NCBI RefSeq assembly: GCF_017355185.1
Contig: NZ_JADILJ010000012.1
Coordinates: 19,697 to 83,696 of the forward strand
DNA from: Rathayibacter sp. SD072
GTDB taxonomy: Bacteria; Actinomycetota; Actinomycetes; Actinomycetales; Microbacteriaceae
DNA length: 64,000 nucleotides
Reading direction: 5' to 3'
The notes under the pieces are model-generated. The model was not told where the DNA came from and searched no databases. It saw only the letters and a program-made list of their open reading frames with translations. Both the position numbers and the translations under genes were made by a program. Positions 1 to 64,000 of the stretch are shown here, one piece after another (position 1 is the stretch's first letter; the number at the start of each line of letters is the position of its first letter).

Positions 1-1
1 C

Positions 2-241
2 CTCGGCCGGATGCTCGTCGAGATCAACGACGCGTTCCCGCGCAACGTCTCGGGCCTCGTCCTGCGCGAGAACTCGCGCCACCGCGAGGAGAACTTCCGC
101 GAGCACGAGGAGATCGTCGACGCCTTCGTCGCGGGCGACCACGACCGCGCGGCCGGCATCATGCGCGAGCACGTGCTGCGCGCCGGCGAGCACCTCGCCC
201 ACTGGTACGAGCGCCGCTCCTCCACGGTGTTCACGGGCTGA
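2..241 (+). CDS. GntR-family regulator, C-terminal fragment (FCD domain)
   Basis: This is the 3' end of a gene that begins before the window. The visible ~79 residues hold the last helices of an FCD ligand-binding domain: the pattern EHEEIVDAFVAGDHDRAAGI followed by MREHV is the usual EH-I-A-GD-A-H signature, in which the final His helps bind metal or ligand in the FadR/GntR subfamily. The DNA-binding half is outside the window, so target and ligand cannot be judged. It ends about 170 bases before the PhzF-like gene on the same strand. Confidence 0.8.
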   Translation, partial: LGRMLVEINDAFPRNVSGLVLRENSRHREENFREHEEIVDAFVAGDHDRAAGIMREHVLRAGEHLAHWYERRSSTVFTG

Positions 242-409
242 CGCCTCCGTTCACGGGCTGACGGCTCCGAGACCGCCCGGGCGTCGACCAGTCGAAGACG
301 GTCGACGGCGCCGATGCGCGGCGGCAGATCGCTACGGATCGGAACCCGCGGGCCGCGCACTCCGCATCGGCCCTACCGCGCTGCCCCGGGATCCGCCACG
401 GTGGACCCC

Positions 410-1252
410 GTGACCGAGATCCTCCGCCTCGCCGCCTTCCCCGCGACTCCCGACGGCGGCAACCCCGCCGGCGTCGTGCTCGACGCCTCCGCCCTCGACG
501 ACGCCGCGATGCAGGCGATCGCCGCCGACGTCGGGTACGCCGAGACGGCCTTCGCGACCGAGCGCACCGGAGAGCGGCGGTTCCGGATGCGCTACTTCTC
601 GCCCGTCGCCGAGGTGCCGTTCTGCGGCCACGCGACGATCGCGACCGCGGTGGCGCTGGCGGAGCGGGACGGAGCCGGCCCGTTCGTCTTCGACACCCCC
701 GTCGGCGAGGTCGCGATCGCGACCCGCGTCGAGGACGGCGCACTGCTCGCCGCCTTCACGAGCGTCGAGCCCCGGGTCGTCCCCCTGCCGGACGCCGACA
801 CGGACGCGATCCTGGCACTGCTGGCCCTGGACCGCACCGCGCTGGACGCGCGCTTCGCGCCGGCCGAGGCGTTCGCCGGCAACCGGCATCCGATCCTCGT
901 GCTCGAGAGCGCCGCGGTCTTCGACGGGTTCTCGTTCGAACCGGCGGCGATGCGTGCGCTCATGGACTCGCGCGGCTGGAGCGGCACGGTCACGATCGCG
1001 CGCGCCCTGCCGGACGGCGCGTTCGAGACCCGGAACCTCTTCCCGGTCGGCACCCTGGCCGAGGACCCCGCCACCGGGTCGGCGGCCGCCGCGCTCGGCG
1101 GCTGGCTGCGCGCGATCGGCGCCGTCGCCCCTCCAGCGCGCGTCGTCGTGCACCAGGGCCGCCACGTCGGCCGGCCGAGCGTTCTGCTCGTCGACGTCCC
1201 CGCCTCCGGAGGCGTCACGGTGAGCGGCACGGCGCACGCGATCCAGGCGTAG
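410..1252 (+). CDS. PhzF-family phenazine biosynthesis-like isomerase
   Basis: A PhzF/diaminopimelate-epimerase-fold protein of about 280 residues, the normal family length. Residues 17-21 read GNPAG, Glu45 in YAETAF matches the catalytic acid of PhzF, the middle has PFCGHATIA, and the C-terminal half has EDPATGSAAAALGG. Family members isomerise or cyclise small hydroxy acids; no other phenazine genes are present, so this is a generic member of unknown substrate. GTG at 410 is preferred because the family starts directly with the first beta strand; GTG at 401 is in frame and also possible. The open frame extends further upstream without family similarity. Confidence 0.85.
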   Translation: MTEILRLAAFPATPDGGNPAGVVLDASALDDAAMQAIAADVGYAETAFATERTGERRFRMRYFSPVAEVPFCGHATIATAVALAERDGAGPFVFDTPVGEVAIATRVEDGALLAAFTSVEPRVVPLPDADTDAILALLALDRTALDARFAPAEAFAGNRHPILVLESAAVFDGFSFEPAAMRALMDSRGWSGTVTIARALPDGAFETRNLFPVGTLAEDPATGSAAAALGGWLRAIGAVAPPARVVVHQGRHVGRPSVLLVDVPASGGVTVSGTAHAIQA

Positions 1253-1332
1253 CCGGCCTCGTCGGCGCGCCACCCCGCCGCTAGTGTGAGCCGCGCGCCG
1301 ACCCCGCGGCGCCCCCTCGAGGAAGGCCCGCC

Positions 1333-1755
1333 GTGGTCCCCGACATCAACCCCTGGGCCGTCGCCCTCGCCACCCTCTCGACGATGATCGTCGGCTCGGT
1401 CTGGTACACCCCGAAGGTCTTCGGCACGCTCTGGATGCGCCTCACCGGCATCACCGACGAGAGCATGCGGACCCGCAGCGCGGTGGTGCCGATCCTGGTG
1501 ACGCTCGTCGTCAGCCTCGTCACCGCCCTGGTCCTGGCCGGCTGCGTCGACATCGCCCACGCCTTCTACGGCGGCAGCTGGTTCGCGAACTCCCTGATCA
1601 CCGGACTGTTCCTCTTCGTCGGCTTCACCGCGGCCCGGATGATCACGCACGACGCCTTCGAGGGCCGCCCCGCGAAACTGACGATCCTGAACGTGACGCA
1701 CGAGCTCGTGACGATCCTGGTGATGTCGGTGATCATCGGCCTGCTGCCGGCGTGA
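1333..1755 (+). CDS. DUF1761 family membrane protein
   Basis: A 140-residue integral membrane protein. It starts with NPWAVALATLSTMIVGSVWY, the first helix and WY motif typical of DUF1761, followed by a WMRLTGI segment and three further hydrophobic helices. The GTG start is preceded by GAGGAAGG at a good distance. Its stop overlaps the start of the next gene by four bases (GTGA), so the two are probably translated together. The family function is unknown. Confidence 0.8.
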   Translation: MVPDINPWAVALATLSTMIVGSVWYTPKVFGTLWMRLTGITDESMRTRSAVVPILVTLVVSLVTALVLAGCVDIAHAFYGGSWFANSLITGLFLFVGFTAARMITHDAFEGRPAKLTILNVTHELVTILVMSVIIGLLPA

Positions 1756-2135
1756 GTCCGCGCTCAGCTGCCCGGAACGGCTCCCGACACGCCGCGAGAA
1801 CGCGCCTTCTCGGGCGACTCGGCGCGCGGGCCGGAGTGGCGACCGCTCTGGTGCTCGCGCTGGCGGGCTGTGCGCCCGGCCTCTCCGCATCCGCGACCGA
1901 CGCCTGCAATCATCACGCCGACTGGGTGAGCGGGGGGCGGCTGGAGGAGCGGCGCGATCGCAGCGTCGAGACCATCGCGAAGCTGCTGACGGGCGAGGAT
2001 CCGGCCGAGTTCCGGAGCGCGTCGGCCGCGATGACGGCGGCGCTCGACTCCGATGACGAGGCCGGCTCCGCCACCGCGTCGGCCGCCTTCGCGGACGCCT
2101 GCCGCGACAACGGATGGGAGCCTCCGGAGGGCTGA
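1752..2135 (+). CDS. Putative lipoprotein, small
   Basis: A 127-residue protein with a basic N terminus, a hydrophobic stretch (VATALVLALAGC) ending in a lipobox cysteine, then a mature part of about 85 residues rich in acidic helices (ADWVSGGRLEERRDRSVETI). It should be an exported, lipid-anchored protein. The GTG start overlaps the DUF1761 stop. No known domain recognised. An earlier signal start inside the Arg-rich leader is possible. Confidence 0.65.
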   Translation: MSPRSAARNGSRHAARTRLLGRLGARAGVATALVLALAGCAPGLSASATDACNHHADWVSGGRLEERRDRSVETIAKLLTGEDPAEFRSASAAMTAALDSDDEAGSATASAAFADACRDNGWEPPEG

Positions 2136-2162
2136 CGCCGACGGTCCGACGAACGGGCACGC

Positions 2163-2362
2163 GGGTCTCGATACGCGCCTGCGGCGCTGCTCGACCAGCA
2201 AGGGGGCGCCGCTGCGCGCGCTCGATCAGCAAGGGGTGCCGCTGCTCAGCCACTCGACCAGCGAAGCGGCCGACGCGCGGCTGATCGACCAGCAGGGATC
2301 CACTCCCGAGCCCGATCGCCCCTGCTGATCGAGTAGGCCGCGCAGCGGTCGTATCGAGATCC
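2163..2362. repeat. Cluster of ~40-nt intergenic hairpin repeats (Tcgatacg family)
   Basis: The interval between the lipoprotein and the NYN gene is filled with copies of the window-wide hairpin repeat. A forward copy (TCTCGATACGC, GC-rich stem, GCTCGACCAGCA) lies at 2165-2202, partial forward fragments at 2208-2298, and a reverse copy (CTGCTGATCGAGTAGG to TATCGAGATC) at 2322-2361. No gene is seen here. Confidence 0.8.
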
Positions 2363-2431
2363 CCCCACCGATCCCCGCCAGCGCCGGAAGGGGGGTCGGA
2401 TCGCCGCCAGACGACCTGCCAGGCTCGGGGC

Positions 2432-3208
2432 ATGAGCACCCCCAGCGATCTGCTCGCCGTCCTCGTCGACGCCGACAACGTCCCTCCGTCCCGGATCGGA
2501 GCCGTCCTCGCGGAGGTCGCTCGCTTCGGCACGGCCTCGGTGAAGAGGGTCTACGGCGACTGGACGAGCACGCAGCTCACCAGCTGGAAGACCGCGGCGA
2601 GCGAGCACGTCATCCAGCCCATGCAGCAGTTCGCGCACACCAAGGGCAAGAACTCGACGGACAGCGCGCTCATCATCGACGCGATGGACCTGCTCTACAC
2701 GGGCCGCTTCCAGGGATTCTGCATCGTCTCGTCGGACAGCGACTTCACCCGACTCGCGTCCCGGATCCGCGAGCAGGGGATCACCGTCTACGGCTTCGGG
2801 GAGCGCAAGACGCCGACGTCCTTCCGCAACGCCTGCGACCAGTTCACCTACCTCGAGGTCCTCGAGGTCATGGACGGCGATGTGACCGCCGTCGCCTCGA
2901 CACCGGAGCGGCCGGTGACGTCGTCACCCCGAGACGACCCGCGTCTCATCGAGGGGCTCCGGAACAGCGTGAGCACCGCGTCGTCCGAGGACGGATGGGC
3001 GAGCCTCAGCGCCGTGGGGCAGCTCCTGCGCAAGTGGCGATCGGACTTCGACTCCCGCAACTGGGGCTACGCGAAGCTGTCGGAACTCGTCCGCGCCACG
3101 GGGCAGTTCACGGTCGAGTCGACGGCGACGGGGCACCGAGTCCGCACGGGAGTCACCTCTCCGGCACGATCCCGTCGCGAGACGGCAGGACGCGGCGCCG
3201 GCACCTGA
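2432..3208 (+). CDS. NYN domain protein with C-terminal OST-HTH/LOTUS domain
   Basis: A 258-residue protein. Residues ~8-150 form a NYN (PIN-like) nuclease domain: LVDADNVPP with the first acidic metal ligand, KNSTDSALIIDAMDLLY in the middle and VSSDSDFTRLASRIREQG at the end, so the acidic metal-site residues are intact. The C-terminal ~80 residues (DGWASLSAVGQLLRKW to YAKLSELVRATGQF) match the LOTUS/OST-HTH fold, which binds RNA or G-rich nucleic acid. The inferred activity is metal-dependent RNA cleavage. It stands alone, flanked by repeats. Confidence 0.85.
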   Translation: MSTPSDLLAVLVDADNVPPSRIGAVLAEVARFGTASVKRVYGDWTSTQLTSWKTAASEHVIQPMQQFAHTKGKNSTDSALIIDAMDLLYTGRFQGFCIVSSDSDFTRLASRIREQGITVYGFGERKTPTSFRNACDQFTYLEVLEVMDGDVTAVASTPERPVTSSPRDDPRLIEGLRNSVSTASSEDGWASLSAVGQLLRKWRSDFDSRNWGYAKLSELVRATGQFTVESTATGHRVRTGVTSPARSRRETAGRGAGT

Positions 3209-3256
3209 TCGCCTCCCCGTCCCCGAGCGGGCTCTCAGCACGGGACTCCCCGAACG

Positions 3257-3326
3257 ACGAGACGTCCCCGTGCCGTCGAGGCGTCCCGCTGCTGCGGGCT
3301 GTCTCGACGGTCCGAGGACGTCTCGT
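3257..3326. repeat. 70-nt quasi-palindrome with symmetric internal loops
   Basis: Three perfect arm pairs are nested around one centre: ACGAGACGTCC (3257-3267) with GGACGTCTCGT (3316-3326); CCGTCGAG (3273-3280) with CTCGACGG (3303-3310); CCCGC (3285-3289) with GCGGG (3294-3298). The unpaired stretches match in length on both sides (5 and 4 nt). It lies between the convergent NYN and tctA genes and could act as a two-way terminator. Confidence 0.75.
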
Positions 3327-3333
3327 GGGGGCA

Positions 3334-3375
3334 CATCTCGAGACGCCGCTCCGCGGCTGCTCGACCAGCGGAGGG
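3334..3375. repeat. Intergenic hairpin repeat copy
   Basis: A single forward copy (ATCTCGAGACGCCGC, then CGGCTGCTCGACCAGC) of the ~40-nt hairpin family, ending directly against the tctA stop codon. Confidence 0.75.
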
Positions 3376-5037
3376 CTACTTCTTCCGGCGCGAGTCCTTC
3401 GGCACCGTCCGGATCCCGGTCGTCCCCGTCACCTGGTTCACGCCCGTCGTGTCGATGTCGGTCGGCCGCTCGCCCGGGCGGTAGGCGGTGTCGACCGCCG
3501 ACTGCACCGACTCGTCGACGACCGTCGCCGCGGCGATCGCCCGCTCCATCCGGCTCTGGCGCGAGCGGAGGTAGAGGCCGAGCGCGATGATCACGATCAG
3601 CGCGAGGTACGCGAACGCCGCGAACGGGCGGGTGACCAGCGCCGTCAGGTCGCCCTGCGAGAGCTGCAGCGCCCGGCGCAGCTGTGCCTCCGCCATCGGG
3701 CCGAGGATCAGCCCGATCACGAGCGGCGCCACCGGGTAGCCGAAGCGGCGGAGGAAGTAGCCCACCACTCCCACGACCAGCAGGATCACGATGTCGACCG
3801 TCGAGAAGTTGACGGCGTACGCGCCCAGCACCGCGAAGGTCAGGATGCCCGCGTAGAGGTACGGACGCGGGATCTGCAGCAGCTTCACCCACATGCCCAC
3901 CAGCGGCAGGTTGAGCACCAGCAGCATCACGTTGCCGATGTAGAGGCTCGCGATCAGCGCCCACACGAGGCCCGGCTGGTTCGTGAACAGCTGCGGTCCC
4001 GGCTGGATGCCGTAGCTCTGGAACGCCGAGAGGATGATCGCGGCGGTCGCGGTCGTCGGCAGTCCCAGGGTCAGCAGCGGCACGAGCACGCCCGCCGCCG
4101 CCGCGTTGTTCGCCGACTCCGGACCGGCCACGCCCTCGATGGCCCCGCGGCCGAACTCGTGCTTGTGCTTCGAGAGCTTGCGCTCGGTCGCGTACGACAG
4201 GAACGTCGCCACATCCGCGCCGCCGGCCGGGATCGTGCCGATCGGGAAGCCGATCGCGGTGCCGCGCAGCCACGGCTTCCACGAGCGCTTGAAGTCGTCG
4301 CGGGTCATCCAGCTGCGCCATCCGCGGGTCACGGGGATCACCTGGATGCCGCCGTGCCGCATCCGCGACGCCACGTAGAGCGTCTCGCCGACCGCGAAGA
4401 GGCCGACCGCCACGAGCACCACGTCGATGCCGTCGGCCAGCGGCAGCAGGCCGAACGTGTAGCGCTGCTGGCCCGAGAGGATCTCGGTGCCGACCAGGCC
4501 GACGAAGAGGCCCAGGCCCAGCGAGCTGAGGCCGCGCCAGACGGAGGAGCCCAGCAGGGCGCCGACGGTGATGAACGCGATGACCATGAGCGCCACGTAG
4601 TCGGCGGGAGCCAGGTTCACGGCCCAGGCCGCGATGGTCGGGGCGAGGAGGGTGAGCAGCACCGTGGCGACGGTGCCGGCCACGAACGAGCCGAGGGCCG
4701 CCGTGGCGAGGGCCGCGGCTCCGCGCCCCATCTTCGCCATCTTGTTGCCCTCGAGCGCGGTGACGATCGAGGCCGACTCCCCCGGCGTGTTCAGCAGGAT
4801 GCTCGTGGTCGAGCCGCCGTACATGCCGCCGTAGTAGATGCCGGCGAAGGTGATCAGCGCCGCGGTGGGGTCGAGCGTGTAGGTCAGGGGCAGCAGCAGC
4901 GCCACCGTCATGGCCGGGCCGATGCCGGGCAGCACGCCGACGGCGGTGCCGACCAGCACGCCCAGGAACGCGAAGATCAGGTACTCGGGCTGCGCGGCGA
5001 TCGCGAAGCCCTCGAGCAGTGCCGAGATGTTGTCCAC
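3376..5037 (-). CDS. tctA: Tripartite tricarboxylate transporter, large membrane subunit TctA
   Basis: A 553-residue polytopic membrane protein of the TctA family. Near the N terminus is [20 protein letters not shown], the family's first signature, followed by [22 protein letters not shown]. Eleven or twelve hydrophobic helices follow and the last ~60 residues are a soluble tail. With TctB it forms the channel of a secondary transporter that takes a carboxylate from the binding protein TctC, driven by an ion gradient. The GTG start has GGAGG five bases upstream and begins one base after the tctB stop. Confidence 0.93.
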
Positions 5038-5038
5038 G

Positions 5039-5602
5039 TCAGCCTCCGATCGCGTCGAGGACGGGCTGCAGCCAGCCCAGCAGCGGACCCAGCGGCAGCG
5101 AGAGCCCGAGCAGACCGCCGAAGACGATCTGCACGACCAGGCCCAGCGCCAGGCCGACGAGGATCGCGACCCACCACTTCTTCGCGCCCAGCGACCACGC
5201 CACTCCGCCGAAGAGCACGGCCGCGGCGAGCGCCCAGCCGATCAGGTCGACGAGGACGATGTGCGCGATGACGAAGGCGACGAGCTTGCCGAGGGTGACC
5301 CAGTCGGTCTTCGCCGTGGAGTCGATGTCCTCGCCCTCCTCCTGCGGGCCGAGGCGGCCGCGGAGGACGTCGATCAGCACCATGACCGCCGAGAAGGTGA
5401 GGATGCCGCTGACCAGGAACGGGAAGACCCGCGGGCCGACCTGCGAGCCGGCGCCGGGAGCGCGGATCGAGAACGCGCCGACGAAGACGAAGATCCCCAG
5501 CGCGACGGCGAGCACCGCGAAGACCAGCTCGCCGATCAGGCGGCCCCGGTCGGCGCGGGCCGCGTCCGTCCCCGGGGCCACCGGAGGAGCGGAGGTCGAC
5601 AT
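5039..5602 (-). CDS. tctB: Tripartite tricarboxylate transporter, small membrane subunit TctB
   Basis: A 187-residue protein with four predicted membrane helices ([80 protein letters not shown]) and the PRVFP segment typical of TctB. Its ATG overlaps the tctC stop by one base (TGATG), so C, B and A form one operon. The open frame continues upstream into tctC but the family start is this ATG. Confidence 0.9.
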
Positions 5603-6606
5603 CAGTCGACCAGCCCGATGTTCTTCAGCGTCGCGCCGACCTCGGTGATGTCGCTCTCGAGGAAGTCGCCGAACTCGTCGCCGGTGAGGAACGCGTCGGT
5701 CCAGCCGCGGGTCGCGAGCTCCTCGGTCCACGCCTCGGTGCCGTGCAGCTCGGTGACGAGGTCCGTGAGGGCCGCGGTCTCCTCCTCCGTGATGTCGGAG
5801 GGGGCCAGCACGCCGCGCCAGTTGGTGAGGGTCACGTCGTAGCCGGCCTCGGTCATGGTCTCGACGTCCGGCAGCGATTCGACGGGCTCGGCCGACGAGA
5901 CGGCGAGGGCGCGCATAGTGCCGGCCTCGATGTGCTCGAGGAACTCGCCCACGCCGGAGATGCCGGCGCCCACGTTGTTGCCGAGGATCAGCGAGACGGC
6001 CTCGCCGCCGCCCGAGTTCGGGATGTAGTTGAGCTTCTCGGCGATCTCGTCGCCCGACAGGCCGGCCGACTCGAGGAGCAGGCCCGCGAGGATGTGGTCG
6101 GCGCCGCCCGCGGAGCCGCCGGTGACGGTGATCTCCTGGCCCTTGTCGACGATGTCGTCGGCGAGGTCCTCGAGGGTCTCGTACTCGGAGTCGGCCGGCA
6201 CGACGATGACGAGCGACTCCTCGGTGAGGCGGGCGATCGGAGTGGTGTCCTCCATCCGCACGTCGGCGGCGTTGGTCTCGACCGCGCCCACCATGACGAG
6301 GCCGGTGACCATCAGCGTGTTGGGGTCCTTCTCGTTGGCGAGGGACGCGAGGCCGACGGTGCCGCCCGCACCGCCGACGTTGGTGACGGGGGCCGAGCCG
6401 ACGAGCTTCTCGGCGGTCAGGAGCTGCGACATGGCGCGGCCGGTCTGGTCCCAGCCGCCGCCCGGGTCGGCGGGGACGATGATCTGGAGCGACTCGACGG
6501 CACCGCCGGCGGCGGGCTCCGAGGCGGTCTCGGTGCCTCCGGACGAGCAGGCGGTGAGGGCGAGGGTCGAGGCGGCGAGCACGACGAGGAAGGGCTTGGA
6601 TCGCAT
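5602..6606 (-). CDS. tctC: Tripartite tricarboxylate transporter substrate-binding protein TctC (lipoprotein)
   Basis: A 334-residue extracytoplasmic binding protein. The N terminus has a signal peptide ending in TLALTACSSGG, a lipobox. The mature part shows the TctC/Bug pattern: IIVPADPGGGWDQTGRAMSQ, then VTNVGGAGGTVGLASL and TGGSAGGADHILAGLLLE. It captures a small carboxylate outside the membrane and passes it to TctAB; the substrate cannot be read from sequence. AAAGGAG lies upstream of the ATG. It faces a CitA/CitB-type sensor pair across ~220 bases, a common arrangement for control of Tct transporters. Confidence 0.93.
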   Translation of the reverse strand: MRSKPFLVVLAASTLALTACSSGGTETASEPAAGGAVESLQIIVPADPGGGWDQTGRAMSQLLTAEKLVGSAPVTNVGGAGGTVGLASLANEKDPNTLMVTGLVMVGAVETNAADVRMEDTTPIARLTEESLVIVVPADSEYETLEDLADDIVDKGQEITVTGGSAGGADHILAGLLLESAGLSGDEIAEKLNYIPNSGGGEAVSLILGNNVGAGISGVGEFLEHIEAGTMRALAVSSAEPVESLPDVETMTEAGYDVTLTNWRGVLAPSDITEEETAALTDLVTELHGTEAWTEELATRGWTDAFLTGDEFGDFLESDITEVGATLKNIGLVD

Positions 6607-6706
6607 GGTTCTTTCTCTCCTTTGAGAACTCCCGAGTGCGAGATCGGGTGGATGCGCCGCTGCGGCGCGCGAGACAGAACCTAATGACGCGGACGAGTCG
6701 GCCGCG

Positions 6707-6739
6707 GCTTCGGTAACTAAGAGCGGGCTTTCGTAACTA
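6707..6739. promoter_or_regulatory. Tandem direct repeats, candidate response-regulator sites
   Basis: GCTTCGGTAACTA (6707-6719) and GCTTTCGTAACTA (6727-6739) are near-identical direct repeats exactly 20 bases apart, about two helical turns. They lie between tctC and the sensor kinase gene, ~100 bases from the tctC start. Such spacing fits binding of a response-regulator dimer of the CitB/DcuR class to one face of DNA. The remainder of the interval holds only a partial hairpin repeat near 6756. Confidence 0.55.
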
Positions 6740-6825
6740 TTGGTCGGGAGCCGCGGGTCTCGATCCGGTCGCGGAGCGACGCGGCACGTCCCGTGGCGCG
6801 TCATGATGGGCGGGTGGTTCGGGCA

Positions 6826-8439
6826 ATGTCGCTTCGGGTACAGCTCCTGCTCCTGCAGGCGCTGATCGTCGCCGTCGCCGTCGTCGCGACCGGACTCGTC
6901 GCCGGATCGCTGCAGGAGCGCTCGCTGCGCTCCTCCTACCTCGACCGCATGACCGGCGTCGCGCGCTCGGTCGCGAACCTGCCGGCGATCACCGAGGCCT
7001 TCGACGACGAGGACCCCTCGATCGTGATCCAGCCGATCGCCGAGGTGATCCGGGAGGCGTCGGACGTCACCTACGTCGTCGTGACCGACCGCACGGGCGT
7101 GCGCTTCTCGCATCCCGACACCGAGCGGATCGGCGAGCGCGTCTCGACCGACCCGTCGGTGCCGCTCGCCGGGCAGACCTTCGTCGGCACGCAGACCGGC
7201 ACGCTCGGGGAGTCGTGGCGGGTCAAGGTGCCGGTGTTCGGCTCCGACGGCGAGGTGATCGGCACGGCCTCGGTCGGGATCCTCGAGTCGGCACTGCGGA
7301 AGGACTTCCTCGGGCACCTGAGCTGGCTGCTCTGGGCCATGGCGGGGGCCGCGGTGCTCGGGATCTTCGGGGCCGCCTGGGTCACCGCGATCATCCGCCG
7401 CCGGATCTTCCGCCTCGAGCCCGAGGAGATCGCGTCGCTCGTGACGCAGCAGGAGACGATGCTGCACCGGCTCTCGGAGGGCGTGGTGACGGTCGACGCG
7501 AGCGGGCGGATCGTGCTGGTCAACGACGCGGCGACCGCGCTGCTGGGCTGGTCCCCGGATCCGACCCAGCCTCCTCCGCTGGCGCGCGACGTGCTCGAGC
7601 CGTCGCTGCTCGAGGTGCTCGAGTCGGGCGAGCGCGAGGGCCGGCTGGTCCTCGCGGGCGAGCGGATCCTGATCGCGCGCGGCACCGGCACCCGCCGCGG
7701 CGATCGCACGGTCGGCGCGACCCTCCTGCTCCGCGACCACACCGAGCTGCACCAGCTGATGCAGGACACCGACGGCGCGCAGTCGCTCGCCGCCGGCCTG
7801 CGCGCTCAGGCCCACGAGTTCGCGAACACCATGCACGTCGTCTCCGGGCTGCTGGAGCTCGACTGCGTCGACGAGGCGCGCGCGTTCATCGCGCGGCTCG
7901 GCAGCGGGGGGCCGCTCGGAGTCGGCGGCGCGATCGCGCCCGAGATGCTGATGGAGGATCCGGAGCTCACGGCGCTGCTGATGGTCAAGAGCGCCCACGC
8001 GCGCGAGCTGCGGATCGACCTCGCCGTCTCCGCGACTCCCGAGGCCGAGTCCCTCGCCGGACGCCTGCCCTCGACCCTGCGCGACGACGTCGTCACCGTG
8101 GTGGGCAACCTCGTGGACAACGCCCTCGAGGCCTGCTCGGCCGGGCACCGCGTGCGCGTGCAGTTCTCGATCGACGCGGGCGACCTCGTCATCGAGGTCG
8201 ATGACGACGGAGTGGGGATCCCGCCGGAGCAGCGCGAGCAGGTCTTCGAGGAGGGCGTGTCGTCCAAGGGCGGCCGCGATTCCGGGGTGCGCGTGCACGG
8301 CCGCGGCATCGGCCTCGCGCTCGTGCGCCGGGTCGCGCAGCGCAACCGGGGCGCGGTCGCGGCCGGGGCGTCGGAGTGGGGAGGGGCGCGTCTCACCGCG
8401 CGCCTGCACCTCCCGCCCGTGGCCGTGGGGGTGTCGTGA
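6826..8439 (+). CDS. CitA/DcuS-type sensor histidine kinase
   Basis: A ~537-residue membrane kinase. A first helix (LLLLQALIVAVAVVATGLVAG) is followed by an extracytoplasmic CitA-like sensor domain with TDRTGVRFSHPDTERIGERV, a signature of di/tricarboxylate sensors. A second helix follows (residues ~165-190), then a PAS domain, a phosphoacceptor box LRAQAHEFANTMHVVSGLLE with His330, and an HATPase domain (NLVDNALEA; DDGVGIPPEQ; GRGIGLALV). ATG at 6826 is chosen because the helix starts right after it; GTG at 6814 and 6793 are in frame. It overlaps the response-regulator gene and faces tctCBA, so it probably senses the transported carboxylate. Confidence 0.88.
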   Translation: MSLRVQLLLLQALIVAVAVVATGLVAGSLQERSLRSSYLDRMTGVARSVANLPAITEAFDDEDPSIVIQPIAEVIREASDVTYVVVTDRTGVRFSHPDTERIGERVSTDPSVPLAGQTFVGTQTGTLGESWRVKVPVFGSDGEVIGTASVGILESALRKDFLGHLSWLLWAMAGAAVLGIFGAAWVTAIIRRRIFRLEPEEIASLVTQQETMLHRLSEGVVTVDASGRIVLVNDAATALLGWSPDPTQPPPLARDVLEPSLLEVLESGEREGRLVLAGERILIARGTGTRRGDRTVGATLLLRDHTELHQLMQDTDGAQSLAAGLRAQAHEFANTMHVVSGLLELDCVDEARAFIARLGSGGPLGVGGAIAPEMLMEDPELTALLMVKSAHARELRIDLAVSATPEAESLAGRLPSTLRDDVVTVVGNLVDNALEACSAGHRVRVQFSIDAGDLVIEVDDDGVGIPPEQREQVFEEGVSSKGGRDSGVRVHGRGIGLALVRRVAQRNRGAVAAGASEWGGARLTARLHLPPVAVGVS

Positions 8440-9107
8440 CCGCCCCGCTGTCGGTCGTCATCGTCGACGACGACTCCGCCATCGCCGCCCTGCACGAGCG
8501 CTTCGTCGCCGCGCATCCGGGCTTCGAGGTGCGGGAGGTGGCGGGAGACGGACCGTCGGCCGTCGCCGCGATCCAGGCGCACCACCCCGACGTGGTGCTG
8601 CTCGACTTCCACCTGCCCGGCTTCTCGGGGCTCGACGTGCTGCGCGCGGTGCGGGCGACGGCGGGGCCGCAGCCCGACTTCATCGCGGTCACGGCGGTGC
8701 GGGATGTGGAGAGCGTGCGCGCGGCTCGAGCGGCCGGGGTGCACCACTACCTCGTGAAGCCGTTCAGCGCGACGGCGCTGCGGAACCGGCTGGACGAGGT
8801 GGCGCACGACCGGCGGTTGTTCGAGGGGGCGGCGGGGCTGCACCAGGACGAGATCGACGTGCTCTTCACCTCGGGCGCGCGGGCGCAGGCGCTGCCGAAG
8901 GGGCTGAGCACCGAGACGCTCGCCTCCGTGCAGGGGGCGCTGCGTCCGGATGCGGACGCGTCGGCCACCGAGGTCAGCGTCGCGGTCGGCATCTCACGGG
9001 TGAGCGCGCGGCGCTACCTCGAGCACCTGGTGGCGTCGGGCCGCGCGGCGCGGACGCTCCGCTACTCCACGGGGCGCCCGTCGAGCGTGTACACGCTGGT
9101 GGAGTGA
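8436..9107 (+). CDS. CitB/DcuR-type response regulator
   Basis: A 223-residue response regulator starting at GTG that overlaps the kinase stop (GTGA). The receiver domain has VIVDDD, phospho-acceptor Asp57 in DVVLLDFHLPG and the conserved Lys in HHYLVKPF. The C-terminal part (residues ~155-223) is a winged-HTH-like domain, SATEVSVAVGISRVSARRYL then LVASGRAARTLRYSTGRP, typical of the CitB/DcuR/MalR subfamily. It should activate tctCBA; direct repeats at 6707-6739 are the candidate site. Confidence 0.88.
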   Translation: MTAPLSVVIVDDDSAIAALHERFVAAHPGFEVREVAGDGPSAVAAIQAHHPDVVLLDFHLPGFSGLDVLRAVRATAGPQPDFIAVTAVRDVESVRAARAAGVHHYLVKPFSATALRNRLDEVAHDRRLFEGAAGLHQDEIDVLFTSGARAQALPKGLSTETLASVQGALRPDADASATEVSVAVGISRVSARRYLEHLVASGRAARTLRYSTGRPSSVYTLVE

Positions 9108-9132
9108 CCGGGCGTCCGGATCCCGCGGATCT

Positions 9133-9395
9133 CCCTACGCCACTGTGCGGCTACTCGATCAGCGAGACGCGCGCGAATCGGGCCCTGCGCCTCCGTCAGC
9201 GCCCGGTTCGCGACCACTCGCCGCACCAGGGCTCGCTGAGTCGGCCCGAAACGGAGCCCACGGAGACGGCAGGCCCCACCCGGCGACGACTCGCCCGCCC
9301 CCGGCTGGTCGAGGAGCACCGCAGGCGCGTATCGAGACCCCCCGGGACACGCGGATCTCGATACGCCCGCTCCGCGGGCTACTCGATCAACAGAG
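9133..9395. repeat. Intergenic hairpin repeats, three copies
   Basis: The space between the convergent response-regulator and LacI genes holds a partial copy (GCGGCTACTCGATCAGC) near 9145-9165, a reverse copy (CTGGTCGAGGAGCACCGCAG to TATCGAGACC) at 9304-9340 and a complete forward copy (GATCTCGATACGCCCGCT to CTACTCGATCAACAG) at 9354-9393. No gene is seen in the ~290 bases. Confidence 0.8.
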
Positions 9396-9400
9396 GAGCC

Positions 9401-10429
9401 TCAGGCCCCCGCGACCGTCGACCCGCGGACCAGCAGCTCCGTCGGCATGATCGTCACGCGCTCGACCGTCTCACCGGCGAGCAGCCGCACCAGCACCTCG
9501 GCCATCGTCGAGCCGAGCTCGGTCGAGGGCTGGCGCATCGTGGTGATGGGCGGGTCGGCCGCCTGCGCGAAGTAGTCGCCGTCGAAGCCGGCGAGCGCCA
9601 CGTCGCCGGGCACCGAGAAACCGCGCTCGCGCAGGGCGCCCAGCGCTCCCGCCGCCATCTGGTCGTTGGAGGCGAAGACCGCGTCGATCGGGCGGCCGGA
9701 GTCGAGCAGACGGTGCATCGCCGCGGCTCCGTCGGCGGGCGAGTAGTCGCCGATCTCGACGCGGGAGTCGTCGAGCCCGGCCTCGCGCACCGCGTCGCGC
9801 CAGCCGAGCAGGCGGTCGACGGCGGCGGGCATGTCCTGACGGCTCGCGATCATGGCGGGCTCGCGCCGGCCCAGGCCGAGCAGGTGCTCGGTGATCGCGC
9901 GCGCCGAGGCGATGTTGTCGACGTCGACGAAGTAGCTCCCCTGGCCCTCATCGCTGAGCGGCCGGCCGCCGAAGACCACGGGGAGGCTCGTGCCGAGCCG
10001 TGCGTAGGAGTGGTCGCCGCTGTGGTGCGAGACGACGAGCGCCCCGTCGACGTTGCCGCCGAGGAGGTAGCGCCGTGTCTTCTCGGGCGCCGCCTCCGAC
10101 GCGATGACGATGTTCAGCGTGTACGCGGTGTCGGCGAGCCGGAGCGCCGCCCCCTGCACCACCGAGGCGAAGAACGGATCCGCGAACACCTTGGCGGTCG
10201 ACTCCGGCACCACGAGCGCGATGACCTCGGTCTTGCGGCTGGCGAGCGAGCGGGCGGCGCGGTTCGGCACGTAGCCGAGCTCCTCGATCGCCTTGCGCAC
10301 GGCCTGGGCCGCGTCGTCCTTCACCCGCGGGGAGTTGTTGACGACGCGGCTGACCGTGGAGCGCGAGACGCCGGCACGGGCGGCGACCTCTTCGAGCGTC
10401 GGGGCGGCGGAGGCGGTGTCGGGACTCAT
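9401..10429 (-). CDS. LacI-family transcriptional regulator
   Basis: A 342-residue LacI/GalR regulator. The N-terminal HTH reads PTLEEVAARAGVSRSTVSRV with the hinge helix YVPNRAARSLASRKT; the rest is a periplasmic-binding-protein-like sensor domain (FASVVQGAALRLADTAYTLN; VDGALVVSHHSG; VFASNDQMAAGALGALRERG; ALAGFDGDYFAQAADPPITT). It lies 61 bases after the permease gene in the same direction, so it may be the last gene of the sugar-import operon. The GAGAGCGCTCTC palindromes before the binding-protein gene (13972-14081) are its likely operators. Confidence 0.9.
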   Translation of the reverse strand: MSPDTASAAPTLEEVAARAGVSRSTVSRVVNNSPRVKDDAAQAVRKAIEELGYVPNRAARSLASRKTEVIALVVPESTAKVFADPFFASVVQGAALRLADTAYTLNIVIASEAAPEKTRRYLLGGNVDGALVVSHHSGDHSYARLGTSLPVVFGGRPLSDEGQGSYFVDVDNIASARAITEHLLGLGRREPAMIASRQDMPAAVDRLLGWRDAVREAGLDDSRVEIGDYSPADGAAAMHRLLDSGRPIDAVFASNDQMAAGALGALRERGFSVPGDVALAGFDGDYFAQAADPPITTMRQPSTELGSTMAEVLVRLLAGETVERVTIMPTELLVRGSTVAGA

Positions 10430-10490
10430 GGGGGGCCTCTCGGTTCAGTGCTCCGAGGGTAGTGGAGCCGCGACGCCGCTCGGCGCCCCT

Positions 10491-11411
10491 CTATCCCTTG
10501 ACCGCGCCGCTCATGATGCCGGCAATCAGCTGGCGTCCGGCGAGCACGAAGAGCACGAGCAGCGGAACGATCGACATCACGGCTCCGGTGAGCACGATCG
10601 AGTAGTCGATGTAGTAGCCGGACTGCAGCTGCGCGAGCGCCGTCTGCAGGGTCGGGTTCGTCGGGTTCAGCACGATCAGCGGCCAGAGGAAGTCCGTCCA
10701 CGCCATCATGAACGTGAACAGCGCAAGGATCGCCATGGCCGGACGGGCGGCGGGGACCGCCACGGTCAGGAACGTGCGGAACTGGTTCGCCCCGTCCATC
10801 CGGGCCGCCTCGATCAGCTCGTCCGGGATCACGTCGATCAGGTACTGGCGCATGAAGAACACGCCGAACGCGGTGACGAGGGTCGGCACGATGACCGCCC
10901 CCAGCTCGCCGGTCCAGCCGAGCTGGCGCATCAGGATGAACAGCGGGATGATGCCCAGCTGCGTCGGGATCGCCATCGTCGCCACGACCGTGATCATCAG
11001 CCCGTCGCGTCCGCGGAACCTCAGCTTCGCGAAGGCGTAGCCGGCCAGCGTCGAGAACGTCACGACCGAGACGGTGATGACGCCCGAGACGATGATGCTG
11101 TTCAGCAGCGCCGTCCAGAACGGGAGGGCGTCGAACACCTTCGCCGCGTTGGCGAGGAAGTTGCCGCCCGGCACCATCGGCAGCGTCTCGCTGCGGGTGG
11201 CGTTGGTGCCGCTCGCGACCACGAACGACCACCAGAGCGGGTAGGTCGAGCCGAGGATGAACGCGCTGAGCAGTCCGTAGACGAGGAAGCCGGGGCGGTC
11301 GACCCGGCCGGCGCCCTTCCGGCGGCGACGCGGCTCCTTCGCGGCGGCCTCCCCCTCGACGGGGCGGCGGACCGGGAACGCGGCTGATCGGGCGGGGGCG
11401 GGGGCGGTCAT
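10491..11411 (-). CDS. Carbohydrate ABC transporter permease (MalG type)
   Basis: A 306-residue inner-membrane permease with six predicted helices. The EAA loop that contacts the ATPase reads ELIEAARMDGANQFRTFLTV, and the C terminus LIAGIMSGAVKG is the typical MalG-class ending. The ATG overlaps the stop of the partner permease (ATGA). The longer upstream frame has no helix and is only an open-frame extension. No ATPase gene is present in the cluster, which suggests a shared MsiK-type ATPase encoded elsewhere. Confidence 0.9.
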   Translation of the reverse strand: MTAPAPARSAAFPVRRPVEGEAAAKEPRRRRKGAGRVDRPGFLVYGLLSAFILGSTYPLWWSFVVASGTNATRSETLPMVPGGNFLANAAKVFDALPFWTALLNSIIVSGVITVSVVTFSTLAGYAFAKLRFRGRDGLMITVVATMAIPTQLGIIPLFILMRQLGWTGELGAVIVPTLVTAFGVFFMRQYLIDVIPDELIEAARMDGANQFRTFLTVAVPAARPAMAILALFTFMMAWTDFLWPLIVLNPTNPTLQTALAQLQSGYYIDYSIVLTGAVMSIVPLLVLFVLAGRQLIAGIMSGAVKG

Positions 11412-12529
11412 CGCTCGCTCGCTTTCTGGCCGAGGCCGGTGGAGGACAGGAGGGGGTCGGTCGCGGCGATCTCGTCGGCGCGGTCGGCCGACGACGCCAG
11501 CACGGCCGCGGCCTTGCGCTGCGCCCGCTTGCCGAGCACCCGGTTCTCGACCGAGGCGATCCTCCGCGAGACCGCGAAGTTCACCAGCCCGATCAGCACG
11601 ATCAGGAGGAACAGCAGCCACGCGATCGCGGCCGCCTCGCCGAAGTTGCCGCGGAAGAACGCCATCTCCCAGAGGTAGAGGACGGTGGTCTGGAACTGGC
11701 GGTCCGAGCCGCCGATGCCGCCCGCGTTCGACACGTCGAAGAGGCGCGGCTCGGCGAAGATCTGCAGTCCGCCGATGGTCGCCGTGATGACGACGAAGAT
11801 CAGGGTCGGGCGGATGTTCGGGATCGTGATCGAGACGAAGCGGCGGAACGCGCCGGCTCCGTCGATCGCGGCCGACTCGTGCAGATCGCGGGGCACGGCC
11901 TGCATCGCGGCCAGGAGGATCAGGGCGTTGTAGCCGGTCCAGCGCCAGTTGACCATCGAGGCGATGGCGACGTGGCTGGCCAGGCGGTCGTTGATCCAGT
12001 CGATCTGGGGGACGCCGATCAGGCCGAGGAGGTTGTTGGCCAGGCCGTCCTGCTCGCTGAAGACGCTCGAGAAGATGAGCGCCACGGCGACCGGGGACAC
12101 GATGTAGGGCAGCAGCACGCTCATCCGCCAGAAGGTCCTGGCGCGCAGCGACTGGTCGAGAGCGGCCGCCAGGAGGAGCGCGACGAGCAGCTGGGGGATC
12201 GTGGACAGCAGGAAGATGCTGACGGTGTTGACGATCGAGTTCCAGAAGAACCGGTCGCCGAGCACGGCCGCGAAGTTGCCGAGTCCGACGAAGTCGCCCT
12301 GGCCCTGCAGCAGCTCCCAGTCGTAGAGCGAGACGACGAGCGTGTAGACGAGGGGGAACGCGCCGGTGATCGCGAAGAGCAGGAAGAACGGCGAGATGTA
12401 GAGGTACGGAGAGGCCTTCACATCGAAGCGGCCGAGCCGCTGGCGGAAGGTCAGGGGGACGCGGGGCGCGGCGGGCCGCCCGCCCCTGGGCGGTGTTGCC
12501 GTCGCCGGCGGGGTCAGTGTGCTCGTCAT
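11408..12529 (-). CDS. Carbohydrate ABC transporter permease (MalF type)
   Basis: A 373-residue permease of the MalF/UgpA class. A cytoplasmic N-terminal tail of ~40 residues precedes the first helix (YLYISPFFLLFAITGAFPLV); the EAA loop reads DLHESAAIDGAGAFRRFVSI. A longer than usual basic C-terminal tail (ENRVLGKRAQRKAAAVLASS onward, ~45 residues) follows the last helix. It pairs with the MalG-type permease encoded next to it. Confidence 0.88.
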   Translation of the reverse strand: MTSTLTPPATATPPRGGRPAAPRVPLTFRQRLGRFDVKASPYLYISPFFLLFAITGAFPLVYTLVVSLYDWELLQGQGDFVGLGNFAAVLGDRFFWNSIVNTVSIFLLSTIPQLLVALLLAAALDQSLRARTFWRMSVLLPYIVSPVAVALIFSSVFSEQDGLANNLLGLIGVPQIDWINDRLASHVAIASMVNWRWTGYNALILLAAMQAVPRDLHESAAIDGAGAFRRFVSITIPNIRPTLIFVVITATIGGLQIFAEPRLFDVSNAGGIGGSDRQFQTTVLYLWEMAFFRGNFGEAAAIAWLLFLLIVLIGLVNFAVSRRIASVENRVLGKRAQRKAAAVLASSADRADEIAATDPLLSSTGLGQKASER

Positions 12530-12624
12530 GGCGCGATCGCTTTCCTCGGAGGGAGGGGCTCCCACCCGGCGGAACGGTGCCGCCGGGTGGGAGCCAGTCG
12601 GGAGGGAGGGGTGGGAGAGGCGCG

Positions 12625-13938
12625 TCAGTCGACGAGCTCGCCGAGGAGCTTCAGCGCCTCGGCCCAGGCGGCGTCGCCGTCGAGCTCACCGCGGTCGACC
12701 TTCTGCAGCACGGGGCCGAAGACGTTCTCCTGGATGAGCGAGTCGTCGGGTCCCTTGTACTGGGCGACGACGCCCTCGGCGCGCTTCGCGAGGATCGCAC
12801 CGGTGGGCGAGTCGTTCAGCGCCGGGTCCGGCTCAGCGGCGGAGGCGAGCTCCTCCTGAGCGGCGAGGGTGCTCGGGAACGGACCGGCCGCCTCGAACGC
12901 CTTGATCTGCTGCTCGGGCTCGCTCAGCCACGAGGCGAGGGCCGCGGCTTCCGCCGGATGCTCCGACTGCGTCGGGACCGAGAGGAAGGAGCCGCCCCAG
13001 TTGGCCGCGCCGCCGGGGAAGACGTCCGCGAAGTCCCAGCCGGTGCTCGCGGGGTCGCCGCCTCCGGCCTCCACGCCGCCCTTGAGGGTGCCGAACATCC
13101 ACGCGGGGCAGACGAAGGTGGCGAAGGTCTGGTCGGTGAACGACTTGCCCTTGTTCCAGTCCCAGGCCTTCTGACCGGCCGAGAGGCCGGAGGCCGCGGC
13201 GTCGGTCAGCTGGCCCCAGCGCTCCTCGAGCTCGGGGTTGCCCTCGATGTTGAGCTCGCCGTCGGCGGTGTAGTACCCCTCGGGCAGCTGGTTGACCATG
13301 GCGTTCCAGACGAATCCGGAGTGGTCGAACCAGGCCTTGCCGGTCGCGTCGTTGTACTGCTTCCCCGCGGCGAAGTAGTCGTCCCAGGTCGCGTCCGCGC
13401 CGCCGAGAAGCTCGGCGACGGACTCGCGATCGGTGGGGAGTCCGGCGGCCTCGAAGGCGGCGGTGCTGTAGCAGAGGCCCTCGGGGCCGATGTCGGTGCC
13501 GTAGCCGATGACGCGTCCGTCGGGGTCGGTCGCCTGCTCGTACTTCCAGTCGACCCAGTCGGCCTTGCGGTCCTCGATGCCGTGGTCGCGGAGGTCCACG
13601 AACTGGTCCGAGACCTCCATGATCTGGCCGAGCCAGCCCTCCTCGATCGCGAGGACGTCGGCGAGGCCCGAGCCCGCTGCGAGCTTGGTGAAGGCGTCGG
13701 TGCGGGCGTTGCCGCCGGTGTCGATGTTGTTCGGGACGATGGTGATCCCGGGGTTCGCCTCCTCGTACTCCGCGTAGAGGTCGTCGAACCCCATCGCGTT
13801 GAACGTGGTGACGGTCAGTTCGATGTTCTCGCCCTCTGCGGCGTCGGATCCGGATGACGAGCATCCGGTGACGACGAGGGCGAGGGTTGCGGCGCCGGAG
13901 ATCGCTGCGGCGATCCTGGCGCGTCGTGATGCGAGCAC
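12625..13938 (-). CDS. Sugar ABC transporter substrate-binding lipoprotein
   Basis: A ~437-residue family-1 extracellular solute-binding protein. The signal peptide ends in TLALVVTGCSSSG (lipobox Cys); the mature protein has the usual FTKLAAGSGLADVLAIEEGW and late WASWLSEPEQQIKAFEA segments. GTG at 13938 is chosen because AAGGAG sits five bases before it, whereas GTG at 13944 overlaps that ribosome site. First gene of the importer operon, with three GAGCGCTC palindromes upstream. Confidence 0.9.
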   Translation of the reverse strand: MLASRRARIAAAISGAATLALVVTGCSSSGSDAAEGENIELTVTTFNAMGFDDLYAEYEEANPGITIVPNNIDTGGNARTDAFTKLAAGSGLADVLAIEEGWLGQIMEVSDQFVDLRDHGIEDRKADWVDWKYEQATDPDGRVIGYGTDIGPEGLCYSTAAFEAAGLPTDRESVAELLGGADATWDDYFAAGKQYNDATGKAWFDHSGFVWNAMVNQLPEGYYTADGELNIEGNPELEERWGQLTDAAASGLSAGQKAWDWNKGKSFTDQTFATFVCPAWMFGTLKGGVEAGGGDPASTGWDFADVFPGGAANWGGSFLSVPTQSEHPAEAAALASWLSEPEQQIKAFEAAGPFPSTLAAQEELASAAEPDPALNDSPTGAILAKRAEGVVAQYKGPDDSLIQENVFGPVLQKVDRGELDGDAAWAEALKLLGELVD

Positions 13939-13971
13939 GGTCACTCCTTCGTGATGGGATGGGCACGCCGG

Positions 13972-14081
13972 GGAGCGCTCTCACGCGTGACTGCTGCGTC
14001 CGTGAGAGCGCTCTCACGAGGTGTAGGGCGAGTGTACGAACACTTCCGCAGAGAGGTCAAGAGTTTCGAGAGAGCGCTCTC
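13972..14081. promoter_or_regulatory. Three LacI-type operators (GAGCGCTC core)
   Basis: Palindromes lie at 13972-13985 (GGAGCGCTCTCACG), 14001-14018 (a perfect 18-base CGTGAGAGCGCTCTCACG) and 14070-14081 (GAGAGCGCTCTC). The central CG step and length are typical of LacI/GalR operators. They precede the binding-protein gene by 34 to 143 bases. The LacI gene at 9401-10429 is the nearest candidate regulator. Spacing of about 30 and 65 bases would allow looping or cooperative repression. Confidence 0.75.
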
Positions 14082-14158
14082 ATAACGGTCCGGTCACCGT
14101 CGTGAAGCCGACTGCGGGTCGGGAATTCCGGCGGGTCGCGTCCTGCGGAGGGGTGCGG

Positions 14159-14230
14159 CGCAGAACCTCGGCCGAGAGCGGTGCTCAGCGACGATCGTGC
14201 GCGAGCGGCACTCGTGGCCGAGGTTCTGCG
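14159..14230. repeat. ~70-nt quasi-palindrome, GCAGAA/TTCTGC ends
   Basis: The outer arms are a perfect 15-base inverted repeat, CGCAGAACCTCGGCC (14159-14173) with GGCCGAGGTTCTGCG (14216-14230). Going inward, GAG pairs with CTC and GCTC with GAGC, separated by equal-length mismatched stretches, and the centre ACGATCGT is itself palindromic. It shares the pattern GCAGAANNNNRGCYGAGNG with elements at 22261 and 31460. Confidence 0.75.
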
Positions 14231-14327
14231 TCGGCGTCTGCACAGGAACCCCCGTCCACGCGGCACCGGCACCAGGAGTGAACACCCCTGGTCGATCCGT
14301 CACGGACGGTCGCCTCCGAGCGATCCG

Positions 14328-14412
14328 AGCGGCCGTTCGCGACGGATCGACGCGGGAGACCCGATCGTTCGTGACAGATGGACGGAGACCCGACCGTTCG
14401 TGACGGATGGAC
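14328..14412. repeat. Short tandem repeat, ~29-nt unit, three copies
   Basis: Units begin near 14328, 14355 and 14384. The last two (GGAGACCCGAYCGTTCGTGA then CRGATGGAC) differ at only two positions; the first is more diverged. Each unit carries CCGTTCGTGACGG or a near match, which is partly palindromic. Two inverted copies of the same core occur at 14294-14312 and 14428-14446. Confidence 0.65.
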
Positions 14413-14446
14413 GGACACGCGCCCGCCGATCCGTCACGAACGGTCG
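14391..14446 (-). terminator. Hairpin after the secreted-protein gene, candidate terminator
   Basis: CGACCGTTCGTGACGGAT (14391-14408) is perfectly complementary to ATCCGTCACGAACGGTCG (14429-14446), an 18-base stem with a 20-base loop, starting five bases after the stop codon at 14451. No strong U-run follows, as is common in high-GC Actinobacteria. The same bases belong to the local repeat array, so termination may be secondary. Confidence 0.55.
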
Positions 14447-14450
14447 GGCG

Positions 14451-16466
14451 TCAGCCGATCAGCACCGCGAAGCCCTGAGCCCGCAGCTCCACGGAGGCGC
14501 CGGCAGCCGCCGCGGACTCGCTCACGAGCACGCCGTCGGCCGAGTAGACGCGCAGCGTCCCCGAGCCTTCGAGCGTCGTCGAGCGCGCCGTCACGGTCGA
14601 GTTCCGCAGCAGCTCCGTGCGTCCGCCGTCGCCCTCGAGCACGAGGCGCGACACCACGGGGCGCACCAGCAGCGCGTCCAGCTTCGTCTCACCGGTCAGC
14701 CCGCGCACGTCGATCGTGGTCGCGCTCGCGGGCACCGTGCGGCGCAGCTTCTGCGGGAGCAGGGCTCCCGACGCCTCGGTGATGCCCTGCGCGCCGACGG
14801 TGCTCGTCAGCAGGTCCAGCGGACGGCGTCCCGTGTTCCAGGCACTCCGCGGAGTCGTCGCCGTGCCCTTCTCGACCTGCCAGAGCACCGGCTCGATCAC
14901 GCGCTCCTGGATGGAGGAGCCGAGGCCGATCGTCGCCGCGCGGCGCCAGTTCGTCAGCGACAGGTACGAGCCGCTCCACGACGACTCCCCCGTCCAGCTC
15001 GATTCCGGAGTGACGACCGTGCCGCCGCGCGCCGTCTCGGCCTCGACGACCTCGAGTCCCTCGCGGCTCACCTGGGTCGCGACCGACCGCGCCCGGTCGG
15101 CCAGCTCGGGTCGGTCGTCGAGCGCGATCATGGCGAGGAGGCCGTGGATGGTGCTCTCGGCGCCGCTGTTGCGGTTCACGCTGCCGTCGGCCTGCACGCC
15201 GTCGAAGGTGATGCCCGTCGCCGGATCGTAGACCGCGGTGCCGCTCCGGTTGAGGCCGAAGAACCAGGCGCCCTGCACGCCGGCGAGGTCGGTGTAGGCG
15301 CTCGACCCGGTCGCGTCGGCGAGGGCGAGCGAGTTCTGCAGCCGCGAATCCGCTCCGTAGGCGATCTGCACCGTCTCGGTCGGGCTCGGGTAGCGGCCGT
15401 TGTCGGGGCCGCCCGAGGTCAGCAGCTCCGGCGCGAAGCGGGAGCCCTCGACGACGGCAGGCTCGAGAAGCGAGGCGTCGCCCAGTGCGACGGAGGACTC
15501 GGCGAGCGCCGCGGGCATCTGCGACGCCCAGGAGTGCCAGAGCGAGCGCGACTTCGCCCACGGCAGGATCGCACCGTACGGCCACGACGTGGTGTCGGCG
15601 TCCGTCGTCGTGCGCGCGAGCGCCGCCACGCCCTCGGCGAGCTTCGCGGTGCTGTCGCGCACCGCGGAGTCGTCGGGCACGGCCTCGACGTACGCCGAGA
15701 GGCCCAGCAGCGCCTCGGCGGTCGCGTCCGCCCCGTCGACGATCAGCCAGGCGGGCACGTCGACGCCGTCGGCCTTCTGGTACTGGCCGAAGCGGCCGAG
15801 CACCTCGCGGTCGACCGCGGCGACGCCGAGGCGGAGACGCTCCTGCAGGAACGCGGCGAACTCCGGGTCGTCGTCCTCGAAGGCCGCGTAGCCCTCGCCG
15901 AGCGCCCAGAGGGTGCGGGCGAGCCAGTAGCTGTCCTCGGAGTCGCTCGGATCGGGCAGCTCGACCGGCTCGGCGCTCGCGTTGAGCTCGCCGTCGGGCT
16001 GCATCCAGAGCACCACGTTGCCGGCGTCGTCACCCACCGTGGTCTGGAAGTAGGCGAGGGCGCGCAGGGTCTCGTAGGCGTTCTCGCGGCTGGCCGTCGA
16101 TCCGGTCTGCTGCCAGTGCCGCAGGTAGGCGACGGCGGCCCGGGAGATGTCGTCGGTGTTGAAGGCGCCCTGCCCCCAGTCGCCGGTCGCGGCATCGAGG
16201 GGACCGCCGCCGACGCGCTCGAACGTGCCGCCGTCGCGAGCATCGGCGTACGTCCACGGCATCACCAGCTCGGGCTCCTCGGCGAGGCGGTAGGTCGTGT
16301 GGCCGGGCTCCGGAGTCGGAGTGGCGGTGTCGAGCAGGAAGTCGAGGTGCGCGGTGTTCGCGAGGGGGGCCGCCGCGTGCGCGGGGGCCGCGCCGAGGGT
16401 GAGGCCCCCGGCGACGAGGGCGGTGGCGGCGAGTGCCGCCGCCGTCCGGGTTCTGGCGTTCGTCAT
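14451..16466 (-). CDS. Secreted alpha/alpha-barrel protein, putative glycoside-active enzyme
   Basis: A 671-residue protein with a clear signal peptide (RTRTAAALAATALVAGGLTL, cleavage near AHAAA). The mature part is rich in Trp and in helix pairs: WGQGAFNTDDISRAAVAYLR, DSEDSYWLARTLWALGEGYA, and FFGLNRSGTAVYDPATG leading to SVNRNSGAESTIHGLLAMIA. This pattern resembles six-hairpin glycosidase folds, though I cannot assign a GH family. The last ~130 residues look like a beta-sandwich accessory domain. GAGAG precedes the ATG; the in-frame extension upstream runs into repeats. It lies between two sugar importers, consistent with extracellular glycan processing. No catalytic residues can be named with confidence. 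Confidence 0.75.
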   Translation of the reverse strand: MTNARTRTAAALAATALVAGGLTLGAAPAHAAAPLANTAHLDFLLDTATPTPEPGHTTYRLAEEPELVMPWTYADARDGGTFERVGGGPLDAATGDWGQGAFNTDDISRAAVAYLRHWQQTGSTASRENAYETLRALAYFQTTVGDDAGNVVLWMQPDGELNASAEPVELPDPSDSEDSYWLARTLWALGEGYAAFEDDDPEFAAFLQERLRLGVAAVDREVLGRFGQYQKADGVDVPAWLIVDGADATAEALLGLSAYVEAVPDDSAVRDSTAKLAEGVAALARTTTDADTTSWPYGAILPWAKSRSLWHSWASQMPAALAESSVALGDASLLEPAVVEGSRFAPELLTSGGPDNGRYPSPTETVQIAYGADSRLQNSLALADATGSSAYTDLAGVQGAWFFGLNRSGTAVYDPATGITFDGVQADGSVNRNSGAESTIHGLLAMIALDDRPELADRARSVATQVSREGLEVVEAETARGGTVVTPESSWTGESSWSGSYLSLTNWRRAATIGLGSSIQERVIEPVLWQVEKGTATTPRSAWNTGRRPLDLLTSTVGAQGITEASGALLPQKLRRTVPASATTIDVRGLTGETKLDALLVRPVVSRLVLEGDGGRTELLRNSTVTARSTTLEGSGTLRVYSADGVLVSESAAAAGASVELRAQGFAVLIG

Positions 16467-16510
16467 TGAACTCTCCGATGTGTGGGGGTGGGTGGTGCTT
16501 CTGGTCGTGG

Positions 16511-16796
16511 GGGATCTCGATACGCCCGCTCCGCGGGCTACTCGATCAGCAGGGATGAGGCGGCGGTCGGATGCTTGCTGGTCGAGTAGCCGCCCAGCGG
16601 CGTATCGAGACCCACGTACTCCAGAAGCGGTGGATCTCGACACGCCCGCTCCGCGGGCTACTCGATCGGCAAGGGGCGAGGCGGCGGTCGGACTGCTTGC
16701 TGGTCGAGTAGCCCCGCAGGGGCGTATCGAGACCCACCACCGCCCGGAGACGGGGATCTCGATACGCCCGCTCCGCGGGCTACTCGATCAGCAGGA
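16511..16796. repeat. Array of five hairpin repeats in alternating orientation
   Basis: The 365 bases between the secreted-protein gene and the GH130 gene hold five copies in strict +,-,+,-,+ order: 16512-16550, 16577-16612, 16632-16670, 16698-16735 and 16755-16793. Forward copies read GATCTCGATACGCCCGCT then CCGCGGGCTACTCGATCAGC; reverse copies read CTGGTCGAGTAGCC to CGTATCGAGACCC. The stem of each copy varies but stays complementary. No gene is seen here. Confidence 0.88.
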
Positions 16797-16831
16797 GGCG
16801 AGGCGCCCGAGCTAGGGCGCGAACACCGCCC

Positions 16832-17905
16832 TCATCCGTCCGTCCGCACCAGACGCGCCGCGCCGATCCTCGAGTCGGCCATGCCGTAGAAGACGTAGTG
16901 CTGCCCGTCGATCTCCTCGATCGCCGTCGGGAAGACGACGTTGGGCACGATGCCCGAGCGCTCGTCCTCCGTCTCGGCCTCGAGCAGCGGCTCGCTCGTG
17001 CGCGCGATCACGCGCGAGGGGTCGTCGCCGTCGAGCAGGATCGCTCCGGCCGCGTAGTTGACGTTCTGCTGCTGCGAGAACGCGCTGTCGATCACTCCGG
17101 TCACCCCGTGGTGGATCAGCAGCCAGCCCTCGGGCACGCGCAGCGGCACGGGGCCGCCTCCGACCTTCAGCTCCTCGAAGGGGAACTCGGGCCCCGCGAG
17201 GAACCGGTGCCGGGTCCACCGCGTGAGGTTCGCCAGGTCGCGGTCCACCTCGGCGACCGGGACGTAGCTGATCCAGATGCTCTGGCGCGGATCCTCGGTG
17301 CCGGCGGGCAGGCGGACGCCCTCCCCCGGCTTGGTCTCGCCGAGGTCCCACATGGGCCGGTGCAGCACGGCGAAGGACCGCGTGCCGTCGGGCGCCGTCA
17401 CGATCTCGGGGAAGAACACGGTGTCCTTGTTGTGGAACAGCCCGAGGTCGATGTCGAGCGCGTCGTCGTACGCGAAGGTCACGGGGCCGAGCCGGCGCCA
17501 GTCGCGCAGGTCCTCCGACACGGCGAGCGCCGTCCGCGGACCCAGCGGCCCGTACGCCACGTACGTCATGACGTGCAGGCCGAGGGCCTCGATCCACGTG
17601 ACGCGCGGGTCCTCGACTCCGGCGTTCGCGGCACCGCGCTCGAACCCGCGGTCGGGCGCCAGCACGACCCCCTGCCGCTCGACGCCGACGGGCACGCCGT
17701 TCTCGACGAGCACGCGGGCGAGCCCGATCCGCGAGACGTTGCCGGTCGCGACCATGCGGGGCAGCAGGTACAGCTCGCCGTCCGGGCCGCGACCGCTGCC
17801 CGGGTTGAGCACCCCCTCGGCCTCGAGCTGGTCGCCCGGCAGGGGCTCCATCACGATGCCGACGCGCTCGAGTCGGTAGGGGACGGTGGTGAGGGTGGGA
17901 GTCAT
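16832..17905 (-). CDS. GH130 family glycosidase/phosphorylase
   Basis: A ~357-residue five-bladed beta-propeller enzyme of glycoside hydrolase family 130. Characteristic segments are GVLNPGSGRGPDGELYLLPR near the N terminus, GVEDPRVTWIEALGLHVMTY, LFHNKDTVFFPEI and LLIHHGVTGV; a GIVPNVVFPTAIEEIDGQHY segment closes the propeller. Family members phosphorolyse or hydrolyse beta-1,2- or beta-1,4-mannosides in the cytoplasm. No signal peptide is seen, so it acts on sugars brought in by the adjoining importer. ATG at 17905 is preferred since AAAGGA lies five bases before it; ATG at 17911 is in frame and overlaps the permease stop. Confidence 0.9.
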   Translation of the reverse strand: MTPTLTTVPYRLERVGIVMEPLPGDQLEAEGVLNPGSGRGPDGELYLLPRMVATGNVSRIGLARVLVENGVPVGVERQGVVLAPDRGFERGAANAGVEDPRVTWIEALGLHVMTYVAYGPLGPRTALAVSEDLRDWRRLGPVTFAYDDALDIDLGLFHNKDTVFFPEIVTAPDGTRSFAVLHRPMWDLGETKPGEGVRLPAGTEDPRQSIWISYVPVAEVDRDLANLTRWTRHRFLAGPEFPFEELKVGGGPVPLRVPEGWLLIHHGVTGVIDSAFSQQQNVNYAAGAILLDGDDPSRVIARTSEPLLEAETEDERSGIVPNVVFPTAIEEIDGQHYVFYGMADSRIGAARLVRTDG

Positions 17906-17907
17906 GG

Positions 17908-18825
17908 TCATCCTTTCACTCCGGATCCGAGATCGGTCGAGACGAAGTAGCGCTGGAACACGATGAACAGCACGACGACGGGGGCGGCGAGCACGACGGC
18001 GCCCGCCAGGATCGCCCCGAACGGGTTGTCGGTCGACGACGCGACGTTCGAGATGTAGTTGGCCAGGGACACGGCGAGCGGCTGCAGCGACGCGTCCTTG
18101 GTGATGAGGAAGGGCCAGAGGAACTCGTTCCAGGGGCCGATGAAGGTGAGGAGGACCGCCGTGACGAGCGCGGGCCGCACCAGCGGGAGGGCGACGTTCC
18201 AGAGCAGCTTCAGCTCGCCGGCGCCGTCGATCCGGGCCGCCTCGAACAGCTCCTTCGGGAGCTGCAGGAAGTACTGCCGGAAGATGATCACCGCTGTGGA
18301 GTTGATGGCGAACGGCAGGATCATGCCCACGTGGCTGTCGGCGAGACCGTAGTCGCGGGCGATCAGCACGTAGAGCGGGATCTGCAGCAGCTGGAACGGG
18401 ATGACCTGCACGAGCAGGACGAGAGCGAACACGGCGTTGCGTCCGCGCCACTGCAGCATCGCGAGCGCGTAGCCGGCCAGCACGCCGAACACGACGGTGC
18501 ACAGCAGCACGCCGCCCGTGAAGATCCCGGAGTTGACCAGGCCGGTGAGCAGGCTGATCCGCTCGTTCACGTTGACGTAGTTGTCGAGCGTGAGGTTCGC
18601 CGGGTCGGGGACCGCGCCGGCGAGGGTCGGGTCGGGGTCGGTCTGCAGCGAGCCGACGACCATGTAGTAGAAGGGGAACAGGAAGACGATCGCGCCCAGC
18701 CCGAGGACCACGCCGCGCAGGACGACCGCCGAGCGGCTCATGCCCACGGGGCGTCGACGCGTTCTGATCGGAGTGACGGCGGGCACGGCCGAGGCCGCTG
18801 CTCCCGCGCTGACCTGCGCGCTCAT
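17908..18825 (-). CDS. Carbohydrate ABC transporter permease (MalG type)
   Basis: A 305-residue permease with six helices. The EAA loop is ELFEAARIDGAGELKLLWNV and the C terminus is YFVSTDLGSGVKG. The ATG overlaps the preceding permease stop (ATGA), and its own stop overlaps the first GH130 ATG, so transporter and enzyme are co-translated. Import of an oligosaccharide for GH130 is the natural reading. Confidence 0.9.
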   Translation of the reverse strand: MSAQVSAGAAASAVPAVTPIRTRRRPVGMSRSAVVLRGVVLGLGAIVFLFPFYYMVVGSLQTDPDPTLAGAVPDPANLTLDNYVNVNERISLLTGLVNSGIFTGGVLLCTVVFGVLAGYALAMLQWRGRNAVFALVLLVQVIPFQLLQIPLYVLIARDYGLADSHVGMILPFAINSTAVIIFRQYFLQLPKELFEAARIDGAGELKLLWNVALPLVRPALVTAVLLTFIGPWNEFLWPFLITKDASLQPLAVSLANYISNVASSTDNPFGAILAGAVVLAAPVVVLFIVFQRYFVSTDLGSGVKG

Positions 18826-19778
18826 GAGTTCCTCTCCCCGGCGAACCGGTTCTGCAGGTAGGCGATGATCAGGACGCCGATGACGAGGACGACTCCGATG
18901 GCCGACGCCACGTCGGGCTGCCCCTGCTGGAGGCCCAGCTGGTACATCAGCAGGACCGGGGAGGCGGAAGCGCCGTTGGGCCCGCCGCCGCCGGTCAGGA
19001 GATACGGCTCGGTGAACAGATTCGCTCCGGTGACCGTCGAGACGAGCAGCACGAGCAGGGTCGCCGGCCGCACGCTCGGCACGGTGACCGAGAAGAACTG
19101 GCGCACCCGGCCGGCTCCGTCGGTCGAGGCCGACTCGTACAGCTCCTTCGGCACGTTCTGCAGCGCCGCGAGGTACAGCAGGATGTAGAACCCGAGCTGC
19201 TTCCACGTGACGAAGATCGCGATGACGGGCATGGCGAGGTCGTCGTTGATCAGCCACGACGGATCCGGCGCCAGCGGGCCGAGCAGGCTGTTGACCAGCC
19301 CGTTCCCGTTGAACAGGAACAGCCAGACCGCGACGATCGCGACGCTCGCCGTCACGTAGGGCACGTAGAACGAGACCCGGAGGAACGTGCGCAGGTGCAC
19401 GACCTTGTCCAGCGCCGAGGCGAGCAGCAGCGCCAGGATCACCGTCAGCGGCACGTTGATGATCAGGAAGATCCCGATGTTGCCGAACGAGCGGATGACC
19501 TGCGGATTCGAGAACGCGGTGACGAAGTTCTCGAGGCCGACGAACGGCCGGTCGACCTGCACGCCGGGCGCGGCGAAGAAGAAGTCGTGGAACGCGATGT
19601 AGACCGAGTACCCGACCGGGAACGCGAACACCGCCAGCACGAAGACCAGGTACGGGCCGCCGAACAGCAGTCCGAGCGGCTGGGGTCCGAGCACGCGGCG
19701 GAGAAGGCTCCGCTTCGCTGCCGGGCCCGGGGCCCCGGCGCCCGTGGACGCCGGAGCCTTCGGGGTGAGCGTGGTCAC
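18822..19778 (-). CDS. Carbohydrate ABC transporter permease (MalF type)
   Basis: A 318-residue permease; six helices beginning with LFGGPYLVFVLAVFAFPVGY; the EAA loop is ELYESASTDGAGRVRQFFSV. GTG start seven bases after the binding-protein stop. It pairs with the MalG-type subunit; no ATPase gene in the operon. Confidence 0.9.
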   Translation of the reverse strand: MTTLTPKAPASTGAGAPGPAAKRSLLRRVLGPQPLGLLFGGPYLVFVLAVFAFPVGYSVYIAFHDFFFAAPGVQVDRPFVGLENFVTAFSNPQVIRSFGNIGIFLIINVPLTVILALLLASALDKVVHLRTFLRVSFYVPYVTASVAIVAVWLFLFNGNGLVNSLLGPLAPDPSWLINDDLAMPVIAIFVTWKQLGFYILLYLAALQNVPKELYESASTDGAGRVRQFFSVTVPSVRPATLLVLLVSTVTGANLFTEPYLLTGGGGPNGASASPVLLMYQLGLQQGQPDVASAIGVVLVIGVLIIAYLQNRFAGERNS

Positions 19779-19785
19779 GGCCGGC

Positions 19786-21084
19786 TCACTGCTGGCCGGC
19801 GAGCCCGGTGACGGTCTCGGCCGCTCCGTCGAGGGCCGACTGCACGTCGCCCTCGCCGAAGATCACCGTCTTGCCCCACGCGTCGCGGATCGCCTGCAGC
19901 ATCTGCACCGTGTTCGGTCCCGACGGAACCTCGATGGTGCGGCTCGCCTGGTCGCCGAAGCGCTGGTAGGCGGGGTTCGCCTCGAAATAGTCGGCGTAGG
20001 TGGTCTGCAGGTCGGTGCGCAACGGCATCTGGCCGGTGGTCTCGAGGAGCGAGCGGTCCTGCTCCTCACTGGTCGCGAACTTCAGCACCTCCCACGCGGT
20101 GCCCTTGTTCTCGCAGGCGGAGTAGAGGCCGACGTTCTTCGCGTCACTGAAGGTCCAGGTGTCCTCGGGCGCAGTGCCGTCGGGGGTGGGCACCGAGACG
20201 GAGCCCCAGTTCAGGTCCTCGTAGACCGAGACGGCCCACGGGCCCACGATCGACATCGCGGCCTGGCCGTCGGCGAACGCGTCGCCCTGGTACTGCTCGC
20301 GACCGGCGAGGCCCTGGTCGTACAGGCCCTTCCAGAACTCGGCGACCTCGTAGCCGTCCTCGCTCGCGAAGGTGGCCTCGCCGTCCTCGACCAGGCCCGT
20401 GCCTCCGGTGGCGGCGGCGTACAGCGGCATGAAGTCGAACTGCGTCTGGAAGAACTCGCTGGTGGGCGCGGGCTGGATCGCGGCGGGCGCGGCTCCGGAC
20501 TCGACGAGCGTCTTCGACGTGGCGACGAACTCGTCGTAGGTCGCCAGCGACGGGTTCTCGGGGTCGAGACCGGCCTGCGCGAAGAGGTCCTTGTTGTAGA
20601 AGATGACGACCGGATTGCTCTTCCACGGCATCTGGAAGTAGTCGCCGTCGGCGTTCTGGTACTGCTCGGCGAGGTCGCCGCTGCGGGTCTCGATGTAGTC
20701 GTCGCCGTCCTCGAACTCCGACAGGTCGACGAGGCCGCCCTGCTTCTCGAACTGGCCGACCGCGCTGGGTGCCGTGTTGAAGACGAGGCAGGGCGCGTTG
20801 CCGGCGGTGATCGCGGCTCCGATGACCTCCTCGCTGCTCTTGCCTGCCGGGATCTCCTGACCGGTGATCTCCTGGTCCGGGTTGTCCGCGTTCCAGGCCT
20901 CGACCATCGCCTCTCCCCAGGCGACCTCCTGCTCGTTGTTCGAGTACCAGATCGTGATCGGGCCGGTCGCGGTGAGGTCGGTGGAGGCGCCGCCTCCCCC
21001 GCCACTGCACGCGGTGAGGCCGATCGTCGCCAGCGAGGCGATGCCGATCCCGGTGAGCCATCGTCTCGTCGTCGAGCTGCTCAT
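19786..21084 (-). CDS. Sugar ABC transporter substrate-binding lipoprotein
   Basis: A 432-residue family-1 solute-binding lipoprotein. The signal peptide ends IGLTACSGGGGG (lipobox Cys). The segments ITIWYSNNEQEVAWGEAMVE, NKDLFAQAGLDPENP and AFADGQAAMSIVGPWAVSVY are typical of oligosaccharide-binding proteins. AAGGAG precedes the ATG. It follows the LacI gene by 49 bases and precedes both permeases. Confidence 0.92.
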   Translation of the reverse strand: MSSSTTRRWLTGIGIASLATIGLTACSGGGGGASTDLTATGPITIWYSNNEQEVAWGEAMVEAWNADNPDQEITGQEIPAGKSSEEVIGAAITAGNAPCLVFNTAPSAVGQFEKQGGLVDLSEFEDGDDYIETRSGDLAEQYQNADGDYFQMPWKSNPVVIFYNKDLFAQAGLDPENPSLATYDEFVATSKTLVESGAAPAAIQPAPTSEFFQTQFDFMPLYAAATGGTGLVEDGEATFASEDGYEVAEFWKGLYDQGLAGREQYQGDAFADGQAAMSIVGPWAVSVYEDLNWGSVSVPTPDGTAPEDTWTFSDAKNVGLYSACENKGTAWEVLKFATSEEQDRSLLETTGQMPLRTDLQTTYADYFEANPAYQRFGDQASRTIEVPSGPNTVQMLQAIRDAWGKTVIFGEGDVQSALDGAAETVTGLAGQQ

Positions 21085-21133
21085 GGTGTTCTCCTTGTCC
21101 TGTGCTCGGCGCGCGCGGCGGTGCGCGCGCCTC

Positions 21134-22156
21134 TCAGTGGGTCGGCCGCGGCGGAGCGGTCGAGTGGCGCACGACGAGCCCGGCGGGCTCGAGGTCGACA
21201 TCGGGGGCGCTCCCGGTCTCGATCAGATCGAGGAGCGTGCGGGCCGCCGCCTCGCCCCAGCGCGCGGGGCGCGTGCGGGCGGAGGTCAGCGTCGGGTAGA
21301 CGTGGGCGGCGATCGCGGAGTCGTCGAACCCCGTGATCGAGAGGTCGTCGGGCAGCCGGAGCCCGCGGGTGTGCGCGACGCCGAGGCCGGCGATGGCCAT
21401 CGGGTCGTTCGCGTAGACGACCGCGGTCGGCGGTTCGGCGAGGTCGAGGAGCTGCTCCGTGGCGCGCGCGCCCTGGCCTGCGCTGAAGTCGGTCGCGACG
21501 ACCGGGCCGGGCTCGAGCCCCGCGTCGCCGCACGAGCCGAGGAACGCCGCGCGGCGGCGGCGCGAGTGCAGCAGGTGATCGGGACCGGCGACATGGGCGA
21601 TGCGCCGGTGGCCGAGCGCGGCGAGGTGCGCGACGGCGTCCGCGATGCCGGCGGCGTCGTCCATGACGACCGCGGGCGACGGCGATCCGTGGAAGCGGCC
21701 GAGGGTGACGGCGGGCAGGCCGAGCTCAGCGAGCAGGGCGGGACGGGAGTCGTCCCCGCGCAGATCCGTCAGGAAGATCCCGTCGACGCGGCGGTCGGCG
21801 GCGAGGGTGCGGTACACCGCCTCCTCCGAGGCGCCGGGCTCGACCACGCTGAGCACGAGCACCCGGCCGTTCTCGGCGAGCACGCGCTCGACGCCCGAGA
21901 TGAACGAGGGGAAGAACGGATCCGCGGCGATCACTTCGGGATCGCGCGCAACGACGAGGCCCACCGCGAACGAGACGCTGATCGAGAGGGAGCGGGCGGT
22001 GACGCTGGGGCGGTAGCCGAGGTCGGCCGCGACCTGGAGGATCCGCTCGCGGGTGCCGGCGGAGACACCGGGCCTGTCGTTCAGCGCGAACGAGACGAGC
22101 GCCTTGCTGACGCCGGCCTCGCGGGCGACGTCGAGGATCGTGGGCCTGTCGGCCAT
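21134..22156 (-). CDS. LacI-family transcriptional regulator
   Basis: A 340-residue LacI/GalR repressor, HTH at residues ~5-27 (TILDVAREAGVSKALVSFAL) with the hinge YRPSVTARSLS, then a sugar-sensor domain ending with DSAIAAHVYPTLTSARTRPA. It is the first gene of the GH130 operon. Two adjoining AACCGGTT palindromes 22-46 bases before its start point to autoregulation of the whole operon. Confidence 0.92.
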   Translation of the reverse strand: MADRPTILDVAREAGVSKALVSFALNDRPGVSAGTRERILQVAADLGYRPSVTARSLSISVSFAVGLVVARDPEVIAADPFFPSFISGVERVLAENGRVLVLSVVEPGASEEAVYRTLAADRRVDGIFLTDLRGDDSRPALLAELGLPAVTLGRFHGSPSPAVVMDDAAGIADAVAHLAALGHRRIAHVAGPDHLLHSRRRRAAFLGSCGDAGLEPGPVVATDFSAGQGARATEQLLDLAEPPTAVVYANDPMAIAGLGVAHTRGLRLPDDLSITGFDDSAIAAHVYPTLTSARTRPARWGEAAARTLLDLIETGSAPDVDLEPAGLVVRHSTAPPRPTH

Positions 22157-22177
22157 CTCGCGCCTCCCTCTCGAGTC

Positions 22178-22202
22178 TGAACCGGTTTACTTAACCGGTT
22201 CA
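22178..22202. promoter_or_regulatory. Double LacI operator (AACCGGTT twice)
   Basis: TGAACCGGTT (22178-22187) and AACCGGTTCA (22193-22202) form an inverted repeat with a five-base spacer, and each half contains the palindrome AACCGGTT with the central CG typical of LacI-family sites. Position just upstream of the lacI start indicates repression of the lacI-importer-GH130 operon. Confidence 0.8.
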
Positions 22203-22260
22203 GGCACGCTATCAGGAGCGGGCGGAGAAGAGAAGAGGGCCGAGAGCCGGCAGTCCGGCG

Positions 22261-22329
22261 CAGAACATCAGCTGAGAGGGGGGTCTCTCGGCTGTCAGCC
22301 GACCGACCCCCCTCTGCGCTGACGTTCTG
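22261..22329. repeat. ~70-nt quasi-palindrome, GCAGAA/TTCTG ends
   Basis: Four arm pairs are nested: CAGAAC/GTTCTG (outer), TCAGC/GCTGA, GAGGGGGGTC/GACCCCCCTC, CGGCT/AGCCG, separated by symmetric unpaired runs of 1, 3 and 3 bases, with a three-base loop. The structure spans 69 nt and lies 34 bases beyond the amidase stop, so it could terminate the amine operon as well as belong to the quasi-palindrome family. Confidence 0.8.
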
Positions 22330-22363
22330 GGGGCGACCCGGCGGCCGGGCGACCCGTCGACCC

Positions 22364-23782
22364 TCAGAACGATGGAACCCGGGCGATCCAGCCCGTCGCC
22401 TCCTCGATCGCGCGGGTCACCGCGAGCAGCTGCAGCTCGCGGCCGTGGCGGCCCACGACCTGCACGCCCACGGGCAGCCCGTCGGAGGTGAAGCCCGCCG
22501 AGGTGACGACCACCGGATGCGCGGCGAGCGTCAGGCGGTTCGCGAGCATCTGCCAGGTGAAGTAGCGGTCGAACCGCACGCCGTCGACCTCCGGGACCCA
22601 CTCGAGCTCGGCGGGCGGTGCGGCGACGGGGGTCGCGGGCAGGATCAGCACGTCGTGCCGCTCCAGCACCGCGGCGGTGTCGCGGAACAGGCGCGTGCGG
22701 CGCTCGTAGGCGTCGGCGAGCTGCGTGGCCGACATCGCCCGGCCCTGCTCGACGTTGCGTACGTAGTCCGGGCGGAAGCCCGTCGCGCCCGCGTCGACGG
22801 CGTGCCGGCCGCCGAGGAAGAACTCGAAGGTCTCGATGGTCTCCCAGGCCTCGTCGGCACCCGCGAAGTCGGGCTCGTCGGCCTCGACGACGGCGCCGAG
22901 GCCGGTGAGCTGCTGAGCGAACGCCGCGTGCACCCGCCGCACCTCGGGGTCGATCGGCAGGCCGCCGGCGTCCGCGCTCCACGCGATCCGCAGGCCGTCG
23001 ACGGCCACCGGGCGCGGCTCGTGCACGGGCAGGGACGACAGCGGCCAGACGCTCTTCTCGACCGACAGCCCCCGGAGGAAGAGTGCGGCGTCGGCGGAGT
23101 CGCGCGCCATCGGTCCGGTCACGCCGTGCGGGGTCCACGCGTTGCCCGTCCGTCCGCTCGCGACGCGGCCGGGGCTCGGGCGCACGCCGACGACGTTGCA
23201 GAACGCGGCGGGGTAGCGGAGGCTGCCGCCGCTGTCGGAGCCGTCGGCGATCGGCAGCATCCGGGCGGCGAGGGCGGCGGCGGCGCCTCCGCTGGATCCC
23301 CCCGCGTGGCGCGTCGTGTCCCACGGGTTCACGGTCGTGCCGAAGACCGGGTTGAAGGTCAGCACGCCCTGGCCCATCTCGGGGGTGTTCGTCTTGCCGA
23401 TGATCAGCGCGCCCGCCTCGCGGAGCAGGGTCGCGAGAACGCTGTCGTGCGCGGCGGGCGCGGCGTCGGCGAACGCGGCCGAGCCGTTCGTGGTCGGGAA
23501 GCCGGCCACGTCCATCAGGTCCTTCACCGCGGTCGGCAGACCGTGCAGCGGAGGCAGGGGCTCCCCCGATGCGCGCGCCTCGGCGGTGCGGCGGTCGGCC
23601 GCCTCCGCCACTGCGAGCGACACCGAGTCCGGCTGCTGCGAGACCACGGCGCGGAGTGCGGGGTTCCGCTCCTCGATCCGCTCGAGGTGCGCCCGCATCA
23701 CCTCCACGGCCGAGACCTCGCGGGAGGAGATCGCCGCTGCCAGCGCGGTGGCGCTGCGGTCGGCGAGGTGCTCCTCGGCCAT
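22364..23782 (-). CDS. Amidase (amidase-signature family)
   Basis: A 472-residue amidase-signature hydrolase. The Ser-cisSer-Lys triad is visible: Lys in LPTAVKDLMDVAGF, the cis-Ser in DGSDSGGSLRYPAAFCNVVG, and upstream HAGGSSGGAAAALAARML. It cleaves a carboxamide in the cytoplasm; substrate unknown. The ATG overlaps the copper amine oxidase stop by one base (TGATG). It is the last gene of the amine operon. Confidence 0.9.
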   Translation of the reverse strand: MAEEHLADRSATALAAAISSREVSAVEVMRAHLERIEERNPALRAVVSQQPDSVSLAVAEAADRRTAEARASGEPLPPLHGLPTAVKDLMDVAGFPTTNGSAAFADAAPAAHDSVLATLLREAGALIIGKTNTPEMGQGVLTFNPVFGTTVNPWDTTRHAGGSSGGAAAALAARMLPIADGSDSGGSLRYPAAFCNVVGVRPSPGRVASGRTGNAWTPHGVTGPMARDSADAALFLRGLSVEKSVWPLSSLPVHEPRPVAVDGLRIAWSADAGGLPIDPEVRRVHAAFAQQLTGLGAVVEADEPDFAGADEAWETIETFEFFLGGRHAVDAGATGFRPDYVRNVEQGRAMSATQLADAYERRTRLFRDTAAVLERHDVLILPATPVAAPPAELEWVPEVDGVRFDRYFTWQMLANRLTLAAHPVVVTSAGFTSDGLPVGVQVVGRHGRELQLLAVTRAIEEATGWIARVPSF

Positions 23783-25854
23783 CAGCGGCCGCCCTCGTGG
23801 CCGTGCTGCTGCTCGGCGTGCGCGTGGCCGGCGTGGGCGTCGTGCCCGTGACCGCCCGAGTCGTGCCCGGCGTGGTCGTGCCCCGCGTGGTCCTGCCCCG
23901 CGTGGCCGTGCCCCGCGTGGTCCTGCCCCGCGTGGCCGTGCCCGGCGTGTCCCTGCCCCGGCGCGCAGTGCGCCGACTCCGATGCCGGCACGTCCAGCGA
24001 CGGATTGCGGTCGAAGAACCCGTCCGGCTCGAGCCTCAGGCTGATCCGGTCCACCGGCATGATCGGCCACTGCTCCGGGCGCGGGAAGTGGTGCACGCCC
24101 AGCACCGGCCAGAGCACGAGGCGCTCGTTCTCGAGCGAGCGGTCGGCCCGCTGCCACACGTGCACGCCGTCGTCGCCGAGCTCGCCCTGGTTGGGGTACT
24201 CGCCCGCGATGAAGCGCTCCTCCGCGTCGAACGCGCTCGCCCACAGGTGCTGCGCGACGAAGGGCGCCTTGCGCTCGACCACGCTGCCGGGGCGCGCGTA
24301 GAGCTGCGCGGTGTTCTGGATCGCGAGGCGGTAGGCGGTGCTCTCGCCGTAGCGGTTGGTGGCCGACTCGCTCTCGACGCGCCAGTGCAGCGCCCGCGCC
24401 GGGTCCGCGCGGCGCGCGCCCTGCGCCTCCGAAGCGATCGGGGTCTCGACGGCGAGGCACGCGTTGCCGTACGGGTTCGTCGTCTCGTCCGGGTCCACCT
24501 CGGCGTGCACCTCGACGAGGCGGTTCAGCGGTCCGTCGATCGCGGTGTCCAGGCGCACCGCGAAGTAGTGCTGGTGGGTCGGTGCCTGCACGTTCGGAGC
24601 GACGAGGCGCCCCGAACGCGGCGTCTCGCCGTCGGCGATGCCCGAGACCGACATCAGGCCGGTGAGCTTCACCTCGAGCTCGATCGAGCCGTCCTGGTGC
24701 AGCGACCAGTAGAAGCCGTAGTCGTAGTTCGCGACCGTGGCGAAGCTCGAGACCACGAGCTTGCGGCTGCGGCGCACCTCGGCGCTGCCGGTGCGCGTGT
24801 TCACGTGCTTCCAGAGGATCGAGTCGTCCTCCTCGTGCAGGCAGATGCCGTTCGCGATGGTCTGCGGCTCGCCGTGCCCGTCGAGGTACTCGACGTCGAA
24901 GTAGCGGATCTCGCCCAGGCAGTCGCAGCCCAGCTCGAGGCTCGCGGTGAGGGGGCCGGCGCCGTACTCGCCCCAGTCGAAGAAGTTCTTGCGGTAGGCG
25001 GTCGGGTCGCTGTCGAGGTAGGGCACGTACATCTCGTTGACCGCGGCGCGCTGGAGCACGGGGCGCTCGACATCGCCGTCGCGGTAGGTCAGCTCGTGCA
25101 GCACGAGCCCCTCCCGGTGGCTGAAGCCCACCCGGAACGACCAGTTCTGCCAGGTGACGCGGTGCCCCTCGATCGCGAAGCCGGGGCCGTCCGCCTGCAC
25201 GATGTCGAGCTTCGACACCTCGCGGTCGGGACCCCAGGTGCCCGCCGTGTAGACGCCGGTCTCGCTCGCCATCGGGATCACGCCGTGGTCCTCGATCCGG
25301 ATCACCTCGAGCGTGTCGAGGTCGAGGATCGGCACGAGTCCGGCGACCGGGCGCGCGTAGCCGTTGTCCTCCGGGAACTCGCGGTACCAGACCGTGCCCC
25401 AGCTCAGCCGGCGGTCGGCGAGGTCCTCGGGCACGAAGCCCGTGATCGACTCCGGGTCGACCCAGACGAGCGAGGTGTCGGTGATGCCGCGCAGGGCCAG
25501 CGCCTCCTTGAGCAGGGGCGAGTTCCGGGCCGCCTGCGCGATCATCCGGGCCTCGTCGCTCGAGACGCCCGGGCGGCGGTGGTCGACGTCGGTCCACACC
25601 TCGACGACCGCGGAGCCGCCCGGCGCCGCGGTCCAGCCGCGCACCTCCCAGGCGGCGCGGGCGTCCGGGTCCATGACCACCAGGCGCACCGGTCGCGGAT
25701 CGCCCGGCGACGTGCCCCGCGCCTTCTCCTCGTCCAGGGCGATCCCCCAGAAGCGCGGTCGCTCGCCGAGTCGACCGCTCGCGCGCACGGCGGCGACGAA
25801 GGAGGAGATCTCGGCGGAGGTGAGCGGGTCGAGGACGTGGGCGGTGGAGCTCAT
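23782..25854 (-). CDS. Copper amine oxidase with histidine-rich C-terminal tail
   Basis: A 690-residue copper- and topaquinone-dependent primary-amine oxidase. Tyr377 in TVANYDYGFYW is the residue that self-oxidises to topaquinone (N-Y-D-Y motif). Asp293 in NFFDWGEYG is the catalytic base. His427 and His429 (THQHYF) plus His588 (GVHHFPRPEQWPIMP) are the copper ligands. The core ends near residue 626, matching the length of Arthrobacter enzymes. The last ~64 residues hold 18 histidines in HAG/GHG/QDH repeats, partly a 30-nt tandem repeat in DNA. No signal peptide is visible. The reaction is RCH2NH2 + O2 + H2O to aldehyde, NH3 and H2O2. GAAGGAAC precedes the start, which overlaps the transferase stop. 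Confidence 0.93.
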   Translation of the reverse strand: MSSTAHVLDPLTSAEISSFVAAVRASGRLGERPRFWGIALDEEKARGTSPGDPRPVRLVVMDPDARAAWEVRGWTAAPGGSAVVEVWTDVDHRRPGVSSDEARMIAQAARNSPLLKEALALRGITDTSLVWVDPESITGFVPEDLADRRLSWGTVWYREFPEDNGYARPVAGLVPILDLDTLEVIRIEDHGVIPMASETGVYTAGTWGPDREVSKLDIVQADGPGFAIEGHRVTWQNWSFRVGFSHREGLVLHELTYRDGDVERPVLQRAAVNEMYVPYLDSDPTAYRKNFFDWGEYGAGPLTASLELGCDCLGEIRYFDVEYLDGHGEPQTIANGICLHEEDDSILWKHVNTRTGSAEVRRSRKLVVSSFATVANYDYGFYWSLHQDGSIELEVKLTGLMSVSGIADGETPRSGRLVAPNVQAPTHQHYFAVRLDTAIDGPLNRLVEVHAEVDPDETTNPYGNACLAVETPIASEAQGARRADPARALHWRVESESATNRYGESTAYRLAIQNTAQLYARPGSVVERKAPFVAQHLWASAFDAEERFIAGEYPNQGELGDDGVHVWQRADRSLENERLVLWPVLGVHHFPRPEQWPIMPVDRISLRLEPDGFFDRNPSLDVPASESAHCAPGQGHAGHGHAGQDHAGHGHAGQDHAGHDHAGHDSGGHGHDAHAGHAHAEQQHGHEGGR

Positions 25855-27431
25855 CGGGTTCCTTCGGGTCGGAGGGTCGGGTTCGGGGACGCGGGGACGA
25901 CGGCGGCGCGGCCGTCCGCGCGCGGGTCGCTCGCCGCGTCGAGCCGCCCGTCGGAGTGCAGGCGCACCAGCTGCACGTGGCCGGCCTCGTCGACGGGACC
26001 GGCGGTGCGGACGACCGGCAGACCGAGCGCCTCGGCCGCCGCGATCGCCTCGTCGGCCCCGGGCTCGGCGACGAGCGTCGTGCGCTCGTGGCCGAGGTCG
26101 CGGGCGCCGACGACGAAGCGCGGCCGTGCGAGCACCTCGTCGGGCTGCGACGTCGGCCGCAGCAGGTCGCGCACCAGCTGGGCGAGGATCCACGGCTGAG
26201 CGCTGCCGCCCTGGCAGCCGAGCCCGAGCACCAGCTCGTCGGTCTCGGCGACGACCGGCAGCAGGGTGTGCGGCGGCCGCAGTCCCGGCCCCACGTGCCC
26301 CGGATGGGCGGGATCGGTACTGAAGGCCGAGCCGCGGTTGTGCAGCACGACGCCCGTGCCGGGATCGAGGATCCCGGAGCCGAAGAGCTGGTAGACGCTC
26401 TGGATCAGGGTCACGACGGTGCCGTCGGCGTCCGCCGCGGTCACCGCCACGGTGTCGCCGAGGGCACGTCCGGCGCGGGGCAGGGAGCCGTCGCGACCGC
26501 GCGGGTTCCGCAGCGCGTCGACGTCGATCGCTCCTCCGCGGGGATCGCCCAGCTCGGCCTGGCGCACGAGCGCGGCCTCGCGCACGGCGGCGACGAGCTC
26601 GGCGGTCTCGCCCCCGAGCGCCTCGGGCAGGACTCCCAGCAGCACCGCGCCCTGGCTGGGCGGCGGGGCGACCCACCAGCGCGCGCCTCCGATCGTCTCG
26701 GTGAGCGGCTCGACGAGCTCGGCCTCGTGCGCGGCGAAGTCGTCCTCGGTGTGAGTGCCGCCGAGCGAGCGGAGCCGCGCGGCGAGCGAGGCGGCGATCC
26801 GCCCGGAGTAGAAGGCGGCCGGGTCCTCGGCCAGCTCGCCGAGGGTCGCGGCGAGCGCCGGCTGCACGAGCGCGTCGCCCTCGCCCAGCAGTCCGCCGCG
26901 GCCGTCGCCGAACACTCCGCGCATGCCCTCGTCGGCCTGCAGCTCCTCGCTCCGCTGGCCGATCGCCCGCGCCAGACCGGCCGAGACGGGCACGCCCTCG
27001 GCGGCCAGCCGCGCAGCGCGCCGCAGAGGCGCGGCGAGTCCGAGGCGCCCGCCCAGGCCGGCGATCGTGTGCCAGCCGGCGACGGCTCCGGGGATCGTCA
27101 CCGTCTGCGCCCCCTGGCGCGGCATGCGGTCCTCGAGCGCCAGGCGCGCGACGTCGATGCCGGCCGGCGCCGCTCCGGCCGAGATCACCGCGGTCACTCC
27201 GGCCCCCGGACGGCGCACCAGGGCGATGAGGTCGCCGCCCAGACCGCACTGGTGCGGGTAGACGACGGTGAGGGCCGTCGCGGCGGCGAGGGCCGCGTCG
27301 ATCGCGTCCCCTCCGTCGGCGATCGCCTCGGCCGCGGCGTCGAGAGCCGCCGGGTGGGGCGCGGCGACCGCGATCCGGGAGGAGGGGGAGGACGCAGCGA
27401 CGGGGCCGGTCGGCGAGGCGGGTGCGGTCAT
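25851..27431 (-). CDS. Gamma-glutamyltransferase family protein
   Basis: A 526-residue Ntn-hydrolase of the gamma-glutamyltranspeptidase family. N-terminal segments PHPAALDAAAEAIADGGDAI and ALTVVYPHQCGLGGDLIALV are typical. The expected self-cleavage Thr is in LGDTVAVTAADADGTVVTL, here DTV rather than the classical TTH, and the glycine loop is LGLGCQGGSAQPWILAQLV. No signal peptide, so it is cytoplasmic, unlike classical GGT. It may remove or transfer a gamma-glutamyl group, or act as an acylase. ATG overlaps the previous stop. Confidence 0.85.
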   Translation of the reverse strand: MTAPASPTGPVAASSPSSRIAVAAPHPAALDAAAEAIADGGDAIDAALAAATALTVVYPHQCGLGGDLIALVRRPGAGVTAVISAGAAPAGIDVARLALEDRMPRQGAQTVTIPGAVAGWHTIAGLGGRLGLAAPLRRAARLAAEGVPVSAGLARAIGQRSEELQADEGMRGVFGDGRGGLLGEGDALVQPALAATLGELAEDPAAFYSGRIAASLAARLRSLGGTHTEDDFAAHEAELVEPLTETIGGARWWVAPPPSQGAVLLGVLPEALGGETAELVAAVREAALVRQAELGDPRGGAIDVDALRNPRGRDGSLPRAGRALGDTVAVTAADADGTVVTLIQSVYQLFGSGILDPGTGVVLHNRGSAFSTDPAHPGHVGPGLRPPHTLLPVVAETDELVLGLGCQGGSAQPWILAQLVRDLLRPTSQPDEVLARPRFVVGARDLGHERTTLVAEPGADEAIAAAEALGLPVVRTAGPVDEAGHVQLVRLHSDGRLDAASDPRADGRAAVVPASPNPTLRPEGTR

Positions 27432-28513
27432 GCGGGGGTCACGCTCCGAGCGGGGGTGAGGAAGTCGAGGTCGGGTCGGTCGATCCCGTCGACGAGGTCG
27501 GCGAGGGCCTCGCCGATCGCCGGGCCGAACTTGAAGCCGTGACCGGAGCACGCGGCCGCGACCAGCACCTGCGGCCGGCCGGGCAGCTCGCCGAGGACGA
27601 AGCGCTTGTCGGGGGTCATCGTGTAGAGGCAGGCGACGGCCTCGCCGCCCTCGACGTCGATGCCCGGCACGAAGCGGCGCAGCAGCGCCTGCAGGTGCGC
27701 GATCTCCTCCGTGGTGGGCGGGGCGACGGGCACGGCCGGGTCCCACACGGGCCCGGCGTCGATGCCGATCTTCGCTCCCGAGCCCGCGGCCTCGGGGAGC
27801 CCGAAGACGAGCCCCTCCGGCAGGTCCACCGAGAAGCAGCCGAGGGCCGGCGGGCGGGCGGCGTCCTGACCGGCGCGGGCGGTGTAGGTGAGGATCCGCT
27901 GCACCTCGAAGAACCCCGCCGCCTCGGGCAGGAGCCGCGCGATCCAACCGCCGGCGGCGAGCACGAGCCGGCGCGCGCGGAGCTCTCCCGCGGTGGTGCG
28001 GACGGTGACGACTCCCGCGTCCGTGGACCAGCCGAGGACCTCCTCCTCGAAGCGCAGCTCGGCGCCCGCCGCGACGGCGTCGGACTGCGCGAAGGCCAGC
28101 GCCCGTGCGGCCTCGACCACTCCGGCGTCGGGGTCGTGCACCACACCCCAGCCCTCCGGCGGCGCCAACGACGCGGCGACGGCACGGGCGTCCTCGACGG
28201 GTCGGCTCCGGCCGCCCTGCAGCGTGGGGACGCCGCGGTGCGCGTACAGCCCGCCGGTCGTGTGCACGAACGGCTCTCCGGCGTGCACGCCCCAGCGCTC
28301 CCAGCCGCGGAAGGCGCGGTCGACCAGGTCGTTCCAGACCGGGCTCGGGTAGGCGCGGCGGATCATCCGCGTCGCTCCGTGCGACGAGCCGCGCGCGTGC
28401 GCCGGGCCGAACTGCTCGATCCCTACGACGTCGCGCCCGCGCCGCGCGAGCTCGCGCACCGTCGCCGACCCGTGGATCCCGAGCCCGAGCACCACCGCGT
28501 CGTGCACCGTCAT
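27428..28513 (-). CDS. FAD-dependent amine oxidoreductase (sarcosine oxidase/MTOX-like)
   Basis: A 361-residue flavoprotein of the DAO superfamily. The dinucleotide fold is at the N terminus (DAVVLGLGIHGSATVRELAR), followed by FGPAHARGSSHGATRMIRRA, the monomeric sarcosine oxidase signature; the C-terminal CLYTMTPDKRFVLGELPGRP and CSGHGFKFGPAIGEALADL carry residues for covalent or active-site flavin contact, including a Cys at the position used for FAD linkage in this subfamily. It probably oxidises an N-methyl or secondary amine. ATGA overlap on both sides. Confidence 0.88.
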   Translation of the reverse strand: MTVHDAVVLGLGIHGSATVRELARRGRDVVGIEQFGPAHARGSSHGATRMIRRAYPSPVWNDLVDRAFRGWERWGVHAGEPFVHTTGGLYAHRGVPTLQGGRSRPVEDARAVAASLAPPEGWGVVHDPDAGVVEAARALAFAQSDAVAAGAELRFEEEVLGWSTDAGVVTVRTTAGELRARRLVLAAGGWIARLLPEAAGFFEVQRILTYTARAGQDAARPPALGCFSVDLPEGLVFGLPEAAGSGAKIGIDAGPVWDPAVPVAPPTTEEIAHLQALLRRFVPGIDVEGGEAVACLYTMTPDKRFVLGELPGRPQVLVAAACSGHGFKFGPAIGEALADLVDGIDRPDLDFLTPARSVTPA

Positions 28514-29742
28514 CGGGCGCCTCCTGCGATCGCCGCGACCCGCTCGAGCAGGGCGTCGACGTCGGAGGCGTCGGTGTAGACGTGCGGGGACACGCGGACG
28601 ACGCTCGCGATGCCCCGGGCGCCGAGGTCCCACTGCGCGTGGCCGGCGGGCACGGCGAGCGAGTCCACGCCCGCCTCGCGCAGCCCGGCCGAGACCTGCT
28701 TGGCGGCGACCCCGTCGACCGTGAAGGTCACTATGCCGGAGGGGGAGGCGGGCGGATCGGCGAGGGAGACGCCGTCGAGGGCGCCGAGCCGCTCGCGCAG
28801 CTGCGCGCCGAGGGCCACGAGGTGCTCCTGGGTGGCCGCGGGACCGCGCTCGAGGGCTTCGCGGAGCGCGACTCCGAGGCCCAGTCGGGAGGCGACCGAC
28901 GACTCCCAGGTCTCGAGGACCCGTGCCGTGCCGTCCATCGTCCACTCCTCCGCGCTCGTCCAGCTCGAGCCTCGCACGTCGGGCGCCCAGGGTCCGAGTC
29001 CGTCGAGCAGGCCCCTGCGCAGGTGCAGCAGGCCGGTGCCCCGCGGTCCGCGGAGGAACTTGCGCCCGGTGGTGACGAGGGCGTCGCAGCCGATCGCGCG
29101 CACGTCGATGTCGAGCTGCCCGACCGACTGCGTCGCGTCGAGCACGGTGATCGCCCCGTAGCGGCGGGCCAGTGCGCCGATCGCGGCGACGGGCTCGACG
29201 AGCCCGGAGGAGGTGGGGATGTGCACCGCGCTGACGACCGTGCGCCCGGTCGTGGTCGCCAGGGCGCTCTCGAGCGCCTCCAGATCCATCCTGCCCGAGG
29301 AGTCGTTGGGGAGCACGTCCAGACGCACGCCGTCGTGCCGACGCAGGGCGAGCATCCGCAGCGCCTGGCTGATGTAGCTCGAGCGCGGCGCGAGGACCGT
29401 GTCGCCCGGCCCCAGGCGCAGGGCGTCGAAGACCGCGCGCAGACCGCTGGTCGCGCTGTCGAAGAACGCGATCTCGTCGACGTCGGACCCGAGCAGCTGC
29501 GCGGCCGACGCGTAGGCCGCCTCGAGGTCGTCGGCGGCGAGATTCGCGGCCTCGTAGCCGCCGATCCGCTGCTCCAGGCGCAGGTGCCCGATGACCGCGG
29601 CCAGGACGCCGTCGCTCATCAGTCCCGCTCCGGCGGCGTTGAAGTAGTGCCGCCCGACCGTGCCGGCAGTGCGGGCGCGCTCGGCCGCGACGTCGATGGT
29701 CGCGGTCGCGGCGGGGGTGCCGCCGTCCAGGCCGAGTGTCAT
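28510..29742 (-). CDS. Class V PLP-dependent aminotransferase
   Basis: A 410-residue fold-type I enzyme. The PLP region shows DATQSVGQLDIDV, and the Schiff-base Lys is in LVTTGRKFLRGPRGTGLLHL; the N terminus has YFNAAGAGLMS. Family members are aminotransferases, epimerases or desulfurases; no substrate can be read. It is the first gene of the five-gene leftward amine operon and is divergent from ridA. Confidence 0.88.
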   Translation of the reverse strand: MTLGLDGGTPAATATIDVAAERARTAGTVGRHYFNAAGAGLMSDGVLAAVIGHLRLEQRIGGYEAANLAADDLEAAYASAAQLLGSDVDEIAFFDSATSGLRAVFDALRLGPGDTVLAPRSSYISQALRMLALRRHDGVRLDVLPNDSSGRMDLEALESALATTTGRTVVSAVHIPTSSGLVEPVAAIGALARRYGAITVLDATQSVGQLDIDVRAIGCDALVTTGRKFLRGPRGTGLLHLRRGLLDGLGPWAPDVRGSSWTSAEEWTMDGTARVLETWESSVASRLGLGVALREALERGPAATQEHLVALGAQLRERLGALDGVSLADPPASPSGIVTFTVDGVAAKQVSAGLREAGVDSLAVPAGHAQWDLGARGIASVVRVSPHVYTDASDVDALLERVAAIAGGAR

Positions 29743-29783
29743 CCAACAGGTCCTTCCGCGCGGCGTCGTCCTGCGAACGACTG

Positions 29784-29816
29784 AATGGATCCCATCCTAA
29801 ACAGGTTGTATCCATT
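29784..29816. promoter_or_regulatory. Divergent promoter region with AATGGAT/ATCCATT inverted repeat
   Basis: In the AT-richer 155-base gap between the aminotransferase and RidA genes, AATGGAT (29784-29790) and ATCCATT (29810-29816) form a perfect inverted repeat with a 19-base spacer. Such a wide palindrome suits a dimeric regulator binding two half sites. No regulator gene adjoins, so the protein is unknown. Confidence 0.5.
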
Positions 29817-29897
29817 AATGCCACCGCCGGATACGCTGGACCGGCCGGACAGCGCGCATCGCCCTCCGGCCCGCACCCCGTCCCGCGAGAGGCCGCC

Positions 29898-30392
29898 ATG
29901 ACCCACTCCCCCGAAGCCCGCGCCCTCGAGCTCGGCCTCGTGATCCCGGACTACGCGAACCCGCCCTACGGCGGGCGCTACGGCTCCTCCCTCCGCGCGT
30001 TCCACCGCACGGGAGACCTCCTCGAGCTCAGCGGCATCACCCCCGAGTCCCGCGACGGCGCGCTCCTGCACCCGGGCGCGGTCGGGGTCGACATCACCCT
30101 CGAGCAGGCGCAGGAGGCGGCCCGCTACGCCGCCGTCAACGCCCTCGGCATGATCCGTCTCGCCCTCGGCTCGCTCGACGAGGTCGTCGCCCTGTCCAGG
30201 GGCCTCTGCTTCGTGCTCTGCCCGCCCGGTTTCGAGCGCCTCAACGAGGTCTCGAACGCCGCGAGCGACCTGCTCCTGGACGTCTTCGGCCCCGACGCCG
30301 GCCGCATGGGCCGCGCCTCCATCGGAGCCACCGCCCTCTCGCGCAGCGCCTGCTTCGAGCTGTGGCTCAGCCTGGAGTGCCGCCCGCGCTGA
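29898..30392 (+). CDS. RidA/YjgF family protein
   Basis: A 164-residue RidA-like protein: [20 protein letters not shown], then [20 protein letters not shown] and [20 protein letters not shown], ending with [19 protein letters not shown]. RidA proteins hydrolyse reactive enamine/imine intermediates released by PLP and flavin enzymes, which fits its place opposite an aminotransferase and an amine oxidase. The classical RidA Arg in the GxxRxxV context is replaced ([12 protein letters not shown]), so it belongs to a variant subgroup (Rid1-7). Confidence 0.85.
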
Positions 30393-30445
30393 TCACCGCG
30401 CACCGGTCGGGAACACCCGCCGCCCCTCGCGCGTTGCCCTCTGAC

Positions 30446-31453
30446 ATGACCGTTCCCCTCTCGATCCTCGACCTCGCCCCCATCGCACCCGGAGAGACCG
30501 CGCGCGACAGCTTCGCCGCCTCGGTGGCCCTGGCGCAGCAGGCCGAGCGGAGCGGGTACCGCCGGGTCTGGTACGCCGAGCACCACAACATGGCGTCGAT
30601 CGCGTCGAGCGCCACCTCGGTGCTCATCGCGCACGTGGCCTCGCAGACCTCGACCATCCGCCTCGGCTCCGGCGGCGTCATGCTGCCCAACCACTCCCCC
30701 CTCACCATCGCCGAGCAGTACGGAACGCTCGAGACCCTGCACCCCGGTCGCATCGACCTCGGACTCGGTCGCGCCCCCGGCAGCGACCAGGCGACCTTCC
30801 GCGCGCTGCGCCGCGATCCCGAGTCGTCCGAGCGCTTCCCGCAGGACGTCGTCGAGCTGCAGGCGTTCCTCGCCGGCGAGTCCCGGATCCCCGGTGTCAG
30901 CGCGACGCCCGGCGCCGGCACCCGCGTGCCCCTCTACATCCTCGGCTCGTCGCTCTTCGGCGCGCAGCTGGCCGCGGCCCTCGGCCTGCCCTACGCCTTC
31001 GCCTCGCACTTCGCGCCCGACGCGCTGCACCAGGCCGTCGCCGAGTACCGCCGCGGCTTCCGCCCCTCCGAGCAGCTCGACGCTCCCTACGTCATCGCCG
31101 GAGTGAACGCCATCGCGGCCGACACGACCGCCGACGCCGAGCGCCAGTTCGCCGAGATGAAGCGCGCCCGCCTCATGATGCTGCTGCGCCAGAGCGGCCA
31201 GATCCCGCTCGACCAGCAGTTCTCCGACGACGAGCTCGACAGCCTGCTGAGTGCCCCGGTCGGCGCCCACGTCGCGAGCATGACCCACTACACCGGGGTC
31301 GGCACCGGCGAGGAGGTCGCGGACTACGTGGCCGGATTCGCGCGCTCGGCCGACGCCGACGAGGTCATCGTCGCCCACGCGTCGCTCGCGACCCCCGCGC
31401 GGCTGCGCTCGGTCGAGCTGCTGGCCGACGCGCACGCCCGCGTCGCGGCGTAG
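30446..31453 (+). CDS. LLM-class flavin-dependent oxidoreductase (luciferase-like)
   Basis: A 335-residue bacterial luciferase-like monooxygenase with the group signature [20 protein letters not shown] and [19 protein letters not shown], then [19 protein letters not shown]. Members use reduced FMN or F420 to oxidise small molecules. It follows the RidA gene by 53 bases, so may be co-transcribed. The longer upstream frame overlaps ridA and is not preferred. Confidence 0.9.
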
Positions 31454-31459
31454 CCACCT

Positions 31460-31529
31460 GCAGAAGCAAGGCTGAGCGGCCGGACACCGCGACGAACCCG
31501 CGATTCCGGCCTCTCAGCCTCCGTTGTGC
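31460..31529. repeat. 70-nt quasi-palindrome, GCAGAA/TTGTGC ends
   Basis: AGGCTGAG (31469-31476) pairs with CTCAGCCT (31513-31520), then one symmetric mismatch, then GGCCGG with CCGGCC; outside, GCA and AA pair with TGC and TT at equal distances. It fills the gap between the convergent flavin-monooxygenase and PF06695-like genes, and may terminate both. Confidence 0.7.
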
Positions 31530-31626
31530 GGGTCCGGCACGCGATCGCGCACGCAACCGAGGGCGAGATCCGCCGATCGGCTGCGAACGGTGCCGCCGGC
31601 GCCTCCCGACCTCGGTTCCGTACGCC

Positions 31627-32124
31627 TCACGCCAGCCCCGCCCCGCCCACCGCGAGGCTCACCACCACCGTCAGCGCCGTCGTCCACAGCACGATCGCGA
31701 CGCCCTGCCACAGCAGCACCCGCCCCTTGGCCACTCCGGCGCCCGCGAGCATCACCGCGGTGAAGTGCGTGGGCAGCAGCAGCGGCCCGAGCAGGCTCAC
31801 CCCGGGCACCCCGTAGCGGGTGAACGCCCGCTGGAACTTCTCACGGCGAGCCGACGCCCGGGGCGTCCGCCCCTTCGTCACGGCCGAGCGGACGCCCGCG
31901 CCCAGCAGCACCAGCAGGGCCACGCAGAGGAAGTTGCCGATCGCACCCGAGACCGCGGCGATCACCGGGTTGATGCCGCCGATGATCCCGATGGTCGCGG
32001 CCCCCTCGCCCTCGATGAAGGGCACGGCCCCGGCGAGCGCCACCACCAGCGGCTGCACGAGGTCGGGGACCCGCGCGAGGAGGTCCTGGAATCCGAGGAT
32101 GGCGTCTGCTGCGATGTTCGACAT
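31627..32124 (-). CDS. Small multidrug-export-like membrane protein (PF06695 type)
   Basis: A 165-residue membrane protein. VVALAGAVPFIEGEGAATIG matches the P-IE-xGA motif of the putative small multidrug export family; other helices are PVIAAVSGAIGNFLCVALLV, GVSLLGPLLLPTHFTAVMLA and LLWQGVAIVLWTTALTVVVS, with a basic loop between. Function unproven; export of a toxic compound is the family guess. It diverges from a two-component system that may control it. Confidence 0.75.
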   Translation of the reverse strand: MSNIAADAILGFQDLLARVPDLVQPLVVALAGAVPFIEGEGAATIGIIGGINPVIAAVSGAIGNFLCVALLVLLGAGVRSAVTKGRTPRASARREKFQRAFTRYGVPGVSLLGPLLLPTHFTAVMLAGAGVAKGRVLLWQGVAIVLWTTALTVVVSLAVGGAGLA

Positions 32125-32286
32125 GTCGTCTCCGCTCTGCTGACCGCGTCGGCGGCCCTCCCGTCTCTCGGGATGACTCCATCCGACCGCGGGAGCGAGC
32201 GCCCGGGCAGTGCCGCCGGGTCACCTCCGCAGGGGAGGAACGCACCCCCGAGGGGTGACATCCGTCATGGTCGTACTGTGGGCGGC

Positions 32287-33480
32287 ATGAGCACTGCGCC
32301 CGAGACGATCGATGCCCCGCCCTCCGGCCGTGGCGTCTCGGCCACCTGGTGGTACACCGTCCTCTCGGCGGCGTCCTTCGTGCTCGTCGTCCTGTTCGTG
32401 TGGGGGCTGCCGGTGGTCGTCGGCGCGACCGAGCTCTGGCGCGTCGTCCTCTACCTCGGCGGCACCGTGCTGTGGTGCGCCGCGTTCCTCGTCACCGCCC
32501 TGCGCTACCGAGGGGTGCCGAAAGAGGCGCCGTTCCGGCTCCGCGCGCAGGCGACCGGAGTGTTCGCCGCCGGTCTCGCAGGCTCGGCGGCCGGCGGGAT
32601 CGCCACCGGCAGCGTCACCTTCGCCCTCTCGCTCGCGTTCGTCCTGGTGGGCGTGCTGCCCTGGCCGCGCGGCGTCCGCGGGCGGCTGACCGGCCTCGCC
32701 ACCCTCGTCCTCGTGGTCGCCGCAGTGCTCGAGCACGACCACCTCGGCACCGGTCTGCTCGCGGACTCCCCCTCCGACATCCGCCCGCTGCTGCTGTTCT
32801 TCGCGATCGCCCTGCCGGCGTCGGTCGTCAGCATGCTCTGGTGGTGGGACATCGTGCGCGAGCTCGATCGTGCGCGGGCGGCGGAGGGGCGCCTCGCGGC
32901 CGCCCAGGAGCGGCTGATCCTCGCGGGTGACGTCCACGACCTGCAGGGGCACCACCTCCAGGTCATCGCCCTGCAGCTCGAGCTCGCCGAGCGTCTCCTC
33001 CGCGACGATCCGGACGCCGCACTGGAGCAGCTGCGCGCCGCTCAGCGCAGCGTCGACGGGGCCCGCACGGGCACCCGCGAGCTCGCCACGCGCTTCCGCA
33101 GCGTCTCGCTGTCGGACGAGCTCGAGAACGCCGCCGACCTCCTCCGCTCGGCCGGGCTGCGCGTGCAGCTCGACATCGGCGCCGGTGCGGACCTCGCGCC
33201 CGCCGATGCGCTCGGCCCGGTCGTCCGCGAGAGCACGACCAACATCCTCAAGCACGGCGGAGGCGAGTCGGCTCGGCTGCGCCTGGCCCGCGAGGGCGGC
33301 GAGTGGCGCTTCCTCGCCGAGAACGACCTGCCGCCCGAGCCCGAGGATCCCGATGAGCACGGCTCCGGCATCGCCGGCATGACCGAGCGGATCGAGCGGG
33401 CCGGCGGCACCCTGCGCACCCGCCCCACCCGCCGCGCGTTCGCGGTCGAGGCGCGCCTGCCGATCGGAGGAGCGGAGTGA
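32287..33480 (+). CDS. Sensor histidine kinase, NarL/DesK class
   Basis: A 397-residue membrane kinase. Five or six helices fill residues ~20-200, with little extracellular sequence, as in DesK-like membrane sensors. The HisKA_3 box is LILAGDVHDLQGHHLQVIAL with His217 as phosphoacceptor, followed by VVRESTTNILKHGGG and a short ATPase domain ending GSGIAGMTERIERAGGTLRT. It overlaps its response regulator (GTGA). Confidence 0.9.
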   Translation: MSTAPETIDAPPSGRGVSATWWYTVLSAASFVLVVLFVWGLPVVVGATELWRVVLYLGGTVLWCAAFLVTALRYRGVPKEAPFRLRAQATGVFAAGLAGSAAGGIATGSVTFALSLAFVLVGVLPWPRGVRGRLTGLATLVLVVAAVLEHDHLGTGLLADSPSDIRPLLLFFAIALPASVVSMLWWWDIVRELDRARAAEGRLAAAQERLILAGDVHDLQGHHLQVIALQLELAERLLRDDPDAALEQLRAAQRSVDGARTGTRELATRFRSVSLSDELENAADLLRSAGLRVQLDIGAGADLAPADALGPVVRESTTNILKHGGGESARLRLAREGGEWRFLAENDLPPEPEDPDEHGSGIAGMTERIERAGGTLRTRPTRRAFAVEARLPIGGAE

Positions 33481-34079
33481 TCCGCGTGCTCCTCGCCGAC
33501 GACGAGGACATGATCCGCACCGCGCTCGCGGCGCTGCTCCGCCTCGAGGACGACCTCGAGATCGTCGGCGAGTGCCGCGACGGCGAGGAGGCGGTGGCCG
33601 AGGCGCTGCGCCTCGAGCCCGACGTCTGCCTCTTCGACGTCGAGATGCCGGGCATGGACGGCATCGAGGCCGCGGAGCGCCTGCGCCGCTCGTCGGCGAC
33701 CCGCGTGGTCGTCGTCACCCGCCACGCGCGTCCCGGAGTGCTGCGCCGCGCGCTGGCCGTCGGAGTCGCGGGCTTCCTGCCCAAGTCGCGTCGCGTCGAG
33801 GACGTCGCGCAGGTGATCCGCCTGGTCGCGAGCGGACGCCGCTACGTCGATCCCGAGATCGCCGCCGACGCCCTCGCCACCACCCGCAGCCCGCTCACCG
33901 ACCGCGAGCTCGACGTGCTGAGCGCCGGCTCCCGCGGCGAGACGATCGGGCAGATCGGAGCCGCGCTGCACCTCTCGAACGGCACCGTCCGCAACCACGT
34001 CTCGTCGATCCTCCGCAAGCTGCAGGTCGACACCCGCCAGCGCGCGGTGATCGAGGCCCGCGAGCACGGCTGGATCTGA
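33477..34079 (+). CDS. NarL/DesR-family response regulator
   Basis: A 200-residue regulator: receiver domain with ADDED, Asp54 in DVCLFDVEMPGMDG and Lys in GFLPKSRR; LuxR-type HTH at residues ~135-195 (LTDRELDVLSAGSRGETIGQ then IGAALHLSNGTVRNHVSSIL). GTG start within the kinase stop. The divergent export gene is the nearest candidate target. Confidence 0.92.
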   Translation: MIRVLLADDEDMIRTALAALLRLEDDLEIVGECRDGEEAVAEALRLEPDVCLFDVEMPGMDGIEAAERLRRSSATRVVVVTRHARPGVLRRALAVGVAGFLPKSRRVEDVAQVIRLVASGRRYVDPEIAADALATTRSPLTDRELDVLSAGSRGETIGQIGAALHLSNGTVRNHVSSILRKLQVDTRQRAVIEAREHGWI

Positions 34080-34119
34080 GCACGCGTCCGCGGCTCACCC
34101 CGGAGGTCGGTTGCGGGAA

Positions 34120-34158
34120 GTCAGAGCGTTCCAGGAGATCTGGATGAAACGCTCTGAC
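34120..34158. terminator. Bidirectional hairpin terminator
   Basis: GTCAGAGCGTT (34120-34130) pairs perfectly with AACGCTCTGAC (34148-34158); within the loop CCAG and CTGG pair further. It lies between the convergent response-regulator and metallo-hydrolase genes, 41 and 77 bases from their stops. Confidence 0.65.
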
Positions 34159-34234
34159 ACTCCTGAAATCAGGCGCGCGCTGCTGAGTCCGACCACATCA
34201 GCCGCTGCGAGCGACCGAACCCGGAACCCCTCCC

Positions 34235-34864
34235 TCAGTGCCCGCGCGCGATCCACTCCTCGCGGTGGGGCGCCTCCGCCCCGATCGTCGTCGAGTCGCC
34301 GTGCCCGGTGCGCACGACCGTCTCCGCCGGCAGCGTCAGCAGCCGATCGGTGATCGACTCGATGATCGTGGGGAAGTCGCTGTAGGAGCGGCCGGTCGCG
34401 CCCGGTCCGCCCTGGAACAGCGTGTCTCCGGTGAAGACCGTTCCGAGCTCGTCGGCGACGAAGCAGACCGCTCCGGGCGAGTGACCCGGCGTGTGCCGCA
34501 CCTCGAGCTCGAGGCCGGCCACGGCGATCCGCTGGCCGTCGACGAGCGCCGCGCTCGGCGCTCTGTCGGGGTGCACCACGTCCCAGAGCATGCGGTCGGA
34601 GTCGTGCAGCAGCACGGGCGCGCCCGTCGCCTCCCGCACGCCCGCGACCGCGTCGATGTGGTCGTCGTGCGCGTGGGTCAGCAGCACGGCGACGAGCCTG
34701 CGGTCGCCGACCGCCGCCAGGATCGCGTCGGCGTCGTGCGCCGCGTCGATCACGACGCACTCGGAGTCGTCGCCGACGATCCAGACGTTGTTGTCGACGT
34801 CCCAGGTGCCGCCGTCGAGGCTGAACGTGCCGCTGGTGACGAGGTGGTCGATCCGCGCGCCCAT
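34235..34864 (-). CDS. MBL-fold metallo-hydrolase (glyoxalase II-like)
   Basis: A 209-residue metallo-beta-lactamase fold hydrolase. The metal motif is LLTHAHDDHIDAVAG, then VRHTPGHSPGAVCF, FTGDTLFQGGPGAT and a final TGHGD. Its ATG overlaps the mycothiol dehydrogenase stop (TGATG). In Actinobacteria this pair is common: the dehydrogenase makes S-formylmycothiol, and the hydrolase is thought to release formate and mycothiol. Confidence 0.9.
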   Translation of the reverse strand: MGARIDHLVTSGTFSLDGGTWDVDNNVWIVGDDSECVVIDAAHDADAILAAVGDRRLVAVLLTHAHDDHIDAVAGVREATGAPVLLHDSDRMLWDVVHPDRAPSAALVDGQRIAVAGLELEVRHTPGHSPGAVCFVADELGTVFTGDTLFQGGPGATGRSYSDFPTIIESITDRLLTLPAETVVRTGHGDSTTIGAEAPHREEWIARGH

Positions 34865-35958
34865 CAGAGCACCACCACCGAGCGCAGCACGTCGCCGCCG
34901 GCCATCGTGGCGAAGGCCTGCTCGATGTCGCGGATGCCGATCCGCTCGCTCACGAACTCGTCCAGCGGCAGCCTGCCCTGCAGGTAGAGGTCGGTCAGCA
35001 TCGGGAAGTCGCGCTCGGGCAGGCAGTCGCCGTACCAGCTCGACTTCAGCGATCCGCCGCGGCCGAAGACGTCGAGCAGGGGGATCTCGAGGGTCATCTC
35101 GGGAGTCGGGACTCCGACCAGCACGACCGTTCCGGCGAGGTCGCGGGCGTAGAACGCCTGGCGCCAGGTCTCGGGCCGGCCGACCGCGTCGATCACGACG
35201 TCCGCGCCGAACGTGTCCGTCAGCTCCTGCACCGCGGAGACGACTCCCGCCTCGTCGAGACCGCTCGAGTCGACGACGTGGGTCGCGCCGAGCTTCTGCG
35301 CGGCGACCAGCTTCTTGGGGTCGCGGTCGATCGCGATGATCGTGCTCGCCCCGGCCAGCTTCGCACCGACGACCGCGGCGGTGCCGACTCCGCCGCAGCC
35401 GATCACGGCCACGGAGTCGCCGCGCGTGACGTTGCCGGTGTTCATCGCGGCGCCCAGGCCGGCCATGATGCCGCAGCCCAGCAGGCCCACGGCGGCGGGG
35501 TCGGCCGTCGGGTCGACCTTCGTGCACTGCTTGGCGTGCACCAGCGTCTTCTCGGCGAAGGCCCCGATGCCCAGCGCGGGGCTCAGCTCCGTGCCGTCCT
35601 CGAGGGTCATCTTCTGCGTGGCGTTGAACGTGTCGAAGCAGTACCAGGGCTCCGCCCGGACGCAGGCGCGGCACTCGCCGCAGACGGCCCGCCAGTTGAG
35701 CACGACGAAGTCGCCGACGGCGACGTGCGTCACTCCCTCGCCGATCGCGCTGACCCGGCCCGCGGCCTCGTGGCCGAGCAGGAACGGGAAGTCGTCGCTG
35801 ATCCCGCCCTCGCGGTAGTGGTAGTCGGTGTGGCAGACACCGCAGGTCTCGATGTCGACGACGGCCTCGCCGGGCCCGGGGTCGGGGATCACGATGTCGA
35901 CGAGCTCGACGGGAGCGCCCTTCGATCGGGCGATGACGCCGCTCACAGTGGTGGGCAT
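34864..35958 (-). CDS. mscR: S-(hydroxymethyl)mycothiol dehydrogenase
   Basis: A 364-residue zinc-dependent alcohol dehydrogenase. Catalytic zinc ligands are in [16 protein letters not shown] and LLGHEAAG; the structural zinc Cys cluster is [15 protein letters not shown]; the NAD fold is [13 protein letters not shown]. The FNATQKMTL and LLGCGIMAG segments match the mycothiol-dependent formaldehyde dehydrogenase class. It oxidises the formaldehyde-mycothiol adduct, also acting as nitrosomycothiol reductase in mycobacteria. Confidence 0.92.
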
Positions 35959-36135
35959 GGGGGCTCCTTCGTCGGGGCGGGTAGTGCTCGGATCCGTTCC
36001 ACCGTACCCGCCGGACCGTGCGCGGCCGCCGGAGCACTCGGACGGCGGCCGCACGGAGCCTCCTCTCTCCGGAGGAGGTCTAGGGTCGGAGGGCAGCGCC
36101 GCGACCGCCGTGCTCCGAGCGATGAGGAGGACGGC

Positions 36136-36612
36136 GTGGAGCGTCAGCAGGCCGAGGGTCACGTCCGCCATGCGCAGAGCCGCTCCGGATCGTTCGGCCG
36201 CGGTCGCCTGGTGTCGACGTTCTCGGTGCGCCACCGCGCCGGACTCGACGTCGCCTTCGTGCTCGACGGCGCAGAGGGCGACTTCCAGATCGGCATGGGC
36301 GCCGCCTCCGAGGACTACAGCTCGGTCATGTCGCTCGGAGTCGACAGCCGCGAGGGCCGCCTGCGCGCGGTCGGGCACTGGACCGTCGACGGCCGCGCCG
36401 AGCGGCTCACCGCCCGCATCGTCCTGCACGACCGCGGGCTGATCGTCGTGGAGGCGACTCCGCTGCCCCTCGCGAAGCGTCCCCGATCGCTCAAGTGCTG
36501 GTCGTTCCTCCGCCAGGACGGGGTCGACCACCACTCCGACGTCATCGGCCTCGTCGCACCGGAGCTCGCCTCACTGCCTCCCGTGACCCTGAGGACCTAC
36601 CCGCCGCGCTGA
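36136..36612 (+). CDS. Hypothetical protein with TLRTYPPR ending
   Basis: A 158-residue soluble protein starting at GTG with GAGGAGG five bases upstream. It has a [20 protein letters not shown] segment and a probable beta-rich body; no known domain recognised. The last 28 bases, encoding TLRTYPPR and the stop, occur identically at 53298-53325. It is divergent from mscR across ~180 bases. High third-position GC supports coding. Confidence 0.6.
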
Positions 36613-36638
36613 CCGACCGGCGCGCGTCGCCGGGGCGC
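36585..36638. repeat. Duplicated 28-nt and 18-nt blocks, copy 1
   Basis: A 28-base block (36585-36612, from GACCCTGAGGACC to GCGCTGA) is followed eight bases later by an 18-base block (36621-36638, CGCGCGTCGCCGGGGCGC). Both recur at 53260-53325 in the opposite order. The first block is also the 3' end of a coding frame. Confidence 0.75.
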
Positions 36639-36734
36639 CTGCGCGTGCAGCAGCACCCCGTCGATCCCCCGCCACTTCCCGACGACGCCCTGCACCTTGC
36701 TCGACACGACGAGGCTCCGGCCTCGGCCCGGGCG

Positions 36735-36843
36735 GATCTCGAGACGCCCGCTCCGCGAGCTGCTCCCTCAGCAGGCAGGGAGACCCGAGCTGAGCCGCGC
36801 CCCCTCATGCTGGTCGAGCGGCGCGCAGCGCGTGTCGAGACTC
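36735..36843. repeat. Two hairpin repeats in opposite orientation
   Basis: A forward copy (GATCTCGAGACGCCCGCT to GCTCCCTCAGCAGG) at 36735-36776 and a reverse copy (TGCTGGTCGAGCGGCGC to GTGTCGAGACTCC) at 36808-36843 lie just past the end of the long leftward uronate operon. The ~245-base gap holds no gene. Confidence 0.75.
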
Positions 36844-36856
36844 CGCGTGCCGCCGG

Positions 36857-37483
36857 TCATGCGCGGGTGGCGGCGAGCAGGGCGCCCAGGCGGTCGAGCT
36901 GGGCCGGGTCCTCGAGGGCGGAGCCGACGGCGGCGACGCGGACGCCGGCGTCGAGGTATTCCGAGACGTTGCCGGCGTCGAGTCCGCCGGTGGCGACGAA
37001 GCGGATCCCGGGGAACGGACCGCGGATGTGCGTGAACCAGCCCGCGCCGAGCCAGGTCGCCGGGAAGGCCTTCAACCAGGTGAGGCCGAGCGAGGCGGCG
37101 AGCTGCACCTCCGAGGGGGTCGCGACTCCGGGCAGCAGCGGGAGATCGACGGCGCGGGCGGCGGCGAGGATGCGCTGGTCGAGGCCCGGCGAGACGAGGT
37201 AGCCCGCGCCGGCCGCGCGGGCCGGCGCGACCTGCTCGGGTCGGACGATGGTGCCCGCTCCGACGGTCTTGCCGCGCTCCGCGCCGAGGCGCGCGACCTC
37301 GCGGAGGGCGACCTCGTCCTCCGCGGTCTGCAGCGGCACCTCCACCGAGTCGATGCCGAGGTCCCAGGCGGTGGTCGCGAGGGCGATCGAGCGCTCCCTG
37401 CCCATCCCGCGCAGGATCGCCATCAGCGGGGCGCCGGAGAACACGTCGTCGAACGGGCTGGTGGTGGGGGGCGTGATCGTCAT
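36857..37483 (-). CDS. eda: 2-keto-3-deoxy-6-phosphogluconate aldolase
   Basis: A 208-residue KDPG/KHG aldolase. The Schiff-base Lys is in TWLKAFPATWLG, the catalytic Glu region is GIDSVEVPLQTAED, and GAGTIVRPEQVAPARAAGAG and FVATGGLDAGNVSEYLDAG complete the barrel. The VEVPLQT motif differs from the common IEVTLRT. It cleaves KDPG to pyruvate and glyceraldehyde-3-phosphate, the last step of the pathway encoded upstream. ATG overlaps the kdgK stop. Confidence 0.92.
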   Translation of the reverse strand: MTITPPTTSPFDDVFSGAPLMAILRGMGRERSIALATTAWDLGIDSVEVPLQTAEDEVALREVARLGAERGKTVGAGTIVRPEQVAPARAAGAGYLVSPGLDQRILAAARAVDLPLLPGVATPSEVQLAASLGLTWLKAFPATWLGAGWFTHIRGPFPGIRFVATGGLDAGNVSEYLDAGVRVAAVGSALEDPAQLDRLGALLAATRA

Positions 37484-38400
37484 CGTCGTTCCGTTCTCTC
37501 ATCGAGGGAGTCGCCTGCTACCGCGAGGGTGAGGGCGGCGCGGTCGTGGCCGCGGCGCAGGCGCGCGCCGTGGTCGGCGCCCTGGAGCACGGCGGCCAGG
37601 TAGCCGCCGGCGAAGGCGTCGCCGGCGCCCACCGCGTCGAGCACCTCCACCTCGTGGGAGGGCTCGAAGACCGGAGTGCCGGCATCGGCCGAGAACACCG
37701 TCGCGCCGATGTGGCCGTCCTTGACGACGAGCTCGGCCACGTCCGGGAACATCGCGCGGACGTCCTGGGCGGTGCAGGACCCCCAGAGGGTCTCGGCCTC
37801 GTCGCGGCCGACGAAGACCACGTCGGCGAGGCGGGCGAGGTCGGCGAGGGCGGGAGCGGCGTCCGCGGCGTCCCACAGGGCCGCGCGGTGGTTCACGTCG
37901 ACGCTCACGGGGATCCCCAGCTCGCGGGCGCGCAGGGCGGCGCGGCGGAGGAACCGGGCCGCCGGCTCCGAGAGCGCGGCGGTGATGCCCGAGAGGTGCA
38001 GCAGCGCGACCCCGTCGAACGGAGCCGCGTCGGCGTCCGCCTCGTCGAGGCGGGAGGCGGCCGAACCGGAGCGGTAGTAGACGACGCCCCGCCCCGGGTC
38101 CTTCACGTACAGCCCGGTCGGGTGCTCCGGATCGGCGACCACGGAGGAGACGTCGATGCCGCGCGCGGACAGCTGGCGCAGCACGCGCTCGCCGAGCGCA
38201 TCCGCTCCGAGCCGGCTGTGCCAGCGGGCCGGCACTCCGAGGGCCGCCGCGTGCGCGAGCACGTTCGACTCGGCGCCGCCGGCGTCGACGAGGAACCCGC
38301 CCGCCTGCGCCACCGAGCCGTCCGTCGGCACGACCACGGCCATGGTCTCGCCCATGGCCAGCAGCACGCCGCGCGGGACCGCCGCTCCCGACGAGCTCAC
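37480..38400 (-). CDS. kdgK: 2-keto-3-deoxygluconate kinase (PfkB family)
   Basis: A 306-residue ribokinase-family sugar kinase. The first strand VLLAMGETMAVVVP is followed by GGAESNVLAHAAALG; the catalytic segment is EVLDAVGAGDAFAGGYLAAV with the Asp base. It phosphorylates 2-keto-3-deoxygluconate to KDPG, the substrate of the next enzyme. GTG at 38400 overlaps the kduI stop (GTGA). Assignment to KDG rather than another sugar rests on context. Confidence 0.85.
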   Translation of the reverse strand: MSSSGAAVPRGVLLAMGETMAVVVPTDGSVAQAGGFLVDAGGAESNVLAHAAALGVPARWHSRLGADALGERVLRQLSARGIDVSSVVADPEHPTGLYVKDPGRGVVYYRSGSAASRLDEADADAAPFDGVALLHLSGITAALSEPAARFLRRAALRARELGIPVSVDVNHRAALWDAADAAPALADLARLADVVFVGRDEAETLWGSCTAQDVRAMFPDVAELVVKDGHIGATVFSADAGTPVFEPSHEVEVLDAVGAGDAFAGGYLAAVLQGADHGARLRRGHDRAALTLAVAGDSLDERTERR

Positions 38401-39221
38401 GCCAGGTCGGCGACCGGCGCCGGATCCATGTCGTCGAAGGCCTGGTTCTCGCCGGCCATCGCCCAGACGAACGAGTACGCCGCGGTGCCGACTCCGGAGT
38501 GCAGCGACCAGCTCGGCGAGATGATGGCCTGGCGGTCGGCGACCACGAGGTGGCGCGTCTCCTGGCGCTCGCCGAGGAGGTGGATGACGCGGGCCTCCTC
38601 GGGCAGGTCGAAGTAGAGGTAGCACTCGGTGCGGCGGTCGTGCGTGTGCGCGGGCATCGTGTTCCACATCGAGCCCTCGTGCAGCGTCGTGACGCCCATG
38701 ACGATCTGGCAGCTGCGCACGCCGTTCTCGTGGATGTACTGGTTGAGAGTGCGGCGGTTGCTCGTGGCCTGATCGCCGAGCTCGCGCACGGTGCCCTCGC
38801 CCGGCGACACGAGCGCGGTCGGGTAGGCCGTGTGCGCGGGGGCCGAGAACAGGTAGAACTGCGCGGCTCCGTCGGCGTCCTCGAACGCCACCTTCTCGAT
38901 CCCGCGGCCCAGGTACAGGCAGGCGCCGGTGACGAGGGTGTAGGTCTCGCCGTCGGCGGTCACGGTGCCGGTCCCGCCGACGTTGATGACGCCCAGCTCG
39001 CGGTGCTCGAGGAAGGTCTCGCTGCGGATCTCCTCGTAGCCGGTCAGCTCGAGCCGCTTCCCGGCGGGCGTCGCTCCGCCCAGCACGATGCGGTCGTGGT
39101 GCGTGTAGACGAGGCGGATCTCGCCCTCGACGAAGATCTCGGGCACGAGGAAGTGCGAGCGGAGGTCCTCGGTGGTCATCCCGGGGATCTGCGAGGGGTT
39201 GGTGGCGTAGCGCTGGTCCAT
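38397..39221 (-). CDS. kduI: 5-dehydro-4-deoxy-D-glucuronate isomerase
   Basis: A 274-residue cupin of the KduI family. The start MDQRYATNPSQIPGMTTEDL and body HFLVPEIFVEGEIRLVYTHH are typical; metal ligands are in WNTMPAHTHDRRTECYLYFD and later SWSLHSGVGT. It converts 5-dehydro-4-deoxy-D-glucuronate to 3-deoxy-D-glycero-2,5-hexodiulosonate. AGGAG precedes the ATG at 39221; an earlier ATG at 39257 overlaps the kduD stop but lacks family sequence. Confidence 0.95.
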   Translation of the reverse strand: MDQRYATNPSQIPGMTTEDLRSHFLVPEIFVEGEIRLVYTHHDRIVLGGATPAGKRLELTGYEEIRSETFLEHRELGVINVGGTGTVTADGETYTLVTGACLYLGRGIEKVAFEDADGAAQFYLFSAPAHTAYPTALVSPGEGTVRELGDQATSNRRTLNQYIHENGVRSCQIVMGVTTLHEGSMWNTMPAHTHDRRTECYLYFDLPEEARVIHLLGERQETRHLVVADRQAIISPSWSLHSGVGTAAYSFVWAMAGENQAFDDMDPAPVADLA

Positions 39222-39253
39222 GTCGGAGGCTCCTGGGTCGCGGGTGGGAGGGG

Positions 39254-40018
39254 TCATCGCACGAGCCAGCCGCCGTCGACGGGGAGCACGGTCCCGGTGA
39301 CGTAGGCCGACGCGTCGGAGGCGAGGAAGACGAAGGCGCCCTGCAGGTCGGCGGGGAGTCCCCAGCGTCCGGCGGGGATGCGGGCGAGGATCGCGGCGTC
39401 GCGCGCGGCGTCGGCGCGCAGGGCCGCGGTGTTGTCGGTGGCGAGGTAGCCGGGGGCGATCGCGTTGACGGTCACTCCGGAGGCGGCCCACTCGTTGGCG
39501 AACGCCTTCGTGAGTCCCGCCACGGCGTGCTTGGAGGCGGTGTACCCGGGCACGGTGATGCCGCCCTGGAACGACAGCATCGACGCGACGCTGATGATCC
39601 GGCCGGAGCCCTGCGCGATCATCCGGCGGCCGGCCGCCTGCGTCAGGTGGAACACCGAGTCGAGGTTCACGCGGAGCACCTCGTCCCAGTCGGAGGCGCT
39701 GTGCTCGGCGGCCGGGGCGCGCTTGATGGTGCCCGCGTTGTTGACGAGCACGTCGATCCGCCCGAGCCCGTCGACGGCCTCGTCGATCGCCGAGTGCAGC
39801 TCGTCGGCGCTCGCCGCGGCGAAGTCGCGGCGGATCAGCACGACCCGGCGGCCCAGCGCCCGGATCGCCTCGGCCGTCCCGGAGGCGTCGCCGCGGTCGA
39901 CCAGGGCGATGTCGGCTCCGGCCTCGGCGAGGGCCAGGGCGGCTCCGCGGCCGATGCCCTTGCTGGTGCCGGTGACGACGGCGACGCGGCCGTCGAGTCG
40001 GAAGCTGTCGAGGATCAT
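39254..40018 (-). CDS. kduD: 2-deoxy-D-gluconate 3-dehydrogenase / KduD (SDR)
   Basis: A 254-residue short-chain dehydrogenase. Cofactor motif VVTGTSKGIGRGAALALAEA, NNAGTIKRAPAAEHS, catalytic Ser (SVASMLSFQGG) and Tyr-Lys (PGYTASKHAVAGLTKAFANE). The NAGTIKRAPA and SMLSFQGGI segments are specific to KduD. It reduces the KduI product to 2-keto-3-deoxygluconate. Confidence 0.93.
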   Translation of the reverse strand: MILDSFRLDGRVAVVTGTSKGIGRGAALALAEAGADIALVDRGDASGTAEAIRALGRRVVLIRRDFAAASADELHSAIDEAVDGLGRIDVLVNNAGTIKRAPAAEHSASDWDEVLRVNLDSVFHLTQAAGRRMIAQGSGRIISVASMLSFQGGITVPGYTASKHAVAGLTKAFANEWAASGVTVNAIAPGYLATDNTAALRADAARDAAILARIPAGRWGLPADLQGAFVFLASDASAYVTGTVLPVDGGWLVR

Positions 40019-40866
40019 CGTCCTGCCTTTCGGAAGAGGGTCGTGAGCGAGCCGAGGCCGTCGACGCGCACGGTGACGGAGTCGCCGTCGGCCAGCGGGC
40101 GGTGCGCGGCGAGCGCGTCGGGCAGCTTCTGCGGGCTGCCGGTCGAGATCACGTCGCCGGGCTCGAGGGTGAGGCCCTCGCTGAGGTGGTGGACGAGCGC
40201 CGCCATCGTGAAGACGAGGTCGGCGGTGCTCTGCGAGACGGTGATCCGCCCCTCCCGCTCCACCTCGACACGCAGGTCCTGCGGGTCGGGCACGTCGTCG
40301 GGAGTGACGAGCCAGGGCCCCAGCGGAGCGAAGCCGTCGGAGCACTTGCCGAGGGTCCACTGGCTCGAGCGGCCCTGCCAGGTGCGCTCCGAGACGTCGT
40401 TCATCAGCGAGTAGCCGCCGATGTGCGCGGCGGCCTGCTCGAGCGGGATGTCTCGGCCCGCGCGGCCGATCACGAGGGCGATCTCGCCCTCGTAGTCGAC
40501 GTCGGAGGCGGTCGCCGGCAGGGTCACGGGGTCGCCCGGCGCCGAGAGCGTGTTGGGCGTCTTCACGAAGACGTCGGGAGTCGTCGGGACCGGCCGGTCC
40601 TCTCCTCCGCTGGGCACGTGGCCGCGGTAGTTGTAGCCGATGCAGAGGATCTTGCCCGGCACGACCGGCGGCAGCAGGCGCAGGGAGTCGAGTCGCGGGA
40701 GGTCGTCGCCGGACGCGGCCCCGGCGCGCTCGCGGGCGTCGGCGAGGAGCGCGTCGTCCGCGAGCAGGTCGCTCACGGGCAGCGCGCCCAGGTCGAGCAC
40801 GCGGTCGCCGTCGACGACGACGCCGGTGCGGTCGCCGTCGGGCGAGGAGTAGCGGAGGAGTCTCAC
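40015..40866 (-). CDS. Fumarylacetoacetate hydrolase family protein
   Basis: A 283-residue FAH-superfamily enzyme. Metal and active-site segments are KILCIGYNYRGH, DVDYEGEIALVIGRAGRDI, GYSLMNDVSERTWQGRSSQW and GDVISTGSP. Members hydrolyse or decarboxylate beta-keto acids. Its role among kdu genes is not obvious; it could handle a keto-deoxy sugar acid by-product. GTG at 40866 overlaps the GH88 stop (GTGA); ATG at 40881 is an alternative. Confidence 0.88.
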   Translation of the reverse strand: MRLLRYSSPDGDRTGVVVDGDRVLDLGALPVSDLLADDALLADARERAGAASGDDLPRLDSLRLLPPVVPGKILCIGYNYRGHVPSGGEDRPVPTTPDVFVKTPNTLSAPGDPVTLPATASDVDYEGEIALVIGRAGRDIPLEQAAAHIGGYSLMNDVSERTWQGRSSQWTLGKCSDGFAPLGPWLVTPDDVPDPQDLRVEVEREGRITVSQSTADLVFTMAALVHHLSEGLTLEPGDVISTGSPQKLPDALAAHRPLADGDSVTVRVDGLGSLTTLFRKAGR

Positions 40867-42041
40867 CAGTAGGGCCGCCATTCCGGTCGCGAGGCGCGCA
40901 CGAGCGCCTCCAGGTAGAAGTAGTCGCCCCAGAGGGTGCCCTCGTCGACGCCCACGTCCTTCGGCAGGTCGTAGACGCTGTGCAGCAGGACCGTGTCGGC
41001 CGACTCGGGGGTCGAGGGGGCGCAGTGCTCGATCAGGGCGGCGAGCAGCTCGTGCGCCGACCGGCGCCAGTGCTCGGCGCGCTCCTCGTCGCTCTCCACG
41101 GAGGCGAGCTCGAAGAGCCCGCAGACCGCGATCGCCGCGGCGGAGCTGTCGCGCGGGGCGTCGCTCCCGTCGGTGTAGACGAGGTCCCAGTAGGGCACGA
41201 GGTCGGCCGGGAGGTGCGCGAGGAAGTAGTCGGCGCACGCACGCGAGGCCTCCAGCACCGCCGGATCGCCCGAGACGCGGTGGTTCATCGCGAAGCCGTA
41301 GATCCCCCAGGCCTGACCGCGGGCCCAGCAGGAGTCGTCGAAGGCGCCCTGCTCGGTGCCGCCGTGCAGCGGCTCCCCGGTCTCGGCGTTCCAGTAGAAG
41401 GTGTGGAAGGTCGAGTGGTCCGGGCGGAGGATGTGCGTGCGCAGCGCCTCGACGTGGCGGCGCACGGCCTCGGCCTTGTGCGCGTCGCCCGTCTGCTCGG
41501 CCGCCCAGGTCAGCAGCGGCATGTTCATGAGGGAGTCGATGATGGTCCGACCGCGCTGCGCGGGATCGCGGAGGTCGCCCCAGGCCTGCACGATGCCCGC
41601 GTTCTCGAGGAACCGCGTCATCAGCACGTCGGCGGCGGCCAGCGCGGTCGAGCGGCCCAGGGGGTCCTCGAGCAGTCGCCACGGCGCGACGGCCGAGAGC
41701 GTGTAGAGGAAGCCGAGGTCGTGGGTGTCGAGGTCCTCGCCCTCCCGGAGGCGCCGGGCGAAGTCCTCGAGGTGGCCGGCGGCCGCGCCGCGGAACACCT
41801 CCTCGCCGGTGAGCTCCCACGCGATCCACTGCATGCCCGGCCAGAAGCTGGTGGTCCAGCCGCGGTTGGCCCCGGCCGCGAACCCGGTCGTCGCCGGCCT
41901 CAGCTCGTACCGGCCGTCGACGGTGGTGTCGTCCGGGTAGGCGCTGCCGAACCGCTCGATCATGCGGCGCACGACCTCGAGCGCATCGGCCAGGGCCCGC
42001 TCCGTCGTCGTCCTCGCGGAGGACGGGTGGGTGGTGGTCAT
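40863..42041 (-). CDS. Unsaturated glucuronyl hydrolase (GH88)
   Basis: A 392-residue (alpha/alpha)6-barrel enzyme. The segments GWTTSFWPGMQWIAWELTGE, DTHDLGFLYTLSA (catalytic Asp region), RTIIDSLMNMPLLTWAAEQT (second Asp) and DSCWARGQAWGIYGFAMNHR, HLPADLVPYWDLVY are characteristic of GH88. It hydrates the 4,5-double bond of a terminal unsaturated uronate, releasing 5-dehydro-4-deoxy-glucuronate for KduI. No signal peptide: cytoplasmic. It links the lyase encoded across the divergent promoter to the kdu genes. Confidence 0.93.
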   Translation of the reverse strand: MTTTHPSSARTTTERALADALEVVRRMIERFGSAYPDDTTVDGRYELRPATTGFAAGANRGWTTSFWPGMQWIAWELTGEEVFRGAAAGHLEDFARRLREGEDLDTHDLGFLYTLSAVAPWRLLEDPLGRSTALAAADVLMTRFLENAGIVQAWGDLRDPAQRGRTIIDSLMNMPLLTWAAEQTGDAHKAEAVRRHVEALRTHILRPDHSTFHTFYWNAETGEPLHGGTEQGAFDDSCWARGQAWGIYGFAMNHRVSGDPAVLEASRACADYFLAHLPADLVPYWDLVYTDGSDAPRDSSAAAIAVCGLFELASVESDEERAEHWRRSAHELLAALIEHCAPSTPESADTVLLHSVYDLPKDVGVDEGTLWGDYFYLEALVRASRPEWRPYW

Positions 42042-42064
42042 GACGGTCTGTCCTTCGTCGTGGC

Positions 42065-42736
42065 TCACGCGGCGACCGGCTGGTCGGCGGGGAGGGCGGG
42101 CAGGAGGGTGTAGCGCGCGTCGGCCCAGACGAGGTACAGGGCGGGCGCCGCCGAGACGCCGAGGGCGAGGGCCGGCGAGAGGGTGAAGAGGTACGCCTGG
42201 AAGGCGAGGACCAGCAGCGACACGAGGGTCAGGTGCCAGCGGCGGGCCGCGAGGATCAGCGAGATCCGCAGGGTGCGCAGCAGCGCGGCTCCGGGGGCCT
42301 CGATCAGGGCGACCAGCACGACCGGGGCGGTGCCGACGACGAGCAGCACGACGATCAGGAGGAGCGGTACGACGACCACTCCGATCTGCGACGTCGAGAG
42401 GAACCGCACGTCGACCAGCGCGATCGCGGCGACCGCGGTGGCCACGGCCGCGAGGGCCAGGGTGCGCCCCCAGCCCTGCCGCCAGGCGGCCCAGAAGGTG
42501 CGGACGACCCGGGTCCCGCCCCGGCCGTGCTCGGCGAAGACCGCGAAGGCTCCGCGGACGGCCGGCGCGCACAGCGGCAGGGCCGCCGCGAGCAGCGGCC
42601 ACGACCGCGCCGGGTCGGTGGTGATCAGCAGCAGCACGAGGGGCAGGCAGCCGATCACGAGCAGCACGTTGGTCGTGAGGATGAGGTGGACGACGCCGAA
42701 GAGCGAGGCGTAGAGGCCGTGCGGGATGCGGCGCAT
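42065..42736 (-). CDS. DUF624 (YesL-like) membrane protein
   Basis: A 223-residue protein with five or six helices (HLILTTNVLLVIGCLPLVLL; LALAAVATAVAAIALVDVRF; GVVVVPLLLIVVLLVVGTAP). The N terminus PHGLYASLFGVVHLI and a PAVRGAFAVFAEHGRG loop match DUF624. In Bacillus similar genes (yesL, yteU) sit in pectin/rhamnogalacturonan oligosaccharide import operons; the role is unknown, perhaps an accessory to the permeases next to it. Confidence 0.8.
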   Translation of the reverse strand: MRRIPHGLYASLFGVVHLILTTNVLLVIGCLPLVLLLITTDPARSWPLLAAALPLCAPAVRGAFAVFAEHGRGGTRVVRTFWAAWRQGWGRTLALAAVATAVAAIALVDVRFLSTSQIGVVVVPLLLIVVLLVVGTAPVVLVALIEAPGAALLRTLRISLILAARRWHLTLVSLLVLAFQAYLFTLSPALALGVSAAPALYLVWADARYTLLPALPADQPVAA

Positions 42737-42737
42737 C

Positions 42738-43652
42738 TCAGCCCTTCAATCCGCTGGTCGCGATGCCCTCGACGAAGTACTTCTGACCGAGCAGGAAGAC
42801 CACGGCGATGGGGATCACCGAGATGACCAGGCCCGCGAACAGCAGCGCGTAGTTGGCGTCGTAGAGGGTGCTGACGAAGCTCTGCAGCCCGAGCTGGATC
42901 GTCCAGAGGTCGGGGTTGCGGAGGTAAATCAGTGGTCCGAGGTAGTCGTTCCAGGTGGCGACGAAGGTGAGCAGGGTGAGGCTCGCGATCGCGGGGATCG
43001 ACAGCGGCACCATGATCCGCGCCCAGATGCCGTACTCGCTCAGGCCGTCCAGGCGCGCGGCCTCCGAGAGCTCCTCGGGGATCGTCTCGTAGAACTGCTT
43101 CATCAGGAACACGCCGAACGCGCCGAACGCCTGGATGAGGATGATCGCCCAGAGGGTGTTCGACACCTTCAGGTTCGACAGCAGGATGAACTGCGGGATC
43201 ATGTACGACTGCCACGGCACCGCGATGGTGCCGATGTAGACCAGGAACAGCACGTCGCGACCGGGGAACCGCATCCGCGAGAAGCCGTAGGCCGCGAACG
43301 AGCCGGTGAGCACCTGGAGCACGGTCACGACGACCGCCAGGATCAGCGTGTTCCGGATCCACGTGAGCATCCCGGACTGCGCCCAGATGTCGACGTAGTT
43401 GTTCCAGACCCAGGTGTCGGGCACCCACTTCACGGGCACCGAGAAGACGTCGTTCGGCGTCTTGAGCGAGCTCATGATCATCCAGAAGAACGGCAGCAGC
43501 AGCGCGGCCGCGGCGAGGATCATCACGGCGTAGCCGAGCAGACGGCCCACGCGCGACAGGGTGGAGCGGCCGGCGGTCTTCCGGCGCGGCGCGAGCGGCT
43601 CGTCGACGCGCGGCAGGACGGGAGCGCCCTCGGGGATCAGCAGTCCGGTCAT
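42738..43652 (-). CDS. Oligosaccharide ABC transporter permease (MalG/YtcP type)
   Basis: A 304-residue permease with six helices; EAA loop ELSEAARLDGLSEYGIWARI and C terminus YFVEGIATSGLKG. ATG overlaps the partner permease stop. It is followed one base later by the DUF624 gene. Confidence 0.92.
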   Translation of the reverse strand: MTGLLIPEGAPVLPRVDEPLAPRRKTAGRSTLSRVGRLLGYAVMILAAAALLLPFFWMIMSSLKTPNDVFSVPVKWVPDTWVWNNYVDIWAQSGMLTWIRNTLILAVVVTVLQVLTGSFAAYGFSRMRFPGRDVLFLVYIGTIAVPWQSYMIPQFILLSNLKVSNTLWAIILIQAFGAFGVFLMKQFYETIPEELSEAARLDGLSEYGIWARIMVPLSIPAIASLTLLTFVATWNDYLGPLIYLRNPDLWTIQLGLQSFVSTLYDANYALLFAGLVISVIPIAVVFLLGQKYFVEGIATSGLKG

Positions 43653-44584
43653 CGGGACTCACTCCTTCTGTTGAGGAAGAACTGCACGAGCGTGACGACG
43701 ATGCAGAGCAGGAAGAGGACCACCGAGACCGCCGACGCGTAGCCGAACTGGTTCTCCTGGAAGCCCTTCTGGTAGATGAACTGCGAGAGGACGAGAGTGG
43801 CCTGGCCGGGCCCGCCCTGGGTCATCACCAGGATCAGATCGAAGATCTTGAACGAGTTGATGGTCAGCATCACGGTGACGAAGAACGTGGTCGGCCGCAG
43901 GCACGGGATCGTCACGTTCACGAAGCGCTGCCAGACGGACGCGCCGTCGACGCGAGCCGCCTCGTGGAGCTCGCGGGGCACCGTCTGCAGGCCGGCGAGG
44001 AACAGGATCATGTAGTAGCCCATGTCGCGCCAGGTGCTGATGATGACGACGGCGGGCATCGCCCACTCCGACGACGTCAGCCACCCGGGCGGGCTCGAGA
44101 AGCCGACCGCGCGGAGGATCTCGTTGATCGGCCCGTACTCGGGGCTGAAGAGCAGGTTCCACACGACGGCGATCGCGACGATCGACGTGATGTAGGGGAA
44201 GAACGCGGCGGTGCGGAAGAAGGCGACGCCGCGGAGCTTGTTGTTGAGCAGCAGCGCGAGCCCGAGCGAGACGATCAGCGTCAGAGGGATGTGCAGCGCG
44301 GCGTAGTAGAGCGTGTTGGTCAGCGCGATGCGGAAGCTGCCGTCGCCGAGCAGGCGCTGGAAGTTCGCGAGCCCGACCCAGTTCGCCTGGCCGAAGACGT
44401 TCCAGTCGGTGAGCGACATGTAGAAGAGCGTGATCACCGGCACGAGCGTGAGCGCCGCGAAGCCGAGGAAGTTCGGGAGGATGAAGGTGTACCCGATGAG
44501 GGTGTTCCTCACCGCGTACGCGGAGCGGCGTCGTTTCGGCGGCGGTGTCGACGTGCCGGCGTCGGCGGCGGCGAGGGTCGTCAT
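43649..44584 (-). CDS. Oligosaccharide ABC transporter permease (MalF type)
   Basis: A 311-residue permease; first helix YTFILPNFLGFAALTLVPVI; EAA loop ELHEAARVDGASVWQRFVNV; ends in RRSESR. It starts 95 bases after the binding-protein stop. The cluster has no ATPase. Confidence 0.92.
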   Translation of the reverse strand: MTTLAAADAGTSTPPPKRRRSAYAVRNTLIGYTFILPNFLGFAALTLVPVITLFYMSLTDWNVFGQANWVGLANFQRLLGDGSFRIALTNTLYYAALHIPLTLIVSLGLALLLNNKLRGVAFFRTAAFFPYITSIVAIAVVWNLLFSPEYGPINEILRAVGFSSPPGWLTSSEWAMPAVVIISTWRDMGYYMILFLAGLQTVPRELHEAARVDGASVWQRFVNVTIPCLRPTTFFVTVMLTINSFKIFDLILVMTQGGPGQATLVLSQFIYQKGFQENQFGYASAVSVVLFLLCIVVTLVQFFLNRRSESR

Positions 44585-44679
44585 GAGACCTCCAAGGTCT
44601 GGGCAGGGCTGGGGCTGGGGCTGTGCCGGGGTCGAGCGGAGGCGGTGGCCGGCCGGGGTCGGCCGGCCACCGCGGGGAG

Positions 44680-45984
44680 TCAGTCGGTGCCGACTTCGTT
44701 CTTCACGCGGTCGTCCGCCGACTTCACGGCGTCCTCGATGCTCGCGGAGCCCGAGAGGACCGAGGTGTGCAGGTCGAGCAGGATGTTCTGCACGGCCGCG
44801 GTCTTGGCCGAGGTGGGGTTCTCCGGCTTGGTGTCGTGCTCGGACCAGGCGGTCTTCGACAGCTCGTCGGTGGGCGCGCCCTCGACGGCGAAGTAGGCCT
44901 CGGCCACCGCGTCACTGGTGAGCGCCGGGGTGATGCCGAGCGACGCGACGACCTCCGCGCCCTCCTCGCTCGCGGCGAACTCGAGGAACTCCTTGGCGGC
45001 GGCCGCCTTCGAGTCGTCGATGTTCGCGTTGATGCCGAAGCCGGTCGGGTCGCCGAAGGTCACCGGGGTGTCGCCCTCGCCGGTCGTCGACTCGTCGAAC
45101 TGCGGGATCGGGGCGATGCCCCAGTTGAAGGTGTCGGAGTCGCCCGACTTCTGCTGGGCGATCAGCGACGCGACGAACCAGGTGCCCATCGGCATCATCG
45201 CGGCGTTCTGCTTGCCGAACTCGGCCTGGTAGGTGAGCTTGTTGGCGACGACGGTGTTGTAGTCGACCTGCGCGCCGGCGTCCTGCAGCGCGAGGACGCG
45301 CTCGTAGTACGGCTCGAGGTAGCTGTAGTCGCCGCCGAGGATGTTGACGTCGGGGGTCTGCGCGGCCGCGAAGCCCTGCACGGTCGACTGCCAGCTGTGG
45401 CCGTAGGTGCCGTTCGCGGCGCTGCCGGCGGCCGAGAGCGCGGTCTTCAGCGACTCGGCGTTCGACTCGTAGTCGTCCCAGGTCCAGGAGCCGTCGGGGT
45501 ACGCGACGCCGGCCTGGTCGAAGAGGTCCTTGTTGTAGAAGAGGACCCACGAGTCCTGGCGGTAGGGGGTCGCCCACTGCTTGTCGTCGACCTCGTAGGC
45601 CTCCGCTCCGCCGATCGACTCGGGGATCTCGACGTCCGAGACGTCCATCAGCTGCCCGCCCGACTGGTAGGTGACGACGTTCTTCACGTTCTTCTGCGTG
45701 ATGATGTCGGGCCCGCTGCCGGCCGCGAGGTCCGCGGTCATCAGGGTGTCGTAGTTGGTCGCGTCGTACTCCTTGACCTCGACCGTGACGTCGGGGTCCT
45801 TCTCGTGGAACGCGTCGGCGAGCGCCTGGAACTCCGGAGTCGTGCTCAGGCTCCAGCCGGAGAGGCTGAGCGTGATCGGGCCCTCGGCAGCGGGTGCGTC
45901 GCCGCCCCCGCCTCCGCTCGAGCAGGCGGTGAGGGACAGGGCGGCGACCAGGGCCACTCCAGCGGCGGTGAATCTTCTCTTCAT
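44680..45984 (-). CDS. Oligosaccharide ABC transporter substrate-binding lipoprotein
   Basis: A 434-residue family-1 binding protein. Signal peptide KRRFTAAGVALVAALSLTAC ends at the lipobox Cys; ITLSLSGWSLSTTPEFQALA, MTADLAAGSGPDIITQKN and FEFAA-type late segments are typical. AAGGAG lies close before ATG, which overlaps the DUF2264 stop (ATGA). It would capture uronate-containing oligosaccharides. Confidence 0.92.
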   Translation of the reverse strand: MKRRFTAAGVALVAALSLTACSSGGGGGDAPAAEGPITLSLSGWSLSTTPEFQALADAFHEKDPDVTVEVKEYDATNYDTLMTADLAAGSGPDIITQKNVKNVVTYQSGGQLMDVSDVEIPESIGGAEAYEVDDKQWATPYRQDSWVLFYNKDLFDQAGVAYPDGSWTWDDYESNAESLKTALSAAGSAANGTYGHSWQSTVQGFAAAQTPDVNILGGDYSYLEPYYERVLALQDAGAQVDYNTVVANKLTYQAEFGKQNAAMMPMGTWFVASLIAQQKSGDSDTFNWGIAPIPQFDESTTGEGDTPVTFGDPTGFGINANIDDSKAAAAKEFLEFAASEEGAEVVASLGITPALTSDAVAEAYFAVEGAPTDELSKTAWSEHDTKPENPTSAKTAAVQNILLDLHTSVLSGSASIEDAVKSADDRVKNEVGTD

Positions 45985-48029
45985 GCGTGCTGCTCCTTTG
46001 CATCTGCGTCCGGGACTCCACCTCGGGTCCTCGGGTACCGGAGCCGCCGAGCGGCGCGTCCGGAATCTGGGAGTCGGTGCTCGGTGACGAGGCCGTCGGG
46101 CCAGGTCGCCGTCACGGACAGTGCGTCGCCGTCGAGGGCGACGTCGACAGAGGCGGCGCCCTCGACGGGGGCCTCCGCTCCGGCCGTCTCTTCGGCGGTG
46201 AGGCCGACCAGCGCGGCGACGACGGCGCCGACCTCCGCTGGAACGGTGAGGACGGGCACGCCGACGGCGGGGCCGAGCGGGCTCGCGCCGTCGCGGGCGA
46301 CGACTCCGGGGACGGCGCCGGCGGTGAGTGCGGTGAGCGTGCCGGTGCGGCGGCCGTTGGAGACGGTTGCCGTCGCGGTGTCCGCGTCCGCGTCGACCCG
46401 CTCGCCGGCGATCGCCCAGCCGCCGATCCGCAGGCGCAGATCCGTGATGCGCACGTCCTCGGCGAGCTCGTCGATCCGCGCGAGCCGCAGCTCCCACGGG
46501 CCGCGCACCAGCGAGTGCACGCTGAGTCGGCCGGCGATGCGCACGGCTCCGCTCACTCCCTCGCCGTGCCGGTGGGTGCTGCGCTCCGGAGTGATCCAGT
46601 GCGCGTCCCAGGTCGAGCCGGCGACGCCGACACGGCCGTCCGCGTCGAGGCGCACCTCGGTCAGCTCCATGCCGGTGCGGTGGGTCGCCTCGCCCGCCGC
46701 GTCCACCAGCGCGACGCTCTGCTCGAGCGCCTCCGTCCAGCCCTGCTCGTCGAGCAGCGGCGCGGTGGCGGTGGAGTAGCCCAGCCGGACGTAGAGCGGG
46801 GAATCGCCGGTGGTCGCACCGGGCAGTGCCTTGTCGGTGCCGTGGTTGACCACGCGGACGATCCCGTCGGCCTGCGTGCCGGAGACGATCCAGCCGGGCG
46901 AGACGATCGCGCGCAGGTCGTCGCCCTGCTCGATCGGGAGCAGGGCGAGGGGGAGCGCTTCGGTCCCGGCCGCCCAGACCGGGTGGTCGGCGGGCAGCGC
47001 GATCCCGAGCAGGCCCTTGACCGCCCAGTACGGCGAGCCGGGTCCGGAGTAGGACTGCGCGAGCTCGCGCCACGGGTCGTGCCAGCCCATCGAGAGCAGG
47101 CCGTCCTCGCCGGGGGCGCCGTTGTCGGCGAAGTGCCCGACGATCGCGCTCGCGGCACGGCGGAGGCGGCGCGGCGGGTGCGAGGGGACCTCGGCGATCA
47201 CGCCCGCCCAGAACGGCGCGGCAGCGGCGAAGCGGTAGATCAGGCTGCGGCCCTGGAGCAGCGGCGAGCCGTCACCGCCGACGAGCGCGAGGGCGTCGGA
47301 GAGGTAGCGGTCGAGCCGGGCGACGTCCGCGGCGGCGCGGGGGGCCGCGAGCTCGGCCGCGCCGGCCATCCGCGACCAGAGCACGGGGTACACCTGCAGG
47401 GCCCAGCCGACGTAGTGGTCGAAGGCGCGCTCCGCGCCGTCCGCGAGCCAGCCGTCCTCGCGGAGGAAGGAGTCGTGCCGGGCGAGATCCGCGGTCATGT
47501 CCTGCATCGACCACGGGCCGCCGACCGAGCGGAGGAAGGTCTCGACGACCAGGCGGAACCAGACCCAGTTGGTCTGCGGGTAGGTGTCGTCACCGACGAC
47601 GGGAGCGAGGTAGTCGATCACGCGCTGCTGCGTGCGGGCGTCGAGGCGGTCCCAGATCCACGGCCGTGTGAGGTCCAGCACGAGGGCGATCGACGCCGCT
47701 TCGACCTTGGCCTGGGCATGCTCCTCGATCCGCACCCAGCGGTCGTCCGCATCGGGATCGACGCCGGTCTCGACGCCGCGGCGGTAGAAGTCGATCAGCG
47801 CGTCGACGCCCTCGCCGCGCGCCCCGGCGATGCGGAAGCCTGCGAGCAGGAAGGTACGGGCGAAGCCCTCGAGGCCGTCGACGGCGCGACCGTAGCCGCC
47901 CACGGCGCCGGGCAGGGTGATCCGACCGTGACCGGCGCTGGCGTAGGGAGCCACGGCGGCGAGCAGCGCGTCCGCGACGGCGAGCCAGTGCTCGCGCGTC
48001 CAGTCGGCGCGGAGGTTCCCCTCGTCCAC
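45981..48029 (-). CDS. DUF2264 domain protein
   Basis: A 682-residue cytoplasmic protein. The N-terminal ~360 residues match DUF2264, a helical toroid: HGRITLPGAVGGYGRAVDGL, YPQTNWVWFRLVVETFLRSV, DGWLADGAERAFDHYVGWAL, SGPGSPYWAVKGLLGIALP. The rest (residues ~370-660) is beta-rich, as in heparinase-like lyases with an alpha-toroid plus beta-sandwich. Related proteins occur in rhamnogalacturonan and GAG loci; an unrecognised lyase or glycosidase role is inferred. It is the promoter-proximal gene of the leftward operon. Confidence 0.85.
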   Translation of the reverse strand: MDEGNLRADWTREHWLAVADALLAAVAPYASAGHGRITLPGAVGGYGRAVDGLEGFARTFLLAGFRIAGARGEGVDALIDFYRRGVETGVDPDADDRWVRIEEHAQAKVEAASIALVLDLTRPWIWDRLDARTQQRVIDYLAPVVGDDTYPQTNWVWFRLVVETFLRSVGGPWSMQDMTADLARHDSFLREDGWLADGAERAFDHYVGWALQVYPVLWSRMAGAAELAAPRAAADVARLDRYLSDALALVGGDGSPLLQGRSLIYRFAAAAPFWAGVIAEVPSHPPRRLRRAASAIVGHFADNGAPGEDGLLSMGWHDPWRELAQSYSGPGSPYWAVKGLLGIALPADHPVWAAGTEALPLALLPIEQGDDLRAIVSPGWIVSGTQADGIVRVVNHGTDKALPGATTGDSPLYVRLGYSTATAPLLDEQGWTEALEQSVALVDAAGEATHRTGMELTEVRLDADGRVGVAGSTWDAHWITPERSTHRHGEGVSGAVRIAGRLSVHSLVRGPWELRLARIDELAEDVRITDLRLRIGGWAIAGERVDADADTATATVSNGRRTGTLTALTAGAVPGVVARDGASPLGPAVGVPVLTVPAEVGAVVAALVGLTAEETAGAEAPVEGAASVDVALDGDALSVTATWPDGLVTEHRLPDSGRAARRLRYPRTRGGVPDADAKEQHA

Positions 48030-48112
48030 GGTGGCTCTCCTTTGAATCGTGATGTCCCGACGCCCTGAGCGGCCCGTCGTGCGGCGGCGTGACCGGCGCT
48101 GAACAGAACAGG

Positions 48113-48173
48113 ACTATACATACGGAAATCGATCATTTCAATGTTCACTTGAGTCAAATTGATCGATTATGAT
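48113..48173. promoter_or_regulatory. Divergent promoters with shared inverted-repeat operator
   Basis: Leftward promoter: TTGAAA (complement of 48136-48141), 17-base spacer, TATAGT (complement of 48113-48118). Rightward promoter: TTCACT (48144-48149), 18-base spacer, TATGAT (48168-48173). An inverted repeat, AATCGATCA (48127-48135) and TGATCGATT (48160-48168), puts one arm in the spacer of each promoter. This AT-rich island controls both uronate operons; the DeoR/LacI hybrid is the probable binder. Confidence 0.75.
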
Positions 48174-48180
48174 CGCTTAC

Positions 48181-50160
48181 ATGCCTCACTCTTCAGGCCC
48201 GGCCCGATCGCCAGGTGTGATCGAGTCCTTCCGGGGACCGCTCGCCGCCGCGTTCTCGCCGGATCGTCCGCTCTCGGCGCGCGGGGTCCTCGTGGTGCCG
48301 GAGTTGTCGCTGCCGGTGCCGACCGCGGCCGATCGCGAGGCCTGGGCGGATGCGGATGCACCGACCCTCGCCGCCGTCGCCGAGCGCGCCGCCGCCGACC
48401 TGCTCGTTCCCTGGCCGCAGCCGCTCGCGAGCGAGGCCGTCGGCGTGCACCGCGACGGGAACCGCGACCGCTGGGAGCAGAGCGCGTTCGAGCGGCAGCG
48501 GCGACTGAGCCGCGCGGTGCTGCTGGCGGCCAGCACCGCCGGCACTGGCGCGGACGGCGACTCGTGGCTCGACCAGGTCGCCGACGGCGTGCAGCTGCTC
48601 TGCGAGCAGAGCTCCTGGTGCTGGCCCGCCCACGACGACGCGCTCCGCCGGCACGGCTCGGTGCTCGCTGACGTCGCCGACCCCTTCCTCGACCTCGGGG
48701 CCGGTGAGGTCGCCGGCCAGCTCGCCTGGCTCGACCACGTCCTCGGCGAGCGCCTCGACCTCCGCTACCCGGGGCTGCGCCGCCGGATCCGCCTCGAGGT
48801 CCGCGAGCGCGTGCTCGCCCCGTTCCTCGCCCGCGACGACTGGCACTGGCTCGGCCTCGACGGCGACGTGCACAACTGGAACCCCTGGATCACGGGCAAC
48901 ATCCTCGTCGCCGCGCTGCGCCTGCTCGACGCTCCAGGCGAGGAGGACGAGCGTGCCGCCGTCGTCACCCGCGCCGTCGCCGCGCTGGACCGCTACATCG
49001 CCGTGCTCCCCGAGGACGGCGCGATCGACGAGGGCTACGCCTACTGGTGGAACGGCGCCTGCCGCGCGCTCGAGGCGCTCGACGTCCTCGCGCACGCGAC
49101 CGGCGGCGCCTGGAACGCCTCCGAAGTCCCGGCGCTGCGCGCCACCGTCGCCTTCCCGCACCGCTCGCACCTCGGCGGCGATTGGTACGTCGCGCACGCC
49201 GACGGCCAGGCCCTGCAGTCGCGCGACCAGCCCTGGCACGCGGTGCACCGGGCCGGCCGCGGGGTCGGCGACGCGGCCGCCACGGCGCACGCAGCGGCGC
49301 AGCGCTCCCCCGGCGGGCCCGCCGCCTCGGAGAAGGAGGGACTCGGGCGGCTGCTGCGCGGAGTGACCGACCCGCTCTGGACCGCGGCTCCCCCGGCCCT
49401 TCCGCCGCTCCCCCGTGAGGTCTGGCTCGAGTCCGTCCAGGTGCTCCTGGCCCGCACGACCGAGGGATCGGCGGAGGGCCTGACGCTCGTCGCCAAGGGC
49501 GGGCACAACGCGGAGCACCACAACCACAACGACGTCGGCTCGTTCCAGGTGGCGAGCGAGGGGGTGCCCGTCGTCGTCGACGCCGGTCGCCCCACCTACA
49601 CCGCCGCCACCTTCGGCCCGGAGCGCTACGGCATCTGGACGATGCGGAGCGAGTGGCACAATCTGCCCGTCGTCCGCGGACTCGGCCAGCCGGCCGGGCG
49701 GGCGGCGGCCGCCGCGGACGTGTCGGTCGCGCTGAGCGATCGATCCGCCGCGTTCTCCGCGGAGCTCGCCGCGGCGTACCCCGTTGCGGGGCTGCGCTCC
49801 TGGCGCCGGACCGTCCTCCTCGACCGCCCCGCCCACCGGGTCGTGCTCGAGGACCGCTGGGACCTCGCCCCGTGGGACGATCGTGACGATGAGCCCGGCA
49901 CCGCGATCCGACTGCTCCTCGCGGGAGACGTCGTGACCGAGCGCGGCGCCGCCCGGGTCCGCCCGCTCCAGTCGGCGCGGCCGCTCCGGATCACCTGGGA
50001 TCCCGCCTGCGAGCACCGGGCCGTCGTCCGGACGCTGGACGATCCGTTGCTCTCGAGCGTGTGGGGCGAGCGGCTGACGCTGCTCGAGATCGACGCCACC
50101 GCGCGCAGGCAGCTGCGCATCGCGATAGACCTGGACCCACCGATCGGAGACTCACGATGA
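48181..50160 (+). CDS. Heparinase II/III family polysaccharide lyase-like protein
   Basis: A ~659-residue protein with an alpha/alpha toroid (HWLGLDGDVHNWNPWITGNI; DGAIDEGYAYWWNGACRALE) and a heparinase II/III beta-sandwich domain (LVAKGGHNAEHHNHNDVGSF then PVVVDAGRPTYTAATFGPER). The GGHNAEHHNHND motif holds the His/Asn catalytic and metal region of the family. No signal peptide, so it likely cleaves imported oligosaccharides. ATG at 48181 sits 8 bases after the -10 box, so the transcript may be leaderless; ATG at 48169 is in frame but lies inside the -10/operator. It overlaps the regulator gene (ATGA). Confidence 0.88.
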   Translation: MPHSSGPARSPGVIESFRGPLAAAFSPDRPLSARGVLVVPELSLPVPTAADREAWADADAPTLAAVAERAAADLLVPWPQPLASEAVGVHRDGNRDRWEQSAFERQRRLSRAVLLAASTAGTGADGDSWLDQVADGVQLLCEQSSWCWPAHDDALRRHGSVLADVADPFLDLGAGEVAGQLAWLDHVLGERLDLRYPGLRRRIRLEVRERVLAPFLARDDWHWLGLDGDVHNWNPWITGNILVAALRLLDAPGEEDERAAVVTRAVAALDRYIAVLPEDGAIDEGYAYWWNGACRALEALDVLAHATGGAWNASEVPALRATVAFPHRSHLGGDWYVAHADGQALQSRDQPWHAVHRAGRGVGDAAATAHAAAQRSPGGPAASEKEGLGRLLRGVTDPLWTAAPPALPPLPREVWLESVQVLLARTTEGSAEGLTLVAKGGHNAEHHNHNDVGSFQVASEGVPVVVDAGRPTYTAATFGPERYGIWTMRSEWHNLPVVRGLGQPAGRAAAAADVSVALSDRSAAFSAELAAAYPVAGLRSWRRTVLLDRPAHRVVLEDRWDLAPWDDRDDEPGTAIRLLLAGDVVTERGAARVRPLQSARPLRITWDPACEHRAVVRTLDDPLLSSVWGERLTLLEIDATARRQLRIAIDLDPPIGDSR

Positions 50161-51290
50161 GCGACCAGACTCAGTCCCCTCCCCTCGCCGCCGAGCGACG
50201 GGCGCACATCCTCGCGGCCCTGGGCGTCGACGGCGCCGTGCGGATCTCGCAGCTCACCGAGGCGCTCGGTGTGGCGACGGTCACGCTCCGTCGCGATCTG
50301 GTGCAGATGGAGCGAGAGGGGCTGCTCAGCCGCGTGCACGGCGGCGCGGTCGTCCTCGGCGCGAGCGCCCCCGCGCCCGCGCCCGCGGAGAAGGAGGTCA
50401 GGCTCGGCTCGATCGCCGTCCTGGTCCCCTCGCTCAACTACTACTGGCCCGGCGTGCTGCACGCGATGGAGGCGACGGGCCGCAGCCTCGGCCACAACGT
50501 CGTCCTGCGCGGCGCGTCCTACGAGCTGCAGGACGAGCGGCCGGTACTCGAGCGGCTGCTGCGCTCCGGCGACGTGCGCGGGCTGATCGTCGCGCCGAAC
50601 ACCGACACCGAGCACTCCGGCGACGTCCTGCGCTGGCTCGCCGACTGCGGCGTGCCGTCGGTCCTGGTCGAGCGCGACGCCGTCCTCGAGCCGGAGGGCA
50701 CGCCGGCGGAGTCGGTCACCACCGACCACGCGCTCGGGGCGGTGCTCGCCGCCCGCCACCTCGCCGAGCTCGGGCACCGGAAGGTCGGCCTGATCCTGTC
50801 GCGGAACTCGCCGACCTCGCGCAAGATCGCCGCGGGCTGGCTCTCCGCCTGCGAGGCCCTCGGCCTCACCCCCGCCGACCACTTCGAGGAGACGCTGCCC
50901 GACCGCGGCAGCGCCGACTTCTCCGCAGTGGTCGACGCGGCCCTCGAGACGGCACTCGAGACCGGCGTCACCGCCCTGCTCGTCCACTCCGACCCTGAGG
51001 CGATGGCCTTCGTCGACCTCGCTCTCAACCGCGGCATCTCCGTACCCGGCGACCTCTCGGTGATCGCCTACGACGACGAGGTCGCTCAGCTGTTCACGCC
51101 CGCGTTGACCGCGGTGAGCCCGCCGCGCGCCGGGGTCGGCGAGGCCGCGGTCCGTCTGCTCGTGCAGAGGATCGAGGACCCCGAGCGGCCCGTGCACCGC
51201 GTGCAGCTCAACCCGAGCCTGATCGTCCGCGCCTCCACGGCGGCCCCCGGGCGGTCGGCGGACGGGCGGCCGGCGGAGGACGCGCGGTGA
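50157..51290 (+). CDS. DeoR-type HTH / LacI-type sensor hybrid regulator
   Basis: A 377-residue regulator. Residues ~10-65 are a DeoR winged helix (ERRAHILAALGVDGAVRISQ then VTLRRDLVQMEREGLLSRVH, ending with the GGAV motif). From residue ~80 on it is a periplasmic-binding-protein sensor like LacI (SIAVLVPSLNYYWPGVLHAM; GLIVAPNTDTEHSGDVLRWL; LAELGHRKVGLILSRNSPTS; LSVIAYDDEVAQLFTPALTA). It probably senses an oligosaccharide or uronate and controls the divergent promoter at 48113-48173. Confidence 0.9.
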   Translation: MSDQTQSPPLAAERRAHILAALGVDGAVRISQLTEALGVATVTLRRDLVQMEREGLLSRVHGGAVVLGASAPAPAPAEKEVRLGSIAVLVPSLNYYWPGVLHAMEATGRSLGHNVVLRGASYELQDERPVLERLLRSGDVRGLIVAPNTDTEHSGDVLRWLADCGVPSVLVERDAVLEPEGTPAESVTTDHALGAVLAARHLAELGHRKVGLILSRNSPTSRKIAAGWLSACEALGLTPADHFEETLPDRGSADFSAVVDAALETALETGVTALLVHSDPEAMAFVDLALNRGISVPGDLSVIAYDDEVAQLFTPALTAVSPPRAGVGEAAVRLLVQRIEDPERPVHRVQLNPSLIVRASTAAPGRSADGRPAEDAR

Positions 51291-51832
51291 TCGACCGCCA
51301 CGAGCACTCGCCGTGGTCGTTCTGGGCCGAGGCCTCACCGGAGCGGCGGGCGCGCCAGCTCGACCTGCAGCGTGAGCTGGTGGCCGCGCACGACGGCTGG
51401 GCGATCGGCGCGGACTGCTTCGTCGCGGAGTCGGCCGCGGTCGATCCGGATCACCTCGTGCTGGGCGACCGCTCGTACATCGCCGCAGGCGCGTACCTGA
51501 CGGGTGACGTCGAGGTCGGCGCCGACTGCTCGCTGAACCCCTACACGGTGGTGCGCGGGGACGTCGTCCTCGGCTCGGCCGTCCGGATCGGCGCGCACTC
51601 GTCGATCCTCGGCTTCAACCACTCGATGGAGCCCGGCACCGAGGTCTTCCGCCAGCCGCTGACCTCCCGAGGGATCCGCATCGGCGACGACGTCTGGATC
51701 GGCTCGCACGTGGTCGTGCTCGACGGCGTGACGGTCGGCGACCACGCCGTGCTCGCCGCGGGCGCCGTCGTGACGAAGGACGTGGCGGCCGGCGCGGTCG
51801 TGGGCGGGAACCCGGCGCGCCGGCTGCGCTAG
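51287..51832 (+). CDS. Hexapeptide-repeat acyltransferase
   Basis: A 181-residue left-handed beta-helix protein: AESAAVDPDHLVLGDRSYIA, GADCSLNPYTVVRGDVVLGS, IGAHSSILGFNHSMEPG, RIGDDVWIGSHVVVLDGVTV and the closing AAGAVVGGNPARRLR, as in maltose/galactoside acetyltransferases. It would acylate a sugar, perhaps to detoxify a non-metabolised product. The GTG overlaps the regulator stop (GTGA). Its TAG stop is followed in the same frame by the next open frame. Confidence 0.88.
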   Translation: MIDRHEHSPWSFWAEASPERRARQLDLQRELVAAHDGWAIGADCFVAESAAVDPDHLVLGDRSYIAAGAYLTGDVEVGADCSLNPYTVVRGDVVLGSAVRIGAHSSILGFNHSMEPGTEVFRQPLTSRGIRIGDDVWIGSHVVVLDGVTVGDHAVLAAGAVVTKDVAAGAVVGGNPARRLR

Positions 51833-51874
51833 CGGGTCCCTCCGGTCGCCGCCGATCTCTCGGACGCCGCGCGC

Positions 51875-52876
51875 TTGGCGGACCGCGCCCGCGAGGAGAT
51901 CGAGGGGATCCTCCGCCCTTCCGCGGTCGACGACGACCCGGCGTGCCACGGCGGACCCGCCTTCCGCGACAGACCGGACGCCGCCCCGACCGACCGCGCG
52001 CTCGGCGACGCGGTCGAGCTCGCCGACCTCCTGCTCGGCGCGTCGCCTCCCGACGTCGACCCCGCGGCCGTCGTTGCACGGCTGCACGGACTGCCGATCC
52101 CGGGGGCCGACCTCTGGACCGATCCGGAGGCCGCTTACCGGGTGCTGAGCGCGGGCTACGCGCTCGACCTGCTCGGATCGGGGTTCGCGCAGCCGCTCAC
52201 CGCCGTGACCGAGGAGACCCCTGAAGGCCTGATCGCGCGGCTCGACGGGCTGCGCTGGCGCGACGACCCGTGGAACGCAGGCCACCACGTCGACGCCTTC
52301 GGCACCGCACTGCACTGGACCCGCCGCCGCGGCGACGCGGTCCCGGTCGGCCTCGAGGAGGCGCTCTTCGGCTGGCTGCTCACCCGGGCCGATCCCCGCA
52401 GCGGGATGTGGGGCGACGGCTCGGCCGAGCGCGGACTGCTCCTGCTGGTGAACGGCTCGTACCGGACGACCCGCGGCACCCTCGTGCAGCACGGCGGACC
52501 GCTCCCGTATCCCGAGGCGATCCGCGACACCGTGCTCCGGCACGCCCGCGACGACCGCTGGTTCCGGCCCGAGCGCGTGGACGCCTGCGCCGCCCTCGAC
52601 CTCGTCCACCCGCTCTGGCTCACCCGCAGCACCGGCTACCGCGACGCCGAGGTCGAGCCGCTGGCGAGGACCCTGCTCGCGCAGGTCCTCGGCCAGTGGC
52701 GCCCGGGCCGCGGCTTCGCCTTCCGCCTGCACGACGCCGACGCCGGCCTGCAGGGCACCGAGATGTGGCTCGCCACCCTCTGGTACCTCACTGACCTGCT
52801 CGGCGCCTCCGACACCCTCGGCTACCGCCCCCGCGGCGTCCACCGCCCGGAGCCGGCCCCTCGGGCGCCCCGCTGA
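51875..52876 (+). CDS. Uncharacterised alpha/alpha-toroid protein
   Basis: A ~333-residue Trp-rich, helix-rich protein of no recognised family: ADLWTDPEAAYRVLSAGYAL, WNAGHHVDAFGTALHWTRRR, WLLTRADPRSGMWGDGSAER, DACAALDLVHPLWLTRSTG, QGTEMWLATLWYLTDLLGAS. The pattern suggests a prenyltransferase/squalene-cyclase-like or six-hairpin toroid. The only usual start in frame is TTG at 51875, without a clear ribosome site, although the coding-like sequence (VPPVAADLSDAARLADRARE) begins right after the acyltransferase TAG in the same frame. Either TTG start, re-initiation or a split fusion is possible. Confidence 0.6.
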   Translation: MADRAREEIEGILRPSAVDDDPACHGGPAFRDRPDAAPTDRALGDAVELADLLLGASPPDVDPAAVVARLHGLPIPGADLWTDPEAAYRVLSAGYALDLLGSGFAQPLTAVTEETPEGLIARLDGLRWRDDPWNAGHHVDAFGTALHWTRRRGDAVPVGLEEALFGWLLTRADPRSGMWGDGSAERGLLLLVNGSYRTTRGTLVQHGGPLPYPEAIRDTVLRHARDDRWFRPERVDACAALDLVHPLWLTRSTGYRDAEVEPLARTLLAQVLGQWRPGRGFAFRLHDADAGLQGTEMWLATLWYLTDLLGASDTLGYRPRGVHRPEPAPRAPR

Positions 52877-53348
52877 CCGAGCAGCCCGCGCGGTGGCAGC
52901 CCGCGGAACGGGCGTCTCCACGGGGCGCCGGGGCGAGCGGACGCGGAACGGGATCCGCCAGCGGCGCAAGGACCGGTGCGTGCGACTCGCGCGAGTCGGC
53001 GCTTCCGAGTGGACGCTCCCGGGGTGAACGCGCACGAGCCGTGGAGTCTGCACCTCACCGGGTGGGGTGTCCACGCTGTCGACGACGACCGCGCACTCCG
53101 CGGACGCACCGGCCCCGGAACCCTCCCCGCACGCACCATCCACACCACGGGACCCGTGCCCCGCATCATCCGACGACCGCCACTGATCACCCGGGACGAC
53201 GAACCGACCCGTCGACGTCGACGGACCGACGGATGCTGAACATGCTCGCCGCGCTCGGGCGCGCGTCGCCGGGGCGCACGCGCACCACGACGACCCCGAC
53301 CCTGAGGACCTACCCGCCGCGCTGATCGACGTCCACGGCCGTCTGCTC
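52877..53348. other. Gene-poor interval with degenerate and duplicated blocks
   Basis: About 470 bases with no convincing gene. Near 52880-52920 is a degenerate relative of the hairpin repeat (GCAGCCCGCGGAACGGGCGT). At 53260-53277 and 53298-53325 lie the second copies of the 18- and 28-base blocks also found at 36585-36638. A 30-residue frame (53233-53325) ends with the same TLRTYPPR as the 36136-36612 protein; it may be a gene remnant. Confidence 0.5.
53260..53325. repeat. Duplicated 18-nt and 28-nt blocks, copy 2
   Basis: The 18-base block (53260-53277) precedes the 28-base block (53298-53325, ending CGCTGA) by 20 bases, the reverse of the order at 36585-36638. Both blocks are identical between copies. 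Confidence 0.75.
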
Positions 53349-53612
53349 CTAGCCCAGCTCTGCCATCAACTCCTCCGGAGGAGGAGTCAGCCACATGAGG
53401 GAGACTCCTCCTCCGAACAGCTCGAACCGGGCCGCGAGCGAGAAGGCGCCATTCGCGCAGTTCTCCTCAGCCCAGGCGAGGGCCTCGCGCACCGACGCGG
53501 CGTCGATGTTGAAGGCGCTGACTCGACGTCCGGATCTGACGAGCATGACCCGGTAGCCACTTGCTGGCATCTCCTCCACGGAGTCTCTCTCGTCGACGGA
53601 ATACACCCTCAT
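53349..53612 (-). CDS. Small conserved-looking hypothetical protein
   Basis: An 87-residue protein: MRVYSVDERDSVEEMPASGY at the N terminus, a short beta-alpha pattern (VMLVRSGRRVSAFNIDAASV, REALAWAEENC) and a C-terminal VSLMWLTPPPEELMAELG. Codon use is less extreme in GC than its neighbours. It resembles small actinobacterial proteins of unknown function that begin KVYSxDxRD. It stands alone, transcribed leftward. Confidence 0.65.
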   Translation of the reverse strand: MRVYSVDERDSVEEMPASGYRVMLVRSGRRVSAFNIDAASVREALAWAEENCANGAFSLAARFELFGGGVSLMWLTPPPEELMAELG

Positions 53613-53715
53613 GTTCCGAGGGTAGCCGTCGCGTTCATCGCCTCCGGAGTCCGAGAACGCCGATCGCGAGCTCCAGCTCCTCTCGTCTCACCGCGGCCAG
53701 CATCCGGCACCTCCG

Positions 53716-53736
53716 TGTTCAGTTCACAACTGAACA
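53716..53736. promoter_or_regulatory. 21-base perfect palindrome
   Basis: TGTTCAGTT (53716-53724), three bases, AACTGAACA (53728-53736). It is AT-rich compared with its surroundings, lies 54 bases after the aldehyde dehydrogenase stop and ~105 bases before the small hypothetical gene's start. No U-run follows, so an operator for the small gene is as likely as a terminator. Confidence 0.5.
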
Positions 53737-53789
53737 GTCGGATCGCAGACGCGAGCGCGAGTGCTGGCATGGACTGGCGGGGGCGCCCC

Positions 53790-55241
53790 CTACAGCGCGA
53801 TGACCACGCTCTTCGACTCGCAGAACGAGCGCAGTGCCTCCTCGCCGAGATCGCGGCCGAGCCCCGACTCGCCGACTCCGCCGAACGACAGCGCGGGGTC
53901 GAACAGGTTGTAGGTGTTCACCCACACCGTCCCCGCGCGCAGGCGCTTCCCCAGACGGTGCGCCCGCGAGAGGTCGCGCGTCCACACCCCTGCGGCCAGT
54001 CCGTAGCTCTGGTCGTTGGCGATCGCCACGGCCTCGTCCTCGTCGTCGAACGGGATGATGCCGACCACGGGGCCGAAGATCTCCTCGCGCGCGATGGTCA
54101 TCGAGTTGGTGACGCCCGTGAACAGGGTCGGCTCCACGTAGTAGCCCGCCCGGTCCGGCACCCCGCCGCCGACAGCGACGACCGCCCCCTCGGCCTCGCC
54201 CTGGGCGATGTAGCCGAGCACCTGCTGCCGCTGCTCCTCCGAGACCAGCGGACCGACGGTCACTCCCCCGGCGAGACCGTCGCCCAGCGGGACGCGGCGC
54301 ACCGCCGCAGCCAGACGCTCCGTCATGTCGTCGAGGATCGAGCGCTGCACCAGCAGGCGGCTGCCCGCCGTGCACATCTGACCGGAGTGGCCGAAGGACG
54401 CGCGCATCGCGGTCAGGACCGCCGCATCCAGATCCGCGTCCTCGAACACGATGTTGGGGCTCTTGCCCCCGAGCTCGAGCGTGAGCCTCTTGAAGTCGGC
54501 CCCGGCGGCGAGCATCACCTTCCGGCCCACCTCGGTGCTGCCCGTGAACGACACCTTGTCGACCCCCGGGTGCGCGGTGAGCGCCGCTCCGACGCGGCCG
54601 TCGCCGGTGAGCACCTGCACGACTCCGGAGGGGACGCCCGCCTCCTCGCAGATCGCGGCGAGCCGCAGCATGGTCACCGGAGTCTGCTCCGCCGGCTTCA
54701 CGACGACGGTGCAGCCGGCGGCGAGCGCCGGGGCGAGCTTGAAGCTGGCCGTCATGATCGGGAAGTTCCAGGGCAGGATCAGCGCCGCGACTCCCACCGG
54801 CTCGAGCGTCGTGTAGACGTGGTGCGCCCCGTCGACCGGGACGACGGTGCCCGTCAGGCGCGACGGAGCGCCCGCGTAGTAGCGGAACACCCGCGCCGAG
54901 GTCGCGGTGTCGGCGCGGGAGCGCTCGATCGGCTTGCCGTTGTCGCGCGTCTCGAGCACCGCGAGCTCCTCGAGGCGCTCCTCGATCAGGTCGGCGACGC
55001 GGCCGAGGATCCGGCTGCGGTCGTGCGGGCTCATCCCGCTCCAGCGCGCGTCCTCGTGCGCCCGCCGCGCGGCGGTCACGGCGGCGTCGACGTCGCCGGC
55101 CGTCGCCTGGGGGACGCGGGTGAGCAGCTCCTGGGTCGCGGGATCGATCACGTCGAGCAGCTCGGCGCCCTCGGGCGCGATCCAGGCGCCGTCCAGGAGG
55201 AACGGCTCGAGCGGAGCAAGGGGGGCGAGGGTGTCTCTCAT
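53790..55241 (-). CDS. NAD(P)-dependent aldehyde dehydrogenase
   Basis: A 483-residue ALDH. Catalytic Glu in LTLELGGKSPNIVFEDADLD, nucleophile Cys in HSGQMCTAGSRLLVQRS, cofactor loop FTGSTEVGRKV, and LILPWNFPIMTASFKLAPAL. It oxidises an aldehyde to the acid in the cytoplasm. It starts 10 bases after the phosphotriesterase-like gene and is probably in its operon. Substrate unknown. Confidence 0.93.
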   Translation of the reverse strand: MRDTLAPLAPLEPFLLDGAWIAPEGAELLDVIDPATQELLTRVPQATAGDVDAAVTAARRAHEDARWSGMSPHDRSRILGRVADLIEERLEELAVLETRDNGKPIERSRADTATSARVFRYYAGAPSRLTGTVVPVDGAHHVYTTLEPVGVAALILPWNFPIMTASFKLAPALAAGCTVVVKPAEQTPVTMLRLAAICEEAGVPSGVVQVLTGDGRVGAALTAHPGVDKVSFTGSTEVGRKVMLAAGADFKRLTLELGGKSPNIVFEDADLDAAVLTAMRASFGHSGQMCTAGSRLLVQRSILDDMTERLAAAVRRVPLGDGLAGGVTVGPLVSEEQRQQVLGYIAQGEAEGAVVAVGGGVPDRAGYYVEPTLFTGVTNSMTIAREEIFGPVVGIIPFDDEDEAVAIANDQSYGLAAGVWTRDLSRAHRLGKRLRAGTVWVNTYNLFDPALSFGGVGESGLGRDLGEEALRSFCESKSVVIAL

Positions 55242-55251
55242 CGGTCGTCTC

Positions 55252-56268
55252 CTACGGTCGGTCGAGCAAGCGCGCGGGCTCCTCGACGCTGAAGCGGTGC
55301 AGCACGGCGTCGTCGACGCCGAGCAGGCGCAGGCCCGGCAGGACCCGCGCGGCGAGGTGGTCGAAGCCGTGCCCGCCGAAGCGGCGCAGCTGGCCCTTGG
55401 TCCAGGTGCTGTGCCCGAGGACCCAGCGGCCGTCGGGATCCTCCGAGAGCAGCGCGAGCAGGGCGTCGACCCGCTGGGGGTCGCTCGCGTTCCTGATCCG
55501 CCCGACGTGGGAGCCCTCGTTGCCGAAGCACATCTCGAGAACAGCCCCGGCCTGCGAGAGGTCGCGCAGGTACGGCAGCTCGAGGAACTCGTCGACGGTG
55601 GTGAACACGACGCGCGACGGATCCACGCCCTCGGCCATCACGTGGGTCAGCACGTCCAGGCCGTTGCGGGCGTCGGCCGCGAGCCGCACGCTGATCGCCG
55701 CGCCGGTCGAGGCGGCGGCCCGCGCGGCGGCGGTGAGCCCGAGGCGCTCCTGCTCGCCCTCGGGCGCGGTGAAGGCTCCCGTGGTGCCCATCAGCCCGAG
55801 CAGACCCGCGCGGTAGGAGGTGCCCGGGATCGCCTCGGTCAGAGCCCGCTCGAAGAGCGCGGTGCGCGCGTCCACGTCGAGGTCGAGGTACCACGACGGG
55901 AGCAGCCGGGGCAGGTACGCGCCGTAGCCGGCGACGATCGCGACTCCGCTGCGCTCGGCGAGCTCGGGGAAGCGGTCGCGGTCGGGCCCGAAGCCGAGCG
56001 AGCTGAGATCGACGACGACGCTCGGCGCGGACGGGGTGCGCAGCTCGTCGACGAGCAGGTCGACGTCGTCGAGGCGGAGATTGTCGGCCAGCGCGAGCTG
56101 GCTCCAGCGCAGGGCAGCGGCGAGCTCGGCGGTGACGGGCTCGTGCGGATCCAGCTGCTCGACTCCCGGGCGCTGCAGAGCGCTCGCGTCGGTGAGCAGG
56201 TGCTCGTGCATCGAGACGCTGCCGACCCCCTCGGGGTCGACCGGTCCCAGAACGGTCTGGATCACCAT
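55252..56268 (-). CDS. Phosphotriesterase-like protein with most metal ligands missing
   Basis: A 338-residue TIM-barrel protein of the phosphotriesterase family. The start LGPVDPEGVGSVSMHEHLL keeps the HxH pair (His21, His23). The later ligands are changed: AISVRLAADARNGLD where ISVHT is usual, SRVVFTTVDEF where VVIGHMD is usual, and WVLGHSTWTKGQ where the Asp of LLSxD is usual; SYRAGLLGL lies where the bridging Lys would be. The fold is retained (EGVDP, RRFGGHGFDHLAARVLPGL). It may bind metal differently or be non-hydrolytic. An inverted repeat precedes it. Confidence 0.78.
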   Translation of the reverse strand: MVIQTVLGPVDPEGVGSVSMHEHLLTDASALQRPGVEQLDPHEPVTAELAAALRWSQLALADNLRLDDVDLLVDELRTPSAPSVVVDLSSLGFGPDRDRFPELAERSGVAIVAGYGAYLPRLLPSWYLDLDVDARTALFERALTEAIPGTSYRAGLLGLMGTTGAFTAPEGEQERLGLTAAARAAASTGAAISVRLAADARNGLDVLTHVMAEGVDPSRVVFTTVDEFLELPYLRDLSQAGAVLEMCFGNEGSHVGRIRNASDPQRVDALLALLSEDPDGRWVLGHSTWTKGQLRRFGGHGFDHLAARVLPGLRLLGVDDAVLHRFSVEEPARLLDRP

Positions 56269-56295
56269 GCACGCCTCTCCCGCGGCACCGCACCG

Positions 56296-56326
56296 CTGGA
56301 TCCAATGTACAGCAGTGTGGATCCAG
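56296..56326. promoter_or_regulatory. Inverted repeat CTGGATCCA/TGGATCCAG upstream of the PTE-like gene
   Basis: CTGGATCCA (56296-56304) and TGGATCCAG (56318-56326) are perfectly complementary, with 13 bases between. Each arm includes the palindrome TGGATCCA, so it could also be two sites two helical turns apart. It lies 28-58 bases before the ATG at 56268. No cognate regulator is adjacent. Confidence 0.6.
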
Positions 56327-56403
56327 AATACGGGCGCCGTCGGCCGTGAGACTGAGGTTCTTCTCAGGTTGACGCGTCACGCCTCTCCTAGAATCGACTC
56401 CAG

Positions 56404-56520
56404 CAAGGGGAGTACTCCCGTCTGCGGTGAGCCCGTCATTACGGATGCGACTGAGCATCCCGGGCCATCGGCTCCGCCTCGGAAGGCCATCAGGTCGCCG
56501 GCGGAGTGGAGGAGACCTTG
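56404..56520 (+). promoter_or_regulatory. yybP-ykoY (Mn2+) riboswitch upstream of terC
   Basis: The leader begins CAAGGGGAGTACTCCCGTC and ends GGAGGAGACCTTG, the two conserved ends of the yybP-ykoY class; CAAGG (56404-56408) pairs with CCTTG (56516-56520) as P1. The inner GTCATTACGGATGCGACTGA and the CTCCGCC/GGCGGAG stem complete the expected multi-helix form. Known members bind Mn2+ and control Mn exporters including TerC/Alx proteins. A -10-like TAGAAT at 56389-56394 (with TTGACG 14 bases upstream, a short spacing) would start transcription just before it. Confidence 0.85.
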
Positions 56521-56552
56521 GTGTCGTCCACCGAACCCCTTGGAGCACCTCC

Positions 56553-57590
56553 GTGCAGATCACCCCCGCCGTCTGGCTCATCACGATCGCCGTGACGATC
56601 GCGTTCTTCGTCTACGAGTTCTTCGTCCACGTGCGCAAGCCGCACGAACCGACCATCGGCGAGTCCGCCCGCTGGTCGGCGTTCTACATCGGCCTCGCGC
56701 TGCTCTTCGGCGTCGGGATCGGCGTCGTCGCCGACTGGCGCTACGGCGGCGAGTACTTCGCCGGCTACCTGACCGAGAAGGCGCTGTCGCTCGACAACCT
56801 CTTCATCTTCCTCATCATCATGAGCGGCTTCGCGGTGCCGAAGAAGTACCAGCAGAAGGTGCTGATGATCGGCATCGTCATCGCGCTGATCATGCGCGGA
56901 GCCTTCATCGCCGTCGGTGCGGCGCTGATCGAGAACTTCTCGTGGGTCTTCTACCTGTTCGGCGCCCTGCTCTTCGTCCTCGCCTACCAGCAGATCAAGG
57001 GCGACCACGGCGACCCGTCGAACAACGCCTTCATGCGCCTGGTGCGCCGCATCCTCCCCGTCACCGACGAGTACCACGGCGACAAGCTGACGGTGAAGAA
57101 GGGCGGCAAGCGCTTCGTCACCCCGATGCTGCTGACCATCGTCGCGATCGGCTTCATCGACCTCGTCTTCGCGCTCGACTCGATCCCCGCGATCTACGGC
57201 CTGACCAGCGAGGCGTACATCGTGTTCACCGCGAACGCCTTCGCCCTGATGGGACTGCGCCAGCTGTTCTTCCTCATCGGCGGACTGCTCGAGCGCCTCG
57301 TCTACCTCAGCCAGGGCCTCGCCGTGATCCTCGCGTTCATCGCCGTGAAGCTCGTGTTCCACGCCCTGCACGTCAACGAGGTGCCGTTCATCAACGGCGG
57401 CGAGCCGCTGCTGTGGGTGCCCGAGATCCCGATCTGGTTCTCGCTCACGTTCATCGGAGCGACGATCGCCGTCGCCACCGTCGCGAGCCTCCTCAAGACC
57501 CGCGGCGACCGGGGCAAGGCCGACCGAGCGAGCGTCGAGGGCGAGCCGATCGAGACCGCGAAGGACGTCGAGTCCCGCACCGACGCGTAG
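56553..57590 (+). CDS. terC: TerC family membrane protein, likely Mn2+ exporter
   Basis: A 345-residue TerC/Alx protein with about nine helices. Conserved metal-region motifs are LTEKALSLDNLFIFLIIMSG and IDLVFALDSIPAIYGLTSEA, each with acidic and Asn residues in the membrane. The basic loop after helix five contains LPVTDEYHGDKLTVKKGGKR. GTG start, GGAG ten bases upstream. The manganese riboswitch just upstream points to Mn2+ efflux, as shown for several TerC proteins, rather than tellurium resistance. Confidence 0.93.
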   Translation: MQITPAVWLITIAVTIAFFVYEFFVHVRKPHEPTIGESARWSAFYIGLALLFGVGIGVVADWRYGGEYFAGYLTEKALSLDNLFIFLIIMSGFAVPKKYQQKVLMIGIVIALIMRGAFIAVGAALIENFSWVFYLFGALLFVLAYQQIKGDHGDPSNNAFMRLVRRILPVTDEYHGDKLTVKKGGKRFVTPMLLTIVAIGFIDLVFALDSIPAIYGLTSEAYIVFTANAFALMGLRQLFFLIGGLLERLVYLSQGLAVILAFIAVKLVFHALHVNEVPFINGGEPLLWVPEIPIWFSLTFIGATIAVATVASLLKTRGDRGKADRASVEGEPIETAKDVESRTDA

Positions 57591-57606
57591 CACTCCGCAC
57601 CGTACC

Positions 57607-57645
57607 CAGCGCCGCCCGGGAGGCTGTTCCTCCCGGGCGGCGCTG
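57607..57645. terminator. Strong bidirectional terminator hairpin
   Basis: A perfect 17-base stem, CAGCGCCGCCCGGGAGG (57607-57623) with CCTCCCGGGCGGCGCTG (57629-57645), and a five-base loop CTGTT. It lies between the convergent terC and AlkC-like genes. Confidence 0.85.
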
Positions 57646-57650
57646 CGTCG

Positions 57651-58745
57651 TCAGCGCTCGAGCACGAAGTCGACCGGTGTCGACACCACCCCGTTCGCCT
57701 GGACCGTGACGGAGTGGGCGCCCGGGTAGTGCCTCCGCGTCGTGATCTCGCGGAACGAGTGCGTCCGGGTCACGGTCGCGCTCTCGCCCGCGGCGAGGCG
57801 CCGGGTCGTGAGGCGGAAGGTCTTGTGGCGCACCGAGCCGTCGGCCCGCTGGAACCCGATCGAGTAGTCGATCACGACCGTCGCCTCCGTCCCGCCCTCG
57901 TTGACGATCTCGGCCGAGATCCCGACCGAGCCGCCCCAGGGCACGGCGTCGACGGAGAGACGCGGCCGGCCGACCCGCAGCAGCCCGCCGTCGAAGCCGG
58001 CGAGGACGAGCGCGGCCGGGCGGCCCTTCTTCAGCAGGGTCCTGAGTGCGTGGCGCACCACCCGCTGCGTGTTCGCGTCCGGATGCGCCGACCAGTCCGC
58101 AGCCGTCTCGATCACGATCTCCGGATCGACGCGACTGAGGTCGTTGAGGTGGTTGGCCGTCGAGCGGCGCACGTACTCGGACTCGTCCCGGTAGGAAGCG
58201 TCGAGGATCCCCCGGGTCGCGCGCGGGTGCGCGAGCAGCCACGGCACCCGCTTCGCCCAGGGCAGGAAGGCGCGCGAGCCCTCGGTCGCGAGCCGCCGCA
58301 CGTGCTCGTTCTCGTGGTCCGTCCAGGCGAGCATCACCGCGAGCGCCCGCTCCGGCCGGGCGATCAGCAGGTCGCGGATCGCGAACTCGCCGGTCAGGCC
58401 GACGGTGAGCCGTGCGAGGAGCGCGAGCGCCGCGTCGAAGTCCTCGGCCGAGCCGCTCTCGAGAGCGCGCGCGGTGACGAGCTCGGTCACCGGCCAGATC
58501 ATCCACCCCTCGAGGAGAGGCTGCTCGACGAGATCGAGCACGAGGCTCTCGACGGCCGGGAACCCGGCGGGCAGATCGCTCAGCAGCGCGTCGCGCACGA
58601 GGTCCACGCGCTGCCGGAGCCGGAGGCCGTCCAGCGATCCGCTCACCGCGGCGAGCGCCGGCAGCTCCCCCGGGCCCGCCGTCCGGATCGAGGCCGCCAG
58701 CCGCTCGACGACCTCCGGGCCGATCAGGTCGTCCATCGCGCCCAT
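57651..58745 (-). CDS. DNA alkylation repair protein, AlkC-like (HEAT repeats)
   Basis: A 364-residue protein. Residues ~1-255 are HEAT-like helical repeats including AWTDHENEHVRRLATEGSRA, DESEYVRRSTANHLNDLSRV and HPDANTQRVVRHALRTLLKK, a pattern specific to AlkC/AlkD glycosylases. The C-terminal ~110 residues (LSVDAVPWGGSVGISAEIVN; TFRLTTRRLAAGESATVTRT) look like an Ig-like beta domain, known in a subgroup of AlkC. It would remove alkylated bases from DNA without base flipping. GGAGGGAG precedes the ATG at 58745. Confidence 0.85.
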   Translation of the reverse strand: MGAMDDLIGPEVVERLAASIRTAGPGELPALAAVSGSLDGLRLRQRVDLVRDALLSDLPAGFPAVESLVLDLVEQPLLEGWMIWPVTELVTARALESGSAEDFDAALALLARLTVGLTGEFAIRDLLIARPERALAVMLAWTDHENEHVRRLATEGSRAFLPWAKRVPWLLAHPRATRGILDASYRDESEYVRRSTANHLNDLSRVDPEIVIETAADWSAHPDANTQRVVRHALRTLLKKGRPAALVLAGFDGGLLRVGRPRLSVDAVPWGGSVGISAEIVNEGGTEATVVIDYSIGFQRADGSVRHKTFRLTTRRLAAGESATVTRTHSFREITTRRHYPGAHSVTVQANGVVSTPVDFVLER

Positions 58746-58798
58746 GACGCTCCCTCCGTTGCTGTCCTGCACGACATCGTTCCAGGTAGGATCCCCGG

Positions 58799-59335
58799 GT
58801 GGACCAGGAGCGCGCGACCGACCGGACCACGACTCCCGTTCCCGCCGACTTCCCGTACCGCTCCGCCCTGCTGGCCGATCTGAGTGCGCTGATCCTGCTC
58901 TGGGAGTCCCCCACCCTCCAAGCCCAGATCCTCGCGAAGACCGGCGAGTCGCTCGATCAACCGTCGCACCAGACCCTCCGACATCTGCTGGCGTGGGGGC
59001 CGATGCGGCCGACCGCCCTCGCCGAGGCTCTCGGGACCGGCGCCTCCTACATCAGCAAGATCGTCGGCCGGCTCGAGGGAGACGGGCTCGTGGTCCGGAC
59101 GACGGATCCCTCCGATCGCCGCGCGAACCTGATCAGCCTGACCGAGGCCGGTGAGGCGGCCGCACGGGGCGTGTACGCGCTCGGCGACAGGATGATCGCC
59201 GAGGTGCTCGAGGACTGGTCCGACGACGACGTCCGCCGCTACACCGAGCTGACCGAGCGCTTCGTCGCCGACGCGATCGCCTCGGCGGCCCGGATGCGCG
59301 AGCGCGGGCTCCTCCCTCCCGACCGCTCCCGCTAG
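58799..59335 (+). CDS. MarR-family transcriptional regulator
   Basis: A 178-residue winged-helix regulator: PTALAEALGTGASYISKIVG is the recognition region and VVRTTDPSDRRANLISLTEA the wing with the DxRxx motif. GTG start, 53 bases from the divergent AlkC-like gene, which it may control. Its TAG overlaps the convergent methyltransferase stop in the four bases CTAG. Confidence 0.85.
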   Translation: MDQERATDRTTTPVPADFPYRSALLADLSALILLWESPTLQAQILAKTGESLDQPSHQTLRHLLAWGPMRPTALAEALGTGASYISKIVGRLEGDGLVVRTTDPSDRRANLISLTEAGEAAARGVYALGDRMIAEVLEDWSDDDVRRYTELTERFVADAIASAARMRERGLLPPDRSR

Positions 59336-60216
59336 CGGGGCACGACCGCCGCCACCAGCACCGGAGCTCCCGGCACCGTGTCGAAGCTCCGGATGCGCTC
59401 GAGCCCGCGGGTGCTCAGCCGCTCGACGACCTCGTCCCTGGTCAGCGTGCCGCCGCCCGTGAGCGTCGCGAGCCACGCGTCCGCCGCGCGCAGCCGCTCG
59501 TCGGCGACCGGCGGGAGGGTGCCGAGCACCAGCAGACCTCCGGGCCGCAGCGCTGCCACCGCCCGGTCGAGCGCTCGGTCGACGATCGCGTCGGGCAGGA
59601 ACGGCAGCGGCATCCAGACCAGGTCATAGGCGGAGTGATCGCTCAGCTCGGTCACGTCCTCGCGGCGGAGCAGCACGCGGTCGCCGACGTGCGGGTCCGC
59701 CTCGGCCAGGAGCGCGCGGGCGATCCCCAGCGGGCGTTCGGCGATGTCGATCCCGACGACGTCCGCCGACGGCATCCCCTCGGCGAGCGCCGTCGCGATC
59801 GCTCCGATGCCGGTGCCGACGTCGAGCACCCGGGTCGGCGTGGCGACTCCGTAGGCGGGCGCCACCGACTCCAGCAGCACACGCGCCATCAGAGCGGAGG
59901 AGCGGCCCTGGGCGATCATCACGTCGTCACCCAGATCCGACCACGCCCGCACGGTGCCGCCCGCAGCGGCCGCGGCCTGGCTCAGACCGCTGACGAGGCT
60001 GCCGCTCCTCGCGCGGCGCCCCTCCCACAGCTCCGTCAGCGCCGACTCCGCGTCGGGAAGGGCGTCCAGCACCGCGGCCCTGGCGGGATCCAGCGCGAGG
60101 GCCTCAGCGGGAGTGGCCGCGCGCTCGTCGCTGAGCGTCGACGCGAGCGCCGCTGTCACGAGGGCCGAGATCCGCAGCTCGGCGAGGATGCCGGAGGCTC
60201 CCGGTGCGCCGGTCAT
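59332..60216 (-). CDS. Class I SAM-dependent methyltransferase
   Basis: A 294-residue protein. The N-terminal ~120 residues are helical. The SAM fold has TRVLDVGTGIGAIATALAEG (motif I), VVGIDIAERPLGIARALLAE and DLVWMPLPFLPDAIVDRALD, then PGGLLVLGTLPPV. The WMPLPF in place of NPPF suggests a small-molecule rather than amino-group acceptor. Its ATG overlaps the GntR stop, so the regulator and methyltransferase are co-translated. Confidence 0.85.
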   Translation of the reverse strand: MTGAPGASGILAELRISALVTAALASTLSDERAATPAEALALDPARAAVLDALPDAESALTELWEGRRARSGSLVSGLSQAAAAAGGTVRAWSDLGDDVMIAQGRSSALMARVLLESVAPAYGVATPTRVLDVGTGIGAIATALAEGMPSADVVGIDIAERPLGIARALLAEADPHVGDRVLLRREDVTELSDHSAYDLVWMPLPFLPDAIVDRALDRAVAALRPGGLLVLGTLPPVADERLRAADAWLATLTGGGTLTRDEVVERLSTRGLERIRSFDTVPGAPVLVAAVVPR

Positions 60217-60878
60217 CCCCCGTCCTCCTCGTGCAGGTGACGGTCGAGGGTCATCCAGTTCTCGCGATTCAGCCGGGCCGCGCCGTCGACGTCGCCGTCG
60301 CGCAGGCTCTGCACGATCGCGCGGTGCTGCTCGACCGAGTCGCGTCCGGCCAGCGAGCCGAAGCGCCGGCGCTCGGCCCGCCGGATCAGCGGAGTCGCCT
60401 GCTCGAGGACGTCGTCGATCATCGCGTTGCCGCTGAGGCCGGTGAGCACTCCGTGGAACGCGTCGTCCGCGCGCAGCGCGCCGTCGACGTCGCCGGTCTC
60501 GAGCGCCCGCGCGAAGTCGGTGTTCGCCGACTCCATCTCCGCGAGCGACTCCGGAGTGACGGACGGGCCGGCCAGGCGCGTCGCGAGGTCGTGCATCGAG
60601 GCGGCGATCTGCTGGGCGTCGGTGATGCTCTTGCCGGTGGCGGGCGTGACGATCGTGGCCCGTCCCGGCTTCGCGCTGACCAGCCCGACGCGGGCGAGGC
60701 GGAGCAGCGCCTCGCGGATAGGAGTCCGACTGACCCCCAGCCAGGCTTCGAGCTCCTGATCCCGGAGGCGCTCGCCCGGTTCGAACGTGCCGTCGACGAT
60801 CGCGTCGCGCAGCGCCTGGTAGACGTCGTCCCGCAGGAGGGATCGGGGGGTGACGGCGGTCGTCTTCGGGATGGGCAT
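60213..60878 (-). CDS. GntR-family (FadR subfamily) regulator
   Basis: A 221-residue regulator. N-terminal winged helix: LLRDDVYQALRDAIVDGTFE, PGERLRDQELEAWLGVSRTP, IREALLRLARVGLVSAKPGR; C-terminal FCD domain with DAFHGVLTGLSGN and EQHRAIVQSLRDGDVDGAAR. ATG at 60878 gives the standard length. An operator-like sequence lies 18-34 bases upstream and a near copy precedes the alpha/beta hydrolase gene. Confidence 0.9.
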   Translation of the reverse strand: MPIPKTTAVTPRSLLRDDVYQALRDAIVDGTFEPGERLRDQELEAWLGVSRTPIREALLRLARVGLVSAKPGRATIVTPATGKSITDAQQIAASMHDLATRLAGPSVTPESLAEMESANTDFARALETGDVDGALRADDAFHGVLTGLSGNAMIDDVLEQATPLIRRAERRRFGSLAGRDSVEQHRAIVQSLRDGDVDGAARLNRENWMTLDRHLHEEDGG

Positions 60879-60895
60879 GCAGCGACGATAACACC

Positions 60896-60912
60896 CAGCG
60901 ATATATTGTATG
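60896..60912. promoter_or_regulatory. GntR operator candidate, autoregulatory copy
   Basis: CAGCGATATATTGTATG (60896-60912) matches the palindrome ATGCAATATATTGCAT at 61871-61886 at most positions. It lies just upstream of the gntR start. Confidence 0.7.
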
Positions 60913-61055
60913 CCGTGAAACCGAGTGCTGATCGTCATTCGGCCACCGTCGCCGCTGGTCATTCCTTGACCGCGAGACGGGTGTCGAGCGGGCAGCAGCA
61001 CCGCGACGAGGCGTCCTGGAGGGGTCATCGCTCCTTCTTCAGGGGAGTCGTGGAC

Positions 61056-61089
61056 GGGGCCGGCCCGCCTCGGAGAGCGTGCCGGCCCC
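61056..61089 (-). terminator. Hairpin terminator after the alpha/beta hydrolase gene
   Basis: GGGGCCGGC (61056-61064) pairs with GCCGGCCCC (61081-61089), a nine-base GC stem with a 16-base loop, 10 bases beyond the hydrolase stop. The rest of the ~220-base interval to gntR holds its promoter and operator. Confidence 0.65.
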
Positions 61090-61098
61090 CCGGGATCT

Positions 61099-61836
61099 TC
61101 AGCGGGTCGCGCGCACGGCGTCGAGGATCAGGTCCGCGACGGCGTCCGGCTCCGAGACGGTGACGGCGTGCGAGGCGTCGATCTCGACCGCGTGCGACTC
61201 CGCGCGGGCGGCCATGAAGCGCTGCGAGTCGGCCGGCACCGCGAGGTCCTGACGGGTCACGAGCGTCCAGGACGGGATGCCGCGCCATCCGGCACGCGTG
61301 GCGGCGTCCTCGAGGGCCGCAGCGGCGATCGGACGCTGGGTCGCCGCCATCAGAGCGGCGGTCTCCTCGTCCACGTCGGCCGCGAAGACTTCGCGGAACC
61401 TGTCCTGCTGGATGTAGAGGTCGTCGCCCGAGAAGCCCGCGGCCGAGAACGGGACGGGAGTGAGAGCCGGGCCGAGCTCGCCGCCAGGGAACCTCCCCGC
61501 GAGGTCGCCGGTGCTCTCGCCCGGCTCGAGCAGGAAGCTCGCGACGTAGACCAGGGCCCGCACGTTCGAGGCGCCCTCGGTCGCCTCGCTCGCGACGGAG
61601 CCGCCGTAGGAGTGTCCCGCGACGACGACCGGTCCCTCGATCGCGTCGAGCACGGTGCGGAGGTACTCGGCGTCGGCGGCGAGCCCGCGCAGCGGATTGG
61701 CGACCGCGAGGACGGGCAGCCCCTCGGCGCGGAGCCGGGCGACGACCCCGTTCCAGCTCGACGACTCGGCGAAAGCGCCGTGGACGAGCACGACAGTGGG
61801 GTGGTCGTCCTCAGGGGCGAAGGCGGTGGCGGACAT
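61099..61836 (-). CDS. Alpha/beta-fold hydrolase
   Basis: A 245-residue hydrolase: oxyanion segment VVLVHGAFAESSSWNGVVAR, nucleophile elbow VVAGHSYGGSVASEA (Ser), late acid region SWTLVTRQDLAVPADSQRFM and His in EIDASHAVTVSEPDA. It resembles esterases of the salicylate-esterase/PIR7-like type. A GntR operator palindrome stands 35-50 bases before its start, so it is likely controlled by the GntR protein encoded nearby. Confidence 0.88.
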   Translation of the reverse strand: MSATAFAPEDDHPTVVLVHGAFAESSSWNGVVARLRAEGLPVLAVANPLRGLAADAEYLRTVLDAIEGPVVVAGHSYGGSVASEATEGASNVRALVYVASFLLEPGESTGDLAGRFPGGELGPALTPVPFSAAGFSGDDLYIQQDRFREVFAADVDEETAALMAATQRPIAAAALEDAATRAGWRGIPSWTLVTRQDLAVPADSQRFMAARAESHAVEIDASHAVTVSEPDAVADLILDAVRATR

Positions 61837-61870
61837 GGTCTCTCCTCGGGTGTGGAAGGGGTGTTTTCGG

Positions 61871-61886
61871 ATGCAATATATTGCAT
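61871..61886. promoter_or_regulatory. GntR operator candidate before the hydrolase gene
   Basis: ATGCAATATATTGCAT is a perfect 16-base palindrome, very AT-rich against this genome, upstream of the alpha/beta hydrolase gene; a close variant precedes gntR at 60896-60912. Confidence 0.8.
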
Positions 61887-61963
61887 GTAGGAAGAAGAAG
61901 GCGAGAGGCCGCCGAGAAATTCCCGATCGGTCAGATCGTCCCGCGATCAGGACGGGGCGGCGC

Positions 61964-62287
61964 TCAGGCCGCCCGGATCTCGAGCCGTGCGATGCGGCCG
62001 GCCGTCTCGGTGACGTCGAAGGCGAAGCGCAGCGGCCCGCCGGGGAAATCGCCGTCGACGGAGGCGAGGAGTCGTCCGCTCTCGAACGACATCGGCGTGA
62101 TCACCACGCGGGGCTCGATCTGGTGCACGGTCAGCCACTCGCGGATCCGGTCCTGAGTGTCGTAGGTCGTCCCGTCGTCGATGACGACGGCATCGGCCGC
62201 GAACACCGCGACCAGCGCCTCGGCGTCGTGGGCATTGGTGGCGGCGACGAACTCGTCGACGGCGTCCGGGAGGGTGATGGTGCTCAT
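61964..62287 (-). CDS. SnoaL-like (NTF2-fold) protein
   Basis: A 107-residue NTF2-like protein: LPDAVDEFVAATNAHDAEAL, VAVFAADAVVIDDGTTYDTQ, REWLTVHQIEPRVV and a closing strand FDVTETAGRIARLEIRAA. Such proteins are ligand-binding cones, some enzymes. A 24-base palindrome stands 51-74 bases upstream. Confidence 0.85.
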   Translation of the reverse strand: MSTITLPDAVDEFVAATNAHDAEALVAVFAADAVVIDDGTTYDTQDRIREWLTVHQIEPRVVITPMSFESGRLLASVDGDFPGGPLRFAFDVTETAGRIARLEIRAA

Positions 62288-62337
62288 GATCGTCTCTTCT
62301 CTCGTCTCGGGGGGGTTCCGAGCTCGACTCTAGCAGG

Positions 62338-62361
62338 TTTACTGTCCTACACGACAGTAAA
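62338..62361. promoter_or_regulatory. TetR-type operator candidate
   Basis: TTTACTGTC (62338-62346) and GACAGTAAA (62353-62361) are perfectly complementary with six bases between, the size and style of a TetR-family operator. It lies before the SnoaL-like gene. No TetR gene is in the window. Confidence 0.7.
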
Positions 62362-62369
62362 TGTCCTCC

Positions 62370-62516
62370 CATGGTCGAGTAGCCCCGAAGGGGCGTATCG
62401 AGGCCCCTCCACCGGAACGTGGATCTCGATACGCCCCCTCCGAGGGCTACTCGATCAGCAGGAACGGCTCCCCTCCCGCTGGTCGAGTAGCCCCGAAGGG
62501 GCGTATCGAGACCCCG
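62370..62516. repeat. Three hairpin repeats in alternating orientation
   Basis: Copies at 62371-62406 (reverse; stem GCCCC/GGGGC, loop GAA), 62421-62460 (forward; GCCC/GGGC stem) and 62479-62516 (reverse; GCCCC/GGGGC). They follow -,+,- order. The stem sequences differ from those at 16.5 kb but remain complementary. Confidence 0.85.
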
Positions 62517-62565
62517 CCACCGGCACGCGCATCCGCGCCAGTCCGTCGAGGAGGTCCTCGAGTGG

Positions 62566-62742
62566 GTGCACCGCGAGAAGGGCGAGCGGAGGTTCGAGCT
62601 GTTCGTCGAGACCCTCGACCGCGCGCAGACACGGGAGTCGGGCTGGATAGACCACGGGAAGCGGATCCGCCTCGCGGGAGACTTCCACCCGGCGGGCACG
62701 ACGACCACGATCACCTTCTCGGCGACCCGAACCGAGCCGGCG
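62566..62742 (+). pseudogene. Coding-like fragment, possible gene remnant
   Basis: From about 62539 the + frame reads like protein (SVEEVLEWVHREKGERRFEL, then FVETLDRAQTRESGWIDHGK, RIRLAGDFHPAGTTTTITFS), with almost every third codon base G or C. GTG at 62566 has GAGGAGG about 10 bases upstream. The frame then runs into the opposite strand of the DUF2382 gene, where it is only antisense sequence. It may be a short gene cut off at its 3' end; no family recognised. Confidence 0.35.
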
Positions 62743-63141
62743 TCAGTCGATCCGGAGCGGATCGACCGAGCGATCGACGTCGACGACCTCGCGCCGCAGC
62801 TCCTCGGTCGCCTCCCGCTCCCCCTCCACCGACGCCACCCGGAGCGTCACGCGCTCGACGGGCACGACGGTCCTGGTGATCCCGATCCGCTCCTCGTGCA
62901 GGATCAGGACGACCGGCTCGACAGGAGCGGCCGCTCCGTCATCCGGCAGCGGATCGTCGCCGGGCAGCGGCTCCCGCACGAGTCGGATCTCCTCGCGGCG
63001 GACGTCGACGGTGATCGTCCGCTGCTCGGTGACGACGACGCGCTCGAGCCGGACGCGCTCGGTCGCGAACCGCCGCGTCGAGACGACGAGTCGCTCCTCG
63101 TGCAGAACGACGGACGGAGGGGTCTCGGGTGACGTGCTCAT
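62743..63141 (-). CDS. DUF2382 (YsnF/AvaK) domain protein
   Basis: A 132-residue protein: VVLHEERLVVSTRRFATERV, RLERVVVTEQRTITVDVRRE, EIRLVREPLPGD, LILHEERIGITRTVVPVERV; two copies of the HEER-strand motif typical of DUF2382, linked to stress in cyanobacteria and Bacillus. Here it is a stand-alone domain without the PRC-barrel partner. Function unknown. Confidence 0.88.
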   Translation of the reverse strand: MSTSPETPPSVVLHEERLVVSTRRFATERVRLERVVVTEQRTITVDVRREEIRLVREPLPGDDPLPDDGAAAPVEPVVLILHEERIGITRTVVPVERVTLRVASVEGEREATEELRREVVDVDRSVDPLRID

Positions 63142-63222
63142 GCGAGGAGCCGGGAACAGGAGTGCATGGTCTCTCCGATGCGAGGAGCGAGCCGGCCGCG
63201 GGAGCGCCGGCGGAGAAGGGAA

Positions 63223-63256
63223 CGGCCGGCCCCGCTCGAAGGAGCAGGGCCGGCCG
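63223..63256 (-). terminator. Hairpin terminator after the membrane-channel gene
   Basis: CGGCCGGCCC (63223-63232) pairs with GGGCCGGCCG (63247-63256); after one mismatch GCTC/GAGC extends the stem around a GAAG loop. It lies 17 bases past the stop at 63273. Confidence 0.75.
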
Positions 63257-63272
63257 GAGGAGTGCTGTCGGC

Positions 63273-64000
63273 TCAGACCGCGCGGCGGGCGCTGGTCTTC
63301 TGACCGGTCTGCTGCTTCGCGGCCTCGGCGGCACGCGAGGCCTGCTCCGTCACGGACGGGGCCTTCTTCGCCTCCTGCTGGATCTTGGGAGCCTCGGCCT
63401 CGGCCTTGGTGAGGATCGCCTCCCAGCGCTGCTGCATCGGCTTGATGAGTCCGCCACCGGCACCGACGATGATGACGCCGGCGATGATCGCGAGCACGGC
63501 GATGAGGATCGGCGTGGTGACGGTCGTGGCGACCTCGATCTGGTTCAGGGCCGCGGTGGCGCCGATGAACAGGATGAAGACGGCGACGATGTTGCCCAGG
63601 AGCTTGCCGTAGGACAGGCCGCCGAGGGTGTTCTGGATGAGGCCCTTCGCGCCGGCCGCGATGGCCGCGGCGATCACGATGATGATGATCGCGACGATGA
63701 TCTTCGGCAGGAAGCCGATGATTCCCTGGAGCAGGTCGCTGACCGGGTTGGGTCCGAAGACACCGAACGCGAACTGGAGCACGAACAGCACGAGCGTGTA
63801 GTAGATGATCTTCGACACGATGTCGGAGGCGTCGAGCTTCGAGTTGGCGAGCGCCTTCTTGATGCCGCCGCGCTCGACCGCGCGGTCGAAGCCGACCTTG
63901 GTCAGCAGGCGCGAGAGGCCCTTCTCGATGAGCTTGGCGACGATGAGGCCGACGATGAGGATGAGCAGGAAGAGCAGCGCGAGCGGGACGAACGCGATGA
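63273..64000 (-). CDS. TM-helix repeat membrane protein (mechanosensitive-channel-like), 3' part
   Basis: The gene enters from beyond the right edge. The visible ~242 residues start IAFVPLALLFLLILIVGLIV, then KLIEKGLSRLLTKVGFDRAV and a linker to DIVSKIIYYTLVLFVLQFAF, then FLPKIIVAIIIIVIAAAIAA and LLGNIVAVFILFIGATAALN. This is the conserved TM-helix repeat unit seen in small actinobacterial channel-like proteins. The last ~60 residues are a charged Ala-rich tail (KAEAEAPKIQQEAKKAPSVT). An internal GTG at 63818 is not the real start, since the frame and helix pattern continue upstream. Confidence 0.85.
   Translation of the reverse strand, partial: IAFVPLALLFLLILIVGLIVAKLIEKGLSRLLTKVGFDRAVERGGIKKALANSKLDASDIVSKIIYYTLVLFVLQFAFGVFGPNPVSDLLQGIIGFLPKIIVAIIIIVIAAAIAAGAKGLIQNTLGGLSYGKLLGNIVAVFILFIGATAALNQIEVATTVTTPILIAVLAIIAGVIIVGAGGGLIKPMQQRWEAILTKAEAEAPKIQQEAKKAPSVTEQASRAAEAAKQQTGQKTSARRAV

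What the first reader, a model, noticed from the sequence alone, without database searches (positions are those of the whole stretch)
36857..52876. Complete, all-cytoplasmic uronate-oligosaccharide catabolic locus in two divergent operons
Seen: leftward DUF2264, binding protein, two permeases, DUF624, GH88, FAH, kduD, kduI, kdgK, eda, almost all with overlapping junctions; rightward heparinase II/III-like lyase, DeoR/LacI hybrid, acyltransferase, toroid protein. Known: GH88 plus KduI, KduD, KdgK and Eda convert unsaturated uronates to pyruvate and glyceraldehyde-3-phosphate. Inference: neither lyase-like protein has a signal peptide, so intact oligosaccharides are imported and depolymerised inside. 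The combination with DUF2264, FAH, an acyltransferase and an orphan toroid protein does not match a described locus I know; the polymer (rhamnogalacturonan, GAG-like, gellan/xanthan-like) is open.
Basis: partly seen in the sequence, partly recalled or inferred. Interest (0 to 1): 0.72.

Follow-up and report, generated by a model that had tools for sequence, protein, structure and literature searches.

The report
Glucuronide-catabolism locus with swappable exit module
A bacterium (likely a plant-associated Rathayibacter) carries two back-to-back operons whose enzymes would import glucuronic-acid-bearing sugar fragments, probably from plant arabinogalactan, and likely break the glucuronic acid down inside the cell; in many sister loci the second half of this pathway is replaced by one unrelated redox-type enzyme whose chemistry is unknown.

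Summary
Three labels change. "DUF2264" is a two-domain relative of the beta-D-glucuronate dehydratase published in 2025 (ex-GH154). The "heparinase-like lyase" is a PL33 with all published catalytic residues. The "orphan toroid" is the C-terminal half of an acyltransferase gene, split here by an in-frame stop. Best reading (activities inferred): PL33 (4-substituted GlcA) and the dehydratase (free-ended GlcA) both make 4,5-unsaturated glucuronides, which GH88, KduI, KduD, KdgK and Eda carry to pyruvate and glyceraldehyde-3-phosphate. An arabinogalactan-type Rha-GlcA-Gal substrate is favoured: galactan hydrolases and rhamnose or galactose genes flank 33 of 80 sister loci, GH59 is enriched in PL33 genomes, and two same-genus relatives carry the locus's operator-like repeat before GH59. 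A GAG- or gellan-like substrate stays open; the window's genome has a PL8 and no GH59. New: of 80 named actinobacterial loci, 31 have GH88 and 43 instead a D-2-hydroxyacid-dehydrogenase-like protein, never both, with at least four exchanges on the PL33 tree. No description of such an exit was found in searches. New variant of a known kind; interest 0.6.

The parts
36857..37483 (-). eda: KDPG/KHG-type aldolase (predicted)
   Evidence: Pfam Aldolase 9e-36; NCBIfam eda 139 bits, below its cut-off of 156
37480..38400 (-). kdgK: PfkB-family KDG kinase (predicted); start 38400 or 38355
   Evidence: PfkB 1e-43; KDG/KDGal kinase model 145 bits of 400; both scans used the shorter form; start 38400
38397..39221 (-). 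[quoted passage not shown]
   Evidence: NCBIfam equivalog 400 bits, cut-off 250
39254..40018 (-). kduD: KDG 5-dehydrogenase (SDR)
   Evidence: TIGR01832 345 bits, cut-off 338.85
40015..40881 (-). FAH-superfamily protein, accessory, role unassigned
   Evidence: FAA_hydrolase 6.5e-64; 2,4-didehydro-3-deoxy-L-rhamnonate hydrolase 171 bits, cut-off 500; present in 15 of 31 GH88-type loci
40863..42041 (-). GH88 unsaturated glucuronyl hydrolase (predicted)
   Evidence: 1vd5 E 4e-89; D108 aligns with the residue that is Asn in the 2ahf variant
42065..42736 (-). DUF624 membrane protein
   Evidence: Pfam 25.5 bits, cut-off 24.2
42738..43652 (-). ABC sugar permease B
   Evidence: Neighbour of permease A, conserved in sister loci; not scanned itself
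43649..44584 (-). ABC sugar permease A
   Evidence: BPD_transp_1 2e-20
44680..45984 (-). Solute-binding lipoprotein
   Evidence: SBP_bac_1 2e-31; hydrophobic start with LTACSS
45981..48029 (-). GDH (DUF2264): two-domain beta-D-glucuronate dehydratase relative (predicted)
   Evidence: 9o4u E 5e-20, 9nwf 4e-19, 8oi4 2e-21; model toroid plus beta-sandwich
48160..48175 (+). Tandem TGATCG operator-like repeat TGATCGATTATGATCG
   Evidence: 1 match in the window, 0.01 expected; half-site repeat upstream of PL33 in 50 of 80 loci
48169..50160 (+). PL33-family lyase (start 48169, 48181 or 48217)
   Evidence: 8r6z/8r75 E about 2e-73 over residues 36-642 of 663, catalytic residues kept
50157..51290 (+). 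DeoR-HTH / LacI-type sensor hybrid regulator
   Evidence: HTH_DeoR 1e-12 and Peripla_BP_3 3e-36
51287..51832 (+). Hexapeptide (LbH) acyltransferase, N-terminal part of a gene interrupted by an in-frame stop
   Evidence: Hexapep 3e-23
51875..52876 (+). Toroid domain, C-terminal part of the same interrupted gene

Best explanation
These two divergent operons encode a PL33-family lyase, a relative of beta-D-glucuronate dehydratase, a GH88-family hydrolase, KduI, KduD and predicted KdgK and Eda beside an ABC importer, and they would import glucuronate-bearing oligosaccharides, probably Rha-GlcA-Gal fragments of plant arabinogalactan, and likely degrade them inside the cell. Proposed order: the importer brings the oligosaccharide in. 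PL33 eliminates whatever is 4-linked to GlcA (L-rhamnose if the substrate is arabinogalactan). The dehydratase removes water from GlcA ends that carry no 4-substituent. Both reactions give the same 4,5-unsaturated glucuronide. GH88 hydrolyses it to 5-keto-4-deoxyuronate plus the next sugar, and KduI, KduD, KdgK and Eda turn that into pyruvate and glyceraldehyde-3-phosphate. The DeoR/LacI hybrid would control both operons from the tandem TGATCG site. Shown here: gene families, conserved active-site residues, linkage, a shared operator-like repeat, flanking sugar genes. Inferred: every activity, the substrate and the regulation. FAH and the acyltransferase get no assigned role.
For: PL33: E about 2e-73 to BtPL33HA; R103, H154, L174, N238, W239, W242, Y291, H444 all kept. 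GDH: 7 of 10 published BcGDH active-site residues identical by alignment, two more by spacing; Foldseek matches to BcGDH, E 1e-13. GH88: UGL, E 4e-89. BcGDH feeding BcGH88 was shown in vitro in B. caccae (PMC12269599). GDH is present in 71 of 80 PL33 loci and in 31 of 34 PL33+ vs 6 of 265 PL33- Microbacteriaceae genomes. Substrate: galactan hydrolase clusters in 25 of 80 flanks, rhamnose genes in 7, galT-galK in 3; GH59 over its cut-off in 13 of 34 vs 4 of 265 genomes (over 200 bits: 11 vs 0), with no significant GH10 enrichment (14 of 34 vs 12 of 46, p 0.23); operator-like repeat before GH59 in two same-genus genomes.
Against: No activity is measured. PL33 members tested so far cut HA, chondroitin, heparosan or gellan, not arabinogalactan; a Curtobacterium PL33 was inactive on the authors' panel. 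The UGL relatives are known from GAG work. BcGDH N176 is Thr here. The window's genome has no GH59, carries a secreted-size PL8, and PL8 is also enriched in PL33 genomes (6 of 34 vs 6 of 265; 6 of 34 vs 1 of 46, p 0.04). 47 of 80 flanks show none of the hydrolase, rhamnose or galTK clusters. The 200-bit GH59 and 120-bit GH43 thresholds were set after seeing the scores. Eda and KdgK miss the curated cut-offs.
Confidence: 0.65

Rival explanations
1. Same pathway, but the substrate is a GAG-like or gellan/xanthan-like polysaccharide; a secreted PL8-type lyase elsewhere in the genome would make the oligosaccharides.
For: Characterised PL33 enzymes act on HA, heparosan, chondroitin sulfate and gellan; Trp at the -1 subsite as in PL33_1; PL8 in the window's genome and in 6 of 34 PL33+ vs 6 of 265 PL33- genomes; Microbacterium PL8 enzymes cut GAGs (PMC12666371 passages).
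Against: No hexosaminidase or amino-sugar gene in the window's locus by the scans made; PL8 is absent from the two PL33+ same-genus relatives and found in 1 of 13 GH88-type genomes; galactan and rhamnose genes recur in the flanks.
Confidence: 0.22
2. The DUF2264 protein is a beta-glucuronidase or other glycosidase, as GH154 was first described, so GH88 would serve only PL33 products.
For: BT3677 and 8oi4 were first reported as glucuronidase and galactosidase; the window protein has the extra domain described for BT3677.
Against: BcGDH and BT3677 were both shown to dehydrate, and no glycosidase-type active site was seen (PMC12269599); the dehydration residues are kept here.
Confidence: 0.1
3. 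GH88-type and dehydrogenase-type loci serve different substrates (for instance GlcA at the reducing end, Rha-GlcA, in the latter), so the exchange is a change of diet, not of chemistry.
For: Many dehydrogenase-type binding proteins are only 37-45% identical to the window's; free Rha-GlcA is a known lyase substrate giving Rha and unsaturated GlcA (PMC8377490); dehydrogenase homologues also occur beside ThuA without GDH (L182-L185).
Against: In Microbacterium, L081, L082 and L092 (dehydrogenase type) keep binding protein, permeases, PL33, GDH and regulator about as close to the window's as GH88-type loci do; the operator half-site repeat occurs in both types (21 of 31 and 25 of 43), as do galactan hydrolases (13 of 31 and 11 of 43).
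Confidence: 0.4

Closest known systems
Bacteroides caccae PUL25 (BcPL35, BcGH88, BcGDH, BcGH109; PMC12269599)
   Same: A lyase, a glucuronate dehydratase and GH88 converge on unsaturated GlcA
   Different: PL35 rather than PL33, Bacteroidota PUL for chondroitin with GH109; here ABC importer, no hexosaminidase found, kdu genes and regulator in the locus
PL33 enzymes BT4410 and relatives (PMC11848413)
   Same: Family, fold region and all published catalytic residues
   Different: Actinobacterial, no signal peptide seen, substrate unknown; known members act on GAGs or gellan
BT3677 (founding GH154 member, a glucuronate dehydratase by PMC12269599)
   Same: Toroid plus a second domain; dehydratase residues
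   Different: Bacteroides protein; direct sequence comparison not run, as its sequence was not fetched
KduI/KduD and DhuI/DhuD clusters (PMC12838403)
   Same: KduI-KduD step from DKI to KDG
   Different: Sister loci replace GH88, KduI and KduD by a 2-hydroxyacid-dehydrogenase-like protein, not among the types in the passages read
Rha-GlcA lyases PL27 and FoRham1 (PMC8377490)
   Same: The proposed reaction: rhamnose released, unsaturated GlcA left
   Different: Different lyase families; here the reaction is only proposed

Membership tests
PL33 | Sequence similarity over most of the two-domain protein | tested here: met
   E about 2e-73 over residues 36-642 of 663
PL33 | Catalytic N238, Y291, H444 | tested here: met
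   N236, Y292, H451, invariant in 22 aligned Microbacteriaceae sequences, window included
PL33 | Subfamily PL33_1: Trp at -1 subsite with its covarying residue | tested here: inconclusive
   W240 matches W242, but the second marker (position 301) could not be matched to the chain numbering and no subfamily tree was built
PL33 | Lyase activity | not testable with these tools
   Needs assay
beta-D-glucuronate dehydratase (ex-GH154) | Sequence and fold of the toroid | tested here: met
   E 5e-20; Foldseek E 1e-13, TMt 0.75
beta-D-glucuronate dehydratase (ex-GH154) | Ten published active-site residues | tested here: inconclusive
   7 identical by alignment, 2 by spacing only (E54, R58), N176 is Thr153
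beta-D-glucuronate dehydratase (ex-GH154) | Water elimination from terminal GlcA | not testable with these tools
   Needs assay
GH88 unsaturated glucuronyl hydrolase | Sequence and catalytic Asp residues | tested here: met
   1vd5 E 4e-89; D108 and D169 aligned (their catalytic role is recalled)
KduI/KduD pathway | KduI and KduD by curated models | tested here: met
   Both pass an equivalog cut-off
KduI/KduD pathway | KdgK and Eda by curated models | tested here: not met
   Family matches, but 145 of 400 and 139 of 156 bits; assigned by context only
2,4-diketo-3-deoxy-L-rhamnonate hydrolase (for the FAH protein) | NCBI equivalog cut-off | tested here: not met
   171 bits, cut-off 500
PL27 / PL42 Rha-GlcA lyases | Sequence family | not tested
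   No profile of these families was run on the window's lyase

The most novel reading that the evidence does not exclude
In the sister loci without GH88, a D-2-hydroxyacid-dehydrogenase-fold enzyme takes over from GH88, KduI and KduD together and is an undescribed NAD(P)-dependent exit from 4,5-unsaturated glucuronides. It has been exchanged with the classical hydrolase module at least four times while importer, PL33, dehydratase, regulator and operator stayed. It would be a further nonhomologous solution beside KduI/KduD and DhuI/DhuD, or even a redox-assisted cleavage of the unsaturated glucuronide itself. The window's locus is then the classical state of a two-state system for arabinogalactan glucuronides.
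Probability: 0.42. Interest if true: 0.78.

Novelty: new variant of a known kind. Interest (0 to 1): 0.6.

Why it matters
It turns an unassigned locus into a testable pathway and proposes a substrate for actinobacterial PL33 enzymes, of which the one tested (Curtobacterium) showed no activity on the published panel. It extends the dehydratase-plus-GH88 logic, shown in Bacteroides, to plant- and soil-associated Actinomycetota. The strict either/or between GH88 and a 2-hydroxyacid-dehydrogenase-like protein marks a possible new enzyme activity in uronate catabolism, carried by 43 of the 80 loci examined.

Tried and rejected

Limits of the counts. Presence in a locus means a tblastn match in about 10 kb on each side, less at contig ends. 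Flank clusters are single-linkage groups from a codon-usage gene caller that misses lower-GC loci (L042-L044, L122, L128); one representative of each was scanned. Fisher p-values ignore relatedness, and the PL33- sample holds small genomes. The operator pattern was read off the same upstream regions in which it was then counted, so that enrichment is partly by construction; the sites before GH59 and galT are not. The tree is a quick one; of its 5 changes, 4 are forced by starred branches, and direction is unknown. The background rate of 2-hydroxyacid-dehydrogenase homologues near a random gene was not measured.
Full report
OBSERVATION. Eleven leftward and four rightward ORFs form two divergent operons with a 139-bp gap; 6 of 10 leftward junctions overlap. 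The binding protein has a lipoprotein-type start; PL33, GH88, GDH and the toroid ORF have no signal-peptide-like start by eye. GDH's hydropathy peak near the start is almost as high as the binding protein's, but lies in the first helix of the modelled toroid; no predictor was run. Two corrections: the acyltransferase and toroid ORFs share one frame and are separated by an in-frame TAG, while 115 of 120 listed relatives have one fused protein; and the PL33 start is uncertain, because a TGATCG tandem repeat covers the first ATG.

SOURCE. The window lies in a 3.88-Mb, 117-contig assembly. A same-genus genome, G171, has its PL33 on a contig of 483,839 bases, the length of the Rathayibacter sp. VKM Ac-2856 contig returned as L067, and the nearest toroid homologues are Rathayibacter. 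The genus is very likely Rathayibacter; this is an inference.

WHAT THE ENZYMES ARE. The heparinase-like protein matches BtPL33HA over residues 36-642 of 663 (E about 2e-73). The residues named in the PL33 paper (PMC11848413; outline, sections 5, 8, 11 and 13, and passages) are all present: R103, H154, L174, N238, W239, W242, Y291, H444 correspond to R99, H155, L174, N236, W237, W240, Y292, H451, invariant in 22 aligned Microbacteriaceae sequences except L174, which is nearly so. DUF2264 matches 8oi4, 9o4u and 9nwf, the last two being the beta-D-glucuronate dehydratase BcGDH (PMC12269599; outline, section 9 and passages). Its AlphaFold model (pLDDT 83.8) is a toroid plus a beta-sandwich, and its best Foldseek matches are those same entries, followed by alginate, heparin and PL33 lyases. 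Of the ten BcGDH residues whose mutants had no detectable activity, seven align as identical and invariant in 19 sequences, two match by spacing, and N176 is Thr. The two-domain build resembles what the paper says of BT3677. GH88 matches unsaturated glucuronyl hydrolase (1vd5, E 4e-89). KduI and KduD pass a curated cut-off; Eda, KdgK and FAH do not.

HOW IT LIKELY WORKS (inferred). PL33 needs something 4-linked to GlcA; the dehydratase needs GlcA with a free 4-OH. Both leave a 4,5-unsaturated glucuronide, which GH88 opens to 5-keto-4-deoxyuronate; KduI, KduD, KdgK and Eda give pyruvate and glyceraldehyde-3-phosphate. This would explain why the two travel together: GDH is in 71 of 80 named PL33 loci, and DUF2264 is over its cut-off in 31 of 34 PL33+ against 6 of 265 PL33- Microbacteriaceae genomes. 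BcGDH feeding BcGH88 was shown in vitro for B. caccae.

SUBSTRATE. Recurrent non-core clusters in the flanks of the 80 loci are GH59 (9 loci), GH30 whose representative's best PDB match is an endo-beta-1,6-galactanase (7), GH43 whose representative matches galactan 1,3-beta-galactosidases (5), GH35 (4) and lectin-bearing GH5 (4), together in 25 of 80. Rhamnulokinase is in 7 (representative 444 bits, cut-off 528), L-rhamnose isomerase in 6 (606, cut-off 531), the rhamnose binding protein in 4 (387, cut-off 342); 30 of 80 have a hydrolase or rhamnose cluster. galT and galK are beside 3 more, so 33 of 80 have some and 47 none. Other recurrent clusters have no such link: an ABC ATPase (by eye), a DUF993 / isomerase / Gfo-Idh set, another Gfo-Idh. 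In 299 genomes, over family cut-off: GH59 13 of 34 PL33+ vs 4 of 265 PL33-; GH30_2 10 vs 16; PL8 6 vs 6; the GH43 type at E 1e-20 11 vs 16. With thresholds set after seeing the scores: GH59 over 200 bits 11 vs 0, GH43 of 120 bits or more 8 vs 3. A GH10 control on the 34 PL33+ and 46 of the 265 PL33- genomes gives 14 vs 12, p 0.23; on the same 80 genomes GH59 is 11 vs 0, GH43 8 vs 0, GH30_2 10 vs 1, PL8 6 vs 1 with p 0.04. Four of the 11 GH59 genes lie within 20 kb of PL33 (positions). These families fit arabinogalactan, whose side chains carry Rha-alpha-1,4-GlcA ends on beta-1,6-galactose (PMC8377490 passages; PMC8406133 passages). The window's genome has a GH30_2 multidomain protein and a GH35 on contig C70, a PL8 on C35 and no GH59. 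GAG- or gellan-like substrates therefore stay open.

REGULATION. The tandem GATCG-N5-GATCG, a pattern read off these upstream regions, occurs 77 times in the 80 loci; 59 lie within -450..+60 of PL33, in 50 loci, where 2.5% of the bases are. The window has TGATCGATTATGATCG at 48160-48175 (0.01 expected). In 13 GH88-type genomes the pattern with up to one mismatch is found 25 times: 11 at PL33/GDH, 2 before GH59 (G045, G171), 1 just before galT-galK (G072), and 11 elsewhere, of which one lies by a kduD-like and one by a DeoR/LacI-like match and 9 by none of the proteins queried. Binding by the DeoR/LacI hybrid is inferred.

THE EXCHANGE. Of the 80 named loci, 31 have GH88, 43 have a D-2-hydroxyacid-dehydrogenase-like protein (HADH), 0 have both and 6 have neither. 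On the PL33 tree of 81 rows the label needs at least 5 changes, 4 of them forced by starred branches; shuffles average 24.6. In the 33 Microbacteriaceae regions the numbers are 10, 20, 0 and 3. Genome-wide, a clear GH88 and a KduI-type protein (95-108 bits to PF04962, as the window's) are found in the same 14 of 34 PL33 genomes; a fifteenth, G225, has a borderline GH88 match and no KduI; in G224 GH88 lies far from PL33, whose locus is of the HADH type. Most of the others carry an IolB-type relative (over 218 bits); in seven GH88 loci (Micromonosporaceae and one Cellulomonas) an IolB-type protein sits next to GH88, so IolB-type isomerases may serve too. HADH keeps an invariant Arg, Glu and His (R238, E266, H285; their roles are recalled). 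Its nearest solved relatives by profile are phosphoglycerate dehydrogenases and a glycerate dehydrogenase/glyoxylate reductase. Minimal loci hold only PL33, regulator, GDH, HADH, importer and DUF624 (L094, L096). In 8 of 10 GDH loci without PL33 an HADH homologue lies in the fetched stretch, which ties HADH to GDH, though the background was not measured and some of these homologues are only 38-46% identical. HADH homologues also occur with ThuA and no GDH (L182-L185), so the subfamily has other roles. Reported DEH reductases are SDR, beta-HAD or AKR (PMC8778563 passages), and reported isomerase-reductase clusters use KduI or DhuI with KduD or DhuD (PMC12838403 passages). A D-2-hydroxyacid-dehydrogenase exit was not found in searches.

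VERDICT. A newly legible pathway: a new variant (PL33 plus dehydratase plus GH88, apparently all cytoplasmic, actinobacterial, probably for arabinogalactan) of the known unsaturated-uronate route, with a striking, unexplained module exchange in its relatives. All activities remain predictions.

Noticed in passing
51830-51832: An in-frame TAG splits the acyltransferase-toroid gene that is one protein in 115 of 120 listed relatives; interruption, true split or assembly error was not resolved.
   Followed up: partly
L182:9511; L183:9569; L184:9401; L185:9356: HADH homologues elsewhere in four GH88-type genomes (the window's own included) all lie within the fetched stretch of a ThuA-like gene, without GDH or PL33: a second, unknown pathway of the same subfamily.
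   Followed up: partly
L075:1489-2313; L078:1707-2546 and five more loci: In seven GH88 loci a protein of the KduI/IolB family that passes the IolB cut-off (one representative scanned) sits between GH88 and kduD, perhaps as a DKI isomerase.
   Followed up: partly
53790-56268: Aldehyde dehydrogenase and phosphotriesterase-family genes beside the locus, not seen conserved with it in the sister loci mapped.
   Followed up: no
L189 (G224:C1:3145000-3164900): A regulator-GH88-kduD-kduI operon without FAH, PL33 or GDH in the fetched stretch, in a genome whose PL33 locus is of the HADH type.
   Followed up: no
G000 contig C35:51602-52372 and C35:17650-18516: A PL8-type lyase and a second GH88/GH105-family gene elsewhere on one contig of the window's genome.
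   Followed up: no
GDH residue 153 (BcGDH N176), window 45981-48029: Thr in 6 of 8 GH88-type sequences aligned (window included) and in L038, Asn in 9 of 11 HADH-type ones; may reflect substrate or just clade.
   Followed up: partly
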